A DNA stretch of 64,000 bases, from NCBI GenBank assembly GCA_021199255.1, contig JAJQIK010000045.1, positions 124,001-188,000 of the forward strand, read 5' to 3'. This DNA is from Clostridiales bacterium (lineage in GTDB: Bacteria > Bacillota > Clostridia > Lachnospirales > Lachnospiraceae). Numbering within the stretch: the first letter of the stretch is position 1; the number at the start of each line of letters is the position of its first letter. The notes beneath the pieces were generated by a model. It was given only the letters and a program-made list of their open reading frames with translations, did not search any database and was not told the origin of the DNA. Positions 1-64,000 of this stretch are shown here, piece by piece. Made by a program: the position numbers and the translations under genes.

Positions 1-2
1 TT

Positions 3-1520
3 ATTGTGATTACGGTAGTCTACCCTTTTTACGCGCCGGGAGGGTACTTGCGGATTGGAGAGGTTAAGTATCTTTTTTTCCGCAATGTCACGTTGGTTAC
101 CATAGCCGCCGCGTTTCCGGTGGTCGTCCTGCTGTTTCTGAAAGGCCGGGGGGCGGAAGGGCTTGCGGAACAGTATCGGCGTATGTCAGTGACGGACTGG
201 TTTGCCTATGGCTATTTGCTTGCGGTTATGCTGTCCTATCTGTGTTCGGCTTATAAGGCGGATGCGCTGTGGGGAGTGGACGGCTGGTATATGGGAGTTA
301 TTTCCCAGATGCTGTTTATTTTGTTGTACTTTCTGTTTTCCCGATTTTTTCTGTGCAGCCGCAGATGGCTGGCTATATGGCTGGGAGCCGCGGCGGTAGT
401 ATTTCTGCTGGGGATTTTGAATCGGTACTCGGTGTATCCTATTGTGATGGAGGGGCAGACGGAGACGTTTCTCTCAACCCTTGGCAATATCAACTGGTAC
501 AGCGGCTACTGGGCGGTTGCGGCGTCTGCGGGTATGACGCTGTACTGGTGCGGCGAAGCCGGGATTGGCCGTGCCGCGGCGGGTATTTTCAGTGGGATTG
601 CGATTCTGGCGGGCATTACGCAGGGAAGCAGCAGCGCCTATCTGGTTTATATGATGATTTTTGCGGTGCTGTTGATTCTTTCCTTATCCAGCAGCCGGAG
701 GCTATATCGATTTTTGGAATTGTGCATGATATTCGCGGCTGCCTGCGGGCTGGGCAAGGTCATGGGGGCTGTTCCGGGGTTCCATTATAATTATGGAAAT
801 AATACCTATCCCATGGGTTCCTGGATTACAGGGCTGTTTCTGGAGAAAAACGCCGCGTGGCTGTTGTTTTGCGTGGCGGTATTCTGTTATGGGCTGTTAT
901 GGGCGGCGGAGAGATATGGCGGATTTCGAATAGAAGAGCATATTCGTCTGAAGCGAACCGCCACGGCGGCGTTGGGATTAGGGATTGTAGCTGTATCGGT
1001 GCTTCTTCTGGGCGGCAGCGGCCTGCTGCAGGGCGGGGGATTATACGGCGATGGGGGGATTATTTTCCCGGAGGACTGGGGCAATGGCAGGGGAACGGCA
1101 TGGAACTGCGGAATCGGCGCATACCGCAGTATGAATTTGCTGCAGAAGACAGTAGGCGTCGGGCCGGACTGCTTTGCCGATTATGTTTACGGGATTCCTG
1201 AACTGGCACGGCAGTTACTTAACCAGTTCGGGAACCAGAGGCTGACGAACGCCCATAACGAATGGCTTACCCTGCTGGTGAATACGGGCTGGGCGGGATT
1301 ATTCTGCTATGGAGGCCTTTTTATCACGGCGCTGTTCCGTTATGGAAAGAGGGCGAAGGAGCAGCCTTTGCTGTATGTCTGTCTGATGAGTCTGTCGGCT
1401 TATACGATACATAATATGGTCAGCTTTCAGCAGATTCTCAGCACGCCCTATTTCTTTATCATGCTGGGGCTGGGAGAAGGGCTTGCACGCGGGCTTCCTG
1501 CAAAAGAACAGGGCTGTTAA
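3..1520 (+). CDS. O-antigen ligase-like membrane protein (5' end outside window)
   Basis: Polytopic membrane protein with about ten hydrophobic segments, resembling the Wzy_C / O-antigen ligase family, which joins or polymerises lipid-linked sugar chains at the outer face of the membrane. The family-like C-terminal part is seen around DWGNGRGTAWNCG (near residue 360) and LTNAHNEWLTLLVNTGWAG (near residue 415). The frame is open to the left edge. The first in-frame initiator is a GTG at 6, but comparison with the paralogue that follows shows about 30 N-terminal residues lie upstream, so this is a partial gene. It sits 23 bases before its paralogue and is probably cotranscribed. Polymer or acceptor cannot be told from sequence. 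Confidence 0.75.
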   Translation: MVITVVYPFYAPGGYLRIGEVKYLFFRNVTLVTIAAAFPVVVLLFLKGRGAEGLAEQYRRMSVTDWFAYGYLLAVMLSYLCSAYKADALWGVDGWYMGVISQMLFILLYFLFSRFFLCSRRWLAIWLGAAAVVFLLGILNRYSVYPIVMEGQTETFLSTLGNINWYSGYWAVAASAGMTLYWCGEAGIGRAAAGIFSGIAILAGITQGSSSAYLVYMMIFAVLLILSLSSSRRLYRFLELCMIFAAACGLGKVMGAVPGFHYNYGNNTYPMGSWITGLFLEKNAAWLLFCVAVFCYGLLWAAERYGGFRIEEHIRLKRTATAALGLGIVAVSVLLLGGSGLLQGGGLYGDGGIIFPEDWGNGRGTAWNCGIGAYRSMNLLQKTVGVGPDCFADYVYGIPELARQLLNQFGNQRLTNAHNEWLTLLVNTGWAGLFCYGGLFITALFRYGKRAKEQPLLYVCLMSLSAYTIHNMVSFQQILSTPYFFIMLGLGEGLARGLPAKEQGC

Positions 1521-1543
1521 ACCGCCCGGAAATGAGGATTGGA

Positions 1544-3148
1544 ATGAGTAATAAAATCAGCGGGAAAAAAGAACAGACCGTAAGCACGGGTCTGGAGGTT
1601 ACCAGCCAGCTTATCGAGTATGCGTTGGCTGTCGTGGTTATTGCCGTGTGTATCGCAGTACCTTTATATGCGAAGAATGGCTATCATCAGATCGGGGACG
1701 CCAAGTTTGCCGCTTACAAAGTTATTATGACGTTTGGCTTCGCCGTACTGCTTGTAATGGCGGTGATCTGGCTTTTCTTCCGTCTGAGGGAGAAAAACAG
1801 GCTGCGTGTTTCCGTGACAGATGTGCTGGCGGCGGCTTATCTGGTTTTAGCGGGAGTTTCCGTTATTTCCGGCGGATTCTATGAAGATGCCCTGTGGGGC
1901 TGTGACGGTTGGAATATGGGACTGATGTCGCAGATCAGCTTTGTGCTGTTGTATCTGTTCCTGTCAAGGTTTGGGAGATATTATCGGTTGACAACGGCTG
2001 TTTTATGCGCGGTGTCAGCAGTGGTCTTTTCTCTGGGAGTGCTTCACCGTATGATGATAGACCCTATCGGCTTTTATGAGGGGCTGGAGGATTATCAGAA
2101 AGCGCAGTTTCTGTCCACGTTGGGACAGGCTACCTGGTATGCCAGCTTTCTGGCGGTGGTGCTGCCGGTGGGCATCGCCGTGTTTCTAGAGGCAAAGAGT
2201 ATGGTCGTCCGTATTCTCAGCGGCGTCTATGTGTTTGTTGGATTTTGTTCTCTGGTAACGCAGAACAGCGACAGCGCTTATTTTGCCCTGGCGGGCTTTA
2301 TGCTGGTCTTTTTCTGGGTATCTGTGGAGAACGGGGAGAGATGCAAGAGGTTTTTGTGGATATGTACGCTGTTTTTCGGGGCGGGGAAGGTGATGTATTT
2401 CCTGATGAAGCTTCGGCCAAATCCTGCGCTGGAATATGATATTATTACAGAGATTATCTTGTGCTCGCCGGTCACATGGCTTCTGCTGGCGGTATGCTTG
2501 CTGGGATGCGCAGCGCTGCATTTCAGAGAAGGGCTGCGTGGGGCGAAGGGGAGCCCCTATCCGGTAAAGAGTATGCTCCGGGTGCGTAAGGGCGTCGTCA
2601 TAGCGGCGGGGGTTTTATGCGTGGGAATCATTTCTTTAATTGTCCTGCGGACGAAGAATCTTCTGCCGGAGGCGGTGGCGCAAGGCTTGGCGGAGGTGTC
2701 TTATTTTCAATGGAATGACGACTGGGGGAACGGACGGGGGAGAATATGGAGCTTTGCCCTTAAGGTGTACAGAGAGGAGAATCTGCTTCATAAGCTGTTC
2801 GGCGTCGGGCCGGACTGCTTCAATAGCTATGTGACGCAATATTACAGTGAAGAGGCCGCTCTCTTGTGGGGGGAAATGCTTCTGACCAACGCCCATAATG
2901 AATGGCTGAATATTCTGATTAATACAGGGCTTCTGGGAGCCGCGGCATACATAGGGTTCTTTATGACCGCCGTTTACCGCTTCCTGAAGGCGGCTCCGCG
3001 GAATCTGCTGGTAACAGGGGCGGCTGCCGCGGCGGTGTCGTATATGGCATATAATTTTTTCTGTTACCAGCAGGTATTGTGTACGCCGTTTATTTTTATT
3101 CTGTTGGGTACAGGAGAGTACATTCTGCGCAGGCCAAATAACGGTTGA
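1544..3148 (+). CDS. O-antigen ligase-like membrane protein, paralogue of the preceding gene
   Basis: About 534 residues with around eleven membrane segments, same family as the gene before it. Shared landmarks are DALWGCDGWNMGLMSQ (DALWGVDGWYMGVISQ upstream), DDWGNGRGRIWSF, VGPDCFNSYV and LLTNAHNEWLNILINTGLLG, in the same order and spacing, so the pair arose by tandem duplication. I prefer the ATG at 1544, which has GAGGA five bases upstream, over the ATG at 1532, which lacks a site. Predicted role is surface or secondary wall polysaccharide ligation or polymerisation; some family members instead glycosylate proteins. No glycosyltransferases are visible in the window to name the polymer. Confidence 0.75.
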   Translation: MSNKISGKKEQTVSTGLEVTSQLIEYALAVVVIAVCIAVPLYAKNGYHQIGDAKFAAYKVIMTFGFAVLLVMAVIWLFFRLREKNRLRVSVTDVLAAAYLVLAGVSVISGGFYEDALWGCDGWNMGLMSQISFVLLYLFLSRFGRYYRLTTAVLCAVSAVVFSLGVLHRMMIDPIGFYEGLEDYQKAQFLSTLGQATWYASFLAVVLPVGIAVFLEAKSMVVRILSGVYVFVGFCSLVTQNSDSAYFALAGFMLVFFWVSVENGERCKRFLWICTLFFGAGKVMYFLMKLRPNPALEYDIITEIILCSPVTWLLLAVCLLGCAALHFREGLRGAKGSPYPVKSMLRVRKGVVIAAGVLCVGIISLIVLRTKNLLPEAVAQGLAEVSYFQWNDDWGNGRGRIWSFALKVYREENLLHKLFGVGPDCFNSYVTQYYSEEAALLWGEMLLTNAHNEWLNILINTGLLGAAAYIGFFMTAVYRFLKAAPRNLLVTGAAAAAVSYMAYNFFCYQQVLCTPFIFILLGTGEYILRRPNNG

Positions 3149-3173
3149 CAAAAGCGGATTTGGCTTCTACAAT
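3145..3173 (+). promoter_or_regulatory. Promoter of proS (TTGACA-N17-TACAAT)
   Basis: TTGACA at 3145-3150, a 17-base spacer and TACAAT at 3168-3173 make a near-consensus housekeeping promoter. The -35 overlaps the stop of the preceding membrane gene, so proS has its own transcript with an untranslated leader of about 90 bases. No T-box specifier or antiterminator could be made out in that leader. Confidence 0.8.
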
Positions 3174-3270
3174 GTCCCTTGCGGGATAGAAAGCCAGACG
3201 TTTTATGATAGATAGAAGGTTCGTCCTTTGTAAGTAATCAAAAGATTTCAGTGAGAAAGGAAAAAGAGAA

Positions 3271-4701
3271 ATGGCAGACAAGAAACTAGTAGAAGCAATC
3301 ACCTCTATGGAAGACGACTTCGCGCAGTGGTACACAGATGTGGTCAAGAAAGCGGAGCTGCTCGATTATACCAGCGTCAAGGGCTGTATGGTGTTTAAAC
3401 CCGCGGGTTACGCGATCTGGGAGCTGATTCAGCAGCAGTTGGACGCGAGATTTAAAGAAACAGGCGTGCAGAACGTGTATCTGCCGATGTTTATTCCGGA
3501 GAGCCTGTTAAATAAGGAAAAGGATCATGTAGAGGGATTCGCGCCCGAAGCGGCATGGGTGACCTATGGCGGTTCACAGCCGTTACAGGAAAGATTGTGC
3601 GTAAGACCCACTTCGGAGACATTGTTCTGCGATTATTATAAAAATACGGTACAGTCTTATCGGGATCTGCCACAGATATGCAACCAGTGGTGCTCTGTAG
3701 TACGCTGGGAAAAGGAAACAAGACCTTTCTTAAGAAGCCGTGAATTTTTATGGCAGGAGGGACATACCGCCCATGCTACCGCCGAGGAAGCAGAAGAGAG
3801 AACCATTCAAATGCTGAATGTCTATGCGGACTTCTGCGAACAGGTATTGGCGATTCCGGTGATTAAGGGACGTAAGACGGACAAAGAGAAGTTTGCGGGC
3901 GCTGTCGCAACCTATACCATTGAAGCGCTGATGCATGACGGTAAGGCATTACAGTCCGGGACAAGCCATAATTTCGGGGACGGGTTTGCCAGGGCGTTCG
4001 GAATACAGTATACGGATAAGGATAATACTTTAAAATATGTACATCAGACTTCCTGGGGGGCAACTACCCGTCTGATCGGCGCGGTGATTATGGTACATGG
4101 CGATAACTCCGGTCTGGTGCTGCCGCCGAAGATCGCGCCTACGCAGATTATGATTATTCCGATTCAGCAAAAGAAGGAAGGGGTGCTGGATAAGGCATTC
4201 GAACTGAAGAACCGCTTAAGCGGTTTCCGGGTGAAGGTAGATGACGCCGATAAGAGTCCCGGCTGGAAGTTCTCTGAGCAGGAAATGAGGGGTATCCCGA
4301 TCCGGGTGGAGATCGGGCCGAAGGATATCGAAGCGAATAAGTGCGTGATCTGCCGCCGCGATACCGGAGAAAAGATAGAGGTTTCCTTAGATGAGCTGGA
4401 GGTCAAGGCAGCCGAAATTCTGGACAAGATGCAGAGGGAAATGCTGGAGCGCGCAAGAGCGCACAGGGAAGAGCACACGTATGTGGCCGGGAATATGGAT
4501 ACGTTCCGCAGGCTTTTTGAGGAGAAATCCGGTTTTGTTAAAGCGATGTGGTGCGGAGATCAGGCCTGCGAGGATCAGATTAAGGAAGAGCTGGCGGTTA
4601 CAAGCCGTTGTATGCCCTTTGAACAGGAGAACCTTGGCGATACCTGCGTATGCTGCGGCAGACCTGCGAAGAAGATGGTTTACTGGGGCAAGGCTTATTA
4701 G
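3271..4701 (+). CDS. proS: Prolyl-tRNA synthetase (short, archaeal/eukaryotic-like type)
   Basis: Class II synthetase that charges tRNA-Pro with proline. At 476 residues it is the short ProRS type without the inserted editing domain of the ~570-residue bacterial form. Motif 2 is seen around [28 protein letters not shown] (first part near residue 135), motif 3 around [15 protein letters not shown]. The anticodon-binding domain follows, then the C-terminal zinc-like domain with cysteines in [14 protein letters not shown] and CVCCGRP, ending in tyrosine as is usual for this type. Start ATG has GAAAGG upstream. The acetate kinase gene follows after 17 bases. Confidence 0.96.
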
Positions 4702-4718
4702 GGAAAGGATAAATGCTT

Positions 4719-5918
4719 ATGAACGTATTAGTAATTAACTGCGGTTCTTCTTCTTTGAAGTACCAGCTCATCAACAGTGAAAAGGAAGAAGTATTGGCGA
4801 AGGGGCTCTGCGAGAGAATCGGCATTGACGGCAGCGCCATTACCCACCAGCCTGCGGGCGGCTCAAAGGTTAAGACAGAGGTAGATATGCCCAATCATAC
4901 CGTGGCGGTACGGCTGATGATAGACAGGCTGACAGACGCCCAGACAGGCGTGATCAGTTCTTTAGATGAAATCGATGCGGTGGGGCACAGAATCGTACAT
5001 GGAGGCGAACGGTTCGCCGCTTCCGTGGTTCTGGACGAAGAGGTGCTGCAGGCTATTGAGGAGTGCAATGATTTGGCGCCGCTTCATAATCCCGCCAATT
5101 TAGTCGGGATTCATTCCTGCAGGGAGATTATGCCCGGCGTGCCTATGGTCGGCGTGTTCGATACGGCGTTTCATCAGACCATGCCGAAGAAGGCTTACCT
5201 GTACGGGCTGCCCTTATCCTATTATGAGAAATACAAGGTGCGCCGTTACGGCTTCCATGGTACGAGCCATGATTTTGTATCCAAGCGCGCGGCGGAGCTT
5301 CTGGGCAAGGATATCAGGGAGCTGAAAATCATAGTATGCCATTTGGGCAACGGCGCTTCCGTATCCGCTGTGAAAAACGGGGAATCCGTAGATACCTCTA
5401 TGGGTCTGACGCCTTTAGAGGGGCTGATTATGGGAACCCGCTCCGGCGATTTGGACCCGGCGATTATCACTTTCCTTGCGGGCAAGGAACAAATCAGCGC
5501 GGAAGAGGTCATTACGATTTGTAATAAAAAGGCGGGGGTGCTGGGTCTGTCTGACGGTCTTTCCAGCGATTTCCGGGATCTGGCGGAGGCTGCGGCGAAG
5601 GGCAATGAAAAAGCGGAAGACGCCCTGGAGGCATACGCCTATCGTGTAGGCAAATATATCGGCGCTTATGCGGCGGCCATGAACGGGGTAGATGCGATTG
5701 TGTTTACCGCGGGCGCGGGAGAGAATAACGCGGAGGTCAGAGCCCTGATCGGCCAGTATATCGGATTCCTTGGAACGAATATTGATGCGGAGAAGAATAA
5801 AATCCGCGGGGAGGAAGTGATTCTGTCCGACGCGGATGCGAAGGTCGTTACGATGGTGGTTCCCACCAATGAAGAGCTGGCGATTGCCAGGGAGACGGTA
5901 AAACTGGTAAATGTATAG
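4719..5918 (+). CDS. ackA: Acetate kinase
   Basis: Converts acetyl phosphate and ADP to acetate and ATP, the last step of acetate fermentation. The N-terminal ASKHA signature [15 protein letters not shown], the second signature [14 protein letters not shown], the [12 protein letters not shown] loop and the C-terminal [13 protein letters not shown] are all present over about 399 residues, the normal length. I chose the ATG at 4719 because it gives the family start MNVLVINCG and lies 9 bases after GGAAAGGA; the ATG at 4713 is too close. No phosphotransacetylase gene is adjacent, so pta must be elsewhere. Confidence 0.97.
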
Positions 5919-5958
5919 ATACATCTTGTGAGTTTGATGGTCAGATGGAGAGAAAAGC

Positions 5959-6402
5959 ATGAGCAGAAGCCGTAAAAAGAAAAAGGGCTCAGGCATGATT
6001 GTGTTTTTGAGTCTGGTGATAGTGGTTTGTGTTGTGGTCCTGGCAGGACTGATCAAGGGCAGCTTAGGGGATAATATTAAGGCTGCGCTTGTGGAGAAGG
6101 CCACGGAGCAGATCATGGAGCGGGTAATAGAGGAAGCGTTGGAAAGCGCGGGAGACGTACAGGCGGCTGCCAAGGCAAAAGAGGTCGTAAGCAGCATGGA
6201 GGAATCCGATAAGCAGCAGGCGGAAGAGATTATTGAGAAATACGCCGATGCGGAGCTGCTGTCGGACTGTATGGATATCGTCAGCGATGGGGTTAATGAC
6301 CAATCGGCTGCGAAGGTGGCGGAATACTTGCAGGAAACCGTATCGCAGGAGGATTTGCAGAAGCTGCAGGCACTATATGAGAAGTATGGCGGGGTACAAT
6401 AG
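5959..6402 (+). CDS. Small single-pass membrane protein, function unknown
   Basis: 147 residues. A basic N-terminus (RSRKKKKG) precedes one hydrophobic helix at about residues 13-35, giving an N-in signal anchor with a C-terminal domain outside. That domain is almost entirely charged, predicted helical sequence rich in Glu, Lys, Ala and Gln, possibly a coiled coil, and ends KLQALYEKYGGVQ. I recognise no family. It follows ackA by 40 bases with a GGAGAG ribosome binding site and ends inside a terminator hairpin. It converges on ptsI, so it is the last gene of the proS-ackA transcript if readthrough occurs. Confidence 0.7.
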   Translation: MSRSRKKKKGSGMIVFLSLVIVVCVVVLAGLIKGSLGDNIKAALVEKATEQIMERVIEEALESAGDVQAAAKAKEVVSSMEESDKQQAEEIIEKYADAELLSDCMDIVSDGVNDQSAAKVAEYLQETVSQEDLQKLQALYEKYGGVQ

Positions 6403-6428
6403 GCTGTTTAGGCCGGGTACCCCGTTTT
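6390..6428 (+). terminator. Hairpin terminator after the small membrane protein
   Basis: CGGGGTAC at 6390-6397 pairs perfectly with GTACCCCG at 6417-6424, followed by TTTTCC. The loop of 19 bases holds the stop codon of the preceding gene. It separates the plus-strand block from the convergent ptsI. Confidence 0.55.
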
Positions 6429-6452
6429 CCTTTGTGATTCAGATGGGTATCG

Positions 6453-8075
6453 CTAATCGGTAAGCGAGAGCTCCCGAATGGTCTTTTTTAAGGGGAGAAT
6501 GGAATTAGGCGCTACGCTCAAAGCGTCGATCCCCATTTCCAGAAAGCTTTTCGTCAAAGCCGGGTCCGCCCCGGCTTCTCCGCAGATACTCACGGGAATA
6601 TTTTCTTTATGCGCCGCCTCTGCGACCATGCGGATCATGCGTAACAGCGCCGGGTGGTGGGGGTCGTAGAAGTCGTGCAGTCTGGCGTTGTTGCGGTCTA
6701 ATGCAAGGGTGTACTGGGCAAGGTCATTGGTGCCGATGCTGAAGAAGTCCGCTTCCCTGGCTAACTCCTCCGCCACCATTACGGCGGCAGGGGTCTCAAT
6801 CATGATACCCAGTACCGGATTGCCGTAGGCAGTGTGTTCGGCGGCCAGCTCTTCCATACAGGCAGCGACCATTTCCTTTGCCTTGCGGACTTCCCAGAGA
6901 GAAGTGATTAAAGGAAACATGATATGCAGCTTCCCGTGGGCGCTGGCGCGCAGAAGCGCCCGCAGTTGGATTTTAAACAGCTCCGGACGGCTCAGGCAGA
7001 TACGGATGGCGCGATAACCAAGGGCAGGATTTTCTTCCGGCTCCAGGGCAAGATAGGGGCTTTTCTTATCGGCGCCCAGATCCAGAGTACGGATTACTAC
7101 ATGCTTGCCCGGCATCTGCTCCAATACCTGACGATAGATGTGATACTGCACCTCCTCATCGGGATATTCCTGAGTGTTCAGATACAGAAATTCCGAGCGG
7201 AACAGACCGATTCCCTCAGCGCCCTGTTCTATGGCGGACAGCACATCTGCGGGCGCGTTGGCATTGGCATACAAAGCCATGGAGCGCCCGTCTGTCGTGA
7301 CCGCTGGAAGTGTTTTCAAAGCCTGTAATTCTCTCCTTTTGCTCTCCATGGAGGCTTTCCGGTTCCGGTACTGCGCGATCATATCTTCCGGAGGATCGAT
7401 ATAGGCGCACTGTTTTTCCCCGTCTATAATGGCCAGATGGCCGTCCCAGTCGGCATTGATGTCAATATGCAGCAGGGCGGGGATATTCATGGTCTTGGCG
7501 AGGATTGCCGTATGGCTGTAGGGGCTGCCCTGCCGGGTGATAAAGCCCAGCAGCTTCGAAGAATTGAGCTGTACGGTTTCACTGGGGGACAAATCCTCCG
7601 CCATCAGAATAAAAGGCTCTGTGGCGTCCATGGAGCTTTCCTTCTTGCCGGACAGCAGAAAAAGCAAACGATTCATGATATCCTGAATATCCGCGCCGCG
7701 GGCTTGTATATAGGGGTCTTCCATATGGATAAAGCGGTTCCACAGCTCTTCTCCCACACTGTAAATAGCGTATTCCGCCGTCTTGTGATCCTGTATAATC
7801 GAATGTAAAATCGCGTGGTGAAACTGCCTGTCGGACAGCAGCATACGGTGCATTTCAAATATTTCGGCCTCTTCCGCGCCGATCTGCTCCAGCGTTTTAT
7901 CGTGAAGTAGCTGTAACTGTTCCATGGCGGTATGATAGGCCACCTGGTAGCGGGATAATTCTGTATCTGTGTCCGCGGCCACGGCGTCCTGAACGATATT
8001 TTTTTTATGGCGGTAGAATCGAATCATGCCGATTGCTATTTCGGAAGAAATCGATTGTCCTGTGATTGTCAGCAT
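6453..8075 (-). CDS. ptsI: PTS enzyme I (phosphoenolpyruvate-protein phosphotransferase)
   Basis: Cytoplasmic first enzyme of the sugar phosphotransferase system: takes phosphate from PEP on a histidine and passes it to HPr. 540 residues. The phospho-histidine motif reads GSPYSHTAILAK (His188), slightly divergent from the usual GGRTSHTAI. The PEP-binding barrel shows LYLNTQEYPDEE, IMFPLITSLWEV, GIMIETPAAVMVAEELA, FFSIGTNDLAQYTLALDR and the catalytic cysteine motif SICGEAGADP. Start ATG has AGAGG upstream. No ptsH is adjacent, unlike the classical ptsHI operon, so HPr is encoded elsewhere. The gene stands alone on the minus strand, divergent from the tRNA pair. Confidence 0.93.
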   Translation of the reverse strand: MLTITGQSISSEIAIGMIRFYRHKKNIVQDAVAADTDTELSRYQVAYHTAMEQLQLLHDKTLEQIGAEEAEIFEMHRMLLSDRQFHHAILHSIIQDHKTAEYAIYSVGEELWNRFIHMEDPYIQARGADIQDIMNRLLFLLSGKKESSMDATEPFILMAEDLSPSETVQLNSSKLLGFITRQGSPYSHTAILAKTMNIPALLHIDINADWDGHLAIIDGEKQCAYIDPPEDMIAQYRNRKASMESKRRELQALKTLPAVTTDGRSMALYANANAPADVLSAIEQGAEGIGLFRSEFLYLNTQEYPDEEVQYHIYRQVLEQMPGKHVVIRTLDLGADKKSPYLALEPEENPALGYRAIRICLSRPELFKIQLRALLRASAHGKLHIMFPLITSLWEVRKAKEMVAACMEELAAEHTAYGNPVLGIMIETPAAVMVAEELAREADFFSIGTNDLAQYTLALDRNNARLHDFYDPHHPALLRMIRMVAEAAHKENIPVSICGEAGADPALTKSFLEMGIDALSVAPNSILPLKKTIRELSLTD

Positions 8076-8178
8076 ACAAAAAGCCTCTTTCTGTATTCAT
8101 GATGTTAAAGGAGAATTTCATGGTGAAATCCTCACTGCTATTTTACCATATCGGACACATGGAAGTATAGGAAAAACC

Positions 8179-8207
8179 TTGACATTTTCATATTCTCACG
8201 GTACAAT
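8179..8207 (+). promoter_or_regulatory. Strong promoter of the tRNA-Phe/tRNA-Gly pair
   Basis: TTGACA at 8179-8184, exactly 17 bases, TACAAT at 8202-8207, ending 34 bases before the tRNA-Phe. This is the best sigma-70-type promoter near the pair and matches the one in front of proS. Confidence 0.8.
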
Positions 8208-8241
8208 AATTTCCGCGAGCGCCGATTATGGTATATAAGCT

Positions 8242-8314
<73 letters not shown>

Positions 8315-8378
8315 TTCTCATCATGGGAACCCATATTTCCAGTCTGCGGTTAGGGGTTCTTCTATAATATTATTTTAT

Positions 8379-8449
8379 GCGGGTGTAGTTCAATGGTAGA
8401 ACACCAGCCTTCCAAGCTGGATACGTGGGTTCGATTCCCATCACCCGCT
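8379..8449 (+). tRNA. tRNA-Gly (TCC)
   Basis: Acceptor GCGGGTG at 8379-8385 pairs with CACCCGC at 8442-8448, discriminator T. The anticodon arm CCAGC-CTTCCAA-GCTGG gives anticodon TCC. 71 bases, no encoded CCA. A TATAAT at 8363-8368 lies just upstream but has no clear -35. A run of seven T at 8452-8458 follows and may end the transcript. Confidence 0.96.
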
Positions 8450-8535
8450 TCTTTTTTTGTTTCAGCGGATAAATAAGCCGGGCGCGCGTTGCGCGGCGTC
8501 CGGGGAAGGTCAGAGAATATGGAAAGGAATCGCTT

Positions 8536-8868
8536 ATGGTCCCCTTGTTAGCACGACAGGCTGTTATTATTAAATGCAATAATGATACAAGCGTCATAAC
8601 CGGTAATTATGAATTGGCATATGCCCTTGGACTGCTGGTCAACCGCACGGGGATTTCATTTCCCGGCGATTATGAGGATATAAAAGACCTGCGGGAAAAG
8701 GTTATGGATGCGGCGGAAGGTAAGGCGCTGGGGGACGGGCGTCTCAAACGCTTATATCATATGCTGAAATATTACCACCCGACGAAGGACTGGGATGAGC
8801 AGATGGAAGAACTGCTGCATATGGGGCTGGAGGAGAAATATCCATGGGATATCTTTTCGCGGGGCTGA
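8536..8868 (+). CDS. Small conserved-looking protein of unknown function
   Basis: 110 residues, soluble, mixed charge, without a membrane segment or cysteine pair. It ends in an aromatic, acidic stretch (YHPTKDWDEQMEELLHMGLEEKYPWDIF). ATG at 8536 has AAAGGA about 9 bases upstream. I do not recognise the family. It lies between the tRNA pair and the response regulator, same strand, with 115 bases before the latter, so it may or may not share a transcript with the signalling genes. Confidence 0.65.
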   Translation: MVPLLARQAVIIKCNNDTSVITGNYELAYALGLLVNRTGISFPGDYEDIKDLREKVMDAAEGKALGDGRLKRLYHMLKYYHPTKDWDEQMEELLHMGLEEKYPWDIFSRG

Positions 8869-8983
8869 TAGCCGCAAAACAATGTCAGATAAGATATGGA
8901 AACGTAGTCTGTTTAATGGTACAATAATAATAGGGTTGTTAGAATTTATTTTGGAATCTTGATGCTTCGGATGGGAGGAGATT

Positions 8984-9403
8984 ATGGAAGATAAAAAACC
9001 GAAGATTATTTTAGAACAGAGCTATGACCTGTCCAATAGAAAACATATCCTGATTGTAGATGACGATCCGGAGATTTTAAAGACTCTGCGTTATTATTTA
9101 CAGGAGAATTATAAGGTAACGGTGGTTAATTCCGGTAAAGTGGCTGTGGAATTTCTGCTTAAGTTTACGCCGGATCTGATTTTACTGGATTATATGATGC
9201 CGATGTACAATGGCGCGGCAGTGCTGAAGATTATTAAGAGCAGAGAGGCCACCAAAAATATTCCGGTATTATTCTTAACCGGTCAGACGGATAAATCAAC
9301 GGTTATGGAGTGTCTTGCGCTGAATCCGGCGGGGTATATTGTGAAGCCGGTGGCGAGGGACGCGCTGTTGGCAAAGCTGGAGAATGTATTTATGGGGAGA
9401 TAA
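8984..9403 (+). CDS. Stand-alone response regulator receiver domain (CheY-like)
   Basis: 139 residues consisting of a 15-20 residue tail and one REC domain, with no output domain. The acidic pair and phospho-acceptor are in LIVDDDPEI and LILLDYMMP (Asp69), the switch Thr in VLFLTGQT, and the Lys-Pro in GYIVKPV. It probably relays or competes for phosphate in the signalling pathway of the hybrid kinase starting 53 bases downstream. GGGAGGAG lies 6-7 bases before the ATG. Confidence 0.88.
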   Translation: MEDKKPKIILEQSYDLSNRKHILIVDDDPEILKTLRYYLQENYKVTVVNSGKVAVEFLLKFTPDLILLDYMMPMYNGAAVLKIIKSREATKNIPVLFLTGQTDKSTVMECLALNPAGYIVKPVARDALLAKLENVFMGR

Positions 9404-9456
9404 CCGGGCAGCCGGCAAGGTATTCGTGAAGAATCGGGAAAACAGAGGGGGTTGCT

Positions 9457-11886
9457 GTGTTGGAAGCATACAACAAAAAAATACCTGGATATTTAATGGG
9501 AGCGTTCTGCGCTTATCTTTTTTATTACGCATTTACAATTATCTATGTACAGGCCGACGTCAGATGGCATATCATACCGGGGCTTAGTCTGGCGGCGGTT
9601 GCCGTTGTCCTGATTTTTCGGAGAGAGTCTGTAGCGGTTCACGCATACACAATCACAATTTGTACGTTTATCAATATTATGGGAAGCAGCGTGATGCTTC
9701 ATGAGTTTACGGAAATGTTCATGGTGATCTGCGCGGCTGTCAGCCTGATTTCCTTTTATCATATGCCGCAGTTGAATTATCTGATGCTGGGGTTTTCTAC
9801 CGTAGATGTCCTATATTGGCTCCTTTGGGAGCAGCAGTGGCGGGCGTTTCTGAACCGGGATGGCTTTATCGGGCTGTTGATGCGCATAATCAGCCTGTAT
9901 CTGGTGCAGATTTTGCTGATTATATTGATTAAAAGTCAGCAAAAAATGAAGGAACTGATAGAACAGAAAGCCAGAGAGGCGGAGGTGGCGGGACAGGCGA
10001 AGGAAGATTTTCTGGCTAATATGAGCCATGAAATCAGAACGCCGATGAATGCCATTACGGGCATGGTAGAGCTGGCGCTGCGCAATGAGGAACTGCCGGA
10101 GCAGGAAAAGGAATATCTGTACAATATACAGTCGGCGGGGGAAGATTTGCTGTCGATTATCGACGATATTTTAGACGTCACCAAGATCGATTCCGGCAAT
10201 CTGGAAATCACGGAAGAAGAGTATGAGATTACCTCCATCGTACATGACGTGGTGAATATCATGCAGGTCATGCTGGACGAAAAGGAAGTGGAGCTTCTGG
10301 CGGATATCGACCCCAATATTCCGGTTCGTTTAAAGGGCGATGGTTTCCGCATTAAGCAGGTTATGATGAATTTACTGGACAACGCGGTAAAATATACGGA
10401 GCAGGGAAAGATCAGCCTGAAGCTGGAGGCTGAGCCGGTGGAAGGGCAGGACGCTAAAATTCTTCTGAAGGGCAGCGTCACGGATACCGGTATCGGTATT
10501 TCCCAGGAACAGATGAACGACTTGTTTACAATCTTTAAGCAGGTCGACAGCCGCAGGAACCGTTCCGCAGGCGGGAGCGGGCTGGGACTGGCTATTTCCA
10601 GAAAACTGGTGGAGTTAATGCAAGGTACCCTGAGCGCCGAAAGCGAGCTGGGCAAGGGCTCTGTCTTTACCTTTGCGGTGCCCCAGGAGGTGATCGACGC
10701 CAGACCGTGCATGGAGCAAGGCCGGCAGGCGGCTTTGCAGTCCGCCATGCAGAAGGAAGCGGATAAGAAAGAGCGGGAGAGACGTAGAAAGAAAGCGGGC
10801 AGACAGATTACTTTTACCGCGCCGGACGCAAAGATTCTGCTGGTGGACGACAATAAGGTGAATCTGAAGGTGGCGGAGGGACTGCTTCGTCCCTACCACA
10901 TGAATGTGGAAACAGCGGACAGTGGGAGCCGCGCCATTGAGATGGTACAAAACGAACGTTTTGATCTGGTATTTATGGATCATATGATGCCGGTTATGGA
11001 CGGCGTAGACGCGACCAAAATTATTCGGGAAATGCAGGGCGAATATTTCCAGAAGGTTGCGATTGTAGCCTTATCCGCCAATGCGGTACGGGGCGCTAAG
11101 GAAATGTTCTTGGAAGCGGGCATGAATGATTTTGTGGCGAAGCCTATTGAAATGCGTATCATGGACAGAACTCTGCGCAGATGGCTGCCGGAGGATAAGA
11201 TTATTTCCAATAAGAACGAGGAAGAAGCCGCAGACATGGAAGGCGACGATGCAAACGACCCGTATCATTGGAAAATGGAAGGCATCGATATGGAGGCGGC
11301 GATGGAGTACGCCTGCCAGGATGTGGAGCTGTATCGGGAGGTATTATCGGATTATCGGGACAGTATTCATGAAAAGGCAGATGTGATAGAACGCGCTGTG
11401 GCGGATCAGGATTTGGAAATGTACACGATTGAAGTCCATTCCCTGAAAAGTACCTCCCGTTCCATTGGGGCTTTAAGGCTGTCAGAGCTGGCGCAGGAGC
11501 TGGAAGAGAGCGGAAAGGCCGGCAAGTGGGAGGTGATTGTGGCCAAGACTCCGGCGCTGCTGTCTGTTTATCGGGGGCTTTACGACGCCGTCGCGCCTTA
11601 TTGCCGGGAGGAAGAGGTTCCAGACGCTCAGAAGAAGCCTTTTTTGCAGCAGGAGGTATTTATTCTCTTGGGACAGTTGTTGGACTGCATGAACGAGTAT
11701 GATTCCATTCGCGGGGAGGAAACCGTTAAAATGTTGTCTGAATACGCTTTTCCGGCTTCCGGAGACCGTTATATGGAACAGATTTCCAAGGCGATCGGCA
11801 GATTTGATTATGACGTCTGCAAGGAAGTGGTTCTTAAGTGGCGGCAGGAATTGGCGGACGAGGCTAATGAGACGGAAGGCAATTAG
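9457..11886 (+). CDS. Hybrid sensor histidine kinase with REC and HPt domains
   Basis: 809 residues. About six hydrophobic segments fill residues 10-165, followed by a helical linker. The dimerisation helix has MSHEIRTPMNA (His191), the ATPase has the N box DNAVKYTEQ and the G boxes DTGIGIS and GGSGLGLAIS. After a Lys/Arg-rich linker comes a receiver with VFMDHMMP (Asp508) and an HPt domain with VHSLKSTSRSIGA (His661). So the protein holds a complete His-Asp-His relay whose final partner could be the stand-alone receiver encoded just upstream. The start is a GTG at 9457 after AGAGGGGG. The sensor part is membrane-embedded with no obvious extracellular domain. The AraC gene follows after 2 bases. 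Confidence 0.92.
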   Translation: MLEAYNKKIPGYLMGAFCAYLFYYAFTIIYVQADVRWHIIPGLSLAAVAVVLIFRRESVAVHAYTITICTFINIMGSSVMLHEFTEMFMVICAAVSLISFYHMPQLNYLMLGFSTVDVLYWLLWEQQWRAFLNRDGFIGLLMRIISLYLVQILLIILIKSQQKMKELIEQKAREAEVAGQAKEDFLANMSHEIRTPMNAITGMVELALRNEELPEQEKEYLYNIQSAGEDLLSIIDDILDVTKIDSGNLEITEEEYEITSIVHDVVNIMQVMLDEKEVELLADIDPNIPVRLKGDGFRIKQVMMNLLDNAVKYTEQGKISLKLEAEPVEGQDAKILLKGSVTDTGIGISQEQMNDLFTIFKQVDSRRNRSAGGSGLGLAISRKLVELMQGTLSAESELGKGSVFTFAVPQEVIDARPCMEQGRQAALQSAMQKEADKKERERRRKKAGRQITFTAPDAKILLVDDNKVNLKVAEGLLRPYHMNVETADSGSRAIEMVQNERFDLVFMDHMMPVMDGVDATKIIREMQGEYFQKVAIVALSANAVRGAKEMFLEAGMNDFVAKPIEMRIMDRTLRRWLPEDKIISNKNEEEAADMEGDDANDPYHWKMEGIDMEAAMEYACQDVELYREVLSDYRDSIHEKADVIERAVADQDLEMYTIEVHSLKSTSRSIGALRLSELAQELEESGKAGKWEVIVAKTPALLSVYRGLYDAVAPYCREEEVPDAQKKPFLQQEVFILLGQLLDCMNEYDSIRGEETVKMLSEYAFPASGDRYMEQISKAIGRFDYDVCKEVVLKWRQELADEANETEGN

Positions 11887-11888
11887 GT

Positions 11889-12821
11889 ATGGAGAAAGCA
11901 TATAAACTGGAATTTGCCGGCGGGCAGACCGGCAGCCTGTATGTGAACTGCTGCGGGCTGTCGAGAACCGAGCCGCTGCACAGCTTTGGGCCGGCGTTAA
12001 AACCTCATTATCTGATCCATTATATCTTAAGCGGCAGGGGGAAATTCTCTATTGGCGGGAAGGAGTATCCGCTGGAGGCGGGCTATGGCTTTCTGATTAC
12101 GCCAGATGAACTGGCGTTTTATCAGGCGGACGAGGCGGACCCCTGGACTTATGTCTGGGTGGGATTCAGCGGTACCCAGGCGGCGGAATATGTGAGCAGT
12201 ATCGGGCTGTCTGTGCAGCAGCCTGTCTTTAAATCCGAGGAATCGGAAGCCCTATATGAGATCGTAAAGGATATGATGAAGCATAATACCTTCGGCCTGT
12301 CTCATGATTTGCGCCGTAATGGACAGTTGGGAATCTTTCTGTCTATCATAGCCGAGGGCGGCACGGTGGCTCAAAGGAGCGAAGCGGACCGCGCCAATAC
12401 CTATGTGCGTAAGGCGGTATCTTTTATTCAAAGCAATTATTGTAATCCGATAAAGGTAACAGATGTGGCGGATTATGTGTGTATCAACAGAAGCTATCTC
12501 TACACGTTGTTTCAGGCCTCCATGGGAATGTCGCCACAGCAGTTTCTGACTACATTCCGCATTACCAAGGCGACGGAGCTTTTGCAGCTTACTTCCCTTC
12601 CCATCGAGAGTATCGCTTTGTCCTGCGGATACCATGATCCGCTGGTGTTTACCAAAGCGTTTCGGCAGATGAAGAAGATGTCCCCCACCAGCTACCGCAA
12701 GGAAATTCTCAAGGGAGAGACGAGACGCAATAAAGAGCATCTGCGGCAGGTGGAGGAGTTTATCAATCAGATCAACAGCCTCAGCCCAAGAGAAGAGACG
12801 GTGGAAGGAGATTCCGGCTGA
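11889..12821 (+). CDS. AraC family transcriptional regulator (cupin sensor + HTH)
   Basis: 310 residues: an N-terminal AraC-type sugar-binding cupin (residues ~10-150; HYLIHYILSGRGKFSIGG, WTYVWVGFSGTQA) and a C-terminal double helix-turn-helix (residues ~180-280; VADYVCINRSYLYTLFQ, SIALSCGYHDPLVFTKAFRQ). Such proteins activate carbohydrate genes when ligand is bound. It starts 2 bases after the kinase stop, so the two are translationally linked, and galK follows on the same strand 232 bases later. Control of galK/galT by this protein is an inference from order. Confidence 0.88.
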   Translation: MEKAYKLEFAGGQTGSLYVNCCGLSRTEPLHSFGPALKPHYLIHYILSGRGKFSIGGKEYPLEAGYGFLITPDELAFYQADEADPWTYVWVGFSGTQAAEYVSSIGLSVQQPVFKSEESEALYEIVKDMMKHNTFGLSHDLRRNGQLGIFLSIIAEGGTVAQRSEADRANTYVRKAVSFIQSNYCNPIKVTDVADYVCINRSYLYTLFQASMGMSPQQFLTTFRITKATELLQLTSLPIESIALSCGYHDPLVFTKAFRQMKKMSPTSYRKEILKGETRRNKEHLRQVEEFINQINSLSPREETVEGDSG

Positions 12822-12938
12822 CAGTCTGGCGAAAGGGAAAACGTTGTACGAGCACAGCTAACATTTTGACAGATTTATATAACAAAGAACTCTATCGGAA
12901 CAGGAAAATATTGATTATGATAACAATAGATAAATAAA

Positions 12939-12960
12939 AATGCGCAACCGGATGCGCATT
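12939..12960. promoter_or_regulatory. Perfect inverted repeat upstream of galK
   Basis: AATGCGCA (12939-12946) and TGCGCATT (12953-12960) are exact inverse complements around ACCGGA. It sits about 94 bases before the galK start in an otherwise A/T-rich leader. It could be an operator or an RNA hairpin in the galK leader; no T run follows, so it is not a standard terminator. A TTGACA at 12866-12871 lies upstream without a convincing -10. Confidence 0.4.
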
Positions 12961-13053
12961 AGCGGGGAGCAGTCCGGGCTGCGGCGAAAGAGCCGTAACA
13001 TAAAGCAAAGAATATTGGGAACGGAAAATCAAATAAAGAGAAGGAGACAGGGT

Positions 13054-14217
13054 ATGAAGGAAACGGTATTAAACAAGTTTAAAGAGTTGTTTGGCGATGG
13101 GGACGGAGTCCATGTTTATTTCGCGCCCGGACGGGTTAACCTGATCGGCGAGCATACCGACTATAACGGCGGCCATGTATTTCCGTGCGCGCTGACGATC
13201 GGCACATATGCGGCGGTCAGAAAGCGGGACGATAGAGTATTAAAATTTTATTCGATGAATTTCCCGGAGCTGGGAGTGATCGAAACCAGTCTTGACGAGC
13301 TGACTCCTTCCGACGCAGCGGGCTGGACGAATTATCCGAAGGGCGTTATGTGGGCGTTCGCGGAGCGCGGTATGAAGATGGATCGGGGACTGGATATCGT
13401 ATTAAACGGCAATATCCCCAACGGTTCGGGACTTTCTTCTTCGGCGTCCCTGGAGGTGCTGACCGGCTATTACCTGAAGGATTTATATGGCTTTGATGTG
13501 ACGAATATTGACCTGGCCAAAATCGGCCAGTATTCGGAGAATCATTTTAACGGTATGAACTGCGGTATTATGGATCAGTTTGCGTCCGCCATGGGCAGGA
13601 AGGATCATGCCATTTTTCTGGATACGGCGGATCTTTCTTATGAGTACGCCCCCCTTGTACTGGACGGCGCCAAGATCGTGGTAACCAACAGCAATGTCAA
13701 ACATTCTCTGGTAAATTCCGAATATAACGTAAGAAGAAGCGAGTGTGAGAAAGCGCTGGAGGAATTGCAGACAGTCGTGTCTATCCATGGGCTGGGAGAT
13801 TTGACGGAGGAACAGTTCGAAGCGTACCGCTCCGCTATCAAAGACGAGGTTCGCGTGAAGCGCGCAAAGCACGCGGTTTATGAAAATCAGAGGACGATTC
13901 GCGCAGTGGAAGCATTGAAGAACAATGACCTGCCATTATTTGGCGAATTGATGAACGCGTCCCATGTATCCCTGCGCGACGATTACCAGGTGTCCTGTGA
14001 CGAGATCGATGTGCTGGTTGAGGAAGCGTGGAAGGTGGACGGCGTGATTGGTTCCCGTATTACGGGCGGCGGCTTCGGAGGCTGTACTGTCAGCATTGTG
14101 AAAGATGAGGCGGTGGAAAGCTTTCAGGCTCAGGTTGGCGCGGCTTATCAGGAACGCGTCGGCAGGAAGGCTGATTTCTATGTAGTTGAAATCGGCGATG
14201 GACCAAGCAGATTGTAA
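13054..14217 (+). CDS. galK: Galactokinase
   Basis: Phosphorylates alpha-D-galactose to galactose-1-phosphate with ATP, first committed Leloir step. 387 residues of the GHMP family: galactokinase signature GRVNLIGEHTDYNGG near residue 23, the ATP loop PNGSGLSSSASLEV near residue 116, and the C-terminal GSRITGGGFGGCTVS. The true start is the ATG at 13054, with AAGGAG 7 bases upstream; the 38 residues upstream in frame are Arg/Lys/Gln-rich and outside the family. galT follows, separated only by a repeat element. No galE or galactose transporter is in the window. Confidence 0.96.
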   Translation: MKETVLNKFKELFGDGDGVHVYFAPGRVNLIGEHTDYNGGHVFPCALTIGTYAAVRKRDDRVLKFYSMNFPELGVIETSLDELTPSDAAGWTNYPKGVMWAFAERGMKMDRGLDIVLNGNIPNGSGLSSSASLEVLTGYYLKDLYGFDVTNIDLAKIGQYSENHFNGMNCGIMDQFASAMGRKDHAIFLDTADLSYEYAPLVLDGAKIVVTNSNVKHSLVNSEYNVRRSECEKALEELQTVVSIHGLGDLTEEQFEAYRSAIKDEVRVKRAKHAVYENQRTIRAVEALKNNDLPLFGELMNASHVSLRDDYQVSCDEIDVLVEEAWKVDGVIGSRITGGGFGGCTVSIVKDEAVESFQAQVGAAYQERVGRKADFYVVEIGDGPSRL

Positions 14218-14237
14218 GATCGAAGGAATGGGAGATT

Positions 14238-14384
14238 AGTGTGAAAAATCACACTGATGTGCTGATTTTTCACACTCAAATTTGTGCCGGAGCGTCACAA
14301 ATTTGTCTGATGGCAGACGAGAAACCGCCTTCGCGGATTTCTCGCCGCCGCTTCGCAACAAGTTGCTCAGAAATGGAGATTAGT
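14238..14384 (+). repeat. Multi-hairpin repeat element, copy A (before galT)
   Basis: First of three copies of a ~145-bp element. Hairpin 1: AGTGTGAAAAATCA (14238-14251) pairs perfectly with 14263-14276. Hairpin 2: CAAATTTGTG pairs with CACAAATTTG. Hairpin 3: CGAGAAA-CGC with GCG-TTTCTCG around CTTC. Hairpin 4: GCAAC with GTTGC. It ends in ATGGAGATTAGT, whose GGAG (14375-14378) is the ribosome binding site of galT. GGAGATTAGT also flanks the left side (14231-14240), giving a 10-base direct repeat around the element. Confidence 0.85.
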
Positions 14385-15902
14385 ATGATTCAGGAAAATA
14401 TTAAAAAGCTGGTGCAGTATGGTTTAAATACCGGATTGATTGAGCCGGAGGATAAGATTTATACAACCAACAGGCTGTTAGAGCTGTTTCAGTTAGACGA
14501 ACTGGAAGAGGGCGGCGAAGAGGTTGCCATGGCTGAGGAAGAGTTAGAGGCCGTTCTTGGTGAAATGATGGATTATGCCTATGAAAAGGGCATTATGGCG
14601 GAGAATAGTATCGTATATCGGGATCTCTTTGATACGAAGATTATGAGTATGCTGGTGCCGAGACCCAGCGAGGTGATCCGTAAATTTCATGATCTGTATG
14701 CCGAGAGCCCTAAAAAGGCTACCGAGTATTTCTATCAATTAAGCCAGGACACGGATTATATCAGAAGATACCGCATTAAGAAGGATCAGAAGTGGATTGC
14801 GCCGACCAAATATGGGGATTTGGATATCACCATTAATTTATCTAAGCCGGAGAAAGATCCTAAGGCTATCGCCGCGGCCAAAAACGCGAAACAGAGCGGA
14901 TATCCTAAATGTCTGCTGTGTATCGAGAACGAGGGCTATGCAGGGAGGGTTAATCACCCCGCAAGACAGAACCACAGGATTATTCCGGTTACCATCAATG
15001 GAAGCCGGTGGGGATTCCAGTATTCTCCTTATGTTTATTATAATGAGCATTGTATTGTGTTTAACTCAGAGCATATCCCCATGAAGATTGAGCATGATAC
15101 CTTCTGTAAATTGTTTGATTTCGTGAAACAGTTTCCTCATTACTTCGTGGGCTCCAATGCCGATCTGCCTATTGTGGGCGGTTCTATTCTGAGCCACGAC
15201 CATTTTCAGGGCGGACATTATGAGTTTGCCATGGCCAAAGCGCCGGTGGAGAGAACCTTTACAGTCTCTGGATTTGAAGATGTGGACGCGGGCATTGTAA
15301 ACTGGCCTATGTCTGTTATCCGTATTGCGTCCAAGGATACGGACAGACTGATTGCCCTTGCAGATGTGATTCTGAATGAGTGGAGAGGTTATACGGACGA
15401 GGCGGCCTTTATCCTTGCAGAGACAGACGGAGAGCCGCATAATACTATTACCCCCATTGCAAGGAAACGCGGAGACAAGTACGAGCTGGATTTAGTGCTT
15501 CGTAATAATATCACCACGGAGGAGCACCCTTTGGGAGTCTATCACCCCCATGCGAAGCTGCATCATATTAAGAAAGAAAATATTGGTCTGATTGAAGTCA
15601 TGGGACTTGCGGTGCTTCCCGCCAGATTAAAGGGAGAGATGGAACAGCTTGCGGAGGCGATTCTGTCCGGCGCGGATATCCGTCAAGACGAGACGTTGGA
15701 GAAGCATGCCGATTGGGTGGAGGAGTTTTTACCCTCCTATCAGGACGTGAATCGAGATAATATTATGGATATTCTGCATAAAGAAATAGGAGACGTATTT
15801 ATGCAGGTCTTGGAGGACGCGGGCGTTTATAAGAGAACGGCGGAAGGCCAGAAAGCCTTTGATCGGTTTACGGCGTCCCTCCTTTCCACACTGCGGGAGT
15901 AA
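14385..15902 (+). CDS. galT: Galactose-1-phosphate uridylyltransferase (class II)
   Basis: Exchanges UMP between UDP-glucose and galactose-1-phosphate in the Leloir pathway. 505 residues, the long Gram-positive class II form. Visible landmarks are NAKQSGYPKCLLCIENEGYAGR, the central SHDHFQGGHYEFAM region with the HxH pair, and GVYHPHAKLHHIKKENIGLIEVMG near the C-terminus. The start is the ATG at 14385, six bases after GGAG. An in-frame extension to a GTG at 14241 would translate the repeat element and is rejected. Probably cotranscribed with galK. The first strings given are partial excerpts of longer conserved blocks. Confidence 0.94.
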   Translation: MIQENIKKLVQYGLNTGLIEPEDKIYTTNRLLELFQLDELEEGGEEVAMAEEELEAVLGEMMDYAYEKGIMAENSIVYRDLFDTKIMSMLVPRPSEVIRKFHDLYAESPKKATEYFYQLSQDTDYIRRYRIKKDQKWIAPTKYGDLDITINLSKPEKDPKAIAAAKNAKQSGYPKCLLCIENEGYAGRVNHPARQNHRIIPVTINGSRWGFQYSPYVYYNEHCIVFNSEHIPMKIEHDTFCKLFDFVKQFPHYFVGSNADLPIVGGSILSHDHFQGGHYEFAMAKAPVERTFTVSGFEDVDAGIVNWPMSVIRIASKDTDRLIALADVILNEWRGYTDEAAFILAETDGEPHNTITPIARKRGDKYELDLVLRNNITTEEHPLGVYHPHAKLHHIKKENIGLIEVMGLAVLPARLKGEMEQLAEAILSGADIRQDETLEKHADWVEEFLPSYQDVNRDNIMDILHKEIGDVFMQVLEDAGVYKRTAEGQKAFDRFTASLLSTLRE

Positions 15903-16080
15903 TCCTTGCGGACACTCTGTATCTATGTAAACAGAGGGACTCGCTCTGCCCTCTGAAAAGAGGGCTAACCGTCCACCGTCTTGTGGCTTCCATTTATGAT
16001 GATAGCATAACTCGACAGAATTTTTTACCATTACTATATGATTTCAGTATTTTTTTATTGGTCTTGTTATCAGGTGTTAT

Positions 16081-16228
16081 AGTGTGAAAAATCACACTGA
16101 TGTGCTGATTTTTCATACGGCTATTTGTTTCTGAACGAAAGCAAATAGCCCTGATGGCAGACGAGAAACCGCCTTCGCGGATTTCTCGTCGCCGCTTCGC
16201 AACAAGTTGCTCAGAAATGGAGATTACT
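16081..16228 (+). repeat. Multi-hairpin repeat element, copy B (no gene downstream)
   Basis: Second copy. Hairpin 1 matches copy A except for one change in the right arm (CATAC for CACAC) that leaves a G-U pair. Hairpin 2 has a quite different sequence, GGCTATTTG with CAAATAGCC, but again pairs perfectly. Hairpin 3 is GACGAGAAA with TTTCTCGTC. The end reads ATGGAGATTACT. No ORF starts after it, so here the terminal GGAG serves no gene. Confidence 0.85.
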
Positions 16229-16282
16229 ATTTCATATCAGCCGTATTTATCCAATCGAAGTATGGAACCTTTATAGAAATGA

Positions 16283-16395
16283 GGCGGAATCTTGAGATTC
16301 CGCCTTTAGACGCGTTACAGATAACGCGTAGACCGGATAGGGCGGTTGTTGACAACTGTTTGGCTAAGGCTTAAATAGGGAAGCCGCTATCCGTT
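16283..16395. terminator. Cluster of three hairpins between convergent genes
   Basis: GGCGGAATC (16283-16291) pairs with GATTCCGCC (16296-16304), followed by TTT. ACGCGTTA (16310-16317) pairs with TAACGCGT (16322-16329). CGGATAGGGCGG (16334-16345) pairs with a bulge with CCGCTATCCG near 16383-16392, enclosing GTTGACAAC. The first hairpin could be a bidirectional terminator for galT and the XRE gene, but three in a row is more than termination needs. Confidence 0.4.
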
Positions 16396-16427
16396 AGAAG
16401 TGCGATATATGACGTTTGTAAATCGGG

Positions 16428-16775
16428 CTATAAATCTTCCTCTATGTTCATCATACTACAAAGGAAATTATAGCAATCGCCTTGTTGCCGATGATTCATT
16501 TTTTGATAGATAGCGATAAGACGCCGGTATTTTTTCAGGTAATGCATATTGTTAGCCAGAAAATAATCCGCATTGAGACGTTCTTCAGATAAATACAGAA
16601 TATAATCGGTAGAGACATGAAAAAAGAGAGATAAATCTTTTAAAAGAGCAGCGTCAGGGACGCTGGTTTCGCTTTCGATTTTGCTCAAGCTGGTCTGATT
16701 GATGCCAAGTTGCTTGGCCAGAGCCTGTTGTGTTAATTTCTTTTCTAATCGAAGTTCCTTAATTCTTGTTTTCAT
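16428..16775 (-). CDS. XRE family helix-turn-helix regulator
   Basis: 115 residues. HTH at residues 3-57: IKELRLEKKLTQQALAKQLG, then INQTSLSKIESETSVPD, the standard Cro/CI fold. The C-terminal half is a short helical tail (YFLANNMHYLKKYRRLIAIY) that may dimerise. No ligand domain. It stands alone, convergent with galT and divergent from the radical SAM gene, with a 425-base A/T-rich region in front that may carry its operator. Target unknown. Confidence 0.82.
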   Translation of the reverse strand: MKTRIKELRLEKKLTQQALAKQLGINQTSLSKIESETSVPDAALLKDLSLFFHVSTDYILYLSEERLNADYFLANNMHYLKKYRRLIAIYQKMNHRQQGDCYNFLCSMMNIEEDL

Positions 16776-17199
16776 TTACATACCCTTTTCACCATTGTAG
16801 GCGATATCCGAGATAAAATTATTCCAATTTTTAATAAGAATATTCTGGATAGAATATTTTCTCGTTAAATTTTCAAAAAGGCCATAAAAATACAATATAT
16901 AGTATGAAAATAAATGTATCATACCATATATAGATATTATGCAATTCATTTAATGAGAGGATAAAGCGAAGAGGATATTTTACAAACCGTTAACTGATAT
17001 TATAGCATAGTAAAGATCGGATCAAAACCAGAAATGTTATGGAAAGCTTATGGAAAGTTCTGAAGTTCAATGATTGTGGATTGTTACGCAACATAATATA
17101 ATAGTAATGGAAACAGACCCGCATGGATTTTTACGCCATAACATGGGAGAAAAGAAGGAGTAAGTCCGCCGGTGGTTGCGGAGCTTTGGAATATGGAAA
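16776..17199. other. A/T-rich divergent intergenic region
   Basis: No ORF supported. It contains an interrupted inverted repeat, ATATATAGTATG (16895-16906) with CATACCATATAT (16920-16931), 11 of 12 matching, and AGAATATTCT near 16840-16850, both candidate operators for the XRE protein. A TATAAT at 17097-17102 is a plausible -10 for the radical SAM gene, with only TTGTGG at the -35 position. Confidence 0.4.
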
Positions 17200-19005
17200 A
17201 TGAAAAAAATATTATTGACGGCCATTAATGCAAAATATATTCACTCGAATCCGGCGCTCTATAGCCTGCGTGCCTATGCGGGCGTCAAAGCCGGGCGGGA
17301 GATTCAGATAGCGGAATATACGATCAATCACCGTAGCGAGGACATTCTCGCGGATCTCTACAGGCATAGCCCGGACATGATAGCCTTTTCCTGTTATATC
17401 TGGAATTGGGAGATGGTGTCTCGCCTGTTGCCGGAGCTGCCTAAGATTCTGCCGGGGATAGAAATCTGGCTGGGCGGGCCGGAGGTTTCCTATGATGCCG
17501 AAGAGCTTTTGAGGCGGTATCCGATGGTGCGGGGTATCATGGTCGGCGAGGGAGAAGAAACCTTTAAGGAGCTGGCGGACGGCGAGATGCCGCTTGAGGA
17601 GATCAGGGGGATTGTATACAGGCAGGGTAAAATCATAAAGACAGATAGGCGGGAGCCGACTGATTTATCCGGGATACCCTTTCTCTATCATCAATTAGAA
17701 CCGTTTGAAAACAGGATTATTTATTATGAGAGCAGCAGAGGCTGCCCTTATCGTTGTAGCTATTGTCTCTCTTCTCTTGATAAAAAGGTACGGCTGCGGT
17801 CAACGGATCTTGTTAAACAGGAATTGCAGTTTTTTCTGGATCGCAGGGTAAAGCAGGTCAAATTTGTGGATAGAACCTTTAATTGCAGCCATGAGCACGC
17901 CATGGAGATATGGCGGTATCTGTTGGAGCATGACAATGGGGTGACGAATTTTCATTTTGAGATCGAAGCGGATCTGATAACAGAGGAGGAATTAGAGCTG
18001 CTGTCCCGGATGCGGCCGGGGCTGGCACAGATGGAAATCGGGGTACAGACCGTGAATCCGGATACATTGCGGGAAATCCGCCGCCATACCGATATGGACA
18101 GGCTCCGGTATGTGGTAGGGCGTATCCGCCAGGGGCATAATATTCATGTGCATTTAGACCTGATCGCAGGGCTTCCTTATGAGGATTATGAGAGCTTCCG
18201 ACACTCCTTCAATGTGGTATATTCCATGAAGCCGGAGCAGCTGCAGTTGGGATTTTTGAAGGTATTGAAGGGCGCGTATATGCATCAGATGGCGGAGGCA
18301 TATGGAATACGGTATCTTGCCGCGCCTCCTTATGAGGTGCTTTCTACCAGATGGCTTCCCTATGATAAAGTACTGTTATTAAAAGAAGTGGAGCAAATGG
18401 TGGAAATATATTATAACAGCAGTCAGTTTGTTTCTGCCGTGCATCTGCTGGAACAGGTATTTCCGGACGCTTTCAGCCTGTATTTGTCCTTGGCGGAATT
18501 TTATCGTGAAAAGGGATATTTTACGCAGGCGCCCGGCCGCAGCTACCGTTATCAGGTGTTGTTTGAGTTTGCCATGACGACGGCTTTGAGCCGGGCGGAG
18601 GCGCTTGTGCGCGAGGTGCTCGTTTATGATCTGTATTTGAGGGAAAATGTAAAGAGCAGGCCTGATTTCGCGCCCCTGCAGGAGCAAAAAGCACAGTATA
18701 AAAAGCAGATACGGGCGTTTTATGAAAAAGAAGCGGCGGAAGGAACGTATCTTGCGGGCTATGGGAATTATGACAGCAGGCAGTTGGCCAGGATGACGCA
18801 TATAGAACTGTATAGCTATCCGGTGTGGGAAACAGGGCTCCGATCGGATACGAAAGCCTTAGAGACCCCTGCCGCGGTTTTGTTTGATTACCAGAGGCGG
18901 GAACCTTTAACTTATCAGGCAAGGACAGTAGTATTGACGGATTTTGGAAGGGAATCCGGGGAAAGGGCTTCTCAGGGTCAATCTTTCGAAAAGGAGCAAA
19001 TATGA
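17200..19005 (+). CDS. B12-binding domain radical SAM protein (DUF4080 type)
   Basis: About 601 residues. N-terminal cobalamin-binding Rossmann domain (MKKILLTAINAKYIHSN, then VGEGEETFKEL), radical SAM core with the cluster motif GCPYRCSYC (CxxxCxxC) near residue 190, and a C-terminal DUF4080-like domain. Members of this family probably act as methyltransferases or related radical enzymes; the substrate is unknown. I chose the ATG at 17200 to match the family start; a TTG at 17176 adds 8 unlike residues. Its stop overlaps the next gene by 4 bases (ATGA), so the exonuclease is translationally coupled. Confidence 0.85.
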   Translation: MKKILLTAINAKYIHSNPALYSLRAYAGVKAGREIQIAEYTINHRSEDILADLYRHSPDMIAFSCYIWNWEMVSRLLPELPKILPGIEIWLGGPEVSYDAEELLRRYPMVRGIMVGEGEETFKELADGEMPLEEIRGIVYRQGKIIKTDRREPTDLSGIPFLYHQLEPFENRIIYYESSRGCPYRCSYCLSSLDKKVRLRSTDLVKQELQFFLDRRVKQVKFVDRTFNCSHEHAMEIWRYLLEHDNGVTNFHFEIEADLITEEELELLSRMRPGLAQMEIGVQTVNPDTLREIRRHTDMDRLRYVVGRIRQGHNIHVHLDLIAGLPYEDYESFRHSFNVVYSMKPEQLQLGFLKVLKGAYMHQMAEAYGIRYLAAPPYEVLSTRWLPYDKVLLLKEVEQMVEIYYNSSQFVSAVHLLEQVFPDAFSLYLSLAEFYREKGYFTQAPGRSYRYQVLFEFAMTTALSRAEALVREVLVYDLYLRENVKSRPDFAPLQEQKAQYKKQIRAFYEKEAAEGTYLAGYGNYDSRQLARMTHIELYSYPVWETGLRSDTKALETPAAVLFDYQRREPLTYQARTVVLTDFGRESGERASQGQSFEKEQI

Positions 19006-19718
19006 CAGACTGCTATATATGTATTGATTTAGAGACCACCGGCCTGGAGCCGAAGAAGGATCAAATCATAGAAATCGGCGCGGTGAAGGTAGAGCATAAT
19101 ACCATCGTAGACACATGGGAATCTCTGATTAATCCGGGCAGAAAGCTGGAGGAGAGAATTGTGGCTCTTACGGGGATTTGCGACCGGCAGCTTGCGGACG
19201 CGCCGCAAATCACAGAAATATTGCCGGAGTTTCTTTCGTTTGCCGGGGAAGATGTTCTTCTGGGGCACAGCGTCCTGTTTGATTATTCTTTTCTGAAAAA
19301 AGCGGCGGTTAATGAAAAACGCAGCTTTGAGAGAAAGGGCATCGATACCTTGAAAATTGCCCGCAAGTATCTGAAGGAACTGGAGAGTCGCAGCTTAGGC
19401 TCTTTGTGTCAATATTATGGGATTGCCCATCGCGCGCACAGGGCGCTGGAGGATGCCGGAGCGACTGTGGCGCTATATCGGAAGCTGGCGGAATGTTTCT
19501 ATGAAAAGGAGGAAGCAGAGGGAGATAAGAGCCTGTTTCGCCCGAAACCTTTGATTTATCAGGTGAAGCGCGATATGCCAATCACAATTCCTCAGAAGGA
19601 ACAGTTATATAAGCTGGCGGACAAGCATAAACTGATATTAGATTATGAGATCGACAAGCTCACCCGCAGCGAAGCTAGCAGGAAGATTGATCGGCTTCTT
19701 GCAGAATACGGACGATAG
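19002..19718 (+). CDS. DnaQ-like 3'-5' exonuclease (DEDDh)
   Basis: 238 residues. Exo I motif CIDLETTGLEP near residue 8, Exo II GHSVLFDYSFLKKA near residue 88, Exo III HRAHRALEDAGATVALY near residue 143, so all metal and catalytic residues are present. The C-terminal ~45 residues (LYKLADKHKLILDYEIDKLT) form a small helical domain with basic residues. Such stand-alone epsilon-like proteins proofread or trim DNA or RNA. The start overlaps the radical SAM stop. Its 3' end overlaps the convergent gene by 44 bases. Confidence 0.87.
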   Translation: MTDCYICIDLETTGLEPKKDQIIEIGAVKVEHNTIVDTWESLINPGRKLEERIVALTGICDRQLADAPQITEILPEFLSFAGEDVLLGHSVLFDYSFLKKAAVNEKRSFERKGIDTLKIARKYLKELESRSLGSLCQYYGIAHRAHRALEDAGATVALYRKLAECFYEKEEAEGDKSLFRPKPLIYQVKRDMPITIPQKEQLYKLADKHKLILDYEIDKLTRSEASRKIDRLLAEYGR

Positions 19719-20292
19719 TTTTCTGCATGGCTGAATTTAGGGTTTCCGCGATGGGATAGAGACCGCCGATTTTTTCGGGGGTATTCTGCGCCTTGTAAAT
19801 TTCGCAGAGCAGGCGATAGGTGCCGCTTACGTCGGTGCCGGTGGAGACTGCAAATTCCAATAGCTGACAGGCCTCCTCCGGATAACCGGCGTCGTAGAGC
19901 GCCTGCGCCCATTGCTGCAGCGTTCTCACCAAAAGGGTATAGTTCTGGTCATAGGAGGTGAGAAGGTCAATATTGGGAGCGCCGTAGCGGAGCTTAAGCT
20001 CGGTGTTGCTGATGCCGGTGAAATTGACAATGGGCGCTTCGCTGAGCGTTTGAATAATTTGTTTGTAATCATCGACCTTGGGGATTTCGTTTAGAAGCTC
20101 CATGGGGAATATTTCCATGGGAAGCTTAATATAGTTGAGATTGTCCAGGGACTTCCGCCTGGTATTGTTGGCCAGCCGTTCCTGCTCCCAGTAGTCCCGC
20201 TGCGTCAGGGCGTCCGTTTTTTTGTTTTTGGAAAGAGTTATGGCGATGACCAGGGCGAGAATGAGAGTGCTTGCAAAAATGATGAAATTCAT
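19675..20292 (-). CDS. Single-pass membrane protein with helical repeat-like domain, unknown
   Basis: 205 residues. Hydrophobic helix at residues 2-21 (MNFIIFASTLILALVIAITL) followed by charged sequence and a helical C-terminal half (ALYDAGYPEEACQLLEFAV, then TYRLLCEIYKAQNTPEKI) that resembles a TPR pair. I recognise no family. The 3' end overlaps the convergent exonuclease gene, so the two messages are complementary over 44 bases. It is divergent from a 31-residue membrane peptide gene. Confidence 0.65.
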   Translation of the reverse strand: MNFIIFASTLILALVIAITLSKNKKTDALTQRDYWEQERLANNTRRKSLDNLNYIKLPMEIFPMELLNEIPKVDDYKQIIQTLSEAPIVNFTGISNTELKLRYGAPNIDLLTSYDQNYTLLVRTLQQWAQALYDAGYPEEACQLLEFAVSTGTDVSGTYRLLCEIYKAQNTPEKIGGLYPIAETLNSAMQKTIVRILQEADQSSC

Positions 20293-20330
20293 ATATAATA
20301 TCCTTTCAGTAAGTGAGGAGGCTTCACTTT

Positions 20331-20426
20331 ATGTTTAATAGGAAAAAAAGAAAAATTATTTCTTCTGTTATTATTATTATTGTCGTATTAGCAATGGTTA
20401 TTCCGCTTCTGGTATCGGCATTATAG
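20331..20426 (+). CDS. 31-residue basic membrane peptide
   Basis: Short ORF starting ATG at 20331 with a perfect GAGGAGG at 20315-20321, nine bases upstream, and ending TAG at 20424-20426. The peptide has a basic head (NRKKRKIISS) and one hydrophobic helix (VIIIIVVLAMVIPLLVSAL), a typical small inner-membrane protein. The strong ribosome binding site, the helix layout and its isolated position argue that it is translated. Partner unknown. VanW follows 95 bases later. Confidence 0.6.
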   Translation: MFNRKKRKIISSVIIIIVVLAMVIPLLVSAL

Positions 20427-20521
20427 GAGCGGGATCCTGTTTTGTGTGGTAGTAAGCGGATATTTTTTTATTCTACCACAAATTTTCCGAATGGGCAATT
20501 TGACACGGAGAGAGGAGATTT

Positions 20522-22054
20522 ATGCGAAGATGGTTTATGGTACTTCCGATGGCCATGATGACAGCGATGCTGATGGCGATGCCGGTCTGCGCACAGGAAG
20601 CCGTAATTGAATCAGGTATTTATGTGAATGATATCAATCTGTCCGGCATGACGGCGGAAGAAGCGAAGGACAGGATAGAGGATTATGTAGCGTCCTTTGG
20701 CGACACGGAGATTACTCTGTATGCCCTCGAGGGGGCTGCAATCGTTACTACGGCGGCCGATCTGGGACTGTCGTGGGGCAATGAGGAAATTCTGGACGAG
20801 GCCGCGGGCTTCGGCAGAGACGGAGATATCCTTCAGTGTTACAAGGAGCTGAAGGATCTGGAATATAAGAACAAAGTATATCGGGTAAGCTTTGATTTCG
20901 ACCAAAGCAAAATAGAAGCCTTGATTGAGGAAAACGCCGGGCAGTATAATCAGGAGGCCGTCAACGCAACCCTGACCAAAACGGACGCGGGGTTTGAAAT
21001 CACGGAAGGGCAGGCGGGTATTGTCATTGACACGCAGGCTTCCGTGGCTGCGGTATATGAATATCTGACGGAGAATTTTAATGGCGGGGCATGCAGCGTC
21101 GATCTGGTGTCTGTTGTAGACGAACCTCAGGGAAACGCAGAGGATCTGGCCAAGATCAAAGATGTGCTGGGCACTTATACGACCAGTTATTCTACTTCCG
21201 GCAGCTCCCGGAGCGCTAATGTGGCTAACGGCTGCAGCCTGATTAACGGAACCACATTATATCCGGGGGAGGAATTTTCCGCTTATGAGGCGGTGGCGCC
21301 TTTTACGGAGGCCAACGGATATTATATGGCAGGCTCTTATTTAAACGGTCAGGTGGTGGACAGTCTTGGCGGCGGTATCTGTCAGGTGTCCACGACGTTA
21401 TATAATGCCGTTCTGTTATCGGAGCTGGAGGTGACCGAGCGTTATAATCATTCTATGATCGTCTCTTATGTAGACCCTTCTGCGGACGCCGCGATCGCGG
21501 AATCCTCAGGCAAGGACTTTAAGTTTAAGAATAATACGGATTATCCTATTTATATCGAAGGATATACTACCTCTGATAAGCACATTACATTTACGATCTA
21601 CGGCGTGGAGAGCAGAGACAGCAGCCGTCAGGTGGAGTATGAAAGCGTGGTATTGGAGACTATGGTGCCGGATACGGAGGTGATCTATACAGACGCTTCC
21701 CAGCCGGTGGGCTATTGTGTGGTACAGTCCGCCCATATCGGATATAAGGCGCAGCTTTGGAAGATTGTGAAGGAAAATGGGGTAGAGGTCAGCAGAGAGC
21801 AGGTTAACAGCAGTACCTATATGAAGGTTCCCAGAAGCGCAACGGTTGGCATTGCGACCGAAGATCCGGGAGCGTATGAAGCGATTATGGCGGCAGTAGC
21901 CACTAACAGCGTAGATCAGGTAAAGGCGGTGGCAGGCAGTTATCAGGCAGCGGCAGATGCTGCTGCGGCTCAGGCTGCGGCGGAGGCGGCCGCTCAGGAA
22001 GAAGCGGAGCTGCCGGTGCAGGAAACGGCACAGGAGATGCTGCAGGCAGAGTAA
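20522..22054 (+). CDS. VanW family secreted/anchored protein
   Basis: 510 residues. N-terminal signal sequence (MVLPMAMMTAMLMAMPVCAQ, cleavage likely after the Ala of CAQ). Residues ~30-200 look like a peptidoglycan-binding-type domain often placed before VanW (GIYVNDINLSGMTAEEAKDR). The VanW domain follows at about 210-370 (LYPGEEFSAYEAVAPFTEAN, then SLGGGICQVSTTLYNAVL). The tail is Ala/Glu-rich. VanW is found in some vancomycin resistance clusters but its activity is unknown; no van ligases are near, so this is a general cell-envelope protein. Confidence 0.87.
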   Translation: MRRWFMVLPMAMMTAMLMAMPVCAQEAVIESGIYVNDINLSGMTAEEAKDRIEDYVASFGDTEITLYALEGAAIVTTAADLGLSWGNEEILDEAAGFGRDGDILQCYKELKDLEYKNKVYRVSFDFDQSKIEALIEENAGQYNQEAVNATLTKTDAGFEITEGQAGIVIDTQASVAAVYEYLTENFNGGACSVDLVSVVDEPQGNAEDLAKIKDVLGTYTTSYSTSGSSRSANVANGCSLINGTTLYPGEEFSAYEAVAPFTEANGYYMAGSYLNGQVVDSLGGGICQVSTTLYNAVLLSELEVTERYNHSMIVSYVDPSADAAIAESSGKDFKFKNNTDYPIYIEGYTTSDKHITFTIYGVESRDSSRQVEYESVVLETMVPDTEVIYTDASQPVGYCVVQSAHIGYKAQLWKIVKENGVEVSREQVNSSTYMKVPRSATVGIATEDPGAYEAIMAAVATNSVDQVKAVAGSYQAAADAAAAQAAAEAAAQEEAELPVQETAQEMLQAE

Positions 22055-22086
22055 CGATATGGCATCAATACAGTTGGGCATAGGGC

Positions 22087-23070
22087 ATGAGACAGGGCAA
22101 AATATCAGAGAACGTTCTGAAGCGTTCCGTTTTAAAACAGATCAAAACGTATAGAGATGAAGTAATAAGTGGCGCAGGCATAGGGAAAGACTGCGCCATT
22201 TTAGCGTTTGCCGAGGGAGAGCAGATCGCGTTGTCCACTACGCCTGTGACGGCGCCGTTGGCGCAGCTTGGCAGCTATGCCATTCCCATGGCGCTTAATA
22301 ATGTGGCGGCGGCAGGGGCGGAGCCTGTGGGGGTGCTCCTCAGCATTTTGCTGCCGGAGGAGACAGAGGAAGCGGCGTTCCGGCAGTTTATGGAGCAGAC
22401 GGAACAGTTGTGCCAGTCCTGTCAGGTGGAGATTGTGGGAGGCCATACGGAGGTTACGGCAGCAGTCGCAGAGCCTGTGCTGACCGTAACCGGAGTGGGC
22501 AGGAAAGAGGCCGCACGAACGGGCTGCCCGCGTGGGATAAAAGCAAATCAGGATATTGTAGTGAGTAAATGGATTGGCCTGGAAGGCACGGTACGCCTGG
22601 CGAGAAGATATCAGAAAGAGCTATGCGGCAGGTATCCGGTGCGCATGATACAAGAGGCGGCGGCATACGACAGGTATTTTTCTGTGATACCGGAGGCGGC
22701 TATCGCCATGAAGTCCGGCGTTTGCGGGATGCATGATGTGTCCAGGGGAGGAATCTTCGGAGCGCTCTGGGAGATGTCTTCCGGCGCAGGCGTTGGACTG
22801 GAAATAGATCTTAAAAAGCTGCCGGTGAAGCAGGAAACCATAGAGATCTGTGAATTTTTTGAATTGAATCCCTATGAGCTGCTTTCGGGAGGCTGTCTGA
22901 TTATGGTAACGGAGGACGGCGTCGGTTTGACAGGCGCCCTGGCAAGGGAGGAGATACCGGCGGTGATTGTGGGAAGAACTACAGACGGCAATGACCGGGT
23001 GCTCTATAATGAAGATGAAAAGCGTTACTTGGATATGCCCAAGACGGATCAGATTTATCAAATAGTATAG
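22087..23070 (+). CDS. AIR synthase-related protein (HypE/ThiL/SelD superfamily)
   Basis: 327 residues with the N- and C-terminal AIR synthase domains: EVISGAGIGKDCAIL in the position of the HypE ATP loop, IVGGHTEVT, MHDVSRGGIFGALWEMS and LLSGGCLIMV. The C-terminal Cys tail that defines HypE for NiFe-hydrogenase cyanide ligand synthesis is missing, and no hyp genes are near, so it is not called HypE. Related clostridial genes occur next to regulators without known function. It is followed after 18 bases by an Lrp regulator and probably cotranscribed. Confidence 0.78.
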   Translation: MRQGKISENVLKRSVLKQIKTYRDEVISGAGIGKDCAILAFAEGEQIALSTTPVTAPLAQLGSYAIPMALNNVAAAGAEPVGVLLSILLPEETEEAAFRQFMEQTEQLCQSCQVEIVGGHTEVTAAVAEPVLTVTGVGRKEAARTGCPRGIKANQDIVVSKWIGLEGTVRLARRYQKELCGRYPVRMIQEAAAYDRYFSVIPEAAIAMKSGVCGMHDVSRGGIFGALWEMSSGAGVGLEIDLKKLPVKQETIEICEFFELNPYELLSGGCLIMVTEDGVGLTGALAREEIPAVIVGRTTDGNDRVLYNEDEKRYLDMPKTDQIYQIV

Positions 23071-23088
23071 AAAGGCATGGTAAATGTT

Positions 23089-23571
23089 ATGAGAGAAGAA
23101 TTATTGGCGATTGTGGAGAAAAACAGCCGCATTGATTTAAAGGAGCTGGCGGTGATTCTGGGAGTAGAAGAAATCGACGTAGTCAACGAATTGGCCGCGC
23201 TGGAAAGCGAGGGAATTATCTGCGGTTATCATACGATGATCGACTGGGAGAAGACCTCCATTGAGAAGGTATCCGCGCTGATAGAGGTGCGCGTGACGCC
23301 CCAGAGAGGACAGGGCTTTGATAATATTGCGGAGAGGATTTATAAATATCCGGAGGTAACCTCCGTATATTTGATTTCGGGCGGGTTTGACCTGTTGGTA
23401 ACGCTGGAAGGAAAATCATTAAAGGAGATTTCCGGCTTTGTCTCCGATAAACTGTCTACCTTGGATTCCGTGCTGAGCACGGCTACCCACTTTATTTTGA
23501 AAAAATATAAGGATCATGGTACGATCCTGACGAAGAAGTACGAGGATACCAGAGAGAAGGTGACACCGTGA
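23089..23571 (+). CDS. Lrp/AsnC family transcriptional regulator
   Basis: About 160 residues. N-terminal winged HTH (LLAIVEKNSRIDLKELAVIL) and C-terminal RAM/AsnC ligand-binding domain (VSALIEVRVTPQRGQGFDNI, VTSVYLISGGFDLLV). The start is either ATG at 23077 or 23089; AAAGG at 23071-23075 is too close to the first, so I prefer the second. The stop overlaps the aminotransferase start by 4 bases (GTGA), so the pair is coupled and it likely regulates the aminotransferase in response to an amino acid. Confidence 0.87.
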   Translation: MREELLAIVEKNSRIDLKELAVILGVEEIDVVNELAALESEGIICGYHTMIDWEKTSIEKVSALIEVRVTPQRGQGFDNIAERIYKYPEVTSVYLISGGFDLLVTLEGKSLKEISGFVSDKLSTLDSVLSTATHFILKKYKDHGTILTKKYEDTREKVTP

Positions 23572-24740
23572 GAAATCCGTTAGCAGATAAGGTAGTGGAG
23601 CTTAAACCCTCCGGTATTCGTAAATTTTTCGATATTGTGAATGAAATGGAGGACGCGATTTCCCTGGGTGTAGGCGAGCCGGATTTCGATACGCCGTGGC
23701 ATATCAGGGACGAGGGAATTTATTCTCTGGAAAAGGGGCGTACCTTTTATACCTCAAACGCAGGCCTGCCGGAGCTGCGGAAGGAGATTTCCCGTTATAT
23801 TGCAAGAAAACAGGGCGTTACATATGACCCTTTTCAGGAAGTTCTGGTAACGGTAGGCGGTTCGGAGGCGATTGATATCGGACTGCGGGCTATGGTCAAT
23901 CCCGGAGAGGAGGTTCTGATTCCTCAGCCAAGCTATGTATCCTATGAGCCATGCGCCATCTTGGCAGGCGGCGTGCCGGTGATCATAGAACTGAAGGCGG
24001 AGAATGAGTTCCGCCTGACGGCGCAGGAATTAGAGGATGCTATCACCGATAAAACGAAGGTTCTGATTCTGCCCTTCCCCAATAATCCTACGGGAGCGAT
24101 TATGGAGCGGAAGGATTTAGAGGCGATTGCGGAGGTTATCCGGAGACACGACATCTTCGTCATATCTGATGAAATCTATTCTGAGCTGACCTATACGGAA
24201 AAGCACGTATCCATTATAGAGATAGAAGGAATGCGCGAAAGAACCATTCTGATCAATGGTTTCTCCAAAGCCTATGCTATGACGGGGTGGAGACTGGGAT
24301 ATGCCTGCGGGCCGAAGGACATTATTGCGCAGATGACCAAGATTCATCAGTTTGCCATTATGTGCGGGCCAACCACCAGCCAGTACGCCGCGGTGGAAGC
24401 GCTCCGCAACGGCGATGATGATGTAAAGGAAATGCGGACGGCATATAATCAGAGAAGACGTTACCTGATGAATGCTTTTCGGGAAATGGGGCTGGAATGT
24501 TTTGAACCCTTCGGGGCGTTCTACGTATTTCCATGTATTAAGGAATTTGGCATGACCAGCGAAGAATTTGCGAACAGATTCTTACAGGAGGAAAAGGTAG
24601 CCGTTGTGCCGGGGACGGCGTTTGGAGACTGCGGCGAGGGCTTCCTTAGAATTTCTTATGCCTACTCCATAGAGAATCTGAAGATAGCCATCGGCAGGCT
24701 GGCGGATTTTGTGGCCAGACTCAGAGCGGAGAAAGCATAA
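23568..24740 (+). CDS. Pyridoxal-phosphate aminotransferase, class I/II
   Basis: 390 residues of the fold-type I aspartate aminotransferase family. Landmarks: LGVGEPDFDTPWHI, YTSNAGLPELR, PFPNNPTGAIM, VISDEIYSELTY, the Lys motif NGFSKAYAMTGWRLGY and the substrate-binding Arg in EGFLRISYAYS. Start GTG at 23568 overlaps the Lrp stop. The close pairing with an Lrp regulator suggests a branched-chain, aromatic or alanine substrate, but this cannot be fixed from sequence. trmL starts on its last base. Confidence 0.92.
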   Translation: MRNPLADKVVELKPSGIRKFFDIVNEMEDAISLGVGEPDFDTPWHIRDEGIYSLEKGRTFYTSNAGLPELRKEISRYIARKQGVTYDPFQEVLVTVGGSEAIDIGLRAMVNPGEEVLIPQPSYVSYEPCAILAGGVPVIIELKAENEFRLTAQELEDAITDKTKVLILPFPNNPTGAIMERKDLEAIAEVIRRHDIFVISDEIYSELTYTEKHVSIIEIEGMRERTILINGFSKAYAMTGWRLGYACGPKDIIAQMTKIHQFAIMCGPTTSQYAAVEALRNGDDDVKEMRTAYNQRRRYLMNAFREMGLECFEPFGAFYVFPCIKEFGMTSEEFANRFLQEEKVAVVPGTAFGDCGEGFLRISYAYSIENLKIAIGRLADFVARLRAEKA

Positions 24741-25234
24741 TGCATATTATTTTACATCAGCCGGAGATACCGGCGAATACGGGAAATATAGGCCGTACCT
24801 GCGTAGCTACGGGTACGAGCCTGCATCTGATAGAGCCTTTGGGCTTTCGGCTGGATGAGAAATCTATTAAACGCGCGGGCATGGACTACTGGGAACATCT
24901 GAATGTGACCCGTTATATGAATTACCGGGAGTTTCAGGACAGGCATCCGGGCGCGAGAATCTGGATGGCGACCACCAAGGCGAAGCGGGTCTATACAGAG
25001 GCGGCCTTTGAAGCGGACGATTATATTATGTTTGGAAAAGAAAGCGGGGGTATTCCGGAAGAGATTCTGGTGGAAAATGAAGAGACCTGTATTCGGATTC
25101 CGATGCTGGATCAAATCAGGTCTCTCAACCTGTCTAATTCTGTAGCCATAGTGCTGTATGAGGCGCTGCGGCAGAATCATTTTTCCAATATGCAGTTGGA
25201 AGGCCAACTGCACCGGCTGCACTGGCGGGAGTGA
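24740..25234 (+). CDS. trmL: tRNA (cytidine/uridine-34-2'-O)-methyltransferase TrmL
   Basis: 164-residue SPOUT methyltransferase that 2'-O-methylates the wobble base of leucine tRNAs. The knot motifs are all present: PEIPANTGNIGRTCVATG, LIEPLGFRL, MFGKESGGIPEEI and RIPMLDQIRSLNLSNSVAIV (the last with the SAM-loop). Length is normal. Its ATG overlaps the last A of the aminotransferase stop, making it the end of the HypE-like/Lrp/aminotransferase transcript. The sensor kinase gene converges 33 bases on. Confidence 0.94.
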   Translation: MHIILHQPEIPANTGNIGRTCVATGTSLHLIEPLGFRLDEKSIKRAGMDYWEHLNVTRYMNYREFQDRHPGARIWMATTKAKRVYTEAAFEADDYIMFGKESGGIPEEILVENEETCIRIPMLDQIRSLNLSNSVAIVLYEALRQNHFSNMQLEGQLHRLHWRE

Positions 25235-25267
25235 CCTGCGTTTACCCTGATAAGGGGCGGCGCGGCC

Positions 25268-26692
25268 TCAGTCCTCGTCTTCCATACCGGATTTTGGCAG
25301 GGAGAAAATAAATTCCGTGCCAACGCCCTCTGTGCTGATGACGTTAATATGTTCACCATGGGATCGGATGATCTCTTTCGTAATGGAGAGACCAAGGCCG
25401 GTTCCTTTTTTATCCTTTCCACGGGAGAGATCTGATTTATAAAAGCGATCCCAGATTAATTTCAAGTCGTCCTTCGGAATACCGATGCCGTTATCCTTTA
25501 CACTGACAAAAATTTTGCTGTGCTTTTCTGTGGTTTCCAGCTTGATGACAGAGTTATGGTGGCTGAATTTGATGGCGTTGTCCAACAGGTTATAAAGCAC
25601 CTGCTGAATCTTATCCATATCTGCCACCACGTACATTTCGTCGCCGGTCAGCACCAGCTCGATGGCAATCATTTTTTTGCGGCAGGTTCCCTCGAAGGAG
25701 GCCGCCACATTGCGGATGATGGTGTTAATGTCAAAGTCGGTTTTGTTTAACATCATACCCTTAGTATTCAGATTGTTCAGCGTCAGCAGGCTGTTAGTCA
25801 GCTTGGTCAGCCGCTCTGTTTCGTTCAGCACGATGGTCAGATACTTTTCATGCATTTCCGGCGGTATGGTGCCGTCTATCATGGCTTCCAGATATCCCTT
25901 GATGGAGGTAAGGGGTGAACGGAAATCATGGGACACATTCGCCACAAACTTTTTCTGGTCGTCCTCCGAGCGGGCGATCTCGCTTGCCATATAAGACAGG
26001 GTAGCGGCCAGATAACCCATCTCATCTTCGCTTTCCACCGTAAATTCATAGTGCATATTGCCGCTGGCATACTGCTCCGTCGCCACCGTGATTTTGCGGA
26101 GGGGAATATAAACAATCTCCGTAAAGAAAATCAGAATAATCAGCGACAGCAGGAAAAGAATGAGAAGCATAATATAAGAAATATTTAGCAGTTGGTCGGT
26201 TTCGGTCTGGATGCTGCTTATGGAGGAATGGATTACCACATAGCCTTTTACCTTGTAGTCAGAGGTAATAGGGGCGAATACGCTCAGCATATTTTCGTCA
26301 AAGGTATCGAAAAAGTTGCCCACCGTATAGTACGAGCCGGCGGTAATGGTAGGGTCAAAGTTCTCCACGACGACTTCATTTTCCACATCAACCGGCGAGG
26401 AGGAATCCAGAATCATACGGCCGGACGGATTGATAATCCAGATGGTGGCATTCAGATAAGTGTCCAGCGCGTCTAACTGCGCCTTAACCGTTTCCAGGGA
26501 AGTCTCGTTATTGTACAAATCCGACGCGTAGGTGTTGGCGATCAGGGTTGCTTCTTTGTAGAGTGAATCGGCCGTTTCCTTTTTCAGGTGATCCATGGTC
26601 ATATTGGATACAAAGGTAGCCACGACCACGAAGCCGAACAGACCAAAGATAATATAGGCAAGTATGAATTTGAGATACAGGGTTTTTCTCAT
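25268..26692 (-). CDS. Sensor histidine kinase (HAMP-HisKA-HATPase)
   Basis: 474 residues. First membrane helix at ~9-29, an extracytoplasmic domain of about 130 residues, second helix at ~165-190, HAMP, then the H box FVANVSHDFRSPLTSIKGYL, N box LYNLLDNAIKFS, and G boxes DNGIGIP and GTGLGLSI. All catalytic motifs are intact. It follows its response regulator by 27 bases and forms a PhoB/WalR-like pair. Stimulus unknown; no CHASE/Cache motif could be named with certainty in the outer domain. Confidence 0.92.
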   Translation of the reverse strand: MRKTLYLKFILAYIIFGLFGFVVVATFVSNMTMDHLKKETADSLYKEATLIANTYASDLYNNETSLETVKAQLDALDTYLNATIWIINPSGRMILDSSSPVDVENEVVVENFDPTITAGSYYTVGNFFDTFDENMLSVFAPITSDYKVKGYVVIHSSISSIQTETDQLLNISYIMLLILFLLSLIILIFFTEIVYIPLRKITVATEQYASGNMHYEFTVESEDEMGYLAATLSYMASEIARSEDDQKKFVANVSHDFRSPLTSIKGYLEAMIDGTIPPEMHEKYLTIVLNETERLTKLTNSLLTLNNLNTKGMMLNKTDFDINTIIRNVAASFEGTCRKKMIAIELVLTGDEMYVVADMDKIQQVLYNLLDNAIKFSHHNSVIKLETTEKHSKIFVSVKDNGIGIPKDDLKLIWDRFYKSDLSRGKDKKGTGLGLSITKEIIRSHGEHINVISTEGVGTEFIFSLPKSGMEDED

Positions 26693-26719
26693 AGGGTTAA
26701 AACTCTTTTCTATACATAT

Positions 26720-27421
26720 TTACGGCTTGGATTCAAATTTATATCCGATGCCCCAGATGGTGGCGATACGCCATTTCTCGTGATCATTGATTTTTTCCCG
26801 CAGACGCTTGATGTGTACGTCCACAGTTCTGGTGTCTCCGATATATTCATATCCCCAGATCTGATCCAGAAGCTGCTCCCGCGTAAATACATGGTTGGGG
26901 GAGGAGGCGAGGAAATAGAGAAGCTCCAGCTCCTTGGGCGGCATTTCGACGGTTTTGCCCATGTAGATTACGGAATAATTGGTCTGATTGATAATCAGAT
27001 CCGGGTATTCCACGCTTTTGACATCGGAGGACTGGGACTGCGCCGCCGCAGGCTTATATCGACGGAGCACGGCTTTCACACGGGCTACCAGCTCTTTTGA
27101 GTCAAAGGGCTTTTCCATATAGTCGTCCGCCCCCAGCTCTAAGCCCAGGACCTTATCAAATACTTCTCCCTTGGCGGAGAGCATAATAATGGGGAGAGTG
27201 GATTTGGAGCGGACTTCCCGGCATACCTGATAACCGTCAATGCCCGGCAGCATCAGATCCAACAGCATCAGGTTGGGCTCGAAGCTGTCCACCGCGGTCA
27301 GGGCGGATTCGCCGTCGTTGACAATCATGGTTTCGAAGCACTCCTTAGTCAAATAGAGAGAGATCAGCTCCGCGATATTGTTGTCGTCATCTACAATTAA
27401 AATTTTCTGTTTGCTTACCAT
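26720..27421 (-). CDS. OmpR/PhoB family response regulator
   Basis: 233 residues. Receiver with ILIVDDDNNI, phospho-acceptor in LMLLDLMLPGIDGYQ, switch in IIMLSAKG and YMEKPFD. C-terminal winged helix with ELLYFLASSPNHVFTREQLL and TRTVDVHIKRLREKI. It is the partner of the kinase directly downstream. mutS2 lies 74 bases upstream in the same direction, so the three may be cotranscribed. DNA targets are unknown. Confidence 0.93.
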   Translation of the reverse strand: MVSKQKILIVDDDNNIAELISLYLTKECFETMIVNDGESALTAVDSFEPNLMLLDLMLPGIDGYQVCREVRSKSTLPIIMLSAKGEVFDKVLGLELGADDYMEKPFDSKELVARVKAVLRRYKPAAAQSQSSDVKSVEYPDLIINQTNYSVIYMGKTVEMPPKELELLYFLASSPNHVFTREQLLDQIWGYEYIGDTRTVDVHIKRLREKINDHEKWRIATIWGIGYKFESKP

Positions 27422-27495
27422 AGCTTCATCACACCTTTCTGCTGTGTTCTTCCTGCTTTTGCCGATAGAGGCGGCCGGAAGCGCTGGAAGAACTG

Positions 27496-29883
27496 TTAAT
27501 CCTTAAATTCTGCAATCGTAACGCCTGCGTCGCCTTCCCCAAACTCGCCCTGGCGGTAGCTTTTAATCAGCTTATTCTTGCGCAGGTAATTGCGAACGGC
27601 GTTCCGCAAGGCGCCGGTTCCCTTTCCATGCACAATGCGGACGCTGGGCAGATGCGCCAGATAGGCGTCGTCCAGATATTTATCCAGCTCGGCGAGCGCC
27701 TCGTCCACGGTCTTGCCAAGCAGATTAATTTCTGTGGAGACGGAATAGGATTTGGACATCTTAAGACTGCCGGAGGAAGTGCGCTTCATGCGCTTGTCTG
27801 TGGTAATCGTCTCTTCTTCTAACAAAACCAGATCCTCCAGGGAGACCTGGGAGCGGATAATACCGCACTGTACAAAAAGCCTGCCGTTTCTGTCCGGAAG
27901 GGAGCTGACGGTGCCCTTAAGCCCCATGGAGACTATTTTAACGCTGTCGCCCTGCTTAATCTGATTGGGCTTTAGCAGCTTATGGGAGGGCTTGTCGTTC
28001 TTTAAGGAAAGCTTTTCGTTTTTTTCGGAAATCTTATCCCGTACCTTCTGGCGGGATTTCTCTAAGTCCTTGATGGAAGAGGAAGCGCCCGCTTTCTGGA
28101 AGGCGCGGATGGTTTCGTCCGCCACTTCCTTGGCGTTTTGCAAAATTTCCCGTGCTTCCTCATTGGCTTCCCGCAGAATCCGTTCGCGGGAACGGTCGAT
28201 CTTTTCCTGTTTGGATTCCAATTGTTCTTTTAAGGCCTTGATTTCCTGCTTATAGGACGCTATTTCCAGCCGTTCCTTTTCGATGGTCATCCGGCTGTTT
28301 TCCAGATCTGTTAACAGATCCTCGAAGCTTTCTTTATCTTCTGTGATATGCTTCCTGGCATCTTCTATAATATAATCCGGCAGTCCCAGCTTGGAGGAGA
28401 TGGCAAAAGCGTTGCTCTTGCCGGGAACGCCGATCAAAAGCCGGTAGGTGGGGCGCAGAGTTTCCAAGTCAAATTCGCAGCAGGAATTTTCCACATGGTC
28501 GGTAGAAAGGGCATAAACCTTTAACTCGCTGTAATGGGTGGTCGCCATAGTGCGGATTCCCCGGTTATGCAGATAATCTAGTATCGAGACGGCAAGCGCC
28601 GCGCCCTCGGTGGGATCTGTTCCGGCGCCCAGTTCATCAAAGAGACAAAGGGAATCCTCGTCTGCTTCCTGTAGGAGAGACACAATATTGACCATATGGG
28701 AGGAAAAGGTACTGAGGCTCTGTTCAATACTCTGCTCGTCGCCAATGTCCGCATACACTTCCCGGAAAACAGACAATTCCGAGCGGTCTGCCGCGGGAAT
28801 ATGCAGTCCGGACTGCCCCATGAGAGTCAATAAGCCTACGGTTTTCAGAGAGACTGTCTTGCCCCCGGTATTTGGCCCGGTAATGACCAGAAGATCAAAG
28901 TCGCTTCCCAGCCGGATATCGATGGGGACGACCTTTTTCTGATCCAAAAGAGGATGCCGCCCCTGTCTGATCTTAATCTGGTGATTCAGATTAAAAACTG
29001 GCATGGAAGCATTCTGTTCCAGAGCCAGAGCGGCTTTGGCGAAAATAAAATCAAGTTGGGTCATGGCCTTCTGATTATCAGACAGCGTCTTTGTATAGGG
29101 AGCGGTTCGGGCGCTTAGGTCGGCCAGAATCACTTCAATTTCTTCCTGCTCCTGTAAGGAAAGCTCTTTTAACTGATTGTTCAGATTCACCACAGCGGTG
29201 GGCTCGATGAAAAAAGTAGAGCCGCTGGAGGATTGGTCGTGAATCATGCCCGGAACCTGCCCCTTGTATTCGGATTTCACCGGAATACAGTAACGGTCAT
29301 TGCGCATGGTCACAACAGCGTCCTGCAGATAAGCGCGGCAGGAGCCGTTAATCATGGAGGTCAGTTGGGAATGAATCCTGTCGTTGGCAATCGTCATGCT
29401 GCGGCGAATATGTTTTAAGGTGGGACTGGCGTCGTCCGCGATCTCTTCCTCGGATAAAATACATCTGCGGATTTCGTTAGCTAACGGGGTAAGAGGCTCT
29501 AAAAGATCAAAATAGGCCTCCAGAGAATCGCCGGGAATATCCTCCCGTTCTTTGCGCCCGTAGGCCTTAATGCGGTTTACATTCTCAAGAAAGGCGGCAA
29601 TGCGCAATAACTCTGCAACAGAGAGTACGCTGCCTACCTCCAGGGAACGGATGCATAATCCCAGCTCCCTGTTGCCTCCGAAGGAAGTAGAGCCCTTGCG
29701 GAAAAGATATCCCAGAGCGTCGGCGGTTTCGGTCTGCGCCTGCGTAATCGCTTCCAGATCCGTCATGGGGCGCAGGGCGGCAGCAGCCTTTTTGCCCGGT
29801 TCAGAGGTGGCTTTGTCCGTCAGTCTGTCAATGATTTTATGATATTCTAAAACCTGTAATACTTTGCTGTTCATCTTGGTCAA
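27496..29883 (-). CDS. mutS2: MutS2 (ribosome-collision/anti-recombination ATPase with Smr nuclease)
   Basis: 795 residues, full length. Walker A GPNTGGKTVSLKTVG, Walker B region LCLFDELGAGTDPTEGAALA, a Lys/Glu-rich coiled stretch at ~510-640 (clamp and linker), KOW-like segment, and a C-terminal Smr domain with VRIVHGKGTGALRNAV. MutS2 suppresses homologous recombination in some species and in Bacillus acts on collided ribosomes through its Smr domain. Upstream gene of the two-component pair. Confidence 0.95.
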   Translation of the reverse strand: MTKMNSKVLQVLEYHKIIDRLTDKATSEPGKKAAAALRPMTDLEAITQAQTETADALGYLFRKGSTSFGGNRELGLCIRSLEVGSVLSVAELLRIAAFLENVNRIKAYGRKEREDIPGDSLEAYFDLLEPLTPLANEIRRCILSEEEIADDASPTLKHIRRSMTIANDRIHSQLTSMINGSCRAYLQDAVVTMRNDRYCIPVKSEYKGQVPGMIHDQSSSGSTFFIEPTAVVNLNNQLKELSLQEQEEIEVILADLSARTAPYTKTLSDNQKAMTQLDFIFAKAALALEQNASMPVFNLNHQIKIRQGRHPLLDQKKVVPIDIRLGSDFDLLVITGPNTGGKTVSLKTVGLLTLMGQSGLHIPAADRSELSVFREVYADIGDEQSIEQSLSTFSSHMVNIVSLLQEADEDSLCLFDELGAGTDPTEGAALAVSILDYLHNRGIRTMATTHYSELKVYALSTDHVENSCCEFDLETLRPTYRLLIGVPGKSNAFAISSKLGLPDYIIEDARKHITEDKESFEDLLTDLENSRMTIEKERLEIASYKQEIKALKEQLESKQEKIDRSRERILREANEEAREILQNAKEVADETIRAFQKAGASSSIKDLEKSRQKVRDKISEKNEKLSLKNDKPSHKLLKPNQIKQGDSVKIVSMGLKGTVSSLPDRNGRLFVQCGIIRSQVSLEDLVLLEEETITTDKRMKRTSSGSLKMSKSYSVSTEINLLGKTVDEALAELDKYLDDAYLAHLPSVRIVHGKGTGALRNAVRNYLRKNKLIKSYRQGEFGEGDAGVTIAEFKD

Positions 29884-29967
29884 TTCCTTCTATCAGAATG
29901 GATCGCATCGTCTTGTCCATACGAAATTATTCTATCATAAACAGCCGGGAATTACTATAAGTCTTTC

Positions 29968-29996
29968 TTTACAAGGATTGGGAAAACAGATATACT
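29968..29996 (+). promoter_or_regulatory. Promoter of the HtrA-like gene
   Basis: TTTACA at 29968-29973, 17 bases, TATACT at 29991-29996. The predicted transcript begins near 30003, giving a leader of about 45 bases before the ATG at 30049. Confidence 0.7.
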
Positions 29997-30048
29997 GAAA
30001 AAGTAATGCGGCCGTCTGCAAAACCAGATGGCGGGAAGGCGCGCTTTT

Positions 30049-31404
30049 ATGGAAAATCAGGAGAAAGAATACAGACCCGCGGAAACGGAACCGGCCGGGC
30101 AGCAGGCAGAATATACTCCTTCTGTCCAGTCGGATTTTTTGCGGGAAAAAATAAAGCAAAAGCCGGTTAATAAGAAGAAGCTGCTTCGAAGAACACTGAT
30201 TACCGTTATTATGGCGGTAGTGTTTGGACTGGTAGCGTGCATTACATTCCTGGTACTGGAGCCGGTAATCAGCAATCGGCTTTATCCGGAGGAAGAGGCA
30301 CAGGAGGTAGAATTTCCGGAGGAAACGGTTACGGAGGAAATGAAGCCGGAGGATATGCTGGTGCAGGATGAGGCTGTGGAGGAACCGGTGCAGGCGGAGC
30401 TGGAAGACGAGCAGATTGAAGAGCTGCTTTCCCAGGTACAGTTTGAATTAGAGGATTATCAGACGCTTTATACGGAACTGGCTCAACTGGCCACGACGGC
30501 AAGCCGGTCGGTGGTAACGGTAACAGGCGTGACCTCCGATGTGGACTGGTTTAACGATATCTATGAAAACGCGGAGTCGGCGTCCGGCGTGATTGTGGCC
30601 AATAACGGTAAATCTATTCTGATATTGGTTAGCGCCGGCACTTTACACGGAGCGGACAGTATTGTGGTGACCTTCTGCGATCAGGCTCAGGTGGAGGCGG
30701 AGATCGTACAACGGGATCAAACCACGGGGCTTGCGGTTTTGTCAGTATCGCTTCTATCCATAGAGGAAGAGACGATGGATGTGATCGATATCGCCGAGCT
30801 GGGGAGCTCGAACAGCAATAATCTCCTGGGAACGCCAGTGATTGCGCTGGGAAGCCCGTTAGGGACAAGCGGTTCAGTCTGTTATGGCGTGATAACCTCC
30901 ACGGGAACCGTGATCGACCAGCCCGATTCTGCCTATAAACTGATTACAACCGATATTTATGGGAGCCGTAACGCTACCGGCGTGCTGGTGAATCTGAAGG
31001 GTATGGTGGTGGGCGTCATAGATAGCGCAAATGCCGACGGCGACATGGAAAATCTGCTGCGGGCTTATGGTATTTCGGAGTTGAAGAAAACCATAGAAAA
31101 AATGTCCAATAATCAGGAACGCGCCTATATGGGTGTGCACGGGGCGGACGTACCGCAGGCGGCGGTCAGCGAATCCGATATGCCGGCCGGCGCTTACATT
31201 AAGGAGATCGAGATGGATTCGCCCGCGATGGCGGCGGGAATCCAGAGCGGAGATGTGGTAACGCAGGTGGACGGAGTCCCTATCACCACTTATGCCGAGC
31301 TGCTGAATATGTTGTATAATGCCGCGCCGGAGGATGTGATGACGATAACTCTGGTTCGGCAGGGCAGGGAAATGAACGTGGAAGTAACGCTGGGGACATA
31401 CTGA
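30049..31404 (+). CDS. HtrA/DegP-like PDZ membrane protein with a degenerate protease domain
   Basis: 451 residues from the ATG at 30049, which has GGGAAGG ten bases upstream. A cytoplasmic basic segment, one membrane helix at ~55-80, an acidic linker (~85-135), a trypsin-like domain (~150-340) and a PDZ domain (~355-450; AYIKEIEMDSPAMAAGIQSG). Compared with the HtrA pattern, all three catalytic positions are changed: His is Gly197 (SAGTLHGAD), Asp is Gly227 (TTGLAVL) and Ser is Ala309 (SRNATGVLVN). So the fold is kept but peptidase activity is not expected. It may act as a scaffold or chaperone at the membrane. yhaM-like gene follows after 36 bases. Confidence 0.85.
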   Translation: MENQEKEYRPAETEPAGQQAEYTPSVQSDFLREKIKQKPVNKKKLLRRTLITVIMAVVFGLVACITFLVLEPVISNRLYPEEEAQEVEFPEETVTEEMKPEDMLVQDEAVEEPVQAELEDEQIEELLSQVQFELEDYQTLYTELAQLATTASRSVVTVTGVTSDVDWFNDIYENAESASGVIVANNGKSILILVSAGTLHGADSIVVTFCDQAQVEAEIVQRDQTTGLAVLSVSLLSIEEETMDVIDIAELGSSNSNNLLGTPVIALGSPLGTSGSVCYGVITSTGTVIDQPDSAYKLITTDIYGSRNATGVLVNLKGMVVGVIDSANADGDMENLLRAYGISELKKTIEKMSNNQERAYMGVHGADVPQAAVSESDMPAGAYIKEIEMDSPAMAAGIQSGDVVTQVDGVPITTYAELLNMLYNAAPEDVMTITLVRQGREMNVEVTLGTY

Positions 31405-31440
31405 CGTCAGGTGCATAACCGTTTCGGAATGGAGGAAATG

Positions 31441-32385
31441 ATGAAATATATTAAGGATTATAAAGAGGGCGACAGAGTATTTGATATCTATCTGTGCAAA
31501 CATAAGCAGTCGGCGGTTACAAAAAATGGAAAGCCCTATGACAACGTAATTTTACAGGATAAGACGGGTACTGTGGACGCTAAAATCTGGGACCCCAACA
31601 GCGCCGGGATCGATGATTTTGATACGCTGGATTATATTGAAGTATACGGTGAAGTGACAAGCTTTCAGAACGCGCGGCAGATCAATGTCAAGCGTATCCG
31701 CAAGTGCTGTGAGGGGGAATACGATCCCGCGGATTATTTGCCGGTCAGCAGATTCCCGATTGAGGATATGATGAAGGAATTGCTGGGATATATTGACAGT
31801 ATAGAAAATCCTTATCTGAATAGACTTTTGCAGATGTTTTTTGTAGAGGATCAGGAATTTATAAGAGCCTTTCAGCAGTCCTCTGCGGCAAAGACGGTGC
31901 ATCACGGCTTTGTGGGAGGTCTTTTGCAGCATACTCTGGCAGTAACCAGATTATGCGACTATTATTGCACACAGTACCCGATTTTAAAGAGAGATCTTTT
32001 GCTGACGGCAGCGATCTGCCATGACATTGGCAAAACCAGAGAGCTGTCCCTTTTTCCGGAAAACGATTATACGGACGACGGGCAGTTTCTGGGGCATATC
32101 GTGATCGGAAGTGAAATGCTGGGAGAGAAAATCAGCGCTATTTCCGGATTCCCTAAAGTGCTGGCGAATGAATTAAGGCACTGTATCTTAGCGCACCACG
32201 GGGAATTGGAGTTTGGCTCTCCCAAGAAGCCTGCGATTGTGGAGGCGCAGGCCTTGTCTTTTGCCGATAATACGGACGCCAAAATACAGACCTTTACGGA
32301 GTTGCTGGAGGAACATACGGAGTCAGGCTGGCTTGGCTATAATCGGCTGCTGGAATCTAATGTGACTGCGACGAAGATGGAATAG
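31441..32385 (+). CDS. YhaM-like 3'-5' exoribonuclease (OB fold + HD domain)
   Basis: About 315 residues. N-terminal OB-fold nucleic-acid domain (VILQDKTGTVDAKIWDP, YGEVTSFQNARQINVKRI) and an HD hydrolase domain with VHHGFVGGLLQHTLAV, the HD pair in ICHDIGKTREL, LGHIVIGSEM and LAHHGELEFGSP. This matches B. subtilis YhaM, a metal-dependent 3'-5' exoribonuclease involved in mRNA turnover. Start at ATG 31441, five bases after GGAGG; the ATG at 31438 is too near. Cotranscribed with the HtrA-like gene. Confidence 0.88.
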   Translation: MKYIKDYKEGDRVFDIYLCKHKQSAVTKNGKPYDNVILQDKTGTVDAKIWDPNSAGIDDFDTLDYIEVYGEVTSFQNARQINVKRIRKCCEGEYDPADYLPVSRFPIEDMMKELLGYIDSIENPYLNRLLQMFFVEDQEFIRAFQQSSAAKTVHHGFVGGLLQHTLAVTRLCDYYCTQYPILKRDLLLTAAICHDIGKTRELSLFPENDYTDDGQFLGHIVIGSEMLGEKISAISGFPKVLANELRHCILAHHGELEFGSPKKPAIVEAQALSFADNTDAKIQTFTELLEEHTESGWLGYNRLLESNVTATKME

Positions 32386-32434
32386 GTATAAATCAGCAAT
32401 TTGAGCCAGGGTAGCCTGCTGCCCTGACATGGAT

Positions 32435-32577
32435 AGTATGAAAAATCACACAGATGTGCTGATTTTTCGCACTCAAATTTGTGCCGGAGCGTCACAAATT
32501 TGTCTGATGGCAGAAGAGAAACCGCCTTCGCGGATTTCTCTTCGCCCCGTCGCTAACGCTCCGGAATGGAGATTAGT
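32435..32577 (+). repeat. Multi-hairpin repeat element, copy C (before rlmD)
   Basis: Third copy. Hairpin 1 arms differ at two positions, one giving a G-T wobble. Hairpin 2 equals that in copy A. Hairpin 3 is GAAGAGAAA with TTTCTCTTC, a compensatory C-G to A-T change relative to copy B. Hairpin 4 has a wholly different sequence (CCG..GC with GC..CGG around TAAC). It ends ATGGAGATTAGT, and GGAG at 32568-32571 is the ribosome binding site of rlmD. Confidence 0.85.
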
Positions 32578-34368
32578 GTGGAATATCAGAAAAATGATAT
32601 CGTTTTGCTTACGATAGAGGATATTGGGAATGATGGCGAGGGAATCGGAAAAGTCGACGGCTACACCCTGTTTGTAAAAGATGCGGTGATTGGCGATGTT
32701 GTGGAAGCCAGAATTACAAAATGTAAAAAAAATTATGGATATGCAAGAGTAGAGAAGGTGGCGACGCCTTCTTCTTTTCGTACAGAGCCGAAATGCCGCT
32801 ATTACAGACAGTGCGGGGGCTGCCAGATTCAGGCCGTGCGTTATGAGCGCCAACTGGTTTATAAACAAAATAAAGTGCGCAATCATCTGCTGCGGATCGG
32901 CGGCTTTTGCCCGGAACAGATCGACGCCATAACAGAACCGATTGTGGGAATGGAGGAGCCTTGGCATTACCGCAATAAGGCGCAGTATCCGGTGGGGTAT
33001 GACAGAAACGGTAATATCATAACAGGCTTTTATGCCGGTCGGACCCACGATATCGTAGCAAATACGGACTGCCCCCTGGGAGTGGAAGAAAATAAGCAGA
33101 TTCTGGAAGCGGTGCTGGATTACATGAAAGAATACCAGGTTTCCGCGTATGATGAAAAAAACGGAAAAGGACTGGTGCGTCATATTTTGATCCGAACCGG
33201 CTTCGCATCAGGTGAAATGATGGTGTGTCTGATTATCAACGGGAAAAAGCTGCCCGCTGAGGAAAAGCTGACAGAGAAGCTGCTGCGGCTCGATTTGACA
33301 GGGAATGATGCCGGGACGGTTCAGGCTGCGGTGAAGAAAAAAATAGTCAGTCTTTGCGTCAGCGTTAATACCGAACAGACCAATGTCATCATGGGAAAAG
33401 AAATCCGCACCCTGTGGGGGCGCGAGTATATAGAAGACAGTATTCGTATTTTGGAAGAGGAGCGGACTTCGGGAACGCCGGCAGCTTTTGCGCCGACGGA
33501 GGAGAGAGTGACCTTTCGGATTTCTCCCCTTTCTTTCTATCAGGTGAATCCGAAGCAGACGGAAAAGCTGTATAGTATCGCGTTGGCGTATGCGGGGCTG
33601 ACCGGCAGGGAGACCGTATGGGATCTGTATTGCGGCATCGGTACAATTTCTCTTCTTCTGGCCAAGAAAGCAAAGCAGGTCTATGGGGTAGAGGTGATTC
33701 CCCAGGCGATCAGGGACGCCAGAGAAAATGGCGCTATCAATGGAATAGCTAACGCGGAATTTTATGTGGGTAAGGCGGAAGACGTACTGCCCGCGTTTTA
33801 TGAGAAGGCGGCAGAGGCACAGAAAAAGGAGAAAGGAAATCAGGAAAAACTGCATCCAGATGTGATTGTGGTAGATCCGCCGCGCAAGGGCTGTGATGAG
33901 AAGTGCCTGGATACCATGCTTAAAATGCGGCCGGAGCGAATCGTCTATGTGAGCTGTGATTCCGCCACTCTGGCGAGGGATTTGAGAATCTTGTGCGGGG
34001 GTGGATATGAACTGAAGAAAATCAGGTGCGTTGACCAGTTCGGGCAGAGCGTGCATGTGGAGACGGTTGTTCAACTTTCCAAGGGAGAAATCAACTCCAA
34101 GAAAGTGAGGGTGGAGTTCTCTCTGGAGGATATGGATATGTCAGGATTCCAGAAGGGCGCTACCTACGGACAGATCAAGGATTATGTGAAAGAGCATACC
34201 GGATTATCGGTGTCCTCTCTGTACATTGCACAAGTAAAGCAGAAGTATGGAATTATCGAACGGGAGAATTACAATAAGCCGAAATCCGAGAATACAAGGC
34301 AGCCGCAGTGTCCGCCAGAGAAAGAGGCGGCGATCACGGAAGCGCTGAAGCATTTTAGGATGATTTGA
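32578..34368 (+). CDS. rlmD: 23S rRNA (uracil-5-)-methyltransferase, RlmD/RlmCD type
   Basis: About 596 residues. TRAM domain at ~5-60, Fe-S cysteines in PKCRYYRQCGGCQ plus a fourth in NTDCPLG, SAM-binding core (DLYCGIGTISLLLA, VVDPPRKGCDEKCLD) and the catalytic Cys in YVSCDSATLARDL. The enzyme makes m5U in 23S rRNA. The last ~90 residues (from KVRVEFSLEDMDMSGF to the end) lie beyond the family core and form a separate basic helical domain. Start GTG at 32578 is six bases after GGAG from the repeat element; an in-frame ATG at 32566 lies inside the element. The accessory region starts at its 3' end. Confidence 0.9.
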   Translation: MEYQKNDIVLLTIEDIGNDGEGIGKVDGYTLFVKDAVIGDVVEARITKCKKNYGYARVEKVATPSSFRTEPKCRYYRQCGGCQIQAVRYERQLVYKQNKVRNHLLRIGGFCPEQIDAITEPIVGMEEPWHYRNKAQYPVGYDRNGNIITGFYAGRTHDIVANTDCPLGVEENKQILEAVLDYMKEYQVSAYDEKNGKGLVRHILIRTGFASGEMMVCLIINGKKLPAEEKLTEKLLRLDLTGNDAGTVQAAVKKKIVSLCVSVNTEQTNVIMGKEIRTLWGREYIEDSIRILEEERTSGTPAAFAPTEERVTFRISPLSFYQVNPKQTEKLYSIALAYAGLTGRETVWDLYCGIGTISLLLAKKAKQVYGVEVIPQAIRDARENGAINGIANAEFYVGKAEDVLPAFYEKAAEAQKKEKGNQEKLHPDVIVVDPPRKGCDEKCLDTMLKMRPERIVYVSCDSATLARDLRILCGGGYELKKIRCVDQFGQSVHVETVVQLSKGEINSKKVRVEFSLEDMDMSGFQKGATYGQIKDYVKEHTGLSVSSLYIAQVKQKYGIIERENYNKPKSENTRQPQCPPEKEAAITEALKHFRMI

Positions 34369-34688
34369 TGATAAGTCTTGAAGATTAATGCTTATTTAGA
34401 AAATAATCTGTCCCTTGGCTTAACAGTAATAAGGAACTAATACAAACTTGTCAACTGTTAGCCGACAAAATCGGGTGTGCATAACAGAAGCGATGCAACT
34501 AGAACCGTTTGTTTTCTAACAAGGAAGCAGACGGTTCTATGTATTATCGAACTACATTGCGGAATAATGGATGAATGCTACCATGAAGCTGATACATTGT
34601 GAATTTAACATCGACACCGCCAGCGCAGAGTTGCGGTTCGGGAATGATTTGCCGGTATATGCATGACAATGCATATATCCGGGGAGAA
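34369..34688. other. Gene-free junction after rlmD with two hairpins
   Basis: No ORF supported in 320 bases. AGAACCGT (34501-34508) pairs with ACGGTTCT (34531-34538). CCGGTATATGCAT (34652-34664) pairs with 34669-34682 around GACA with one bulged base, a strong hairpin just after the Crp gene end. Base composition changes to A/T-rich here. I looked for a second copy of the rlmD 3' end that would mark an attachment site and saw none. Confidence 0.45.
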
Positions 34689-35354
34689 CTAATGCCCTTC
34701 GGAAATTATTCGGAGGGCATTTGAGTCCTGAATGTAATATCCCTGGGCTGTCTTTACCAGAATTCCCCGTTTTACGAAATCTGCAAGGACATAGAGCAGG
34801 TGCCGGTATGTTACTCCCAGAAATTCAGAAACTTCCGTATGCTTTTCTCTATACATTCCATTGCAGGATGTCAGCAATATAAAATTTGCCAGTCGCACTT
34901 CCAGCGGCCAGGCCTGGTTTTTCGAGTAATTATAAGTATTTCTTATCGCTTTTCGGCTCAAAAATAAGCAAAGATGGCGCAAAAATTTCACGTCATTTAG
35001 TATCTGATCTTTGCATTCATTCATACAGATAGCAAAACAGGTGCATGGAGTAATGGCTGTCACTCCATTAGCTGCACTCTGCGCACCAAGCAGTTCCATT
35101 TCTCCTATAAAGCAAGGTGCATTGAGAAAATTGATCAGAGAGATCCGTCCGTTCTCATGAGACAGGAATAATTTTGCACGTCCCTCGATCAAATAATACA
35201 GATAGGCCGGAGTATCTCCTTCATGCAAAATAGCTTCTTCGCTGTCAAACTGAACCACTGTCGTGTAAGGGCGGATATCAAAAACGAAGAAATCTGACAA
35301 TGGGAAATGGTTATAATAATTCTTTGGCAAGTTGTCTTTTTTGATGATCTTCAT
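34689..35354 (-). CDS. Crp/Fnr family transcriptional regulator (YeiL-like)
   Basis: 221 residues. N-terminal cyclic-nucleotide-type beta roll (~30-120; EAILHEGDTPAYLYYLIEGR, RISLINFLNAPCFIGEMELL) and a C-terminal winged HTH (~165-215; HTEVSEFLGVTYRHLLYVLADF). The recognition helix reads GVTYRHLLYVL and lacks the Arg-Glu...Arg set that CRP uses to read TGTGA. Conserved cAMP contacts are not evident. Divergent from a broken YczE-like membrane gene with a CRP-like palindrome between them, so it probably regulates that gene and itself. Confidence 0.85.
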   Translation of the reverse strand: MKIIKKDNLPKNYYNHFPLSDFFVFDIRPYTTVVQFDSEEAILHEGDTPAYLYYLIEGRAKLFLSHENGRISLINFLNAPCFIGEMELLGAQSAANGVTAITPCTCFAICMNECKDQILNDVKFLRHLCLFLSRKAIRNTYNYSKNQAWPLEVRLANFILLTSCNGMYREKHTEVSEFLGVTYRHLLYVLADFVKRGILVKTAQGYYIQDSNALRIISEGH

Positions 35355-35374
35355 ATTTTTACTCTATTCATTTG

Positions 35375-35417
35375 TGTGAGATTTCTCATATGATTCTACC
35401 GCCCTTTTTGATAAAAT
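35375..35417 (+). promoter_or_regulatory. CRP-like operator and extended -10 promoter
   Basis: TGTGA-N6-TCATA at 35375-35390 matches the CRP consensus at 9 of 10 positions. An extended -10, TGATAAAAT, follows (hexamer 35412-35417), with no -35 match. A start near 35424 puts the site centre at -41.5, the class II activator position. The site is 21 bases from the Crp gene start on the other strand, so it may also autoregulate. Confidence 0.6.
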
Positions 35418-35440
35418 GCAACAAGATTGGAGGAAGAAAT

Positions 35441-36124
35441 ATGAGATCGTTACAGATTCTCGTTATAGCTTCCCAATGGGAGAAATGTCCTTTATATTTG
35501 GTATGCTGTTTAGTGCTACAGGAATCACTTTACAGGTAAAAGCAGATTTAGGGCTGTCAATGGTTGCTGCACCGGCGTATCTGTTTTCACTGAAAATCTC
35601 ATGGATTTCATTCGGCGTTGGAGAGTATATTGTGCAGGGAGTGTTGTTCCTGATCTGCTGCCTTTGGACGCATCGTTTTCTGATAAAAAACCTGTGGTCC
35701 TTCGTTGCAGCAATCCCTTACGGATGGATTTTAGATCAAATGACGGCTTCTGGCTAATGTCAATCCTGAATTATTTTGGGAAAAGATGGGACTTTATCTG
35801 TTGGGTTCGCTAATTCTGGCTTCGGGGATCGCATTGCTTTTCAGAAGCTATCTGCCTTGTCAGGTATATGAGATGTTTGTCAAATGTATTGCTCAGTATA
35901 CCGGGAAACCGCTCGACATCGTAAAAATAACTTATGACTGGGTAAGCCTTATAGCCTCCGTTATCCTTTCGCTGGTGTTTTTTCACAAAATTGTCGGCAT
36001 CGGTATTGGTACAGTCTTATGTACGTTAATAAATGCACCACTGATCAGTATATGGAGGAAAGTCTTTGATCGTCTTTTTGATTTTAGTCCTGCAATTTCC
36101 TCATTTACAAAATATTTCAATTAA
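35441..36124 (+). pseudogene. YczE/YitT-like (DUF6198-type) membrane protein, twice frameshifted
   Basis: A multi-pass membrane protein of about 227 residues broken by two indels. Translation from the well-placed ATG at 35441 (GGAGG seven bases upstream) gives MRSLQIL, then the family-like sequence continues in another frame (RYSFPMGEMSFIFGMLFSA, ITLQVKADLGLS) up to a stop at 35755-35757. It resumes in the first frame with ANVNPELFWEKMGLYLLGS to 36124. One base appears lost near 35460 and one gained near 35750. An ORF from ATG 35416 covers the middle part but starts before the likely transcription start. Either a recent pseudogene or two sequencing errors. Confidence 0.65.
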
Positions 36125-36145
36125 ACTTACAGGAGGGTTTCATCA

Positions 36146-36781
36146 ATGGAACAAAAGGAATATTGGGACAGCGTATCAGGAAAAAAACAATTCACAACGC
36201 CTTTTCATGCAGAGAGTTTTTCGAAATATGTTAATCCGAACGACAAAATTTTGGATGTTGGATGTGGATATGGGAGAACTCTTAATGAGCTATATCACAG
36301 CGGTTACCGAAATCTGGCCGGACTTGACTTTTCAAAAGGAATGATTGATCGAGGAAAGGAGCAATTTCCCTATCTGGATTTGCGGGTAAAGGATACGGAT
36401 GAAATTGACATGCCTGATGGAAGTGTTGATGCTGTCATTCTCTTTGCAGTATTGACGTGCATTCGGACAAATGAGGAACAGAGGAACCTTATTCAGGAAA
36501 TCCACCGTGTTTTAAAGCCAAACGGAATTTTGTATGTAAATGACTTCCTGTTAAATACCGATGAACGGAATGTTTCACGTTATAAAAAATACAAAGATAC
36601 CTATGGCGTGTATGGAGTATTTGAGCTGCCTGAGGGTGCAGTATGTCGACATCACAGTGAAGAATGGGTAAGGGAGCTTCTGGTGGATTTTTCGGAACTG
36701 GAATACCAGAACATAACTTTTATAACAATGAACGGGCATAAATCAAACGGGTTCTATTTTATCGGAGCACGGGATGCCTGA
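36146..36781 (+). CDS. Class I SAM-dependent methyltransferase
   Basis: 211 residues, Methyltransf_11/25-like. Motif I ILDVGCGYGRTLNEL (residue ~32), acidic residue after strand 2 in GLDFSKGMI, motif II DAVILFAVLTCI, motif III RVLKPNGILYVNDFLL. No targeting or membrane segment. AGGAGG lies about nine bases before the ATG. Same strand as the broken membrane gene, 21 bases apart, so formerly one Crp-controlled unit. A terminator follows immediately. Substrate unknown. Confidence 0.85.
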   Translation: MEQKEYWDSVSGKKQFTTPFHAESFSKYVNPNDKILDVGCGYGRTLNELYHSGYRNLAGLDFSKGMIDRGKEQFPYLDLRVKDTDEIDMPDGSVDAVILFAVLTCIRTNEEQRNLIQEIHRVLKPNGILYVNDFLLNTDERNVSRYKKYKDTYGVYGVFELPEGAVCRHHSEEWVRELLVDFSELEYQNITFITMNGHKSNGFYFIGARDA

Positions 36782-36783
36782 TG

Positions 36784-36809
36784 AAAGAGCGGCTGTATGC
36801 CGCTCTTTT
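36784..36809 (+). terminator. Rho-independent terminator after the methyltransferase
   Basis: AAAGAGCGGC (36784-36793), loop TGTAT, GCCGCTCTTT (36799-36808) plus one more T. Ten perfect pairs starting two bases after the stop codon. Confidence 0.85.
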
Positions 36810-37053
36810 GAAAGCCGGGCTTGCTAACTTAGGAGTATTTACAGCTGACGCTGAGGAAACGACGCCGGTTGCGATAGAGTTAAAATGTATTACATGCACT
36901 TCTTTGGATTGTAAATCTTTGCCCTGCGATTGTAGCCGTCTGTGCAGGTTTTATGATTAGAGAAAAACCGAAGGAATCCGCCTGAAACTCCTCCAGGGGC
37001 AGCATCGACAGATAGGGTCCTTTTTTTCGCGTAACTGCGAAGATACTGAGCAG

Positions 37054-37950
37054 TTACGATTTTCGATAATTTCCAGGCGTACAATCATATTTTAGCCGAA
37101 ACGTTTTTGTGAAATAACTGGTATCATTAAAACCGCAGTCCAGCGCAATATCCTTTGCAGATTTATTTGTGGAGCGAAGCAGTGCCGCCGCCTTTTTCAG
37201 GCGGATTTCCATGACATATTGCATGGGCGTTGTGTTCAGCATTTCATGGAAACAGCGCAGACACGCGCTGTTACTGATAGACACACTTTTCGCAATTTGG
37301 TCAACCGTCAGTTCCTCCATATAGTGAAACTCAATAAACTCCATCATAGAACGAATCCGGTTGATTTTTGCCAGTTCCTGTTCTGAAAGGTTGGATTCTG
37401 AAAAATCAGTATTCCGTAAAATGCCGCGAATCGTTTTGGACAAATAAAACCGGGCAAGGTTTTCAAAATCATCCGGTTCCCCGGCGATGGATTCCCAAGC
37501 CATTTGAAAATAACAAAGTACTTCCTTCTGCCAGGGGACCTCCTGTTTCAAAAGAAGGAATCGCGTTGCGGCATTGGAATAGAATGGCTGCACCAGGCTT
37601 TGCCAGAATACGCTGTCCATACTGCCTCCGATGAGCCGGGGATGAAACACAGCAGAGTGGAGTTTTCCAGGAGATTGTGACTTGTTCTGAATGGCGTGCA
37701 TGGCCTTCGCATTGATAAAAATGCCGTCTCCGCTGGCAAGTGTCTGCCGGTCGTTTTCCAGGTCAAAGTGCAGACAGCCTTCCGTGACCAGCACAAGCTC
37801 CCATTCCTCATGCCAGTGCCAGGGAATCTTTTTCCGACTCAGATCATCAGCGTAACAGGCGATGGGGAATGCCGTATTGCCATGTCTGGAAAGCTCCTGA
37901 TCATGCAGATCGGTGATGGTGTTGCAAATAGAAAGACCCATGAGATTCAC
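37054..37950 (-). CDS. AraC family regulator with cupin sensor domain
   Basis: 298 residues. Cupin at ~20-110 (WHWHEEWELVLVTEGCLHFD, ASGDGIFINAKAMHAI) and a double HTH at ~200-298 (IAKSVSISNSACLRCFHEML, IALDCGFNDTSYFTKTFRLK). Divergent from the MFS transporter gene 104 bases away and probably its regulator, since sugar-sensing AraC proteins commonly sit next to the transporter they control. The gene ends CTPGNYRKS, a normal AraC end. Confidence 0.88.
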   Translation of the reverse strand: MNLMGLSICNTITDLHDQELSRHGNTAFPIACYADDLSRKKIPWHWHEEWELVLVTEGCLHFDLENDRQTLASGDGIFINAKAMHAIQNKSQSPGKLHSAVFHPRLIGGSMDSVFWQSLVQPFYSNAATRFLLLKQEVPWQKEVLCYFQMAWESIAGEPDDFENLARFYLSKTIRGILRNTDFSESNLSEQELAKINRIRSMMEFIEFHYMEELTVDQIAKSVSISNSACLRCFHEMLNTTPMQYVMEIRLKKAAALLRSTNKSAKDIALDCGFNDTSYFTKTFRLKYDCTPGNYRKS

Positions 37951-38054
37951 CTCCGCATAAATGAATGTTTTATCCTATTTTTACGAATGTATTCTTACAC
38001 ATTCATCTTATATTTGATGGTATCATCATATCACCAAAGGAGGAAGAACACAAC

Positions 38055-39203
38055 ATGACACACTTGCTTTTGTTTATTATTTACATAGCTTTTATCAGTT
38101 TAGGCCTGCCAGATGCGCTGCTCGGTTCCGCATGGCCTTCCATCTATCCCGAGTTCTCGGTTCCGGTCTCCTATGCGGGAATCATCTCCATGATTATTGC
38201 TCTGGGAACTGTTATTTCCAGCCTGCAAAGCGACAAACTGACGATTCGGTTCGGAACCGGAAAAGTCACGGCTGTCAGTGTAGGTATGACTGCGCTTGCC
38301 CTGTTTGGCTTTTCTGCTTCCCATTCATTTCCGGCTCTTTGCCTTTGGGCAATTCCCTATGGTTTGGGAGCAGGCAGTGTGGATGCCAGTCTGAATAATT
38401 ATGTGGCACTTCATTATAAAAGCAGACATATGAGTTGGCTTCATTGTATGTGGGGAATTGGTGCCAGCATTGGTCCTTATATGATGGGATTTGTTCTGAC
38501 GAGAGGCCTGCGTTGGAACAGTGGATACCGCATCATTTCGATTTTACAGATTGGTCTGACAATCATCCTTGTGCTGAGTCTGCCGCTATGGAAATCTCTT
38601 AAAAGGGACGTGGAAGCCGTGTCGTCTGGTACGCCGCGAAAGGCAATGCGTTTTTCGGAAATTCTTTCTGTACCCGGCGCAAAAGCTGTCATGGTGTCTT
38701 TTTTCTGCTACTGCGCGATTGAACAGACGACAGGGCTGTGGGCAGCCAGTTACCTGACGCTGCAAAAGGGCTTTTCGGCGGAGCAGGCCGCCAGCTTTGC
38801 CTCTATGTTTTATCTTGGTATCACCATCGGCAGAGCATTCAGCGGATTTTTGACTATGCGGTGGAATGACCGGCAGATGGTTCGGCTCGGACAGGGAATC
38901 ATAGCTTTTGGATGTCTGGTACTGCTAATCCCATTTTCAAGTGGATTTGCACTGGCCGGGTTCATTTTAATCGGCCTGGGCTGCGCGCCGGTTTATCCCT
39001 GTATGCTTCACGCTACGCCGGAACAATTTGGCGCAGAACGATCTCAGGCGATCATCGGTGTGGAAATGGCCAGTGCCTACGTGGGAACCTGTCTTATGCC
39101 GCCTTTGTTCGGAGCAATCACCAATAATATCGGAATTGGTATTTTGCCGTTGTATCTCCTGGTCATTCTGTTTTTGATGATGGTGATGTTCGAAAAGTTG
39201 TAA
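38055..39203 (+). CDS. MFS transporter (FucP/sugar-type)
   Basis: 382 residues with twelve predicted helices. N-terminal GLPDALLGSAWPSIYPEFSV and the loop GLGAGSVDASLNNYVALHY resemble the FucP-like branch of MFS sugar permeases. The ATG at 38055 has AAGGAGGA 10 bases upstream; the longer frame from 37965 adds a non-conserved tail and is rejected. A PHP phosphatase follows after 11 bases. Likely imports a small organic solute, perhaps phosphorylated later or released by the phosphatase; the substrate is not determinable. Confidence 0.85.
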   Translation: MTHLLLFIIYIAFISLGLPDALLGSAWPSIYPEFSVPVSYAGIISMIIALGTVISSLQSDKLTIRFGTGKVTAVSVGMTALALFGFSASHSFPALCLWAIPYGLGAGSVDASLNNYVALHYKSRHMSWLHCMWGIGASIGPYMMGFVLTRGLRWNSGYRIISILQIGLTIILVLSLPLWKSLKRDVEAVSSGTPRKAMRFSEILSVPGAKAVMVSFFCYCAIEQTTGLWAASYLTLQKGFSAEQAASFASMFYLGITIGRAFSGFLTMRWNDRQMVRLGQGIIAFGCLVLLIPFSSGFALAGFILIGLGCAPVYPCMLHATPEQFGAERSQAIIGVEMASAYVGTCLMPPLFGAITNNIGIGILPLYLLVILFLMMVMFEKL

Positions 39204-39214
39204 GGAGGTCATAA

Positions 39215-40063
39215 ATGATGTTTGCAGATTATCATGTACATTCTGAATTCAGTGATGATTCGGACTATCGGATGGAAGATATTGTAGAAGAAGCATTGGA
39301 GATGGGAATGAACGAGCTTTGCTTCACGGACCATGTGGACTATGGCGTCAAACGGGACTGGGATGACCAACGAGGAATCCTCTATCGAAAAGGCGGCGCC
39401 GGAGAACCGGAAAGAATACCTCTCGCTAATGTAGATTATCCCCATTATGTGAATAAAATCCATACGCTGCAAGAGCGATATAATAAGATCACGATTCGGC
39501 TGGGAATGGAATTTGGCATACAGCAGCACACCATCCCGCAATATGAAGCGTTGTTCCGGCGCTATCCCTTTGATTTTATTCTGCTTTCCGTCCACCAGGT
39601 CGAGGACAAAGAGTTTTGGACCGGCGATTTCCAGAGGAGCCATACCCAGCGTGAATTTTATCTGCGATACTATTGGGAACTGCTGTCTCTGGTTGAGAAT
39701 TACCATAACTACAGTGTGCTGGGCCACATGGATTTGATTTCGCGGTATGACCCGATCGGCGATTTCCCGTTCTCTCAAGTAGAACATATCATTGAGCAGA
39801 TTTTAAAAAGGGTGATCGCAGACGGCAAGGGGATTGAGGTCAACACATCCTGTTATCGGTATGGACTGGACATGACGCCATGCAGAGAAATTCTGGGAAT
39901 GTATCGTGACCTTGGAGGCGAGATCCTGACGATTGGCAGCGACAGCCATAAACGGGAACACCTTGGTGTTTATATACCGGAAACGATGAACGAACTGAAA
40001 GGCATGGGATTCAAACAAATCTGTACGTTTGAACACATGAATCCAAAGTTTCATCCGTTATAG
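39215..40063 (+). CDS. PHP-domain phosphatase, histidinol-phosphatase (HisJ) family
   Basis: 282 residues. PHP metal motifs are complete: DYHVHSEFS, CFTDHVDYG, RLGMEFGIQ, LLSVHQVEDK, GHMDLISRYDP and TIGSDSHKREHLG. HisJ-type enzymes hydrolyse histidinol phosphate, but no his genes are near and it is tied to an MFS transporter and AraC regulator, so another phosphomonoester is more likely. AAGGAGG lies six bases before ATG 39215. The IS256-related DNA begins within ~30 bases of its stop. Confidence 0.87.
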   Translation: MMFADYHVHSEFSDDSDYRMEDIVEEALEMGMNELCFTDHVDYGVKRDWDDQRGILYRKGGAGEPERIPLANVDYPHYVNKIHTLQERYNKITIRLGMEFGIQQHTIPQYEALFRRYPFDFILLSVHQVEDKEFWTGDFQRSHTQREFYLRYYWELLSLVENYHNYSVLGHMDLISRYDPIGDFPFSQVEHIIEQILKRVIADGKGIEVNTSCYRYGLDMTPCREILGMYRDLGGEILTIGSDSHKREHLGVYIPETMNELKGMGFKQICTFEHMNPKFHPL

Positions 40064-40089
40064 GAGTTTCACTGGCAAACGTTATCCAG

Positions 40090-40362
40090 AATCACAAAGG
40101 GGACTGTCCCTTTGACTCAGGGTCATCCAATAGGGCGCAGAACGTCCAGTGGACGTTCGTTTTGCGCGGATCGGAGCGAAGCGGAGACCGAGGACATCCC
40201 TGTTGGCTGAGGATACATGGGTACAGCGTTCCCTTGGCGGTGGAGTCCAGAGGAGGCAGAGCCTCCTTTGAAATGTGCGAAAACCACTCTGGAGGTTTGC
40301 ACATTTGCACGCCTGCTGCGGCGGGCGTGACTGGGGTTCCATAGGGGCAGAGCCCCTTGGCA
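40090..40362 (+). repeat. Hairpin-rich segment replacing the left end of the IS256 copy
   Basis: About 270 G/C-rich bases with successive hairpins: CAAAGGG (40095-40101) with CCCTTTG; GAACGTCC (40140-40147) with GGACGTTC; AGGAGGC with GCCTCCT around AGA; AAATGTGC...GCACATTT with an inner AAACC/GGTTT; GGGGC with GCCCC around AGA. No ORF in it looks real, although several frames stay open. Its last part is read in frame into the transposase. Similar hairpin repeats are common in gut Clostridia, to my recollection. Confidence 0.5.
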
Positions 40363-41612
40363 CACGATTTTCCGGCACGGAAAGGAAACTTTCACCGGAA
40401 CGCAAGGAATTCATCAACAGCCTGTTGGAGCATTATCAGCCCAATGATGCGCAAGATGTACAAACAATGCTGAAAGACCTGCTTGGGGACACCCTGCAGG
40501 GCATGCTGGAAGCGGAGATGGATGAGAAACCGGGCTACTCCAAGTACGATTACAAAAACAAGGAGACCGATGACAGCCGAAACGGCTACAGCAAAAAGAC
40601 AGTCACTTCTTCCATGGGGCCGATCGATCTGGATATTCCAAGGGATCGAAAAGGCGAATTCGAGCCACAGGTTGTCCAGAAAAATCAGACTGATATTTCG
40701 AATATCGAGGATCAGGTACTGTCTATGTATGCCAAGGGGATGACCACACGGGATATTTCCACTCATCTTCGGGATGTTTATGGTGTTGAAGCCTCAGCTG
40801 AAATGATCTCCTATATGACAGACCGCATCCTTCCCATCGCAAAAGAATGGCAGAATCGGCCGTTAGAGCGGAAGTATGCCATTGTTTTCATGGATGCTGT
40901 CCATTTCCATGTACGTGAAGACAACAGGACCATCAAGAAGGCTGTATACGTCGCTATAGGCGTTAGACTGAGTGGTATGCGGGAAGTGCTCGGCATGTGG
41001 ATCGGCGGGAACGAGAGCGCAAAATACTGGCTTGGCGTGATGAATGAGATCAAAAACCGTGGGGTTGAGGATATCATGATTGTTTCTGTCGATGGTTTGA
41101 CCGGCTTTGCCGATGCCATCCATGCGGTATTCCCTCAAGCCGAGATTCAGCGCTGCATCGTCCACCAGATTCGATACACGACCAAATTTATCTCCTACAA
41201 GGACATGAAGCCGTTTATGAAAGACCTGAAGCTGGTCTATAAAGCAGATACCGAGGAATTAGCGGTTTCAGCTCTGGACGATCTGGAGGAGAAATGGGGA
41301 AAGAAATATCCGGCTTCCATTGCTTCCTGGCGGAACAACTGGCCCCAATTATCCACATATTTCAAGTATCCATCAGAAATCAGGAAACTGATTTATACCA
41401 CGAATTCCATAGAGAATTTCAACCGGCAGTTGCGGAAAGTCACAAAATCAAGGACGATCTTCCCAACCGACGACGCCCTGTTTAAGATGCTGTATCTGGC
41501 AATGGTGGATGCCACGAAAAAATGGACTGGGAAATCATGGGACTGGGGACAGACGCTTGATCAGCTTAGCATTTATTTCGGAGACAGGATTCGTCCCGAG
41601 GATATGGAATAA
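40275..41612 (+). CDS. IS256 family transposase, N-terminus altered
   Basis: 445 residues. DDE catalytic residues are visible in IVFMDAVHFHV, IMIVSVDGLTGF and TTNSIENFNRQLRKVTK. Family homology begins around GTERKLSPERKEF (residue 32 on). The first ~31 residues (MRKPLWRFAHLH...) come from the hairpin-rich segment and are not transposase-like, and no other start codon lies before Met at 40467, so the normal start has been lost or replaced. Catalytic core and C-terminus look intact. Whether it is active is doubtful because the left inverted repeat is missing. Confidence 0.85.
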   Translation: MRKPLWRFAHLHACCGGRDWGSIGAEPLGTRFSGTERKLSPERKEFINSLLEHYQPNDAQDVQTMLKDLLGDTLQGMLEAEMDEKPGYSKYDYKNKETDDSRNGYSKKTVTSSMGPIDLDIPRDRKGEFEPQVVQKNQTDISNIEDQVLSMYAKGMTTRDISTHLRDVYGVEASAEMISYMTDRILPIAKEWQNRPLERKYAIVFMDAVHFHVREDNRTIKKAVYVAIGVRLSGMREVLGMWIGGNESAKYWLGVMNEIKNRGVEDIMIVSVDGLTGFADAIHAVFPQAEIQRCIVHQIRYTTKFISYKDMKPFMKDLKLVYKADTEELAVSALDDLEEKWGKKYPASIASWRNNWPQLSTYFKYPSEIRKLIYTTNSIENFNRQLRKVTKSRTIFPTDDALFKMLYLAMVDATKKWTGKSWDWGQTLDQLSIYFGDRIRPEDME

Positions 41613-41795
41613 GCATAAATCCGGCAGCATGTAAAGGGTAAATAAACGCCTGCTGTGCAGGCGCTCTTGACATGCTGTCAGATTCATGCTACAAAACAAC
41701 TAAGGCCTGAACAGCAGGATCTGCCATTCAGGCCTCATCAAACCTAAGATTTTTTCATCAATCCAAAGGGTTTACACAAAATAATTTACACTACC
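40363..41795 (+). mobile_element. IS256-family element lacking its left end
   Basis: Runs from the first transposase-like codons to the right terminal repeat, which ends in AAAATAATTTACACTACC at 41795. The 3' untranslated part holds CAGCATGT (41625-41632)...ACATGCTG (41670-41677) around CGCCTGC/GCAGGCG, and AGGCCTGAA (41703-41711) with TTCAGGCCT (41727-41735). The matching left repeat beginning GGTAGTGTAAATTATTTT is not found upstream. The right end lies inside an IS3 orfA. Confidence 0.7.
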
Positions 41796-42452
41796 GTTCA
41801 TATATGTTCTTAGCATATCCTTTTCTTCAAGCTGACGCTTCAACCTAAGATTTTCACGCTTAAGACGTTCTAATTCATCTATTTCGTCATCTGTTTTATG
41901 ACGGCCACGTTTATCTGTTAAAGCATCTTCACCATTGGTATCATACTTCTTTACCCAGGAATAAACCTGACTGTAAGATACATCATAAAGAGCTGCAGTA
42001 TCCTTATAATTGCGATTATGCTTAATACAATAATCAACGATTTCTGTATGTTCTTCGAAAGTTGTCTTTCTTCTTGCTTTCGCCATATAGACCTCCTGTT
42101 TCGGATCATAATCCTTAAGTTCCATATCGCTATTATACAATGAAATCCACTTTTGAAGCGAACTATGTGCTTTTATACCATATTTAGCACATAAATCAGT
42201 TACTGAAGCTTCACCAGTTAAATATTTTTCAACAATTTTGATTTTGAATTCTTTAGAGTATGATTGGTTTTTATTGCATGGAAGCAATGCCGTTGGACCT
42301 TGTTCTTTGTATGCATTTATCCAGTCTCTAATGGATCTTGCACTTTTTATTGATAAATCGTCCATTATCTCAGACATGCTTCTGATACCATTTATATAAT
42401 CTTCTACTGCTTTTTGTTTTTCTTCTATAGAACATTTAGCTTTTCGTCCCAT
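41772..42452 (-). pseudogene. IS3-family transposase OrfA (HTH), 3' truncated by IS256
   Basis: 226 residues, two helix-turn-helix regions (ARSIRDWINAYKEQG, ALYDVSYSQVYSWVKKYD) and a leucine-zipper-like end (LERLKRENLRLKRQLEEKD), typical of IS3/IS150-type OrfA. The last eight residues, NGSVNYFV, are encoded by the IS256 right terminal repeat, so the ORF is chimeric and its natural end is lost. No OrfB is present on either side. The start ATG has AGGAGG eight bases upstream. Confidence 0.8.
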
Positions 42453-42463
42453 GAAAAATACCT

Positions 42464-42500
42464 CCTAAGTAGATTTTGTTATTTACCTTGTCTACTTAGG
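42464..42500. repeat. Inverted repeat at the 5' end of the IS3-like orfA
   Basis: CCTAAGTAGA (42464-42473) and TCTACTTAGG (42491-42500) are perfect inverse complements 17 bases apart, immediately upstream of orfA and overlapping its AGGAGG. This could hide the ribosome binding site in an RNA hairpin, as in several IS leaders, or be part of the element's terminal repeat. Confidence 0.6.
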
Positions 42501-42647
42501 TATCATATCAGTGTGCAGATGCCTTATTTTTTTGCTTTATCGGTCTTGGTAATAGGGTTTCATATGTATGGGAAGTGTGTGCTAAAAGTGCGTTTTGCAC
42601 ACTCGCATAACGAACGATAAACACCGTAACGAAGGGTAGCATAAATC

Positions 42648-42684
42648 GTTATGTGGATGGTGCATATAACACCACCCACATAAC
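42648..42684 (-). terminator. Hairpin after the Mrr-like gene
   Basis: GTTATGTGG (42648-42656) pairs with CCACATAAC (42676-42684), with an inner GGTG/CACC. It lies 18 bases beyond the Mrr stop on the minus strand. There is no T run, so terminator function is uncertain. Confidence 0.35.
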
Positions 42685-42701
42685 AGTTGTTACTACATAT
42701 G

Positions 42702-43244
42702 CTATTTAAATCTTTTCAAAAAAATCCTTATCAATTTCGCATATGGTTTTTCGCGCACTCCGAGACGATATTCAAGCAGTTTATTAATAAACTCTTCACC
42801 ATCCATAAGGTCTATCTGTTGCTTCCCGGCGTTTGAAGCTTCTTCTTTAGCGGCTCTCGTAAAAGTGCCGGTAGTCAAAGAACCACGAAAATCACGGATG
42901 TCTCCAGCGGAGACGCTTCCTGAATAACGCTTACACTGGAATGCAACGTTAAAGCTAAAAATCCCATTAATACGCAGCTTTCCCGTCCCATCAATACCTC
43001 CATCACCGGATTTCTTTGTAACGACAACTTGCGAAAAACCACATTCACGAAGTAATAACTGAGCCAAGCGTTCAAATGCATACGGATTCATGGAGTGGAG
43101 CGTATTTGCAAGTTCTGTCCGCCAGGGCTCAAGTTCCTCTGGCACTTCCATGCCGTCATTCTCAGGGTTATCATCCTTTAATTCCGATGAAAATGCGCCA
43201 TCATTATCATTGTCCCGTTTGCGTTTGTCGATCCAAAATTTCAC
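42702..43244 (-). pseudogene. Mrr-like restriction endonuclease, N-terminally truncated
   Basis: 180 residues against about 300 for Mrr. The catalytic domain is partly kept: FERLAQLLLRECGFSQVVV, SGDGGIDGTGKL and VAFQCKRYSGSVS (the D and QxK of the nuclease site). The N-terminal winged-helix DNA-reading domain is absent: the frame begins with the acidic linker (KRKRDNDNDGAFSS) at a GTG. After IRDFRGSL it jumps to TTGTFTRAA, lacking about ten residues usually present between (the strand ending IIT). Truncation point coincides with a serine-recombinase remnant. Mrr cuts modified DNA; this copy is probably inactive. Confidence 0.7.
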
Positions 43245-43249
43245 AGGCG

Positions 43250-43447
43250 TTGCTTTTAGAAGATGCCAACAACGAGGGAAGCCGCCAGCGGGTGGAAGAG
43301 ATGGAGAAAATGCTCGATGAAATGGAAACGGCGGTTACAGAATATGATGAGAGCCTCGTCCGTAAGCTGATTGAGAAAATTACGGTTTACGATGACCATT
43401 TCATGGTGGAGTTTAAGTCGGGGGTGGAGACGGAAGTGGCGATGTAG
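43250..43447 (+). pseudogene. C-terminal remnant of a large serine recombinase
   Basis: In-frame segment from LLLEDANNEGSRQRVEEMEK to VEFKSGVETEVAM, about 64 residues, matching the coiled and final beta part of the large serine recombinases that move Tn4451/Tn5397-type elements (KLIEKITVYDDHFMVEFKSG). The catalytic domain is missing; upstream sequence belongs to the Mrr gene on the other strand. This is a scar of a lost integrative element. Confidence 0.7.
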
Positions 43448-43473
43448 AAATACGAGAAAAACTTAAAAATTCC

Positions 43474-43541
43474 AATTTAATGCTCACTTTTATTGCTCAC
43501 CTGTGTTATAATAGGTGAGCAATAAAAGTGAGCATTAAATT
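43474..43541. promoter_or_regulatory. 29-bp perfect palindrome with -10 box in the loop
   Basis: Bases 43474-43502 are the exact inverse complement of 43513-43541, with a ten-base loop GTGTTATAAT whose TATAAT (43507-43512) is a -10 element. Each arm holds two direct copies of GTGAGCA (or its complement) 13 bases apart, so four binding half-sites surround the promoter. No good -35 is seen. The arrangement suggests tight autoregulation of the gene starting at 43561. Confidence 0.75.
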
Positions 43542-43560
43542 TGTGGAGGCTGGAAACACT

Positions 43561-44982
43561 ATGGATATGGCGATCGATATTATAAAAGAACTCCGAGAAT
43601 ATGATTCCGAGAGAGAATGGTTTGAATTTAAAGTAAACTGGTTTGTGGCAGATGAACTTGGCGAGTATATATCGGCTTTGTCAAACAGCGCGGCCATTGT
43701 TGGAAGAAAGTATGCTTATTTTGTATGGGGCGTAGATGATAAAACACATGAAGTTGTAGGGACAAGCTTTAACTGTAATCAGGATGTGAAGAAGGAGCCG
43801 CTAAAACATTACCTGGCAAGACAGCTGAGCCCGGATGTTAATTTTGTTTTTGAAGATGTGTTTATCGATGATAAAAAGCTGGTACTTTTAACAATACCGG
43901 CGGCAAAGACGGTACCTGTTTCTTATGCGCGGGAACGCTATATCAGGATTGGCTCAAGCAAGGAAAATTTAAGAAAGTACCCAGAAAAAGAGGCTTTTTT
44001 GTTTGAAGTTTTACGACGTGGTTTTCCAACGATAGAAAACACACCATCGGAATATCAGAATTTGACTTTTGAAAAATTGCTCATATATTATGGCGCAAAA
44101 GGCTTGAAGCTGAATCCAGATACCTTTAAGAAGAATCTTTCATTATATACAGAAGACGGGAAGTACAACATATTGGCACAGCTATTGTCAGATGATTCAC
44201 ACATGCAAATAAGGGTGGCAATTTTTTCTGGAAAGACGAAAGCTGATAATATGTACTCTGTCAGAGAGTTTGGAAATCAGTGTTTGCTGTATTCACTGGA
44301 CGAGGTGCTTCGTTACGGAGATGTTTTGAATATTATTCAGGCAGATGAGAGAGACCGTGTGGTGGAGAGGAAGGAAGTTCCTCTGTTTGAAAATGAGGCT
44401 TTTCACGAGGCTGTGATTAACGCGTTTGTGCATAACAAATGGGTTAGCGGTAATGAACCAATGATAACTGTATTTTCTGACAGAATTGAAATCCTTTCGC
44501 GAGGTTCTCTTGCTCCGGAACAGACGATGGAAGGTTTTTTTGCAGGCGAATCGGTGCCTGTGAATAAGAAACTGTCGGAGATTTTTCTTCAGCTTCATAT
44601 AAGTGAGAAGACCGGCAGAGGTGTACCAAGAATCACTCAGAGGTATGGGAGAGGGGCATATGAGTTCAGGGAAAACTCCATCGTTGTAACAATTCCGTTC
44701 AACTGGATCAACGTTATGGGTGATAAGGTGAGCAATAAAACGAGCAATAAAGTGAGCAATAAAAATACTGATGAAACATCCGTGGAATCAGGGCTAACAG
44801 AGACACAGGCGCGTATTTTGGCGGAGATTCGGAATAACCCCAATATTACGAGGGAGCGCCTTATGGAAAAAATCAAAGTCGGCAAAACAACGGTATACAC
44901 GGCAATTTCAACATTGAAAAAACTGGGGTATATAGAGCGCGTTGGTTCTAAAAAATCCGGTTATTGGAAGGTGCTAAAATAG
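43561..44982 (+). CDS. AlbA_2 (Schlafen-like)/HATPase_c_4 regulator with C-terminal winged HTH
   Basis: 473 residues. AlbA_2 domain at ~5-125 (SEREWFEFKVNWFVADELGE, YFVWGVDDKTHEVVGTSF), GHKL-type ATPase-like domain at ~270-390 (FHEAVINAFVHNKWVSGNEP, SEKTGRGVPRITQRYG), then a linker VSNKTSNKVSNK and a winged HTH at ~415-473 (RERLMEKIKVGKTTVYTAIS). Often annotated as RecG-like or ATP-binding transcriptional regulator. ATG 43561 has GGAGG 11 bases upstream. The linker is encoded by three 12-base repeats that match the promoter palindrome motif. Isolated in the accessory region. Confidence 0.85.
   Translation: MDMAIDIIKELREYDSEREWFEFKVNWFVADELGEYISALSNSAAIVGRKYAYFVWGVDDKTHEVVGTSFNCNQDVKKEPLKHYLARQLSPDVNFVFEDVFIDDKKLVLLTIPAAKTVPVSYARERYIRIGSSKENLRKYPEKEAFLFEVLRRGFPTIENTPSEYQNLTFEKLLIYYGAKGLKLNPDTFKKNLSLYTEDGKYNILAQLLSDDSHMQIRVAIFSGKTKADNMYSVREFGNQCLLYSLDEVLRYGDVLNIIQADERDRVVERKEVPLFENEAFHEAVINAFVHNKWVSGNEPMITVFSDRIEILSRGSLAPEQTMEGFFAGESVPVNKKLSEIFLQLHISEKTGRGVPRITQRYGRGAYEFRENSIVVTIPFNWINVMGDKVSNKTSNKVSNKNTDETSVESGLTETQARILAEIRNNPNITRERLMEKIKVGKTTVYTAISTLKKLGYIERVGSKKSGYWKVLK
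44728..44763 (+). repeat. Three 12-bp in-gene repeats equal to the promoter motif
   Basis: GTGAGCAATAAA (44728-44739), then a copy with one difference, ACGAGCAATAAA (44740-44751), then GTGAGCAATAAA (44752-44763). They encode VSNK-TSNK-VSNK in the linker before the winged HTH. GGTGAGCAATAAAA occurs identically in the right arm of the promoter palindrome at 43514-43527. Confidence 0.85.
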
Positions 44983-45241
44983 GAAGAGATGCTGTGACAT
45001 TGTCGATATGTTCGCAATAACACCCATATGCTTCAAAACACCCCAAAACGGGCAAAAAACGGCTTGATATGTTATGTCACACGGTCAAAGGGCAAAAAAT
45101 GCCCTTCGATATGTTTGCGCAGACACCCGCTCTGCATGTGACATCAATATCGTTTTTTCGTGCCATGTGGAGACGGTGATTCTGATGCAGTATTGTGGAA
45201 AAGAGAAGAAATAGACGAGTTCAACCACAAGATATTGTGGT
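44983..45241. other. Gene-free remnant stretch
   Basis: No ORF supported. GATATGTT recurs three times (near 45003, 45068 and 45113). AGGGC...GCCCT forms a small hairpin near 45100. A short frame around 45170-45300 (EEIDEFNHKILWFEGKDEAE) looks like a scrap of a protein gene without start. Probably debris of the element that left the genes on either side. Confidence 0.35.
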
Positions 45242-45583
45242 TTGAGGGCAAAGATGAAGCCGAAAAGTGGCTGGTTTTTGCCCTATTTTTTTACCCAATT
45301 TCATAGATGCAAGTACAAGCCTAAAGGCGTGTACGGTAAAAAGGGGGTTTTGGGAGGATTTGAGGAAAAAATGGGAAAGGAGGTAGCAAGAGGTGGTAGA
45401 TGCCAATTCTGTGTTTGCGTTTGCATACGCGGGGTGTGGTTTCCGGCAGTGGTGGTCGGAACCTATGCATTTTTGACAATACAGTTGGAAGATACGACCA
45501 TTATGCAGTTTATCCGCTATGCCTGTGCTTATTTTATAAGTGAACAGCAGCATTATGAATGGATGTATACGCCGGATGAGTAA
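45242..45583 (+). pseudogene. Fragment of a small membrane protein, possibly PrgI/TcpE-like
   Basis: Open for 113 codons but only the last ~40 look protein-like: YAFLTIQLEDTTIMQFIRYA, then EQQHYEWMYTPDE. This layout (helix followed by an aromatic tail) recalls small PrgI/TcpE-type conjugation membrane proteins, which precede a VirB4-like gene. Its stop overlaps the start of the following broken gene by eight bases, as in a coupled pair. The N-terminal part is low-complexity and likely not original. The assignment is weak. Confidence 0.3.
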
Positions 45584-46130
45584 GAAAAATGTGGAGTCCA
45601 CCAGAGAACTGATGGAATACATCATCAGAACCTTCAGAAACGATGAACTGGTGTACTTTTTAATCCAGCTAAGAAATATTCCGTGCTTTCGGAGGAGAGA
45701 CTGCCGGCAAGAATCTATGGTCTGATGACCGTATTAAAAGGCATTACGGAAATCAAAATGATGTGCCTTAATTTCAGGGAAAACTTTGAGGATAATAAAA
45801 GATATTTAAAAGAAGCGGATGGAGGAGGAAACCAATCCTGTGGTGAGAAAACTGTTGGAAAGGGATGCCGGGTATTTAGACCGTATGCAGGTACAGCTGG
45901 CAACTGCAAGAGAGTTTCTGTTAATTATCCGTATCCGTAACCAGAAGGAAAGTGAGATTTTCTCTTATCTAAACCGTATTGAAAAAATGCTGGTGGAGCA
46001 GGGCTTTAAGTCCAAGCGTGTAGAGGAAGAGGATATCAGGAGAATACTTGCCGTCTATTTTGAACAGAACGTGACAACGGAGAAGTTTGAGGAGTTTAGC
46101 GGAGAAAGGTGGATTATTTTAAATGAGTAA
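45576..46130 (+). pseudogene. Frameshifted gene of conjugative-element type
   Basis: A single ancestral reading frame of about 184 codons is split over three frames. MSKKNVESTRELMEYIIRTF..DELVYF breaks in a run of five T at 45657-45661, continues as NPAKKYSVLSEERLPARIYG..YLKEA, breaks at an extra G near 45818, and continues as MEEETNPVVRKLLERDAGYL to ..GERWIILNE. The layout resembles N-terminal parts of VirB4/TraE-type conjugation proteins, but I cannot name the family with confidence. The two indels make it non-functional. Confidence 0.6.
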
Positions 46131-46213
46131 AGAGTAGAATATTCTTGTTGCCATTCTGTCGGAACACCGATATAATACTGTCAGATAAAGAAATTTTAGA
46201 AAAAGCCGGGGTG

Positions 46214-46528
46214 ATGGAAATGACAATCGGAGAACTGTTGGAGGCAAAGGGATTATCCCGTTATCGTCTGTCAAAGGAAAGCGGAGTGCCGTGGGCAACT
46301 TTGTCTGATATTTGCTCCGGGAAAACGAGGTTTGAACGCTGTAATGCCGCAACCCTTGCCAAACTCTCGAAGATACTGAAGATTTCCATAGAAGAACTGC
46401 TTGAGCTGGAACAGGGAATGGATAGGGATGCAGAGGAAAAACCGACAGATAAGAAGTATTTGGGAACAGACCTTCCGGGAAGTCTGCAGAAAACGATTGA
46501 TGATTATGTACAGGGCGAAGAGGAGTAG
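46214..46528 (+). CDS. XRE family helix-turn-helix protein
   Basis: About 104 residues. HTH at residues ~4-60: ELLEAKGLSRYRLSKESGVP and WATLSDICSGKTRFERCNAA, followed by KLSKILKISIEELLELEQ and an acidic tail with KKYLGTDLPGSLQKTIDDYV. The ATG at 46214 gives the natural HTH start and follows GGGGTG. A 42-residue ORF and a Fic gene follow on the same strand. Such proteins in islands often act as antitoxin or element regulators, but no toxin partner beyond Fic is evident. Confidence 0.78.
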   Translation: MEMTIGELLEAKGLSRYRLSKESGVPWATLSDICSGKTRFERCNAATLAKLSKILKISIEELLELEQGMDRDAEEKPTDKKYLGTDLPGSLQKTIDDYVQGEEE

Positions 46529-46537
46529 GTTTCACAC

Positions 46538-46666
46538 ATGGACTGCCTGTGGGGAGAAATGTACGGCTCCATCAATGCCTGCCAGTGGGACGGAAGAATT
46601 ACTAAAGAACAGGCAGATCATATGCGGACAAAATACCTTTTTGGAGATACAGAGGAAGATTTATAA
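46538..46666 (+). CDS. 42-residue small protein
   Basis: Starts ATG 46538, nine bases after the XRE stop and close behind the AGGAG at 46520-46524, and ends TAA at 46664-46666. The peptide holds a Trp/Cys-rich first half (DCLWGEMYGSINACQWDG) and an acidic, helical second half (RITKEQADHMRTKYLFGDTEE). It looks composed like a real protein and is placed between two genes of the same direction. No family recognised. Confidence 0.5.
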   Translation: MDCLWGEMYGSINACQWDGRITKEQADHMRTKYLFGDTEEDL

Positions 46667-46707
46667 GATAGAATGGCAATAGAAACAGGAAAGCATGAGG
46701 TAGAAGG

Positions 46708-47463
46708 ATGAGCTTATTAGAAATATTGGAAAAACAAAAGCAGTATGAAGCATTAAAAGATACGCTTCCCCAAATGACCCTTGCTTCCTATGAGCAGTCG
46801 TTTGAAGTGGAATATACGCATCATTCCACAGCCATTGAAGGCAATACGCTGACTCTTATGGAAACCAAGGTGATATTAGAAGATGGAATAGCCATTGGAG
46901 GAAAGTCACTCAAAGAGATTTATGAGGTTGTAAATCATAAGAAAGCATACCAGTATGTGAAGGAATGTATCCAACAGGGGCTTCTCTTGGATGAAAAAAT
47001 AGTCAAGGATATTCATGCACTGCTGATGGAGAATATACTGACAGGCGGTATTTATCGCAGGGAAGAGGTTACGATTAGTGGCGCCAGCCATACTCCGCCG
47101 GCAGGAAATGAAATGTACAGTCAGATTAAAAATTTCTATGCGGAGCTTGCGGAAAAGAACCATTTAAACGGAGTGGAGCTTGCGGCATGGACCCATGCGG
47201 AATTTGTGCGTATACACCCGTTTGCGGATGGAAATGGAAGAACATCCCGACTGCTTATGAATTATCAGTTATTAAGCAAAGGATTTTTGCCGGTATCTGT
47301 TGCAAAGGAAAACAGACTGGATTATTACAATGCACTGGATAAATATGCCGCACAGGGGGAACTAAATGACTTTATGGAACTGGTTGCAGGACTGGAAGAA
47401 AAGCAGTTAGAAAAGTATCTTGCCAATGTGGTAACACAGGAGGAGATACCGCCAACACAGTAA
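46708..47463 (+). CDS. Fic/DOC family protein (class II, self-inhibited)
   Basis: 251 residues. Complete Fic motif HPFADGNGRTSR near residue 171, with the flap YTHHSTAIEGNTLTL at ~32-46 containing the inhibitory (S/T)xxxE(G/N) helix, STAIEGN, on the N-terminal side, as in class II enzymes. Fic proteins transfer AMP or another nucleotide phosphate to target proteins. The C-terminal winged HTH common in Fic regulators is absent. A short inverted repeat covers its stop codon. No separate antitoxin is needed, given the internal inhibitory helix. Confidence 0.9.
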   Translation: MSLLEILEKQKQYEALKDTLPQMTLASYEQSFEVEYTHHSTAIEGNTLTLMETKVILEDGIAIGGKSLKEIYEVVNHKKAYQYVKECIQQGLLLDEKIVKDIHALLMENILTGGIYRREEVTISGASHTPPAGNEMYSQIKNFYAELAEKNHLNGVELAAWTHAEFVRIHPFADGNGRTSRLLMNYQLLSKGFLPVSVAKENRLDYYNALDKYAAQGELNDFMELVAGLEEKQLEKYLANVVTQEEIPPTQ

Positions 47464-47479
47464 CAGATAAGCCTGTTAC
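47460..47479 (+). terminator. Hairpin at the end of the Fic gene
   Basis: GTAACAG (47460-47466) pairs with CTGTTAC (47473-47479) around ATAAGC. T-rich sequence follows only 9 bases later, so terminator function is uncertain. Confidence 0.35.
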
Positions 47480-47948
47480 AATAAGTAATTTTCATTTTTA
47501 ATATCGGTATGGAAATGATAATATGATGCATTTTGTAATCGAGAATTACAGGGCTTTAAAAACGAATTATTGTGTGATAGCAAAATGAGAAGACGTATTG
47601 TTATGAATCTTAAAATGAAAATATATTTTCATAAGACAACTCGAAGATTAGTGTTGGAATATGATTCGGATAGTATTAGTAAAGCGATGTCCTTTTTTAT
47701 TAATACAAAATATTGGGAGGCAAATAATGAGAACCATATAGGGACTGTTTGATATTCCCCGACTGTCAGGCATTTTGACAGACAGCGTGGACAGAACCAT
47801 TATTAAAATTCATGGCCAAACTGCGGAAACAGGCAAAATACACTTGTTTTGGCATTATATATTATATATAATAAAATGCAGTTAGGGCTTGTTATCAGAA
47901 AGAGAGAATAATGAGTTACGAAGCCGCGCAGCCCCTTTTGGATATCTT
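47480..47948. other. A/T-rich end of the accessory region
   Basis: A 60-codon frame at 47570-47752 (KMKIYFHKTTRRLVLEYDSD) has no good start or ribosome binding site and matches nothing I know; I do not call it. CTGTCA...TGACAG forms a small hairpin near 47765-47782. The palindromic TTATATATTATATATAA near 47855-47871 could be the promoter zone of the nuclease gene that follows. Confidence 0.35.
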
Positions 47949-48899
47949 ATGAATTACATTATACTTGATTTAGAATGGAATCAAAGCAGCACCGGGAAGG
48001 AAGAAGTCTCTAAGCTTCTGCCCTTTGAAATCATAGAAATCGGTGCGATTAAATTAAACAGCGACCGCATCATGATAGATGAGTTCAGCGAATTAATCAA
48101 GCCGCAGGTCTATCATGAAATGCACCATATTACCGGGAAGCTGATTCATTTGCAGATGGATCAGCTTGAGCAGGGCTGCCCTTTTCCGGAGGTAATGCGG
48201 CGTTTCAGGGACTGGTGCGGTGAGGACTGTATGTTTTGTACATGGGGACCTCTGGATTTAGTAGAATTGCAGAGAAATATCAGATATTATGGGTTGGAGC
48301 CGTTAAGCGACGGCCCATTTCGGTATCTTGATGTGCAGAAGCTGTTCAGCATTGCCTATGAGGACAGAAAGTCAAGGAGAACGTTAGAGTATGCGATTGA
48401 TTTTCTTCATATTGAGAAGGATATTCCCTTTCACAGGGCGTTCAGCGACGCTTATTACACCGCTAAAATATTAGCTGGTCTGGAAGCGCAGGTATTGTCT
48501 AATTATTCCTTCGACGTGTTCCATCTTCCCAAGGATAAGGATTCGGAAATACACGTTGTCTTTCAGGATTATGCGAAGTATATTTCCCGTGGATTTGCGG
48601 ATAAATCGGAAGCGATAGCGGATAAAACGGTGATTTCCACGAAATGCTATCTGTGCCACAGGGGGCTTCGTAAGAAAATCCGCTGGTTTACTCCTAATGG
48701 AAAGCATTATTACAGCGTAGCGTACTGTGATAAACATGGCTATATGAAATCTAAGATTCGTATCCGCAAGTCGGAAGAGGATCTGGTATATGTCGTCAAG
48801 ACAGAAAAGTTCATTACGGAAGAGCAAATGGCGGATATCCGCGATAAGCAGGAAAGATCAAAAAAGCAGCGGAAAAAGGGCGCCCAAAAGCCTCTGTAA
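47949..48899 (+). CDS. DEDDh 3'-5' exonuclease (DnaQ/KapD-like)
   Basis: About 316 residues. Exo I YIILDLEWNQ at residue 3, Exo II in CTWGPLDLVELQRN, Exo III FHRAFSDAYYTAKILAG near residue 165. After the exonuclease domain comes a ~120-residue basic C-terminal part with CYLCHRGLRKK and YCDKHGY, four Cys/His residues that may bind zinc. Related to sporulation inhibitor KapD and Snipper-like RNases in the first half. Start at ATG 47949 matches the family; a TTG at 47889 adds 20 unlike residues. Converges on dacF with six bases between. Confidence 0.83.
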   Translation: MNYIILDLEWNQSSTGKEEVSKLLPFEIIEIGAIKLNSDRIMIDEFSELIKPQVYHEMHHITGKLIHLQMDQLEQGCPFPEVMRRFRDWCGEDCMFCTWGPLDLVELQRNIRYYGLEPLSDGPFRYLDVQKLFSIAYEDRKSRRTLEYAIDFLHIEKDIPFHRAFSDAYYTAKILAGLEAQVLSNYSFDVFHLPKDKDSEIHVVFQDYAKYISRGFADKSEAIADKTVISTKCYLCHRGLRKKIRWFTPNGKHYYSVAYCDKHGYMKSKIRIRKSEEDLVYVVKTEKFITEEQMADIRDKQERSKKQRKKGAQKPL

Positions 48900-48905
48900 T
48901 AGCGT

Positions 48906-50393
48906 TTAGAAATCAAAATCGTCGAAATCCGACCGAATCCTGGCTCGTCTGTTTTGTTTGCGCTTTACCCGGTTCTTTCTGCGTTTTGCGTTCTTATTGT
49001 TAATGACTAATGCCTGTAGGACAAATAATAGAATGATAACCGCGGCCAGAATAAGGATTCCTATCAGAACCTTTTTTACATTGATAAAGATGGTATTCTG
49101 TTCCGGCTCCGCCTCTGTTTTTTCTACATTAATATCGGTAGTGGTTATATTGGTGTCAAAATCATAGGAGGAAGCGGTGTTGTCAATCAGGTTCAAATAG
49201 GCTTTTCCCACGAAAGTATCATGATAGGAATACATAATCTGCGCGACACGGTTTTCATTCTCCTCAGAGACGCTGTAATCTATCTCCGATTCCAGGTCGT
49301 TAAAGTTAATGGTATTTGGGATGATAACATAGCTGTCGGTATCCAGAGACAGGATAGATTTGGAATTACCGAAAATATCATTGCCAATCTGCAGGAATCC
49401 GGTTGCTTCTATATTATAATCTTCCTCATTTTCTGAAATATTCATAATCTGGAAATTATGAAATCCGTAGTCGAATAACTCTACCGTGTCGGTAAACTGG
49501 GTGGGAGATTCCTCTTTCAGTACGACGCAGATGAGCTTCATACCGTTCTGCTCCGCGCAGGTAACAAGCGTCTGCCGGGCTTCATTGGTATAGCCGGTTT
49601 TACCGCCGCATATGCCGTCGTATTCGATTTCGCCGTTAATCAGCTTATGTTTATTATTCAGGTAAAAATCGTCCGGCTGGGTGGCGGTAGCCTCAAAATG
49701 ATAGCGGGCGGTATTGCCTATTTTGCACAGCATTTCATCTTGAAAAAAGGCGCGGGCAATCAGAGCCAGATCATAAGCGGTCGTATAATGGTCATCGTCG
49801 TAGAGGCCGTTAGTGTTCACAAAATGAGTATTGGTACAGCCCAATTCCGCAGCCCGTTCGTTCATCATGGTAACGAAGTTATCGATCGTTCCTCCGATAT
49901 GCTCGGCTACCGCGTTAGCCACTTCATTAGCGGAGCCTACAAGGATACCGTAAAGACATTCTTCCATCGTGATGGATTCGCCCACGTCCATGCCCATGTT
50001 GGAACCGTCCGAGGGTACGCTGAATACGGCTTCTGTAGTAAATTCTACCATATCATCCAGGTTACCCTCTTCCATTGCCAGCACACAGGTCATCATTTTG
50101 GTGGTACTGGCAGGATAGAGTTTCTCGTCAATGTTTTTAGCATAGAGAATCGCGCCCGTGTCGGCGTCCATCAGGATAGCGGCCTGTGCGCTGATTTCCG
50201 GCCCTACCGGCCAATTATCAATTTCGTTAGATTGAATGGGAAGAGACTTTCTGGCTTCCGCTTCCGCCTCCAGTTCTTCCTGTGTGGCGTAGACTGTGAG
50301 AGAATCTGCGAAGATTCCTCCAATTAACAGGGCAATGGCAAGCAGCAGGCAGGCCGGGAATGTGATCTTTGATTTTCTATTGGAAAAGAGCAT
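48906..50393 (-). CDS. D-alanyl-D-alanine carboxypeptidase (DacF/PBP5 type)
   Basis: 495 residues. N-terminal signal sequence (~12-36), serine peptidase S11 domain with SxxK in LYPASTTKMMTCV, SxN in VGSANEVANAV and KTG in GGKTGYTNEARQ. It trims the terminal D-Ala of peptidoglycan pentapeptides outside the membrane. A second domain of ~100 residues follows, then a C-terminal membrane helix (~440-465) and a very basic cytoplasmic tail (KRRKNRVKRKQNRRARIR). The tail with C-terminal membrane span is unusual for PBP5, which is normally held by an amphipathic helix. Confidence 0.9.
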   Translation of the reverse strand: MLFSNRKSKITFPACLLLAIALLIGGIFADSLTVYATQEELEAEAEARKSLPIQSNEIDNWPVGPEISAQAAILMDADTGAILYAKNIDEKLYPASTTKMMTCVLAMEEGNLDDMVEFTTEAVFSVPSDGSNMGMDVGESITMEECLYGILVGSANEVANAVAEHIGGTIDNFVTMMNERAAELGCTNTHFVNTNGLYDDDHYTTAYDLALIARAFFQDEMLCKIGNTARYHFEATATQPDDFYLNNKHKLINGEIEYDGICGGKTGYTNEARQTLVTCAEQNGMKLICVVLKEESPTQFTDTVELFDYGFHNFQIMNISENEEDYNIEATGFLQIGNDIFGNSKSILSLDTDSYVIIPNTINFNDLESEIDYSVSEENENRVAQIMYSYHDTFVGKAYLNLIDNTASSYDFDTNITTTDINVEKTEAEPEQNTIFINVKKVLIGILILAAVIILLFVLQALVINNKNAKRRKNRVKRKQNRRARIRSDFDDFDF

Positions 50394-50512
50394 GGTATTA
50401 TCACCTTTCTGTTATACTTTATAATCATACACTATTTTTATGGAAAACAGTAGTAAATTCACAAAAAATACAAAGATGTTTCGGGAAAATAAGGCGGCAG
50501 GGAAATAGGGCT

Positions 50513-50540
50513 TTGCGAAAAATGCAAAATAGTGTAGAAT
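50513..50540 (+). promoter_or_regulatory. Likely trmB promoter
   Basis: TTGCGA (50513-50518), 16 bases, TAGAAT (50535-50540). It lies 60 bases before the trmB start. Confidence 0.5.
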
Positions 50541-50600
50541 AAGGATACAGCTTATGGGAGAACTGAAAGAAAGATAAAAATAAGCGGAAAGACAAGGAAT

Positions 50601-51239
50601 ATGAGACTTCGTAACGTGACCGGCTCAAGAGAGGTGATCGCCCAAAGCCCTTATGTGGTTCAGGAACCGCAGCGGCAAAAAGGGAAATGGCATACCTTAT
50701 TCGGCAATGATTATCCGATCCGCATAGAGATCGGTATGGGAAAAGGCAGATTTATCATGGATTTGGCGGGAATGAATCCGGATATTAACTATGTGGGGAT
50801 TGAGAAATATTCCAGCGTACTGCTTCGCGGTATTCAGAAAATGGAGACGGAGCCGCTGCCGAATCTGTATTTTATCCGTATGGACGCGGAAGAGATCACG
50901 TCTGTATTTGGCAGGGCTGAGGTAGACAGAATTTATCTGAACTTCTCAGATCCCTGGCCGAAGGACAGGCATGCGAAAAGAAGATTGCCGTCCCGTGAAT
51001 TTTTACGGCGTTATGATGAGATACTAATACCGGATGGAAGGATAGAATTTAAAACGGATAACCATGACTTGTTTCAATTTGCCTTAGAAGAGCTGGAACC
51101 GGCCGGCTGGCATTTGGAGCAGATGACGGAGGATCTGCATCATAATGCTGAAATGATGCGGGGAAATGTTATGACGGAATATGAAGAAAGATTTTCTTCC
51201 ATGGGCAATCCGATTTATAAGTATATTATTTCCAGATAA
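50601..51239 (+). CDS. trmB: tRNA (guanine-46-N7)-methyltransferase
   Basis: 212 residues. Methylates G46 at N7 in the variable loop of tRNAs. Motifs: PIRIEIGMGKGRFIMDLA (SAM loop), NYVGIEKYSSVLLRG, IYLNFSDPWPKDRHAKRRL (the family signature) and GRIEFKTDNHDLFQFALEE. Length is normal. The ATG follows AAGGA by five bases. trxA lies 108 bases downstream with an unrelated leader between them, so they may be separate units. Confidence 0.95.
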   Translation: MRLRNVTGSREVIAQSPYVVQEPQRQKGKWHTLFGNDYPIRIEIGMGKGRFIMDLAGMNPDINYVGIEKYSSVLLRGIQKMETEPLPNLYFIRMDAEEITSVFGRAEVDRIYLNFSDPWPKDRHAKRRLPSREFLRRYDEILIPDGRIEFKTDNHDLFQFALEELEPAGWHLEQMTEDLHHNAEMMRGNVMTEYEERFSSMGNPIYKYIISR

Positions 51240-51347
51240 GTCATTTTAGTCACTTTACGGTCGTCCCTGCCGATGCGGGTCTGTCCGCCTGGCTCGCCGT
51301 TTGCGGGAATCAATCATAGAGCGTAATGCTTTGGAATGGAGGAAATC

Positions 51348-51665
51348 ATGGAGCACAAATTTACAACTGCTAATTTTAACAGTGAGGTATTGGAATCTGA
51401 GGTACCGGTATTGGTGGATTTTTACGCGGACTGGTGCGGCCCGTGTAAGATGATGGCGCCTGTTGTGGCCGCTTTGGCGGAGAAGTACGAGGGTAAGGTC
51501 AAAGTGGGAAAATGTAATATCGATGAGGAAGAGAGCCTTGCGGGAACCTATCGCGTTATGTCGATTCCCACGATGAAGCTTTTTGTGAACGGGGAGGCAG
51601 CAGCCACTGTGGTAGGAGCTGTGCCTCAGGAAGAACTGGAAGCGGAAATCCGCAAGGTTCTATAG
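51348..51665 (+). CDS. trxA: Thioredoxin
   Basis: 105 residues, one thioredoxin fold. Active site FYADWCGPCKMMAP with both cysteines, cis-proline in SIPTMKLFVNG and the buried Asp in VLVDFYADW. Cytoplasmic dithiol reductant. The start is the ATG at 51348, with GGAGG five bases upstream; the ATG at 51336 overlaps that site and is rejected. No thioredoxin reductase is adjacent. A structured repeat-like element follows. Confidence 0.95.
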   Translation: MEHKFTTANFNSEVLESEVPVLVDFYADWCGPCKMMAPVVAALAEKYEGKVKVGKCNIDEEESLAGTYRVMSIPTMKLFVNGEAAATVVGAVPQEELEAEIRKVL

Positions 51666-51676
51666 TAAACATTGAT

Positions 51677-51694
51677 GCGCTGCTGACGCAGCGC
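51677..51694 (+). terminator. Hairpin just after trxA
   Basis: GCGCTGC (51677-51683), loop TGAC, GCAGCGC (51688-51694). Seven perfect G/C-rich pairs 12 bases after the stop, but no T run, so termination is only possible. Confidence 0.4.
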
Positions 51695-51703
51695 GCCACC
51701 AAG

Positions 51704-51866
51704 TATGAAAGTCGATTGCTCCGCTCTGACGAGCTCCCGCAATCGCCGCCGATATTCGCAATCCGCACTATCGTGCTACTTGCTCATACCGGCTTAGTCG
51801 TCGAATATCCAGCCATCTGGTCATGCAAGCATGCCCAGCCGTCTGTCTATTCACGACACTTTCATA
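51704..51866. repeat. 163-bp nested-hairpin element between trxA and the antiporter
   Basis: Outer arms TATGAAAGT (51704-51712) and ACTTTCATA (51858-51866) enclose CGATTGC with GCAATCG, then GATATTCG with CGAATATC, itself enclosing GCAC/GTGC, then CATGC with GCATG. All are perfect. No ORF within it is credible. It sits between convergent genes. The order of nested stems is like a branched RNA or a small non-autonomous repeat. Confidence 0.55.
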
Positions 51867-51890
51867 GTAAGTGGGAAGGACGAGCTTCTT

Positions 51891-53075
51891 TCAGGCCGAC
51901 TGTCCGTAGGGCTCATGGGAGTAAAGAAGCTTCAGAATAATCGGCGTGGCGATGGAGGATACCAGGATTAAAAGAATGACCGCCGTGAAGTAATCCGCAG
52001 TCAAAAGCCCTGCGGCAAGACCCTTTTGCGCTACGATCAGCGCCACCTCTCCTCTGGTCATCATTCCCACGCCGATTTTAAGAGAATCCGTTCCGTTAAA
52101 TCTGCATATTCTGGCAATCATCCCGCAGCCGACAATTTTGGCAAGAAGCGCTACCAGCACAAAACAAATACAGAAGGCAAACAGCCTGCCGTTCATGGAA
52201 TCAAAGGAAGTTTTCAGGCCGATGCTTGTGAAGAAGATGGGGCCGAAAATCATATAGGAGCTGACGTCGATTTTACGCTCTATGTATTCGTTATCGCTTA
52301 AATTGCACAGTACGATACCGGCGATATAAGCGCCGGTGATATCCGCGATGCCGAAATATTTCTCCGCGATGTAGGACAGGGCGAAGCAAAACGCCAGACT
52401 GACGATAGGAATCCTTCTGGTATGCGGATAGCGGTTGTCCAGTTTGAGGAAAAATTTAAAAATAAGAAATCCGCCGAGAATGGCAATCGCAAAGAAAGCG
52501 ATGGTTTTGACAATCACCATACCGGGGTGGGACGTAGGATTCTTAAATCCGATTACAAAGGTCAGCACAATGATACCGATTACGTCATCGATAATAGCCG
52601 CGCTGACAATGGTGGTTCCGACCTTGCTTTTAATCTTCCCTAATTCCTGCAGGGAAGCCACGGTAATACTTACGCTGGTGGCGGTCATGATGGTTCCGAT
52701 AAAGACCGCTTTGTAGAAATTTTCGCTTCCCCAGGGAGCTGCGCCGTAAAACGCCATATATAATATCGTACCGGAAACCAAAGGGATCAGAACGCCCATG
52801 CAGGCAATCAGAAAAGCCACGGGTCCCGTCTTGATCAATTCCTTGAGATCTGTTTCCAAGCCCACGGCGAACATGAGAATAATAACGCCGATTTCCGCCA
52901 TCTGCGCAATAAAATCAGACTGGCCGACCCAGCCTAAAACGCAGGGGCCGATCAGCAGGCCGGCAATAATCTGGCCGACGACCTGCGGCGCTTTGCATTT
53001 TCTGGCTGCGATACCCAGCACTTTCGCAAAAAACAGGATAATAGCAAGATCTCTTAATACTTCATAGGCTTCCAT
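51891..53075 (-). CDS. Cation:proton antiporter, CPA2/KefB type
   Basis: 394 residues with about twelve membrane helices and no C-terminal TrkA domain. Landmarks of the Na+/H+ exchanger family are seen: VVGQIIAGLLIGPCVLG, MFAVGLETDLKELI, IVSAAIIDDVIGIIVLTFVI (with the two Asp of the ion site) and GVGMMTRGEVALIVAQKGL. Exchanges Na+ or K+ for H+ at the membrane. A promoter lies 40-68 bases upstream. The gene ends against the trxA-associated element. Confidence 0.9.
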   Translation of the reverse strand: MEAYEVLRDLAIILFFAKVLGIAARKCKAPQVVGQIIAGLLIGPCVLGWVGQSDFIAQMAEIGVIILMFAVGLETDLKELIKTGPVAFLIACMGVLIPLVSGTILYMAFYGAAPWGSENFYKAVFIGTIMTATSVSITVASLQELGKIKSKVGTTIVSAAIIDDVIGIIVLTFVIGFKNPTSHPGMVIVKTIAFFAIAILGGFLIFKFFLKLDNRYPHTRRIPIVSLAFCFALSYIAEKYFGIADITGAYIAGIVLCNLSDNEYIERKIDVSSYMIFGPIFFTSIGLKTSFDSMNGRLFAFCICFVLVALLAKIVGCGMIARICRFNGTDSLKIGVGMMTRGEVALIVAQKGLAAGLLTADYFTAVILLILVSSIATPIILKLLYSHEPYGQSA

Positions 53076-53114
53076 AATAATCCCTCCAACATCAAACTAA
53101 ATGCCATCGTTATA

Positions 53115-53143
53115 GTTATAGTCTTAAAATAAAATGATGTCAA
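53115..53143 (-). promoter_or_regulatory. Promoter of the antiporter gene
   Basis: On the minus strand, TTGACA (53143-53138), 17 bases, TATAAC (53120-53115). Close to consensus, about 40 bases before the start codon. Confidence 0.75.
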
Positions 53144-53283
53144 CTTTTGTATTGGACTTCTCCGAAATTTTCATCAAAATTTTCAACCTAATCTCCTTCA
53201 TTATATCAGCATAATTTTTTATATAATCTATTTACGGAAAATGTGAAACGTGGTATAAGAGGATACAGGGAATAAAAGATGTG

Positions 53284-53318
53284 AAGCAGACGCTTGCGCA
53301 AGCGACGCCTGCGTCTGG
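53284..53318 (+). other. Hairpin in the leader of the MATE gene
   Basis: CAGACGC and GCGTCTG near 53287-53317 pair around an inner TTGCGCAA palindrome. It ends just before GGGGAGG, so it could mask or expose the ribosome binding site of the exporter gene. Confidence 0.35.
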
Positions 53319-53338
53319 CGGGGAGGCATAGGTTTTTC

Positions 53339-54682
53339 ATGAATCATATAACGGATATGACGCAGGGCAGCTCCCTGAAATTAATTCTCAGGTTCACGCT
53401 GCCGCTGTTGATAGGAAATATTTTCCAGCAACTATATAATATGGTAGATTCTGTGATCGTAGGCAACTATGTAGGAGCCAATGCGCTGGCGGCGGTAGGC
53501 TCCTGCGGTTCTGTCAATTTTCTGTTCTTTTCCCTGAGTTCAGGGCTTGCCATCGGTATTGGGATTATGATCGCGCAGTACTTTGGCGCCGGAATGGAGA
53601 AGGAAATCCGCAGAACGATTATGAACGGCGCGTATCTGCTGATAGCCGCGTCTTTGATTGTCACGGTTATTTCCTGTGTGTTTGCGCCTCAGATTCTGCG
53701 GCTGCTGTCTACGCCGGATGAGATTCTTGGGGACGCTGTTATCTATCTGCGCACGATCAGCGCCGGAATCCTGTTTGTCGCCTTTTATAATGGGATTGCC
53801 GCTGTCCTGCGGGCGTTGGGAGATTCTCAGTCTCCGCTTTACTTTTTGATTTTATCCAGCATTGTCAATGTGGTATTGGATCTTGTGTTTGTACTGCAGC
53901 TTGGCTGGGGTGTGTTCGGAGTAGGGTTTGCGACGCTGATTGCACAGATTATATCGGCGGTTGCCTGCCTGATTTACGCCTGCCTGCGCGTGTCGTATTT
54001 TAGAATCACAAGGGAGGAATGTATGCTGGATATGGACGTCGTGGGGAGAGCCTTCCGGCTGGGAATCCCGGTGGCCATACAGAATTCCATGATTGCGGTA
54101 TCCTGCATCGCGCTGCAGGGAGTGGTCAATCACTTTGGCGCAACCGTAATGGCGGCCTATACGATTATAGGAAGAATTGAGCAGATTGTACAGCAGCCTT
54201 ATGCTTCCCTTGGAACCGCGCTCACTAATTTTACGGGTCAGAATATTGGAGCCGGGTTGGGAGGACGTGTGAAAAAGGGATACTGGCAATGCGTATGGAT
54301 GGTGCTTATCTTTAGTATCGTTCTGATACCGGTTGCGTACTTATTCGGAGAGCAGATTATCGGCTTTTTCGTCAAAGAGCCGGAGGTCATTGCGATAGGG
54401 GTTAAGGCGCTCAAGATCAACAGCCTGTGCTATTTTGCGCTGGGCATGATTTACGTGCCCCGCGCGCTCCTGAACGGATGCGGCGATACGGCGTTTGCGG
54501 TAATCAACGGATTTACGGAGGTGGCGTGCAGGATTGCATACTCGCAGATTCTTACCAGGATTCCTCTGTTGGGCTATTGGGGAATCTGGATCACTACGGC
54601 GGCTACCTGGACAACCACGGCGGTTGTCTGTGTGGTCCGCTATGCAAGCGGAGTCTGGAAGGGGAAAAAGCTGCTTGATTGA
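53339..54682 (+). CDS. MATE family efflux transporter
   Basis: 447 residues with twelve membrane helices in two six-helix halves. Landmarks: FTLPLLIGNIFQQLYNMVDS, IVGNYVGANALAAVGSCGSV, FLILSSIVNVVLDLVFVL and the second half IGRIEQIVQQPYASLGTALT. Sodium- or proton-driven export of cationic drugs or metabolites. I chose the ATG at 53339, 12 bases after GGGGAGG; the longer frame from 53294 only adds a basic tail encoded by the leader hairpin. tRNA-Pro converges downstream. Confidence 0.92.
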   Translation: MNHITDMTQGSSLKLILRFTLPLLIGNIFQQLYNMVDSVIVGNYVGANALAAVGSCGSVNFLFFSLSSGLAIGIGIMIAQYFGAGMEKEIRRTIMNGAYLLIAASLIVTVISCVFAPQILRLLSTPDEILGDAVIYLRTISAGILFVAFYNGIAAVLRALGDSQSPLYFLILSSIVNVVLDLVFVLQLGWGVFGVGFATLIAQIISAVACLIYACLRVSYFRITREECMLDMDVVGRAFRLGIPVAIQNSMIAVSCIALQGVVNHFGATVMAAYTIIGRIEQIVQQPYASLGTALTNFTGQNIGAGLGGRVKKGYWQCVWMVLIFSIVLIPVAYLFGEQIIGFFVKEPEVIAIGVKALKINSLCYFALGMIYVPRALLNGCGDTAFAVINGFTEVACRIAYSQILTRIPLLGYWGIWITTAATWTTTAVVCVVRYASGVWKGKKLLD

Positions 54683-54719
54683 TGGAGAGGGCGCTGAATA
54701 CAGGCGAAAGACAACAAAC

Positions 54720-54750
54720 AAAAAACCGGAAACAAGGGAATGCTTCCGGT
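54720..54750 (-). terminator. Terminator of tRNA-Pro
   Basis: On the minus strand ACCGGAA (54750-54744) pairs with TTCCGGT (54731-54725) and a run of T follows (54725-54721). It lies 12 bases beyond the tRNA. Confidence 0.75.
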
Positions 54751-54761
54751 TTCGTCCATAA

Positions 54762-54835
<74 letters not shown>

Positions 54836-54934
54836 TTGTAAAGGACAATTATGATAATACAACATTTTCAGATGACTTGTCAATGTTTCTTTTAGAATGA
54901 ATGATTTATTTTGTAGAAAAGCGGAGGGCGTAAA

Positions 54935-56866
54935 ATGGGAGATTTAAAGCTGGTGAAGAAATTTGAGATAGGAGAGGGGTTTTTTGACCGCTATGAGAAG
55001 CTGGTAAGGGACGTAGTGCTTCCATATCAGGAAAAAGCGCTAAAGGATCAGATTGAGGGCGCGGAGAAAAGTCACTGTATTGAGAATTTTCGTATGGCGG
55101 CTGAAAAGCTTAAGACCGGCCGGTGTGACGGGGAATTTTACGGAATGGTATTTCAGGACAGCGACGTGGCGAAATGGCTGGAGGGAGCGGCGTATTCCCT
55201 GGCACAGAACCCGAATGAGGAACTGGAGAAGCGGTGCGACGATATCATTGAGCTGATCGGTGAGGCACAGCAAAAGGACGGCTATCTGAATACCTATTTT
55301 ACCGTGAAGGAGCCCGGCAGAAGATGGACGAATCTCCATGAGGCGCATGAGCTATACTGCGCGGGTCATATGATAGAAGCGGCGGTGGCTTACGCGGAAT
55401 GTACCGGCAAATCCCGTCTGCTGGATATTATGTGCGGTATGGCGGATCATATTTACAGGCATTTTATAGAAGAGGGCGCGGAAGGGTATCCGGGACATCC
55501 TGAGATCGAGCTTGCCCTGATGAGACTCTACCGCTGCACCAGGGAGAATAAATACAAAGAGCTGGCGCTGCATTTTATTAATATACGCGGCGTGGACAGC
55601 CACTATTTTACCAAAGAAAGAGAAAAAAGGGGCTGGAGCGTATGGGGGGCTCACCCGGAAGATGTGGAATATGCCCAGAATGGAGCGCCGGTCAGAAAAC
55701 AGGATAAAGCGGTGGGGCACGCGGTGAGGGCGGTCTACCTTTATACCGGCATGGCGGACGCCGCTATGGAAACCGGAGACAGGGAATTGACGGAGGCGTG
55801 CAAAACCCTCTGGAATAACATTACCCAGTGCAGGATGTATGTTACGGGAGCCATTGGTTCCGCCTACGAGGGGGAGGCTTTTACCAGGGATTACCACTTA
55901 CCCAATGATACGGCATACGCGGAAACCTGCGCCGCTATCGGCTTGATCTTCTTTTCCAATAAAATGCTTTATCTGGAGAGAAACGGTAAATATGCGGACG
56001 TCATGGAACGGGCGTTATATAACTGTGTGCTGGCGGGAATGCAGTTGGACGGAACAAGGTTCTTTTATGTGAATCCGCTGGAGGTACTGCCGGGCATTTC
56101 CGGGGAAGCCCAGACACATAAGCACGCCCTGCCGGTTAGACCCAAATGGTTTGCCTGCGCCTGCTGCCCGCCCAATGTGGCAAGACTGTTGGCGTCCATT
56201 GCCGAATATGCGTGGCATGTGACTCCGGAAACGCTGTTTTCCAACCTTTTTATCGGGGGAACGCTGGATCTTCGGGACAGCCTTGGCGGGAAGATTACAT
56301 TGGAGACAGAATATCCCTATCATAACAGAATAAAATATCATTTCGAACCGGAGAAGGAGACGATGACGGTATCCCTCGCTATCCGTATTCCCGCCTGGAG
56401 CCGGGAAGCGACAATTCTTGTAAACGGCAGGCCTGTCCAATGTGCGGTACAGGACGGTTATGCGTATTTGCAGGGAAGCTTTAGCGCCGGAGACGTGGTG
56501 GCGGCGGAATTTGACCTGTCTGTCAGAAGGGTCTATACCAGCAACAAGGTATCCGCCAATACCGGAAAGACGGCAATACAGAGAGGCCCTTTGATCTATT
56601 GTATCGAAGGCGTTGATAATGAAAATGATATTCTGTCCGTCAGCCTGAAAAAGGACGGGGCGATAAGAGTCAGCGAATATCTGCCGGATAAGCTGTGCGG
56701 TATTTGCGAGCTGTATGCAGAGGGATATCGGGAGACGGTGAGCGATGACCTGTACAGCTTTGAGGCGCCCTCCGCAGAGGAATGTCAGGTAACGTTAGTC
56801 CCCTATTATACCTGGGGCAATCGCGGACTGAACCAAATGAGAGTTTGGATTCCGGAGAAAAAATGA
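54935..56866 (+). CDS. Beta-L-arabinofuranosidase-like glycoside hydrolase, GH127
   Basis: 643 residues, GH127 (formerly DUF1680). The (alpha/alpha)6 barrel region is seen at ~75-430 (GEAQQKDGYLNTYF, NLHEAHELYCAGHMIEAAVA). The zinc/nucleophile residues of HypBA1 are all present: Glu and Cys in AYAETCAAIGL and the Cys pair in FACACCPPNVARL. No signal peptide, so it acts on imported oligosaccharides. HypBA1 cleaves beta-1,2-linked L-arabinofuranose; related members have other pentose specificities. A GH3 gene follows after 41 bases. Confidence 0.88.
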   Translation: MGDLKLVKKFEIGEGFFDRYEKLVRDVVLPYQEKALKDQIEGAEKSHCIENFRMAAEKLKTGRCDGEFYGMVFQDSDVAKWLEGAAYSLAQNPNEELEKRCDDIIELIGEAQQKDGYLNTYFTVKEPGRRWTNLHEAHELYCAGHMIEAAVAYAECTGKSRLLDIMCGMADHIYRHFIEEGAEGYPGHPEIELALMRLYRCTRENKYKELALHFINIRGVDSHYFTKEREKRGWSVWGAHPEDVEYAQNGAPVRKQDKAVGHAVRAVYLYTGMADAAMETGDRELTEACKTLWNNITQCRMYVTGAIGSAYEGEAFTRDYHLPNDTAYAETCAAIGLIFFSNKMLYLERNGKYADVMERALYNCVLAGMQLDGTRFFYVNPLEVLPGISGEAQTHKHALPVRPKWFACACCPPNVARLLASIAEYAWHVTPETLFSNLFIGGTLDLRDSLGGKITLETEYPYHNRIKYHFEPEKETMTVSLAIRIPAWSREATILVNGRPVQCAVQDGYAYLQGSFSAGDVVAAEFDLSVRRVYTSNKVSANTGKTAIQRGPLIYCIEGVDNENDILSVSLKKDGAIRVSEYLPDKLCGICELYAEGYRETVSDDLYSFEAPSAEECQVTLVPYYTWGNRGLNQMRVWIPEKK

Positions 56867-56907
56867 TATACTATTAGAAAAAACCAGACGAAAGGATACA
56901 TAGCCTT

Positions 56908-59142
56908 ATGAGACCAGGTGCAAAAATGGATAGCAGGAAAATAGAAAAAGAAATTGATAAAATCATGAAAAAGCTGACCTTAGATGAAAAGCTTGCCATG
57001 ATCCACGGAGCCACGCTTTTTAAATCGGGCGCTGTAGAGAGATTGGGGATTCCGGGGATATCGACTTCTGACGGCCCTATGGGCGTCAGGGCGGAATTTA
57101 TGGGCGACAGATGGATTCCAGCAGGGAATAATGACGATATGGTGTCTTATCTGCCCAGCAACAGCGCGCTGGCGTCCACATGGAATACGGTACTGGCTCA
57201 TGATATGGGTCATGTGCTGGGGGCGGAGGCAAGAGGACGGGGGAAGGATATGATTCTGGCGCCGGGCATTAATATAAAACGTGACCCCAGATGCGGCAGA
57301 AACTTTGAGTATATGAGCGAGGACCCTAAGCTGACCGCAACTCTTGCGGCGCCCTTTGTCCAGGGCATACAGGAGAACGATGTGGCGGCGTGTGTGAAGC
57401 ATTTTGCGGTAAACTGTCAGGAAACAGACCGTCTGATGGTGGACGAGGAAATTGACGACAGAACGCTGTATGAAGTATATCTGCCCGCGTTTAAAGCGGC
57501 AGTACAGGAGGGCAACGCTTATTCTGTAATGGGCGCTTATAATAAGATCAACGGACAGCATTGCTGTGAGAGTAAGAACCTGCTGGATCTGATCCTGCGC
57601 CATGAATGGGGCTATGACGGGGTTGTAATCAGCGATTGGGGAGGCGTCCACAAGACCAGGGAGGCGGCGGAGTGTTCGATGGATTTGGAGATGTCCGTAT
57701 TCCCTGATTTTGAAAATTATAAATTTGCCAATCCGCTCAAGGAATGTATTCAGAAGGGGGAGGTTTCTGAAGATCGAATAGACGCCAAGGTTCGTAATCT
57801 TCTGCGTATGATGTATCGTCTTAAGATGCTTGGAAAGCAGAAGGAGAATAGAAAAACCGGCGCTTATAACGCGCCTGAGCATCGGGAGGCGATTCTGCGT
57901 ACAGCGGAGGAGTCCATGATTTTATTAAAAAACGAGAAGAATACGCTTCCGCTGAATAGGAAGAAAATCAAAAAGCTGGTGGTAGTCGGCCAGAACGCGG
58001 CGAAGATCCATTCAGATGGCGGCGGAAGCGCTGAGATTAAGGCATTATATGAGATTTGCCCGTTGATGGGGCTTAAGATGTACTTAGGGGGCAACGTGCA
58101 GGTAGAATATGTGAAGGGCTACCATGTGCCGGACAAGCCTAAGACCTTTGAACAGAACTGGCAGGCGGCCAGCCTGGACGAGTTGGAAAACACGACGGTA
58201 GGACAGGCGGTCAGAGATGAGGAGCATACGGAAGAGAACCATCGAAAAGGGGAAGAGGAAAGGCTTGCCCGGATAGAGGAGGAGAAAGCGGAAATTCATG
58301 AGAAGAACGAGAAGCTTTTCGCGCAGGCTCTAGAGGCGGTGAAGGACGCCGACGCGGTGATTTTTGTGGGCGGTTTAAATCACGATATAGACAGCGAGGG
58401 CTTTGACCGTTCCGATATGAAGCTTCCTTATGAACAGGATATTTTAATAGAAGAGCTTCTGAAGGTCAGAGAGGATATGATTGTGGCGCTGATTGGCGGC
58501 GCTCCGGTAGAAATGCCATGGAGAAACAAAGCGCAGACTATTCTGTGGAGTTATTATGCCGGAATGGAGACGGGGAATGCGTTTGCCAGAATTATATTCG
58601 GGGAGGTGAATCCTTCCGGAAAGCTGGCGGAGACTTTTCCGGTTCAATATGAGGATTGCGCGACCGGGCAGAACGGGCAGTTCGGCAAATGGGGCTCAAT
58701 TAAGCTGGAGGAAGGGTTGTACTACGGTTATCGGCATTTTGACCGTCAGCGAATCGCGCCCGCTTTCTGCTTTGGGCACGGATTGTCCTATACCAGCTTT
58801 GAATACAGCGGGCTGTCCATGATAGCAGAGAAGGGTAAAAATGTAAAGCTGACCTTTACGGTTAAGAATACCGGCAAAAGAGCCGGCGCTGAAATCGCCC
58901 AGGTATATGTTGCGCCTATTTCCCCGCAGGCAGATCGGCCGGTCAAGGAGCTGAAAGCGTATGCCAAAATCGAACTGGCGCCGGGAAAATCCAGGAAGGT
59001 CAGCCTTACGTTAACGCAGGAGGATTTTGCATATTTTGACGTACATTTGCATGATTTTATTGCCGACGCAGGGGATTATGAGATTCTGGTGGGCGCTTCC
59101 TGTCAGGATATCCGCTTAAAGGGCATTGCCACGTTGGAGTGA
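56908..59142 (+). CDS. Beta-glucosidase-like glycoside hydrolase, GH3
   Basis: 744 residues. N-terminal barrel (~10-330) with the nucleophile in DGVVISDWGGVHK, the Lys-His pair in CVKHFAVN and the second domain (~340-620) with DADAVIFVGGLNHDIDSEG; fibronectin-III-like C-terminus (VKNTGKRAGAEIAQVYVAP). A ~55-residue highly charged helix (EEHTEENHRKGEEERLARIE) is inserted at about 430-480. No signal peptide. Works with the GH127 enzyme just upstream, probably trimming imported plant or host oligosaccharides to monosaccharides. Start ATG 56908; ATG 56926 is also possible. Confidence 0.9.
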   Translation: MRPGAKMDSRKIEKEIDKIMKKLTLDEKLAMIHGATLFKSGAVERLGIPGISTSDGPMGVRAEFMGDRWIPAGNNDDMVSYLPSNSALASTWNTVLAHDMGHVLGAEARGRGKDMILAPGINIKRDPRCGRNFEYMSEDPKLTATLAAPFVQGIQENDVAACVKHFAVNCQETDRLMVDEEIDDRTLYEVYLPAFKAAVQEGNAYSVMGAYNKINGQHCCESKNLLDLILRHEWGYDGVVISDWGGVHKTREAAECSMDLEMSVFPDFENYKFANPLKECIQKGEVSEDRIDAKVRNLLRMMYRLKMLGKQKENRKTGAYNAPEHREAILRTAEESMILLKNEKNTLPLNRKKIKKLVVVGQNAAKIHSDGGGSAEIKALYEICPLMGLKMYLGGNVQVEYVKGYHVPDKPKTFEQNWQAASLDELENTTVGQAVRDEEHTEENHRKGEEERLARIEEEKAEIHEKNEKLFAQALEAVKDADAVIFVGGLNHDIDSEGFDRSDMKLPYEQDILIEELLKVREDMIVALIGGAPVEMPWRNKAQTILWSYYAGMETGNAFARIIFGEVNPSGKLAETFPVQYEDCATGQNGQFGKWGSIKLEEGLYYGYRHFDRQRIAPAFCFGHGLSYTSFEYSGLSMIAEKGKNVKLTFTVKNTGKRAGAEIAQVYVAPISPQADRPVKELKAYAKIELAPGKSRKVSLTLTQEDFAYFDVHLHDFIADAGDYEILVGASCQDIRLKGIATLE

Positions 59143-59311
59143 GACCTGGCAATTCTTTGCGTGGAATAACATAAAAAAGCGTCTTTGGGTATATTTTTGT
59201 AATCGCAGGACATCCTAATAACAGAGCAATTGTTAAGCTGTTTATATAATAGTAGAAAGGATGTAACTGCGGGAGCGTTTGTTCCCTCCTGTTACAAAGG
59301 GACAGAGAAGA

Positions 59312-59551
59312 ATGGATTATAATGATTTACCCATTGGCTTAGGGCTGGCGTTTGCCACGAATCGCGCGGCAATGGATCGATTTGTGGATATGACGGATAA
59401 TGAAAAGGAAGAATTTGTTGAGAGGAGCCGCAGCGTCATGTCCAAAAGTGAAATGGAACGTTTGGTGGGTTCTCTGGCGCAGGATGATGAGGAGCCGGAG
59501 CTTCACATGGAGGATGTAAAGGATATTTTTAAAGGCCCCAGCATTGGTTAG
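59312..59551 (+). CDS. Small acidic protein of unknown function
   Basis: 79 residues from ATG 59312, following GAGAAGA; the frame extends upstream to a TTG at 59279 with no ribosome binding site. It begins MDYNDLPIGLGLAFATNRAA and is helical and acidic thereafter (MTDNEKEEFVERSRS, MSKSEMERLVGSLA). It resembles short proteins seen across Lachnospiraceae, by layout only. A TATAAT at 59245-59250 is a likely -10. cca follows after 29 bases. Confidence 0.65.
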   Translation: MDYNDLPIGLGLAFATNRAAMDRFVDMTDNEKEEFVERSRSVMSKSEMERLVGSLAQDDEEPELHMEDVKDIFKGPSIG

Positions 59552-59580
59552 GGCGAGGGCGGAAGGAGCCGTTACAGGGT

Positions 59581-60903
59581 ATGAGGATAAAGCTGCCTGA
59601 TAAAGTGCATAAGATTATAGAAATCCTGCAGGCAGCAGGATATGAAGCGTATGCGGTAGGCGGCTGCGTCAGGGATTCTGTTTTGGGCAGGGAACCCAAC
59701 GACTGGGACATTACTACTTCGGCGAAACCGGAAGAGACGAAAGCCCTTTTCCCAAGAACGATAGATACCGGTATCCAGCATGGTACGGTAACGATTATGA
59801 TGGACAGGGAAGGGTTTGAGGTGACCACCTATCGTATTGACGGAGAATATGAGGACAGCCGTCATCCTAAGGAAGTGATCTTTACAGCCAGTCTGCGGGA
59901 GGATCTTAAGAGGCGTGATTTTACGGTCAATGCCATGGCTTATAATGAACAGGATGGGCTGGTGGATATTTTCGGCGGTATGCGGGATATGGAAGAGGGC
60001 GTGATCCGGTGCGTAGGAGACGCCGGAGAGCGGTTTACGGAGGACGCCCTGCGTATGCTGCGGGCAGTGAGGTTTTCGGCACAGTTGGGATACCGGATTG
60101 AGGAAAGCACCGCGAAGGCGATGAAAAAGCTGGCGCCTGCCCTGCGGAAAATCAGTGCGGAAAGGATTCAGGCGGAGCTGGTTAAGCTGGTCGTTTCCTC
60201 CCATCCCGATTACCTGCGGATTGCCTATGAAACAGGGATTACTAAGGAAATTTTGCCGGAATTTGACCTTTGTATGGAGACGCCTCAGAATAATCCCCAT
60301 CATTGTTATAACGTGGGCGAGCATATTTTACATTCCATGCTGGAGATAGAAGCGGACAAGGTACTTCGGCTGGGGATGCTTTTTCACGATATTGGCAAGC
60401 CGCAGACGATGACCGTTGATGAAGAGGGGATTACTCATAATAAAAGACATCCGGTGGTGGGTCAGGAGATGACCAGAAATATTCTGCGCCGGTTAAAATT
60501 TGATAACGATACGATTGATAAGGTATCTAAGCTTGTCTTGTATCATGATCAGCGGATTCCGTTGACAGATGTGGGAGTCCGGCGTGCCATAAACCGCATG
60601 GGAGAAGATATTTTTCCCATGATACTGGCGGTAAACCGCGCGGATATTCGCGCCCAGAGCGATTATCAAAGAGAAGAAAAGCTGCGGAAGCTGGCCTACA
60701 TAGAGAAAACATATACGGAGATTTGTAAGCGGAAGGAAGCCGTCAGCCTGAAAGATCTGGCGGTAAACGGCAGCGATCTGATTGCGCTGGGGATACAGCC
60801 GGGCAGGCAGATCGGAGAAACGCTGCGGGAGCTGCTGGAGCTTGTGCTGGAGAATCCGGAACTGAATCAGAAGGAAGAGCTGCTGAAAAGATGCAGGAGA
60901 TAA
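59581..60903 (+). CDS. cca: CCA-adding tRNA nucleotidyltransferase with HD domain
   Basis: 440 residues. Polymerase head with YAVGGCVRDSVLGREPNDWD and RRDFTVNAMAYN, nucleotide-reading region EDALRMLRAVRFSAQLGY, and an HD hydrolase domain with LFHDIGKPQTM. Adds CCA to tRNA 3' ends, needed here because the three tRNAs in the window do not encode it. The HD domain can remove 2',3'-cyclic phosphates in related enzymes. Start ATG 59581 lies shortly after GGAAGGAG. Length is normal for the HD-containing Firmicutes type. Confidence 0.94.
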   Translation: MRIKLPDKVHKIIEILQAAGYEAYAVGGCVRDSVLGREPNDWDITTSAKPEETKALFPRTIDTGIQHGTVTIMMDREGFEVTTYRIDGEYEDSRHPKEVIFTASLREDLKRRDFTVNAMAYNEQDGLVDIFGGMRDMEEGVIRCVGDAGERFTEDALRMLRAVRFSAQLGYRIEESTAKAMKKLAPALRKISAERIQAELVKLVVSSHPDYLRIAYETGITKEILPEFDLCMETPQNNPHHCYNVGEHILHSMLEIEADKVLRLGMLFHDIGKPQTMTVDEEGITHNKRHPVVGQEMTRNILRRLKFDNDTIDKVSKLVLYHDQRIPLTDVGVRRAINRMGEDIFPMILAVNRADIRAQSDYQREEKLRKLAYIEKTYTEICKRKEAVSLKDLAVNGSDLIALGIQPGRQIGETLRELLELVLENPELNQKEELLKRCRR

Positions 60904-60963
60904 ATTCATACTTTTCCACCCCTATTCATAAGATAAGATAGACGAGAAAGCGGGGGTGTTCGT

Positions 60964-61959
60964 GTGAATGACAGATCTGTCAGTTTATTAGACCAATATG
61001 AAATAGAGATCAATCGCACTTGGAAAGGCCGGGGAGCGATTCTGTGTGAATCGGATCAGGGCTTACTGATTATGAAGGAATATACCGGACCGGCGGAAAA
61101 GGTTAAATTTCAGGATTACCTGTTAAAGCATATTCAGGAAAGCGGCACAGTCCGGACGGAAACGATTCTTAAAACCAGGGAAGAGGAGCTGGTCGTTTAT
61201 GATCAGGACAGGGTTGCCTATATCGTAAAGACCTACTGCAATGGCAGGGAGTGTAATCACAGAGAACCCAGAGAGTGCGCTCAGGCAGTGGAAACGCTGG
61301 CGAAGCTGCATAAGGCCTCCGATCTGTCAGGGAGTCCGGTGCTCGAAAACCAGCCGATTTTCCGGATTGACAGGGAATATGAGAAGCATAACAAGGAATT
61401 GAGAAAGGTAAGAAAGTTCCTGCGGGGCAAAAGCCAGAAGGCGGATTTTGAGATTTATCTGATGCGGCACTATGATTATTTTTTGGACACGGCCTTGCAA
61501 ATTACGGAAGAATTGCAGTATGATTCCCGTGAGAAGGATTCTTACGAATTTCCTATTGTATGTCATGGAGATTACCAGTATCATAATATTATACAGACGG
61601 AAGAAGGAAGTATGCTGGTTAATTTTGAGAAATGCGTAAGGGATTATCCTGTCAGGGATCTGTATTTGTTTCTGCGCAAATTACTGGAAAAAAATAATTG
61701 GTCGCAGACGCTTGGGAATATGCTTTTAGAGAGTTATAATAGAGAAAAGCCATTAACGGACAGGGATTACAGACAACTGTATTATCGGTTCGCATATCCT
61801 GAGAAATTCTGGAAGATCGTGAACTTTTATTATAATACCGGTAAGGCGTGGATTCCTGACAGAAATATGGAGAAAATAGAGAAGTTATTTGCACAGGAGC
61901 GGGAAAAACAGCTTTTTCTGGAAAGCGTATTCAGACCGCAGGGATTCGTTGTCAGGTAG
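60964..61959 (+). CDS. CotS-family spore coat kinase-like protein
   Basis: 331 residues, choline-kinase/APH fold of the CotS/CotI family. The N-lobe (~10-100) shows GRGAILCESDQGLLIMKEY. The catalytic loop reads VCHGDYQYHNII (Asp present, Asn present). The metal-binding Asp of the following motif is replaced by Asn: MLVNFEKCVRDYP where IDFE or VDFD is usual, which may weaken activity. Start GTG 60964. Its presence supports a spore-forming host. It precedes a lipoprotein gene by 18 bases, same strand. Confidence 0.83.
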   Translation: MNDRSVSLLDQYEIEINRTWKGRGAILCESDQGLLIMKEYTGPAEKVKFQDYLLKHIQESGTVRTETILKTREEELVVYDQDRVAYIVKTYCNGRECNHREPRECAQAVETLAKLHKASDLSGSPVLENQPIFRIDREYEKHNKELRKVRKFLRGKSQKADFEIYLMRHYDYFLDTALQITEELQYDSREKDSYEFPIVCHGDYQYHNIIQTEEGSMLVNFEKCVRDYPVRDLYLFLRKLLEKNNWSQTLGNMLLESYNREKPLTDRDYRQLYYRFAYPEKFWKIVNFYYNTGKAWIPDRNMEKIEKLFAQEREKQLFLESVFRPQGFVVR

Positions 61960-61977
61960 AAAGGATAAGGGTTTCCT

Positions 61978-63615
61978 ATGCACAAAAGAATTTTACAGGC
62001 AGTTACAGTTATGATGGTTGTCGCAATGCTTATTACCGGCTGCGCTTCGGAGGTAAGCAATATCGGGCTCGCCAAGGATGGCGGCTATGATTCGGCGGAT
62101 ACCGGCTTCAGCGCTGCCGCGCCGGGAAGTTATGATTCGGCGGATACCGCCGTAGTCATGTCCATTGACAAGGATAACAGCAGCGTAAGCTTTATGAATA
62201 TGGATACGGGTAAGCAGTATACGCTGTATTATGACGGCACCACCTACATAGAAGATAAATATGGCGGAGCTATGACGATTTCCCAGCTAAAAGCGGGAGA
62301 TGTGGTGGACGTTAACTTTCTGAAGGGAAAACGGCAGATCGCAAGGATACAGTTATCTACTAAGGCATGGGTATATGATAACGTCCAGAATTACGATTTC
62401 GGCGGTATCAACAGCACTGCCACGATCGGTTCCACGACCTATTCCCTGCCGGAGAACGTAGTCGTCTTCTCAGAGGGCGAACGCGCGGAGATCATGGATG
62501 TGGTAGAGCGGGATATCGTTACGATTTCCGGGATTGACCATCAGATCTATAGCGTCAGTGTGGAAAAAGGCCATGGATATTTGCGCCTTAAGAATGAACA
62601 GGCGCTGCTGGGCGGCTGGATTGAGGTGGGCAGCAGCGTTATCAAAGAGATTACGGAGGATATGCTGTTAGTTGTGCCGGAAGGAAGCTATCAGGTGCTC
62701 CTGTCCAATGACGGTATCAGTTGTACAAAGGACGTGGTGATTGAGAGGGATAAGGAAGTCGTACTGGATGTGGGCGATCTGGAAATAACCGGCAATAAAA
62801 CCGGCAAGATTATTTTTAACGTTACGCCGGACAGCGCTGAAGTCACGATAGACGGCAAGCTGACGGATATCAGCAGCGCGGTAGAGCTGACCTATGGTAT
62901 CCATCAGGTACATTTAGAGGCGGAAGGATATGATTCGCTGACGAAATATATTCAGGTCGGTTCTGAGAGGGCAAGCATCAGCTTTACTTTAGAGAAGAGC
63001 AAAGAGGATACCACAGACAGTCTCAGCCAGAACAGCCTGGATACGGACGATGACGAAGAAGATGATTCCAGCGTCAGTGAAAATACCATCAGCGCCACAA
63101 GCAGCAATAAGGTATATATTGACGCGCCGGAAGACGTCGAGGTTTATGTGGACAGTAATTATGTGGGGATTGTGCCCGTAAGCTTTACCAAGGTGGCGGG
63201 AAGCCATACAATTACGCTGCGCAAGAGCGGATATACGACCAAGAGTTATACCATCTATCTGTATGACGATGGAGAGGATATTACCTATTCCTTCTCGGAG
63301 CTTGAGAAAGAAGAGGATGATGATGACGACGATGATGATTCCAGCGTCAGCGATAATGATGCGGACGACGATGATGATGATTCCAGCGTCAGCGATAATG
63401 ATGTGGACGATGATGATTCCAGCGTCAGTGGTAATGATGTGGACGACGATGACGATGATAACAGCTCCAGCGTCAGCGGGAATGAGGTAGCGGGAATGAC
63501 GGGGAGGAGCGTTTGGGCTGATGGCACTGCCGTGGTGATAGCAGTGAGGGGGACTCCGGCGTCAGCGACAGGAATATGGATGATGGCGGGTAATGAAAAT
63601 GATGGACAAGCATGA
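61978..63615 (+). CDS. PEGA-domain lipoprotein with acidic Ser/Val repeat tail
   Basis: 545 residues as read. Lipoprotein signal (MLITGCAS, lipobox ITGC at ~22), an N-terminal domain of ~200 residues, then two PEGA domains at ~260-335 (GKIIFNVTPDSAEVTIDGKL) and ~375-440 (YVDSNYVGIVPVSFTKVAGS). A low-complexity tail of Asp runs alternating with SSVSDND/SSVSGND units follows at ~445-500. The last ~40 residues (RSVWADGTAVVIAVRGTP) are not repeat-like, while the next frame continues the acidic pattern (DSSEGDSGVSDRNMDDGG) and ends where mazG starts, so a slippage frameshift is likely near 63520-63545. Confidence 0.75.
   Translation: MHKRILQAVTVMMVVAMLITGCASEVSNIGLAKDGGYDSADTGFSAAAPGSYDSADTAVVMSIDKDNSSVSFMNMDTGKQYTLYYDGTTYIEDKYGGAMTISQLKAGDVVDVNFLKGKRQIARIQLSTKAWVYDNVQNYDFGGINSTATIGSTTYSLPENVVVFSEGERAEIMDVVERDIVTISGIDHQIYSVSVEKGHGYLRLKNEQALLGGWIEVGSSVIKEITEDMLLVVPEGSYQVLLSNDGISCTKDVVIERDKEVVLDVGDLEITGNKTGKIIFNVTPDSAEVTIDGKLTDISSAVELTYGIHQVHLEAEGYDSLTKYIQVGSERASISFTLEKSKEDTTDSLSQNSLDTDDDEEDDSSVSENTISATSSNKVYIDAPEDVEVYVDSNYVGIVPVSFTKVAGSHTITLRKSGYTTKSYTIYLYDDGEDITYSFSELEKEEDDDDDDDDSSVSDNDADDDDDDSSVSDNDVDDDDSSVSGNDVDDDDDDNSSSVSGNEVAGMTGRSVWADGTAVVIAVRGTPASATGIWMMAGNENDGQA
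63318..63486 (+). repeat. GAT/GAC-rich tandem coding repeat
   Basis: Four to five units, each a run of GAT/GAC codons followed by TCCAGCGTCAG and a GATAATGAT- or GGTAATGAT-type end, encoding (D)n-SSVS-(D/G)ND-(A/V). Unit lengths vary by whole codons from 27 to 42 bases. The low complexity invites replication slippage. Confidence 0.8.
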
Positions 63616-64000
63616 TAAAAAATACAGTTATGAAGAATTGCTGGAAATTATCAGGGTGCTCAGGGGGGACAATGGCTGTCCGTGGGACAAGGTACAGACC
63701 CATGAAAGCCTGAAACCCTGTATGATGGAGGAAGCGGCGGAGCTGCTTGCGTCTATTCGGATTTACGAGCAGACGGGAAATGCTGAGAATATGCGGGAAG
63801 AACTGGGAGATGTGCTCTTGCAGGTTGTGATGCATGCGCAGATTGCTTCCGAAGAGGGGCTTTTTGCCATGGAAGATGTGGTAGATGAAGTCAGCCGTAA
63901 AATGGTTCGCAGGCATCCCCATGTATTCGGGACAGGAAGCGCAGATACGCCGGAGGACGTGCTTTATAATTGGGAAGAAATCAAAAAGGAAGAAAAAAAG
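63593..64000 (+). CDS. mazG: MazG-type nucleoside triphosphate pyrophosphohydrolase (3' end outside window)
   Basis: 136 codons are seen before the edge. Motifs: RVLRGDNGCPWDKVQTHESL, then CMMEEAAELLAS with the EExxE metal site, REELGDVLLQVVMHAQIA with ExxD, and RRHPHVFGTGSA. MazG hydrolyses NTPs to NMPs, limiting non-canonical nucleotides and (p)ppGpp levels. The start ATG at 63593 overlaps a TAA in the frame where the lipoprotein's repeat tail continues, suggesting translational coupling before a frameshift. ATG codons at 63599 and 63602 are alternative starts. Confidence 0.9.
   Translation, partial: MKMMDKHDKKYSYEELLEIIRVLRGDNGCPWDKVQTHESLKPCMMEEAAELLASIRIYEQTGNAENMREELGDVLLQVVMHAQIASEEGLFAMEDVVDEVSRKMVRRHPHVFGTGSADTPEDVLYNWEEIKKEEKK

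Follow-up and report, generated by a model that had tools for sequence, protein, structure and literature searches.

A structured repeat placed before gene starts in Lachnospiraceae, probably a mobile element

Dispersed structured repeats are known in bacteria. The BOX elements of Streptococcus pneumoniae are modular repeats with exchangeable hairpin units, and the RNA of bcr1, from Bacillus cereus, folds. Together with the other B. cereus repeats, bcr1 is 100–400 bp long, intergenic, mobile, and present in tens of copies per genome (bcr1 on average 39); these repeats are described with a TTTAT motif and from the B. cereus group only (PMC6542083). REP and BIME sequences, with their RAYT transposases, are single hairpins of 20–40 bp, tagged GTAG or CGTC and tied to Y1 transposases (PMC3733652). 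Surveys of GC-IGR RNAs include mobile or repeat candidates, for example MRSC-65-2, which is one long stem (PMC11109978).

The window analyzed here is a stretch of 64,000 nt from a Clostridiales bacterium of the Lachnospiraceae (assembly GCA_021199255.1, contig JAJQIK010000045.1, positions 124,001–188,000), in which an initial annotation made from the sequence had noted three copies of a repeat with several hairpins. Like the BOX elements, this repeat is modular, with exchangeable hairpin units; it is set apart from them by their general description, not by sequence, and we know of no targeting of the Shine-Dalgarno (SD) spacer and no pseudoknot in BOX. With the bcr1 type it shares intergenic location, tens of copies per genome, and a mobile character, whereas the SD-like flanks, the pseudoknot, the targeting of the gap between SD and start codon, and the different hosts distinguish it, by description and not by sequence (PMC6542083). 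REP and BIME are likewise short palindromic repeats in many copies, but they differ from the present element, which has four hairpins and a pseudoknot and whose own genome lacks Y1 (PMC3733652). The GC-IGR candidates also have covarying structure and dozens of copies per genome and are thought to be selfish; the single stem of MRSC-65-2 contrasts with the four hairpins and pseudoknot found here, and the element could be identical to one of the 250 candidates of that survey (PMC11109978). A literature search that covered few subscription papers gave no recognizable description of the element, and no repeat directed to the spacer from SD to start codon, oriented with the gene, and equipped with its own SD. 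The element is apparently undescribed so far.

Copies in the window and in other genomes

A cross-species covariance model run over the whole window matches at 14232–14387, 16075–16231, and 32429–32580, all on the + strand, with scores of 157, 146, and 136 bits for copies A, B, and C, so the three-copy repeat is real. At E ≤ 0.01 there are no further sense matches in the window, the remaining three being antisense overlaps. Copy A (14239..14384, +) lies between galK and galT, as named by NCBIfam, and abuts the galT ATG at 14385. A host SD-like GGGAG (14230..14234, +) stands 8–9 nt 5′ of its left junction, and an SD (GGAG, 14375..14378, +) closes the copy ahead of galT; these motifs, and the SD closing copy C, are read from the sequence. 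Within copy A, on the same strand, hairpin 1 (14239..14275) is followed by hairpin 2 of the CAAATTTG type (14277..14305), whose loop at 14287–14293 provides the pseudoknot with its 5′ strand, by hairpin 3 (14312..14349) with a bulged A at 14315, and by a segment (14355..14371) comprising hairpin 4 (14355–14366) and the 3′ strand of the pseudoknot (14365–14371). An open frame runs through copy A into galT, giving an ORF of 553 aa; since such frames run through the element into the gene in some copies, start sites may be annotated wrongly.

Copy B (16082..16226, +) lies 3′ of galT without a following start codon and is an exception to the rule. Its hairpin 2, of the GGCTATTTG type (16119..16150, +), has a loop strand at 16128–16134 that pairs with 16211–16217, and its hairpin 3 is at 16156..16193 (+). 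Copy C (32436..32577, +) abuts the frame of rlmD (rumA), which has a GTG at 32578 and an in-frame ATG inside the copy at 32566. Here the loop strand of hairpin 2 (32474..32502, +) at 32484–32490 (CCGGAGC) pairs with 32558–32564 (GCTCCGG), hairpin 3 is GAAGAGAAA/TTTCTCTTC (32509..32546, +), and the closing SD (GGAG) is at 32568..32571 (+).

The copies' own genome (G000) holds about 80 matches among the candidates scored. The element is present in 66 of 77 genomes of the host's genus (40 candidates scored per genome) and in two families of the host's order; a limited number of candidates was scored in each genome, and most of the genomes are MAGs. Its length is about 120–190 nt, and seven adjacent, head-to-tail pairs occur in its own genome. 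The covariance model and wider search had been proposed by the initial annotation, whose proposal would have fallen with a repeat of three copies only and stem changes at chance level; with about 80 matches and pairing far beyond chance, it stands. Loci from other genomes were chosen by the exact hairpin-1 pattern among the matches listed, so the conservation of hairpin 1 is biased, and 29 further fetched loci are not counted as copies. We found no match to Rfam 15 at the curated gathering score over the element in the window or in ten loci with divergent copies, in keeping with the earlier view that it belongs to no named family; an overlap of RNAI with copy B at a lax threshold (17.4 bits against a gathering score of 47, E = 3.6) was taken as chance. 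Plasmid sequences gave no match to the element, and the hairpin-1 pattern is absent from IMG/VR. Two “Bacteriophage sp.” contigs (MT838414 and MT836788) do match. Phage carriage on the evidence of MT838414 was rejected: its genes, read by eye, are MBOAT-, DHHW-, and Tex-like, which suggests bacterial DNA filed under the wrong name.

Covariation in the fold and pseudoknot

Over the 52 base pairs of the nested fold, 96.4% of cells are paired in 102 copies (shuffling lowers this to 79.9%, and sliding to 51.2% or less), percentages that lean upward because contig-end fragments and copies with long inserts or internal deletions were, among others, left out of the alignment, whose input comprised 74 of the 87 loci L046–L132 and 25 of the 80 loci L288–L367. 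Two-sided changes are seen at 40 of the 52 pairs in the same 102 copies. The loop of hairpin 2 also covaries with the strand just 5′ of the SD, forming the pseudoknot (in an earlier alignment, from whose first 86 rows 83 were used, with 58 distinct combinations). The pseudoknot played no part in making the alignment, which was fitted to the nested structure only. Covariation shows a structure in which the strand with the sense of the downstream gene forms four hairpins, with loop 2 joined in a pseudoknot to the strand beside the 3′ end, and there is strong support for the proposal that selection acts on a fold of single-stranded nucleic acid. Among noncanonical pairs there are 128 G.U and 63 A.C. 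Unpaired bases are conserved, and in nested folding the SD is slightly more open than in shuffled sequence.

The exchanges in stem 2 (CAAATTTGTG/CACAAATTTG in A and C, GGCTATTTG/CAAATAGCC in B) and in stem 3 (GACGAGAAA/TTTCTCGTC in B, GAAGAGAAA/TTTCTCTTC in C) are as the initial annotation gave them; stem 3 of copy A contains one A.C mismatch. Its statement that stem 4 differs in C yet still pairs holds in part: GCAA pairs with TTGC in A and B, but only two GC pairs are left in C. The initial annotation took stem 4 for a local hairpin; its 3′ strand, however, finds most of its pairing partners in the hairpin-2 loop, which is why the stem shrinks in C. That pairing, given above for C, is TTTCTGA with TCAGAAA in B, and copy A looks like a chimera of a C-type hairpin 2 and a B-type 3′ strand. 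The earlier reading had missed the pseudoknot, the SD that ends the element, its placement at start codons, and the signs of mobility.

Placement at gene starts and signs of mobility

An SD-like core is present in 152 of 179 left flanks and absent from 27; in 124 of the 152 it lies 7–9 nt 5′ of the left junction, and the printed flanks are mostly SD-like. At the other end, the element terminates in an SD directly ahead of the start codon, and its 3′ end, AATGGAG, resembles the target SD. An ATG precedes the SD core in 63 of 178 left flanks compared with 36 of 345 other genes (33 of 122 left flanks once possible element ends are removed). Among the 131 of 179 copies with enough flank, 106 are followed by an ORF of at least 60 aa, against 31% at random positions; 25, including copy B, have no following ORF of 60 aa. 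The 25 downstream ORFs that we read in the copies' own genome share no theme. NCBIfam names five downstream genes: galT, rlmD, gatB (a fragment of 160 aa, under its full-length cut-off), purN, and D-aminoacyl-tRNA deacylase. In relatives, a copy is present at none of 29 gatB loci and at one of 29 galT loci.

The base before the TGAAA anchor is A, G, or T in all 179 copies and never C, so an NTG stands there, and peptides of the VKNHTDVLIFH type are common among copies. A leader peptide as the main function was nevertheless rejected: gene starts are spread over all three frames when counted from the leader NTG (43/64/64, n = 171), as expected if, as first suggested, this is not a protein gene, and several copies lacking the anchor have other codons with the stem kept (GTGGGAAAA..TTTTCCCAC, GTGTAAAAAA..TTTTTTACAC). 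Fifteen copies were dropped for lacking the anchor (two from the own-genome set and 13 from the cross-species set).

Empty sites are readable in relatives for three of the seven copies tested (L341, L345, and L342). L341 and its empty site in G019 are 92% identical, with an 11-nt repeat, AATGGAGAATA, carrying one change; the sites of L345 and L342 are empty in three relatives each, and the repeat at L345 is poor. No empty site was found in relatives for L346, L347, or L343, and L052 was unreadable. Similarity between the left and right flanks of a copy is 6.06 of 8, compared with 5.84 under within-species permutation (z = 4.6, 0/5000; 150 of the 179 distinct copies, from species with two or more); the test in the own genome alone is weak and mostly not significant. 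There, ATTA is found at 37 of 41 right ends and 15 of 41 left ends, and the right end looks element-supplied. Partial copies in this genome keep the 3′ end, and many keep the first bases too, so they look like internal deletions and not 5′ truncations. Inspection of the ends (GTGTGAAAAATC.., ..CGCTCCGGAATGGAG) reveals no terminal inverted repeats.

RVT_1 was not found at E ≤ 1e-5 in eight of the 14 element-bearing genomes searched, several of them incomplete MAGs, and the two RT loci of the own genome look, by eye, like group II intron proteins. A Y1 transposase (PF01797, E ≤ 1e-5) is absent from the own genome, which is 99% complete; across 21 genomes, Y1_Tnp is present in nine and without a match in 12.

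Origin of the element and its meaning

We think it probable that this is a nonautonomous, structure-dependent, pseudoknotted mobile element aimed at the spacer between SD and start codon. Most copies sit in that spacer in a single orientation, some 8 nt from where the SD begins, and the sequence around the SD tends to recur on both sides, as the flank statistics and one clear empty/filled pair show. A correctly spaced SD would remain to the downstream gene, which probably makes insertion mild. An enzyme acting in trans would presumably bind the fold, the 3′ end of the element perhaps base-pairing with the SD that it targets; no such enzyme was found, and neither RVT_1 nor Y1 occurs consistently. 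Each new SD could in turn receive an insertion, and this would account for the head-to-tail copies. We advance only tentatively, as a rather unlikely reading, a bacterial mobile RNA, pseudoknotted and lying between two mRNA translation starts, whose SD-like 3′ end would recognize SDs and which would be copied into them, spreading through the start sites of the genome and giving each gene its SD back.

A special form of the mobile-element reading is a short, SINE-like retroelement, with the SD priming reverse transcription of its RNA into the target. The sense-strand fold, the conserved unpaired bases, the ratio of G.U to A.C pairs, the target repeat without visible terminal inverted repeats, the likeness of the 3′ end to the target (including the frequency of ATG before the SD core, also after removal of possible element ends), and the 3′ end kept in partial copies would all fit, but the genomes without RVT_1 and the group II-like character of the own genome's RT loci make us doubt it. 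The inference of such an element from 5′ truncation, strong at first, was weakened by the RT survey and by the many partial copies that look internally deleted. A DDE transposase that duplicates 8 bp and favors SDs by chance, mobilizing an ordinary MITE, would account for the repeat of ~8–11 nt at the target; as to a duplication of fixed length, the repeat is significant across species, weak in the own genome, and clear in one 11-nt case. We regard a MITE as improbable, however, given ends that on inspection are not inverted repeats, a single orientation relative to genes, and selection on both the fold and the pseudoknot. Many hairpin-rich copies between genes also recall REP-like repeats, which a Y1 (IS200/RAYT) transposase would mobilize by way of their hairpins, an explanation that the absence of Y1_Tnp from the own genome, the single orientation relative to genes, and the repeated target leave with hardly any plausibility.

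The element might instead regulate translation in cis, retained for its benefit to the host and spread by recombination or transposition. This would agree with the constant place just 5′ of the start codon, with the covariation of the SD-adjacent strand and loop 2, and with unpaired bases conserved as in ligand- or protein-binding RNAs; in such a model the pseudoknot could hold a CTC strand otherwise able to pair with the GAG of the SD, forming an on/off switch. The downstream genes, however, have no common theme and no consistent association with one pathway, relatives' gatB and galT loci almost never carry a copy, and head-to-tail copies and copies without a gene exist, so we rate this reading unlikely. 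Covariation without selection could arise if hairpin arms were copied from each other in replication, templated correction of quasi-palindromes being a known process that could perfect such arms; it seems very improbable to us here, since it does not easily explain how loop 2 covaries with a strand ~80–100 nt away or why unpaired bases are conserved.

The mobile element that we favor raises the question of an enzyme that recognizes a pseudoknotted RNA or single strand together with an SD sequence. If the reading is true, it would describe a parasite that settles with little harm where a gene is among the most easily disturbed, and from which Lachnospiraceae obtain new 5′ UTRs and new levels of translation.

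Distribution of the Element and Its Copies in the Window

Covariance model searches of the source genome and of other genomes of its order reveal far more copies than the three noticed in the initial annotation. Those three are borne out on the (+) strand of the window, at 14239-14384 (copy A, before galT), 16082-16226 (copy B, downstream from galT), and 32436-32577 (copy C, before rlmD), with no further sense match at E ≤ 0.01. Copy A is a mixture of a C-type hairpin 2 and a B-type 3′ strand. BLAST with copy A gives 53 matches in its own genome (3.08 Mb), the seven weakest being antisense. Model R1, built from 33 own-genome copies (alignment A2), gives 86 matches there at E ≤ 0.01, or 80 after removal of six antisense overlaps; the weakest of the 80 are uncertain, and seven adjacent copy pairs occur among the matches. 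At E ≤ 1e-8, R1 matches 13 out of 295 genomes of the order, representing two families. Of 77 genomes from the genus, 66 match the broader model R2 at E ≤ 1e-5. Named carriers among the matches listed are Lachnospiraceae and, by title, other gut bacteria, including several Acetatifactor. Two element-bearing records (L396 and L397; MT836788 and MT838414) are filed as "Bacteriophage sp."; the genes on MT838414 make it look chromosomal and bacterial.

Over the element, neither the window nor ten loci with divergent copies gives an Rfam match that attains the family threshold; at a lax threshold RNAI overlaps copy B, far under the RNAI cut-off. On the features tested, the element belongs to no Rfam family and is neither of the Y1-dependent REP type nor a classical MITE. 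Our searches of an open-access library turned up no description of it, which is not proof that none exists.

The window holds other structured or repetitive sequences: Clostridiales-1 RNA (RF01699; known, function unknown) at 51706-51864 (-), 112.6 bits; a perfect inverted repeat at 43474-43541 (AATTTAATGCTCACTTTTATTGCTCACCT; 29-nt arms around a 10-nt loop), at the start of ORF 43528-44982, with GAGCAATAAAAC recurring at 44730-44764; and an Asp/Ser-rich tandem repeat (63046-63483; units ∼36-42 nt, GATGATGATTCCAGCGTCAG) within ORF 61978-63615.

Conserved Fold and Pseudoknot

Alignment A4 comprises 102 copies from 99 selected loci. Over its 52 nested pairs, 96.4% of cells are paired (79.9% shuffled, ≤51.2% slid), a percentage that leans upward since contig-end fragments and long-insert and internally deleted copies are among those omitted. 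Covariation is 0.394, compared with 0.128 shuffled and ≤0.050 slid. The structural claim of the initial annotation, compensatory change with pairing kept, holds: 40 of the 52 pairs show two-sided changes, among them all 16 of hairpin 3. Its stem sequences match the copies except in stem 4, whose supposed second arm pairs chiefly with the hairpin 2 loop. Pairing is weakest in hairpin 4 (83.5%), and conservation of hairpin 1 is biased because loci were chosen by an exact hairpin-1 pattern.

The pseudoknot, which is absent from the model underlying A4, is 95.1% paired, with covariation of 0.297 (0.138 shuffled); two-sided changes occur in four of its seven pairs, not above shuffling (126/500). 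The loop-strand pairing run averages 6.98 within the same copy and 5.68 when permuted (0/10,000; 58 distinct combinations, 83 copies). Examples are CCGGAGCGT/ACGCTCCGG, TCTGAGCGA/TCGCTCAGA, TCAGAGC/GCTCTGA, and CCGCAGGCA/TGCCTGCGG; in a few copies only two to three pairs form.

Several unpaired positions hardly vary: The hairpin 2-3 linker has T (95%), G (84%), A (96%), and T (94%), hairpin 3 has a bulged A (99%), and the Shine-Dalgarno sequence (SD) has two G's (98%-99%). Nested-pair cells comprise 4207 Watson-Crick, 128 G·U, 63 A·C, and 86 others, and the excess of G·U over A·C leans toward folding of the sense strand. Copies differ by exchanged or added hairpins: many own-genome copies carry an AATCC..GGATT hairpin between hairpins 1 and 2, copies elsewhere carry inserts in loops 2 and 3, and in the second of the two families the interior of hairpin 1 is altered with compensation.

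Position at Gene Starts

The element lies in the orientation of the gene that follows, its 3′ end (...GAATGGAG) being succeeded by a spacer and the start codon. Among usable copies, 106 out of 131 are followed by an ORF of ≥60 aa, compared with 31% of random positions in the same loci under the same generous window. Among the other 25, some precede ORFs of 43-53 codons, some a second copy, and some, like copy B, nothing. Downstream genes are mixed (25 own-genome copies examined), five of them being named by NCBIfam: galT, rlmD, gatB, purN, and D-aminoacyl-tRNA deacylase. A 553-aa ORF (14241-15902) begins within copy A and continues in frame into galT, so that automatic start calling could lengthen GalT by ∼48 residues.

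The base preceding the hairpin-1 TGAAA is C in none of 179 copies from this and other genomes, leaving an NTG start codon suitably spaced from the host SD, although a reading frame of any greater length is not kept. Under nested folding, the predicted unpaired probability of the element's SD is 0.456, compared with 0.388 when upstream sequence is shuffled (more open in 117 of 170 copies; P = 4e-8, Wilcoxon), a small gain that would fit a tolerated insertion.

Empty Sites, Flanks, and Proposed Mobilization

The gatB and galT loci (39 and 38 matched) were each obtained from 29 relatives. With R2, none has a copy at gatB and one (L238) has a weak match directly before galT. We also compared seven copies from two other species with closer relatives. 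For L341 (genome G012), the corresponding site in G019, at 92% identity, is empty: The empty allele reads AATGGAGAATA then ACATG, and the filled allele AATGGAGAATA, the element through CGGAATGGAGAATGAC, then ATG, so all host bases are retained and AATGGAGAATA is duplicated with one change. Empty sites corresponding to L345 (G010) occur in G012, G005, and G019 (CTGGAGATATA then GAGATG), with a poor repeat; G019, G005, and G010 lack the L342 copy of G012. The L052 site gave no clear reading, and no empty site was found in closer relatives for L346, L347, or L343.

An SD-like core is present in 152 of 179 left flanks (absent from 27), and in 124 of the 152 it begins 7-9 nt ahead of the junction. 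ATG immediately precedes it in 63 of 178 left flanks (33 of 122 once those resembling another element's end are removed), compared with 36 of 345 other genes. The 8-mer preceding the left junction agrees more closely with the right SD region of its own copy (6.06) than with those of other copies from the same species (5.84; z = 4.6, 0/5000; 17 exact matches, 9.7 expected; 150 copies, 33 groups). Other lengths and offsets behave similarly, offset 0 mostly excepted. Excluding the own genome gives z = 5.0; in that genome alone (40 copies) most settings are not significant. There, ATTA occurs at the right end of 37 of 41 copies and the left of 15, and the element therefore seems to supply the right SD.

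RVT_1 is present in 10 out of 20 relatives: It is missing from eight of 14 chosen as carriers (G006, G034, G182, G329, G043, G286, G005, and G012) and present in four of six chosen as element-poor. We read the two reverse transcriptase loci of the own genome as group II intron proteins. Y1_Tnp is absent there and present in nine of 21 genomes. Partial own-genome copies, contig-end copies aside, retain the 3′ end; several also retain the first bases and so appear as internal hairpin deletions.

The analysis shows a repeat family, its fold and pseudoknot, its position and orientation at genes, and some empty sites. The element behaves like a site-directed, non-autonomous mobile repeat, which would be mobilized in trans and whose 3′ end may pair with the target. 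It works like an element whose single-strand fold matters and which carries the SD required by its gene, and its insertion is probably mild.
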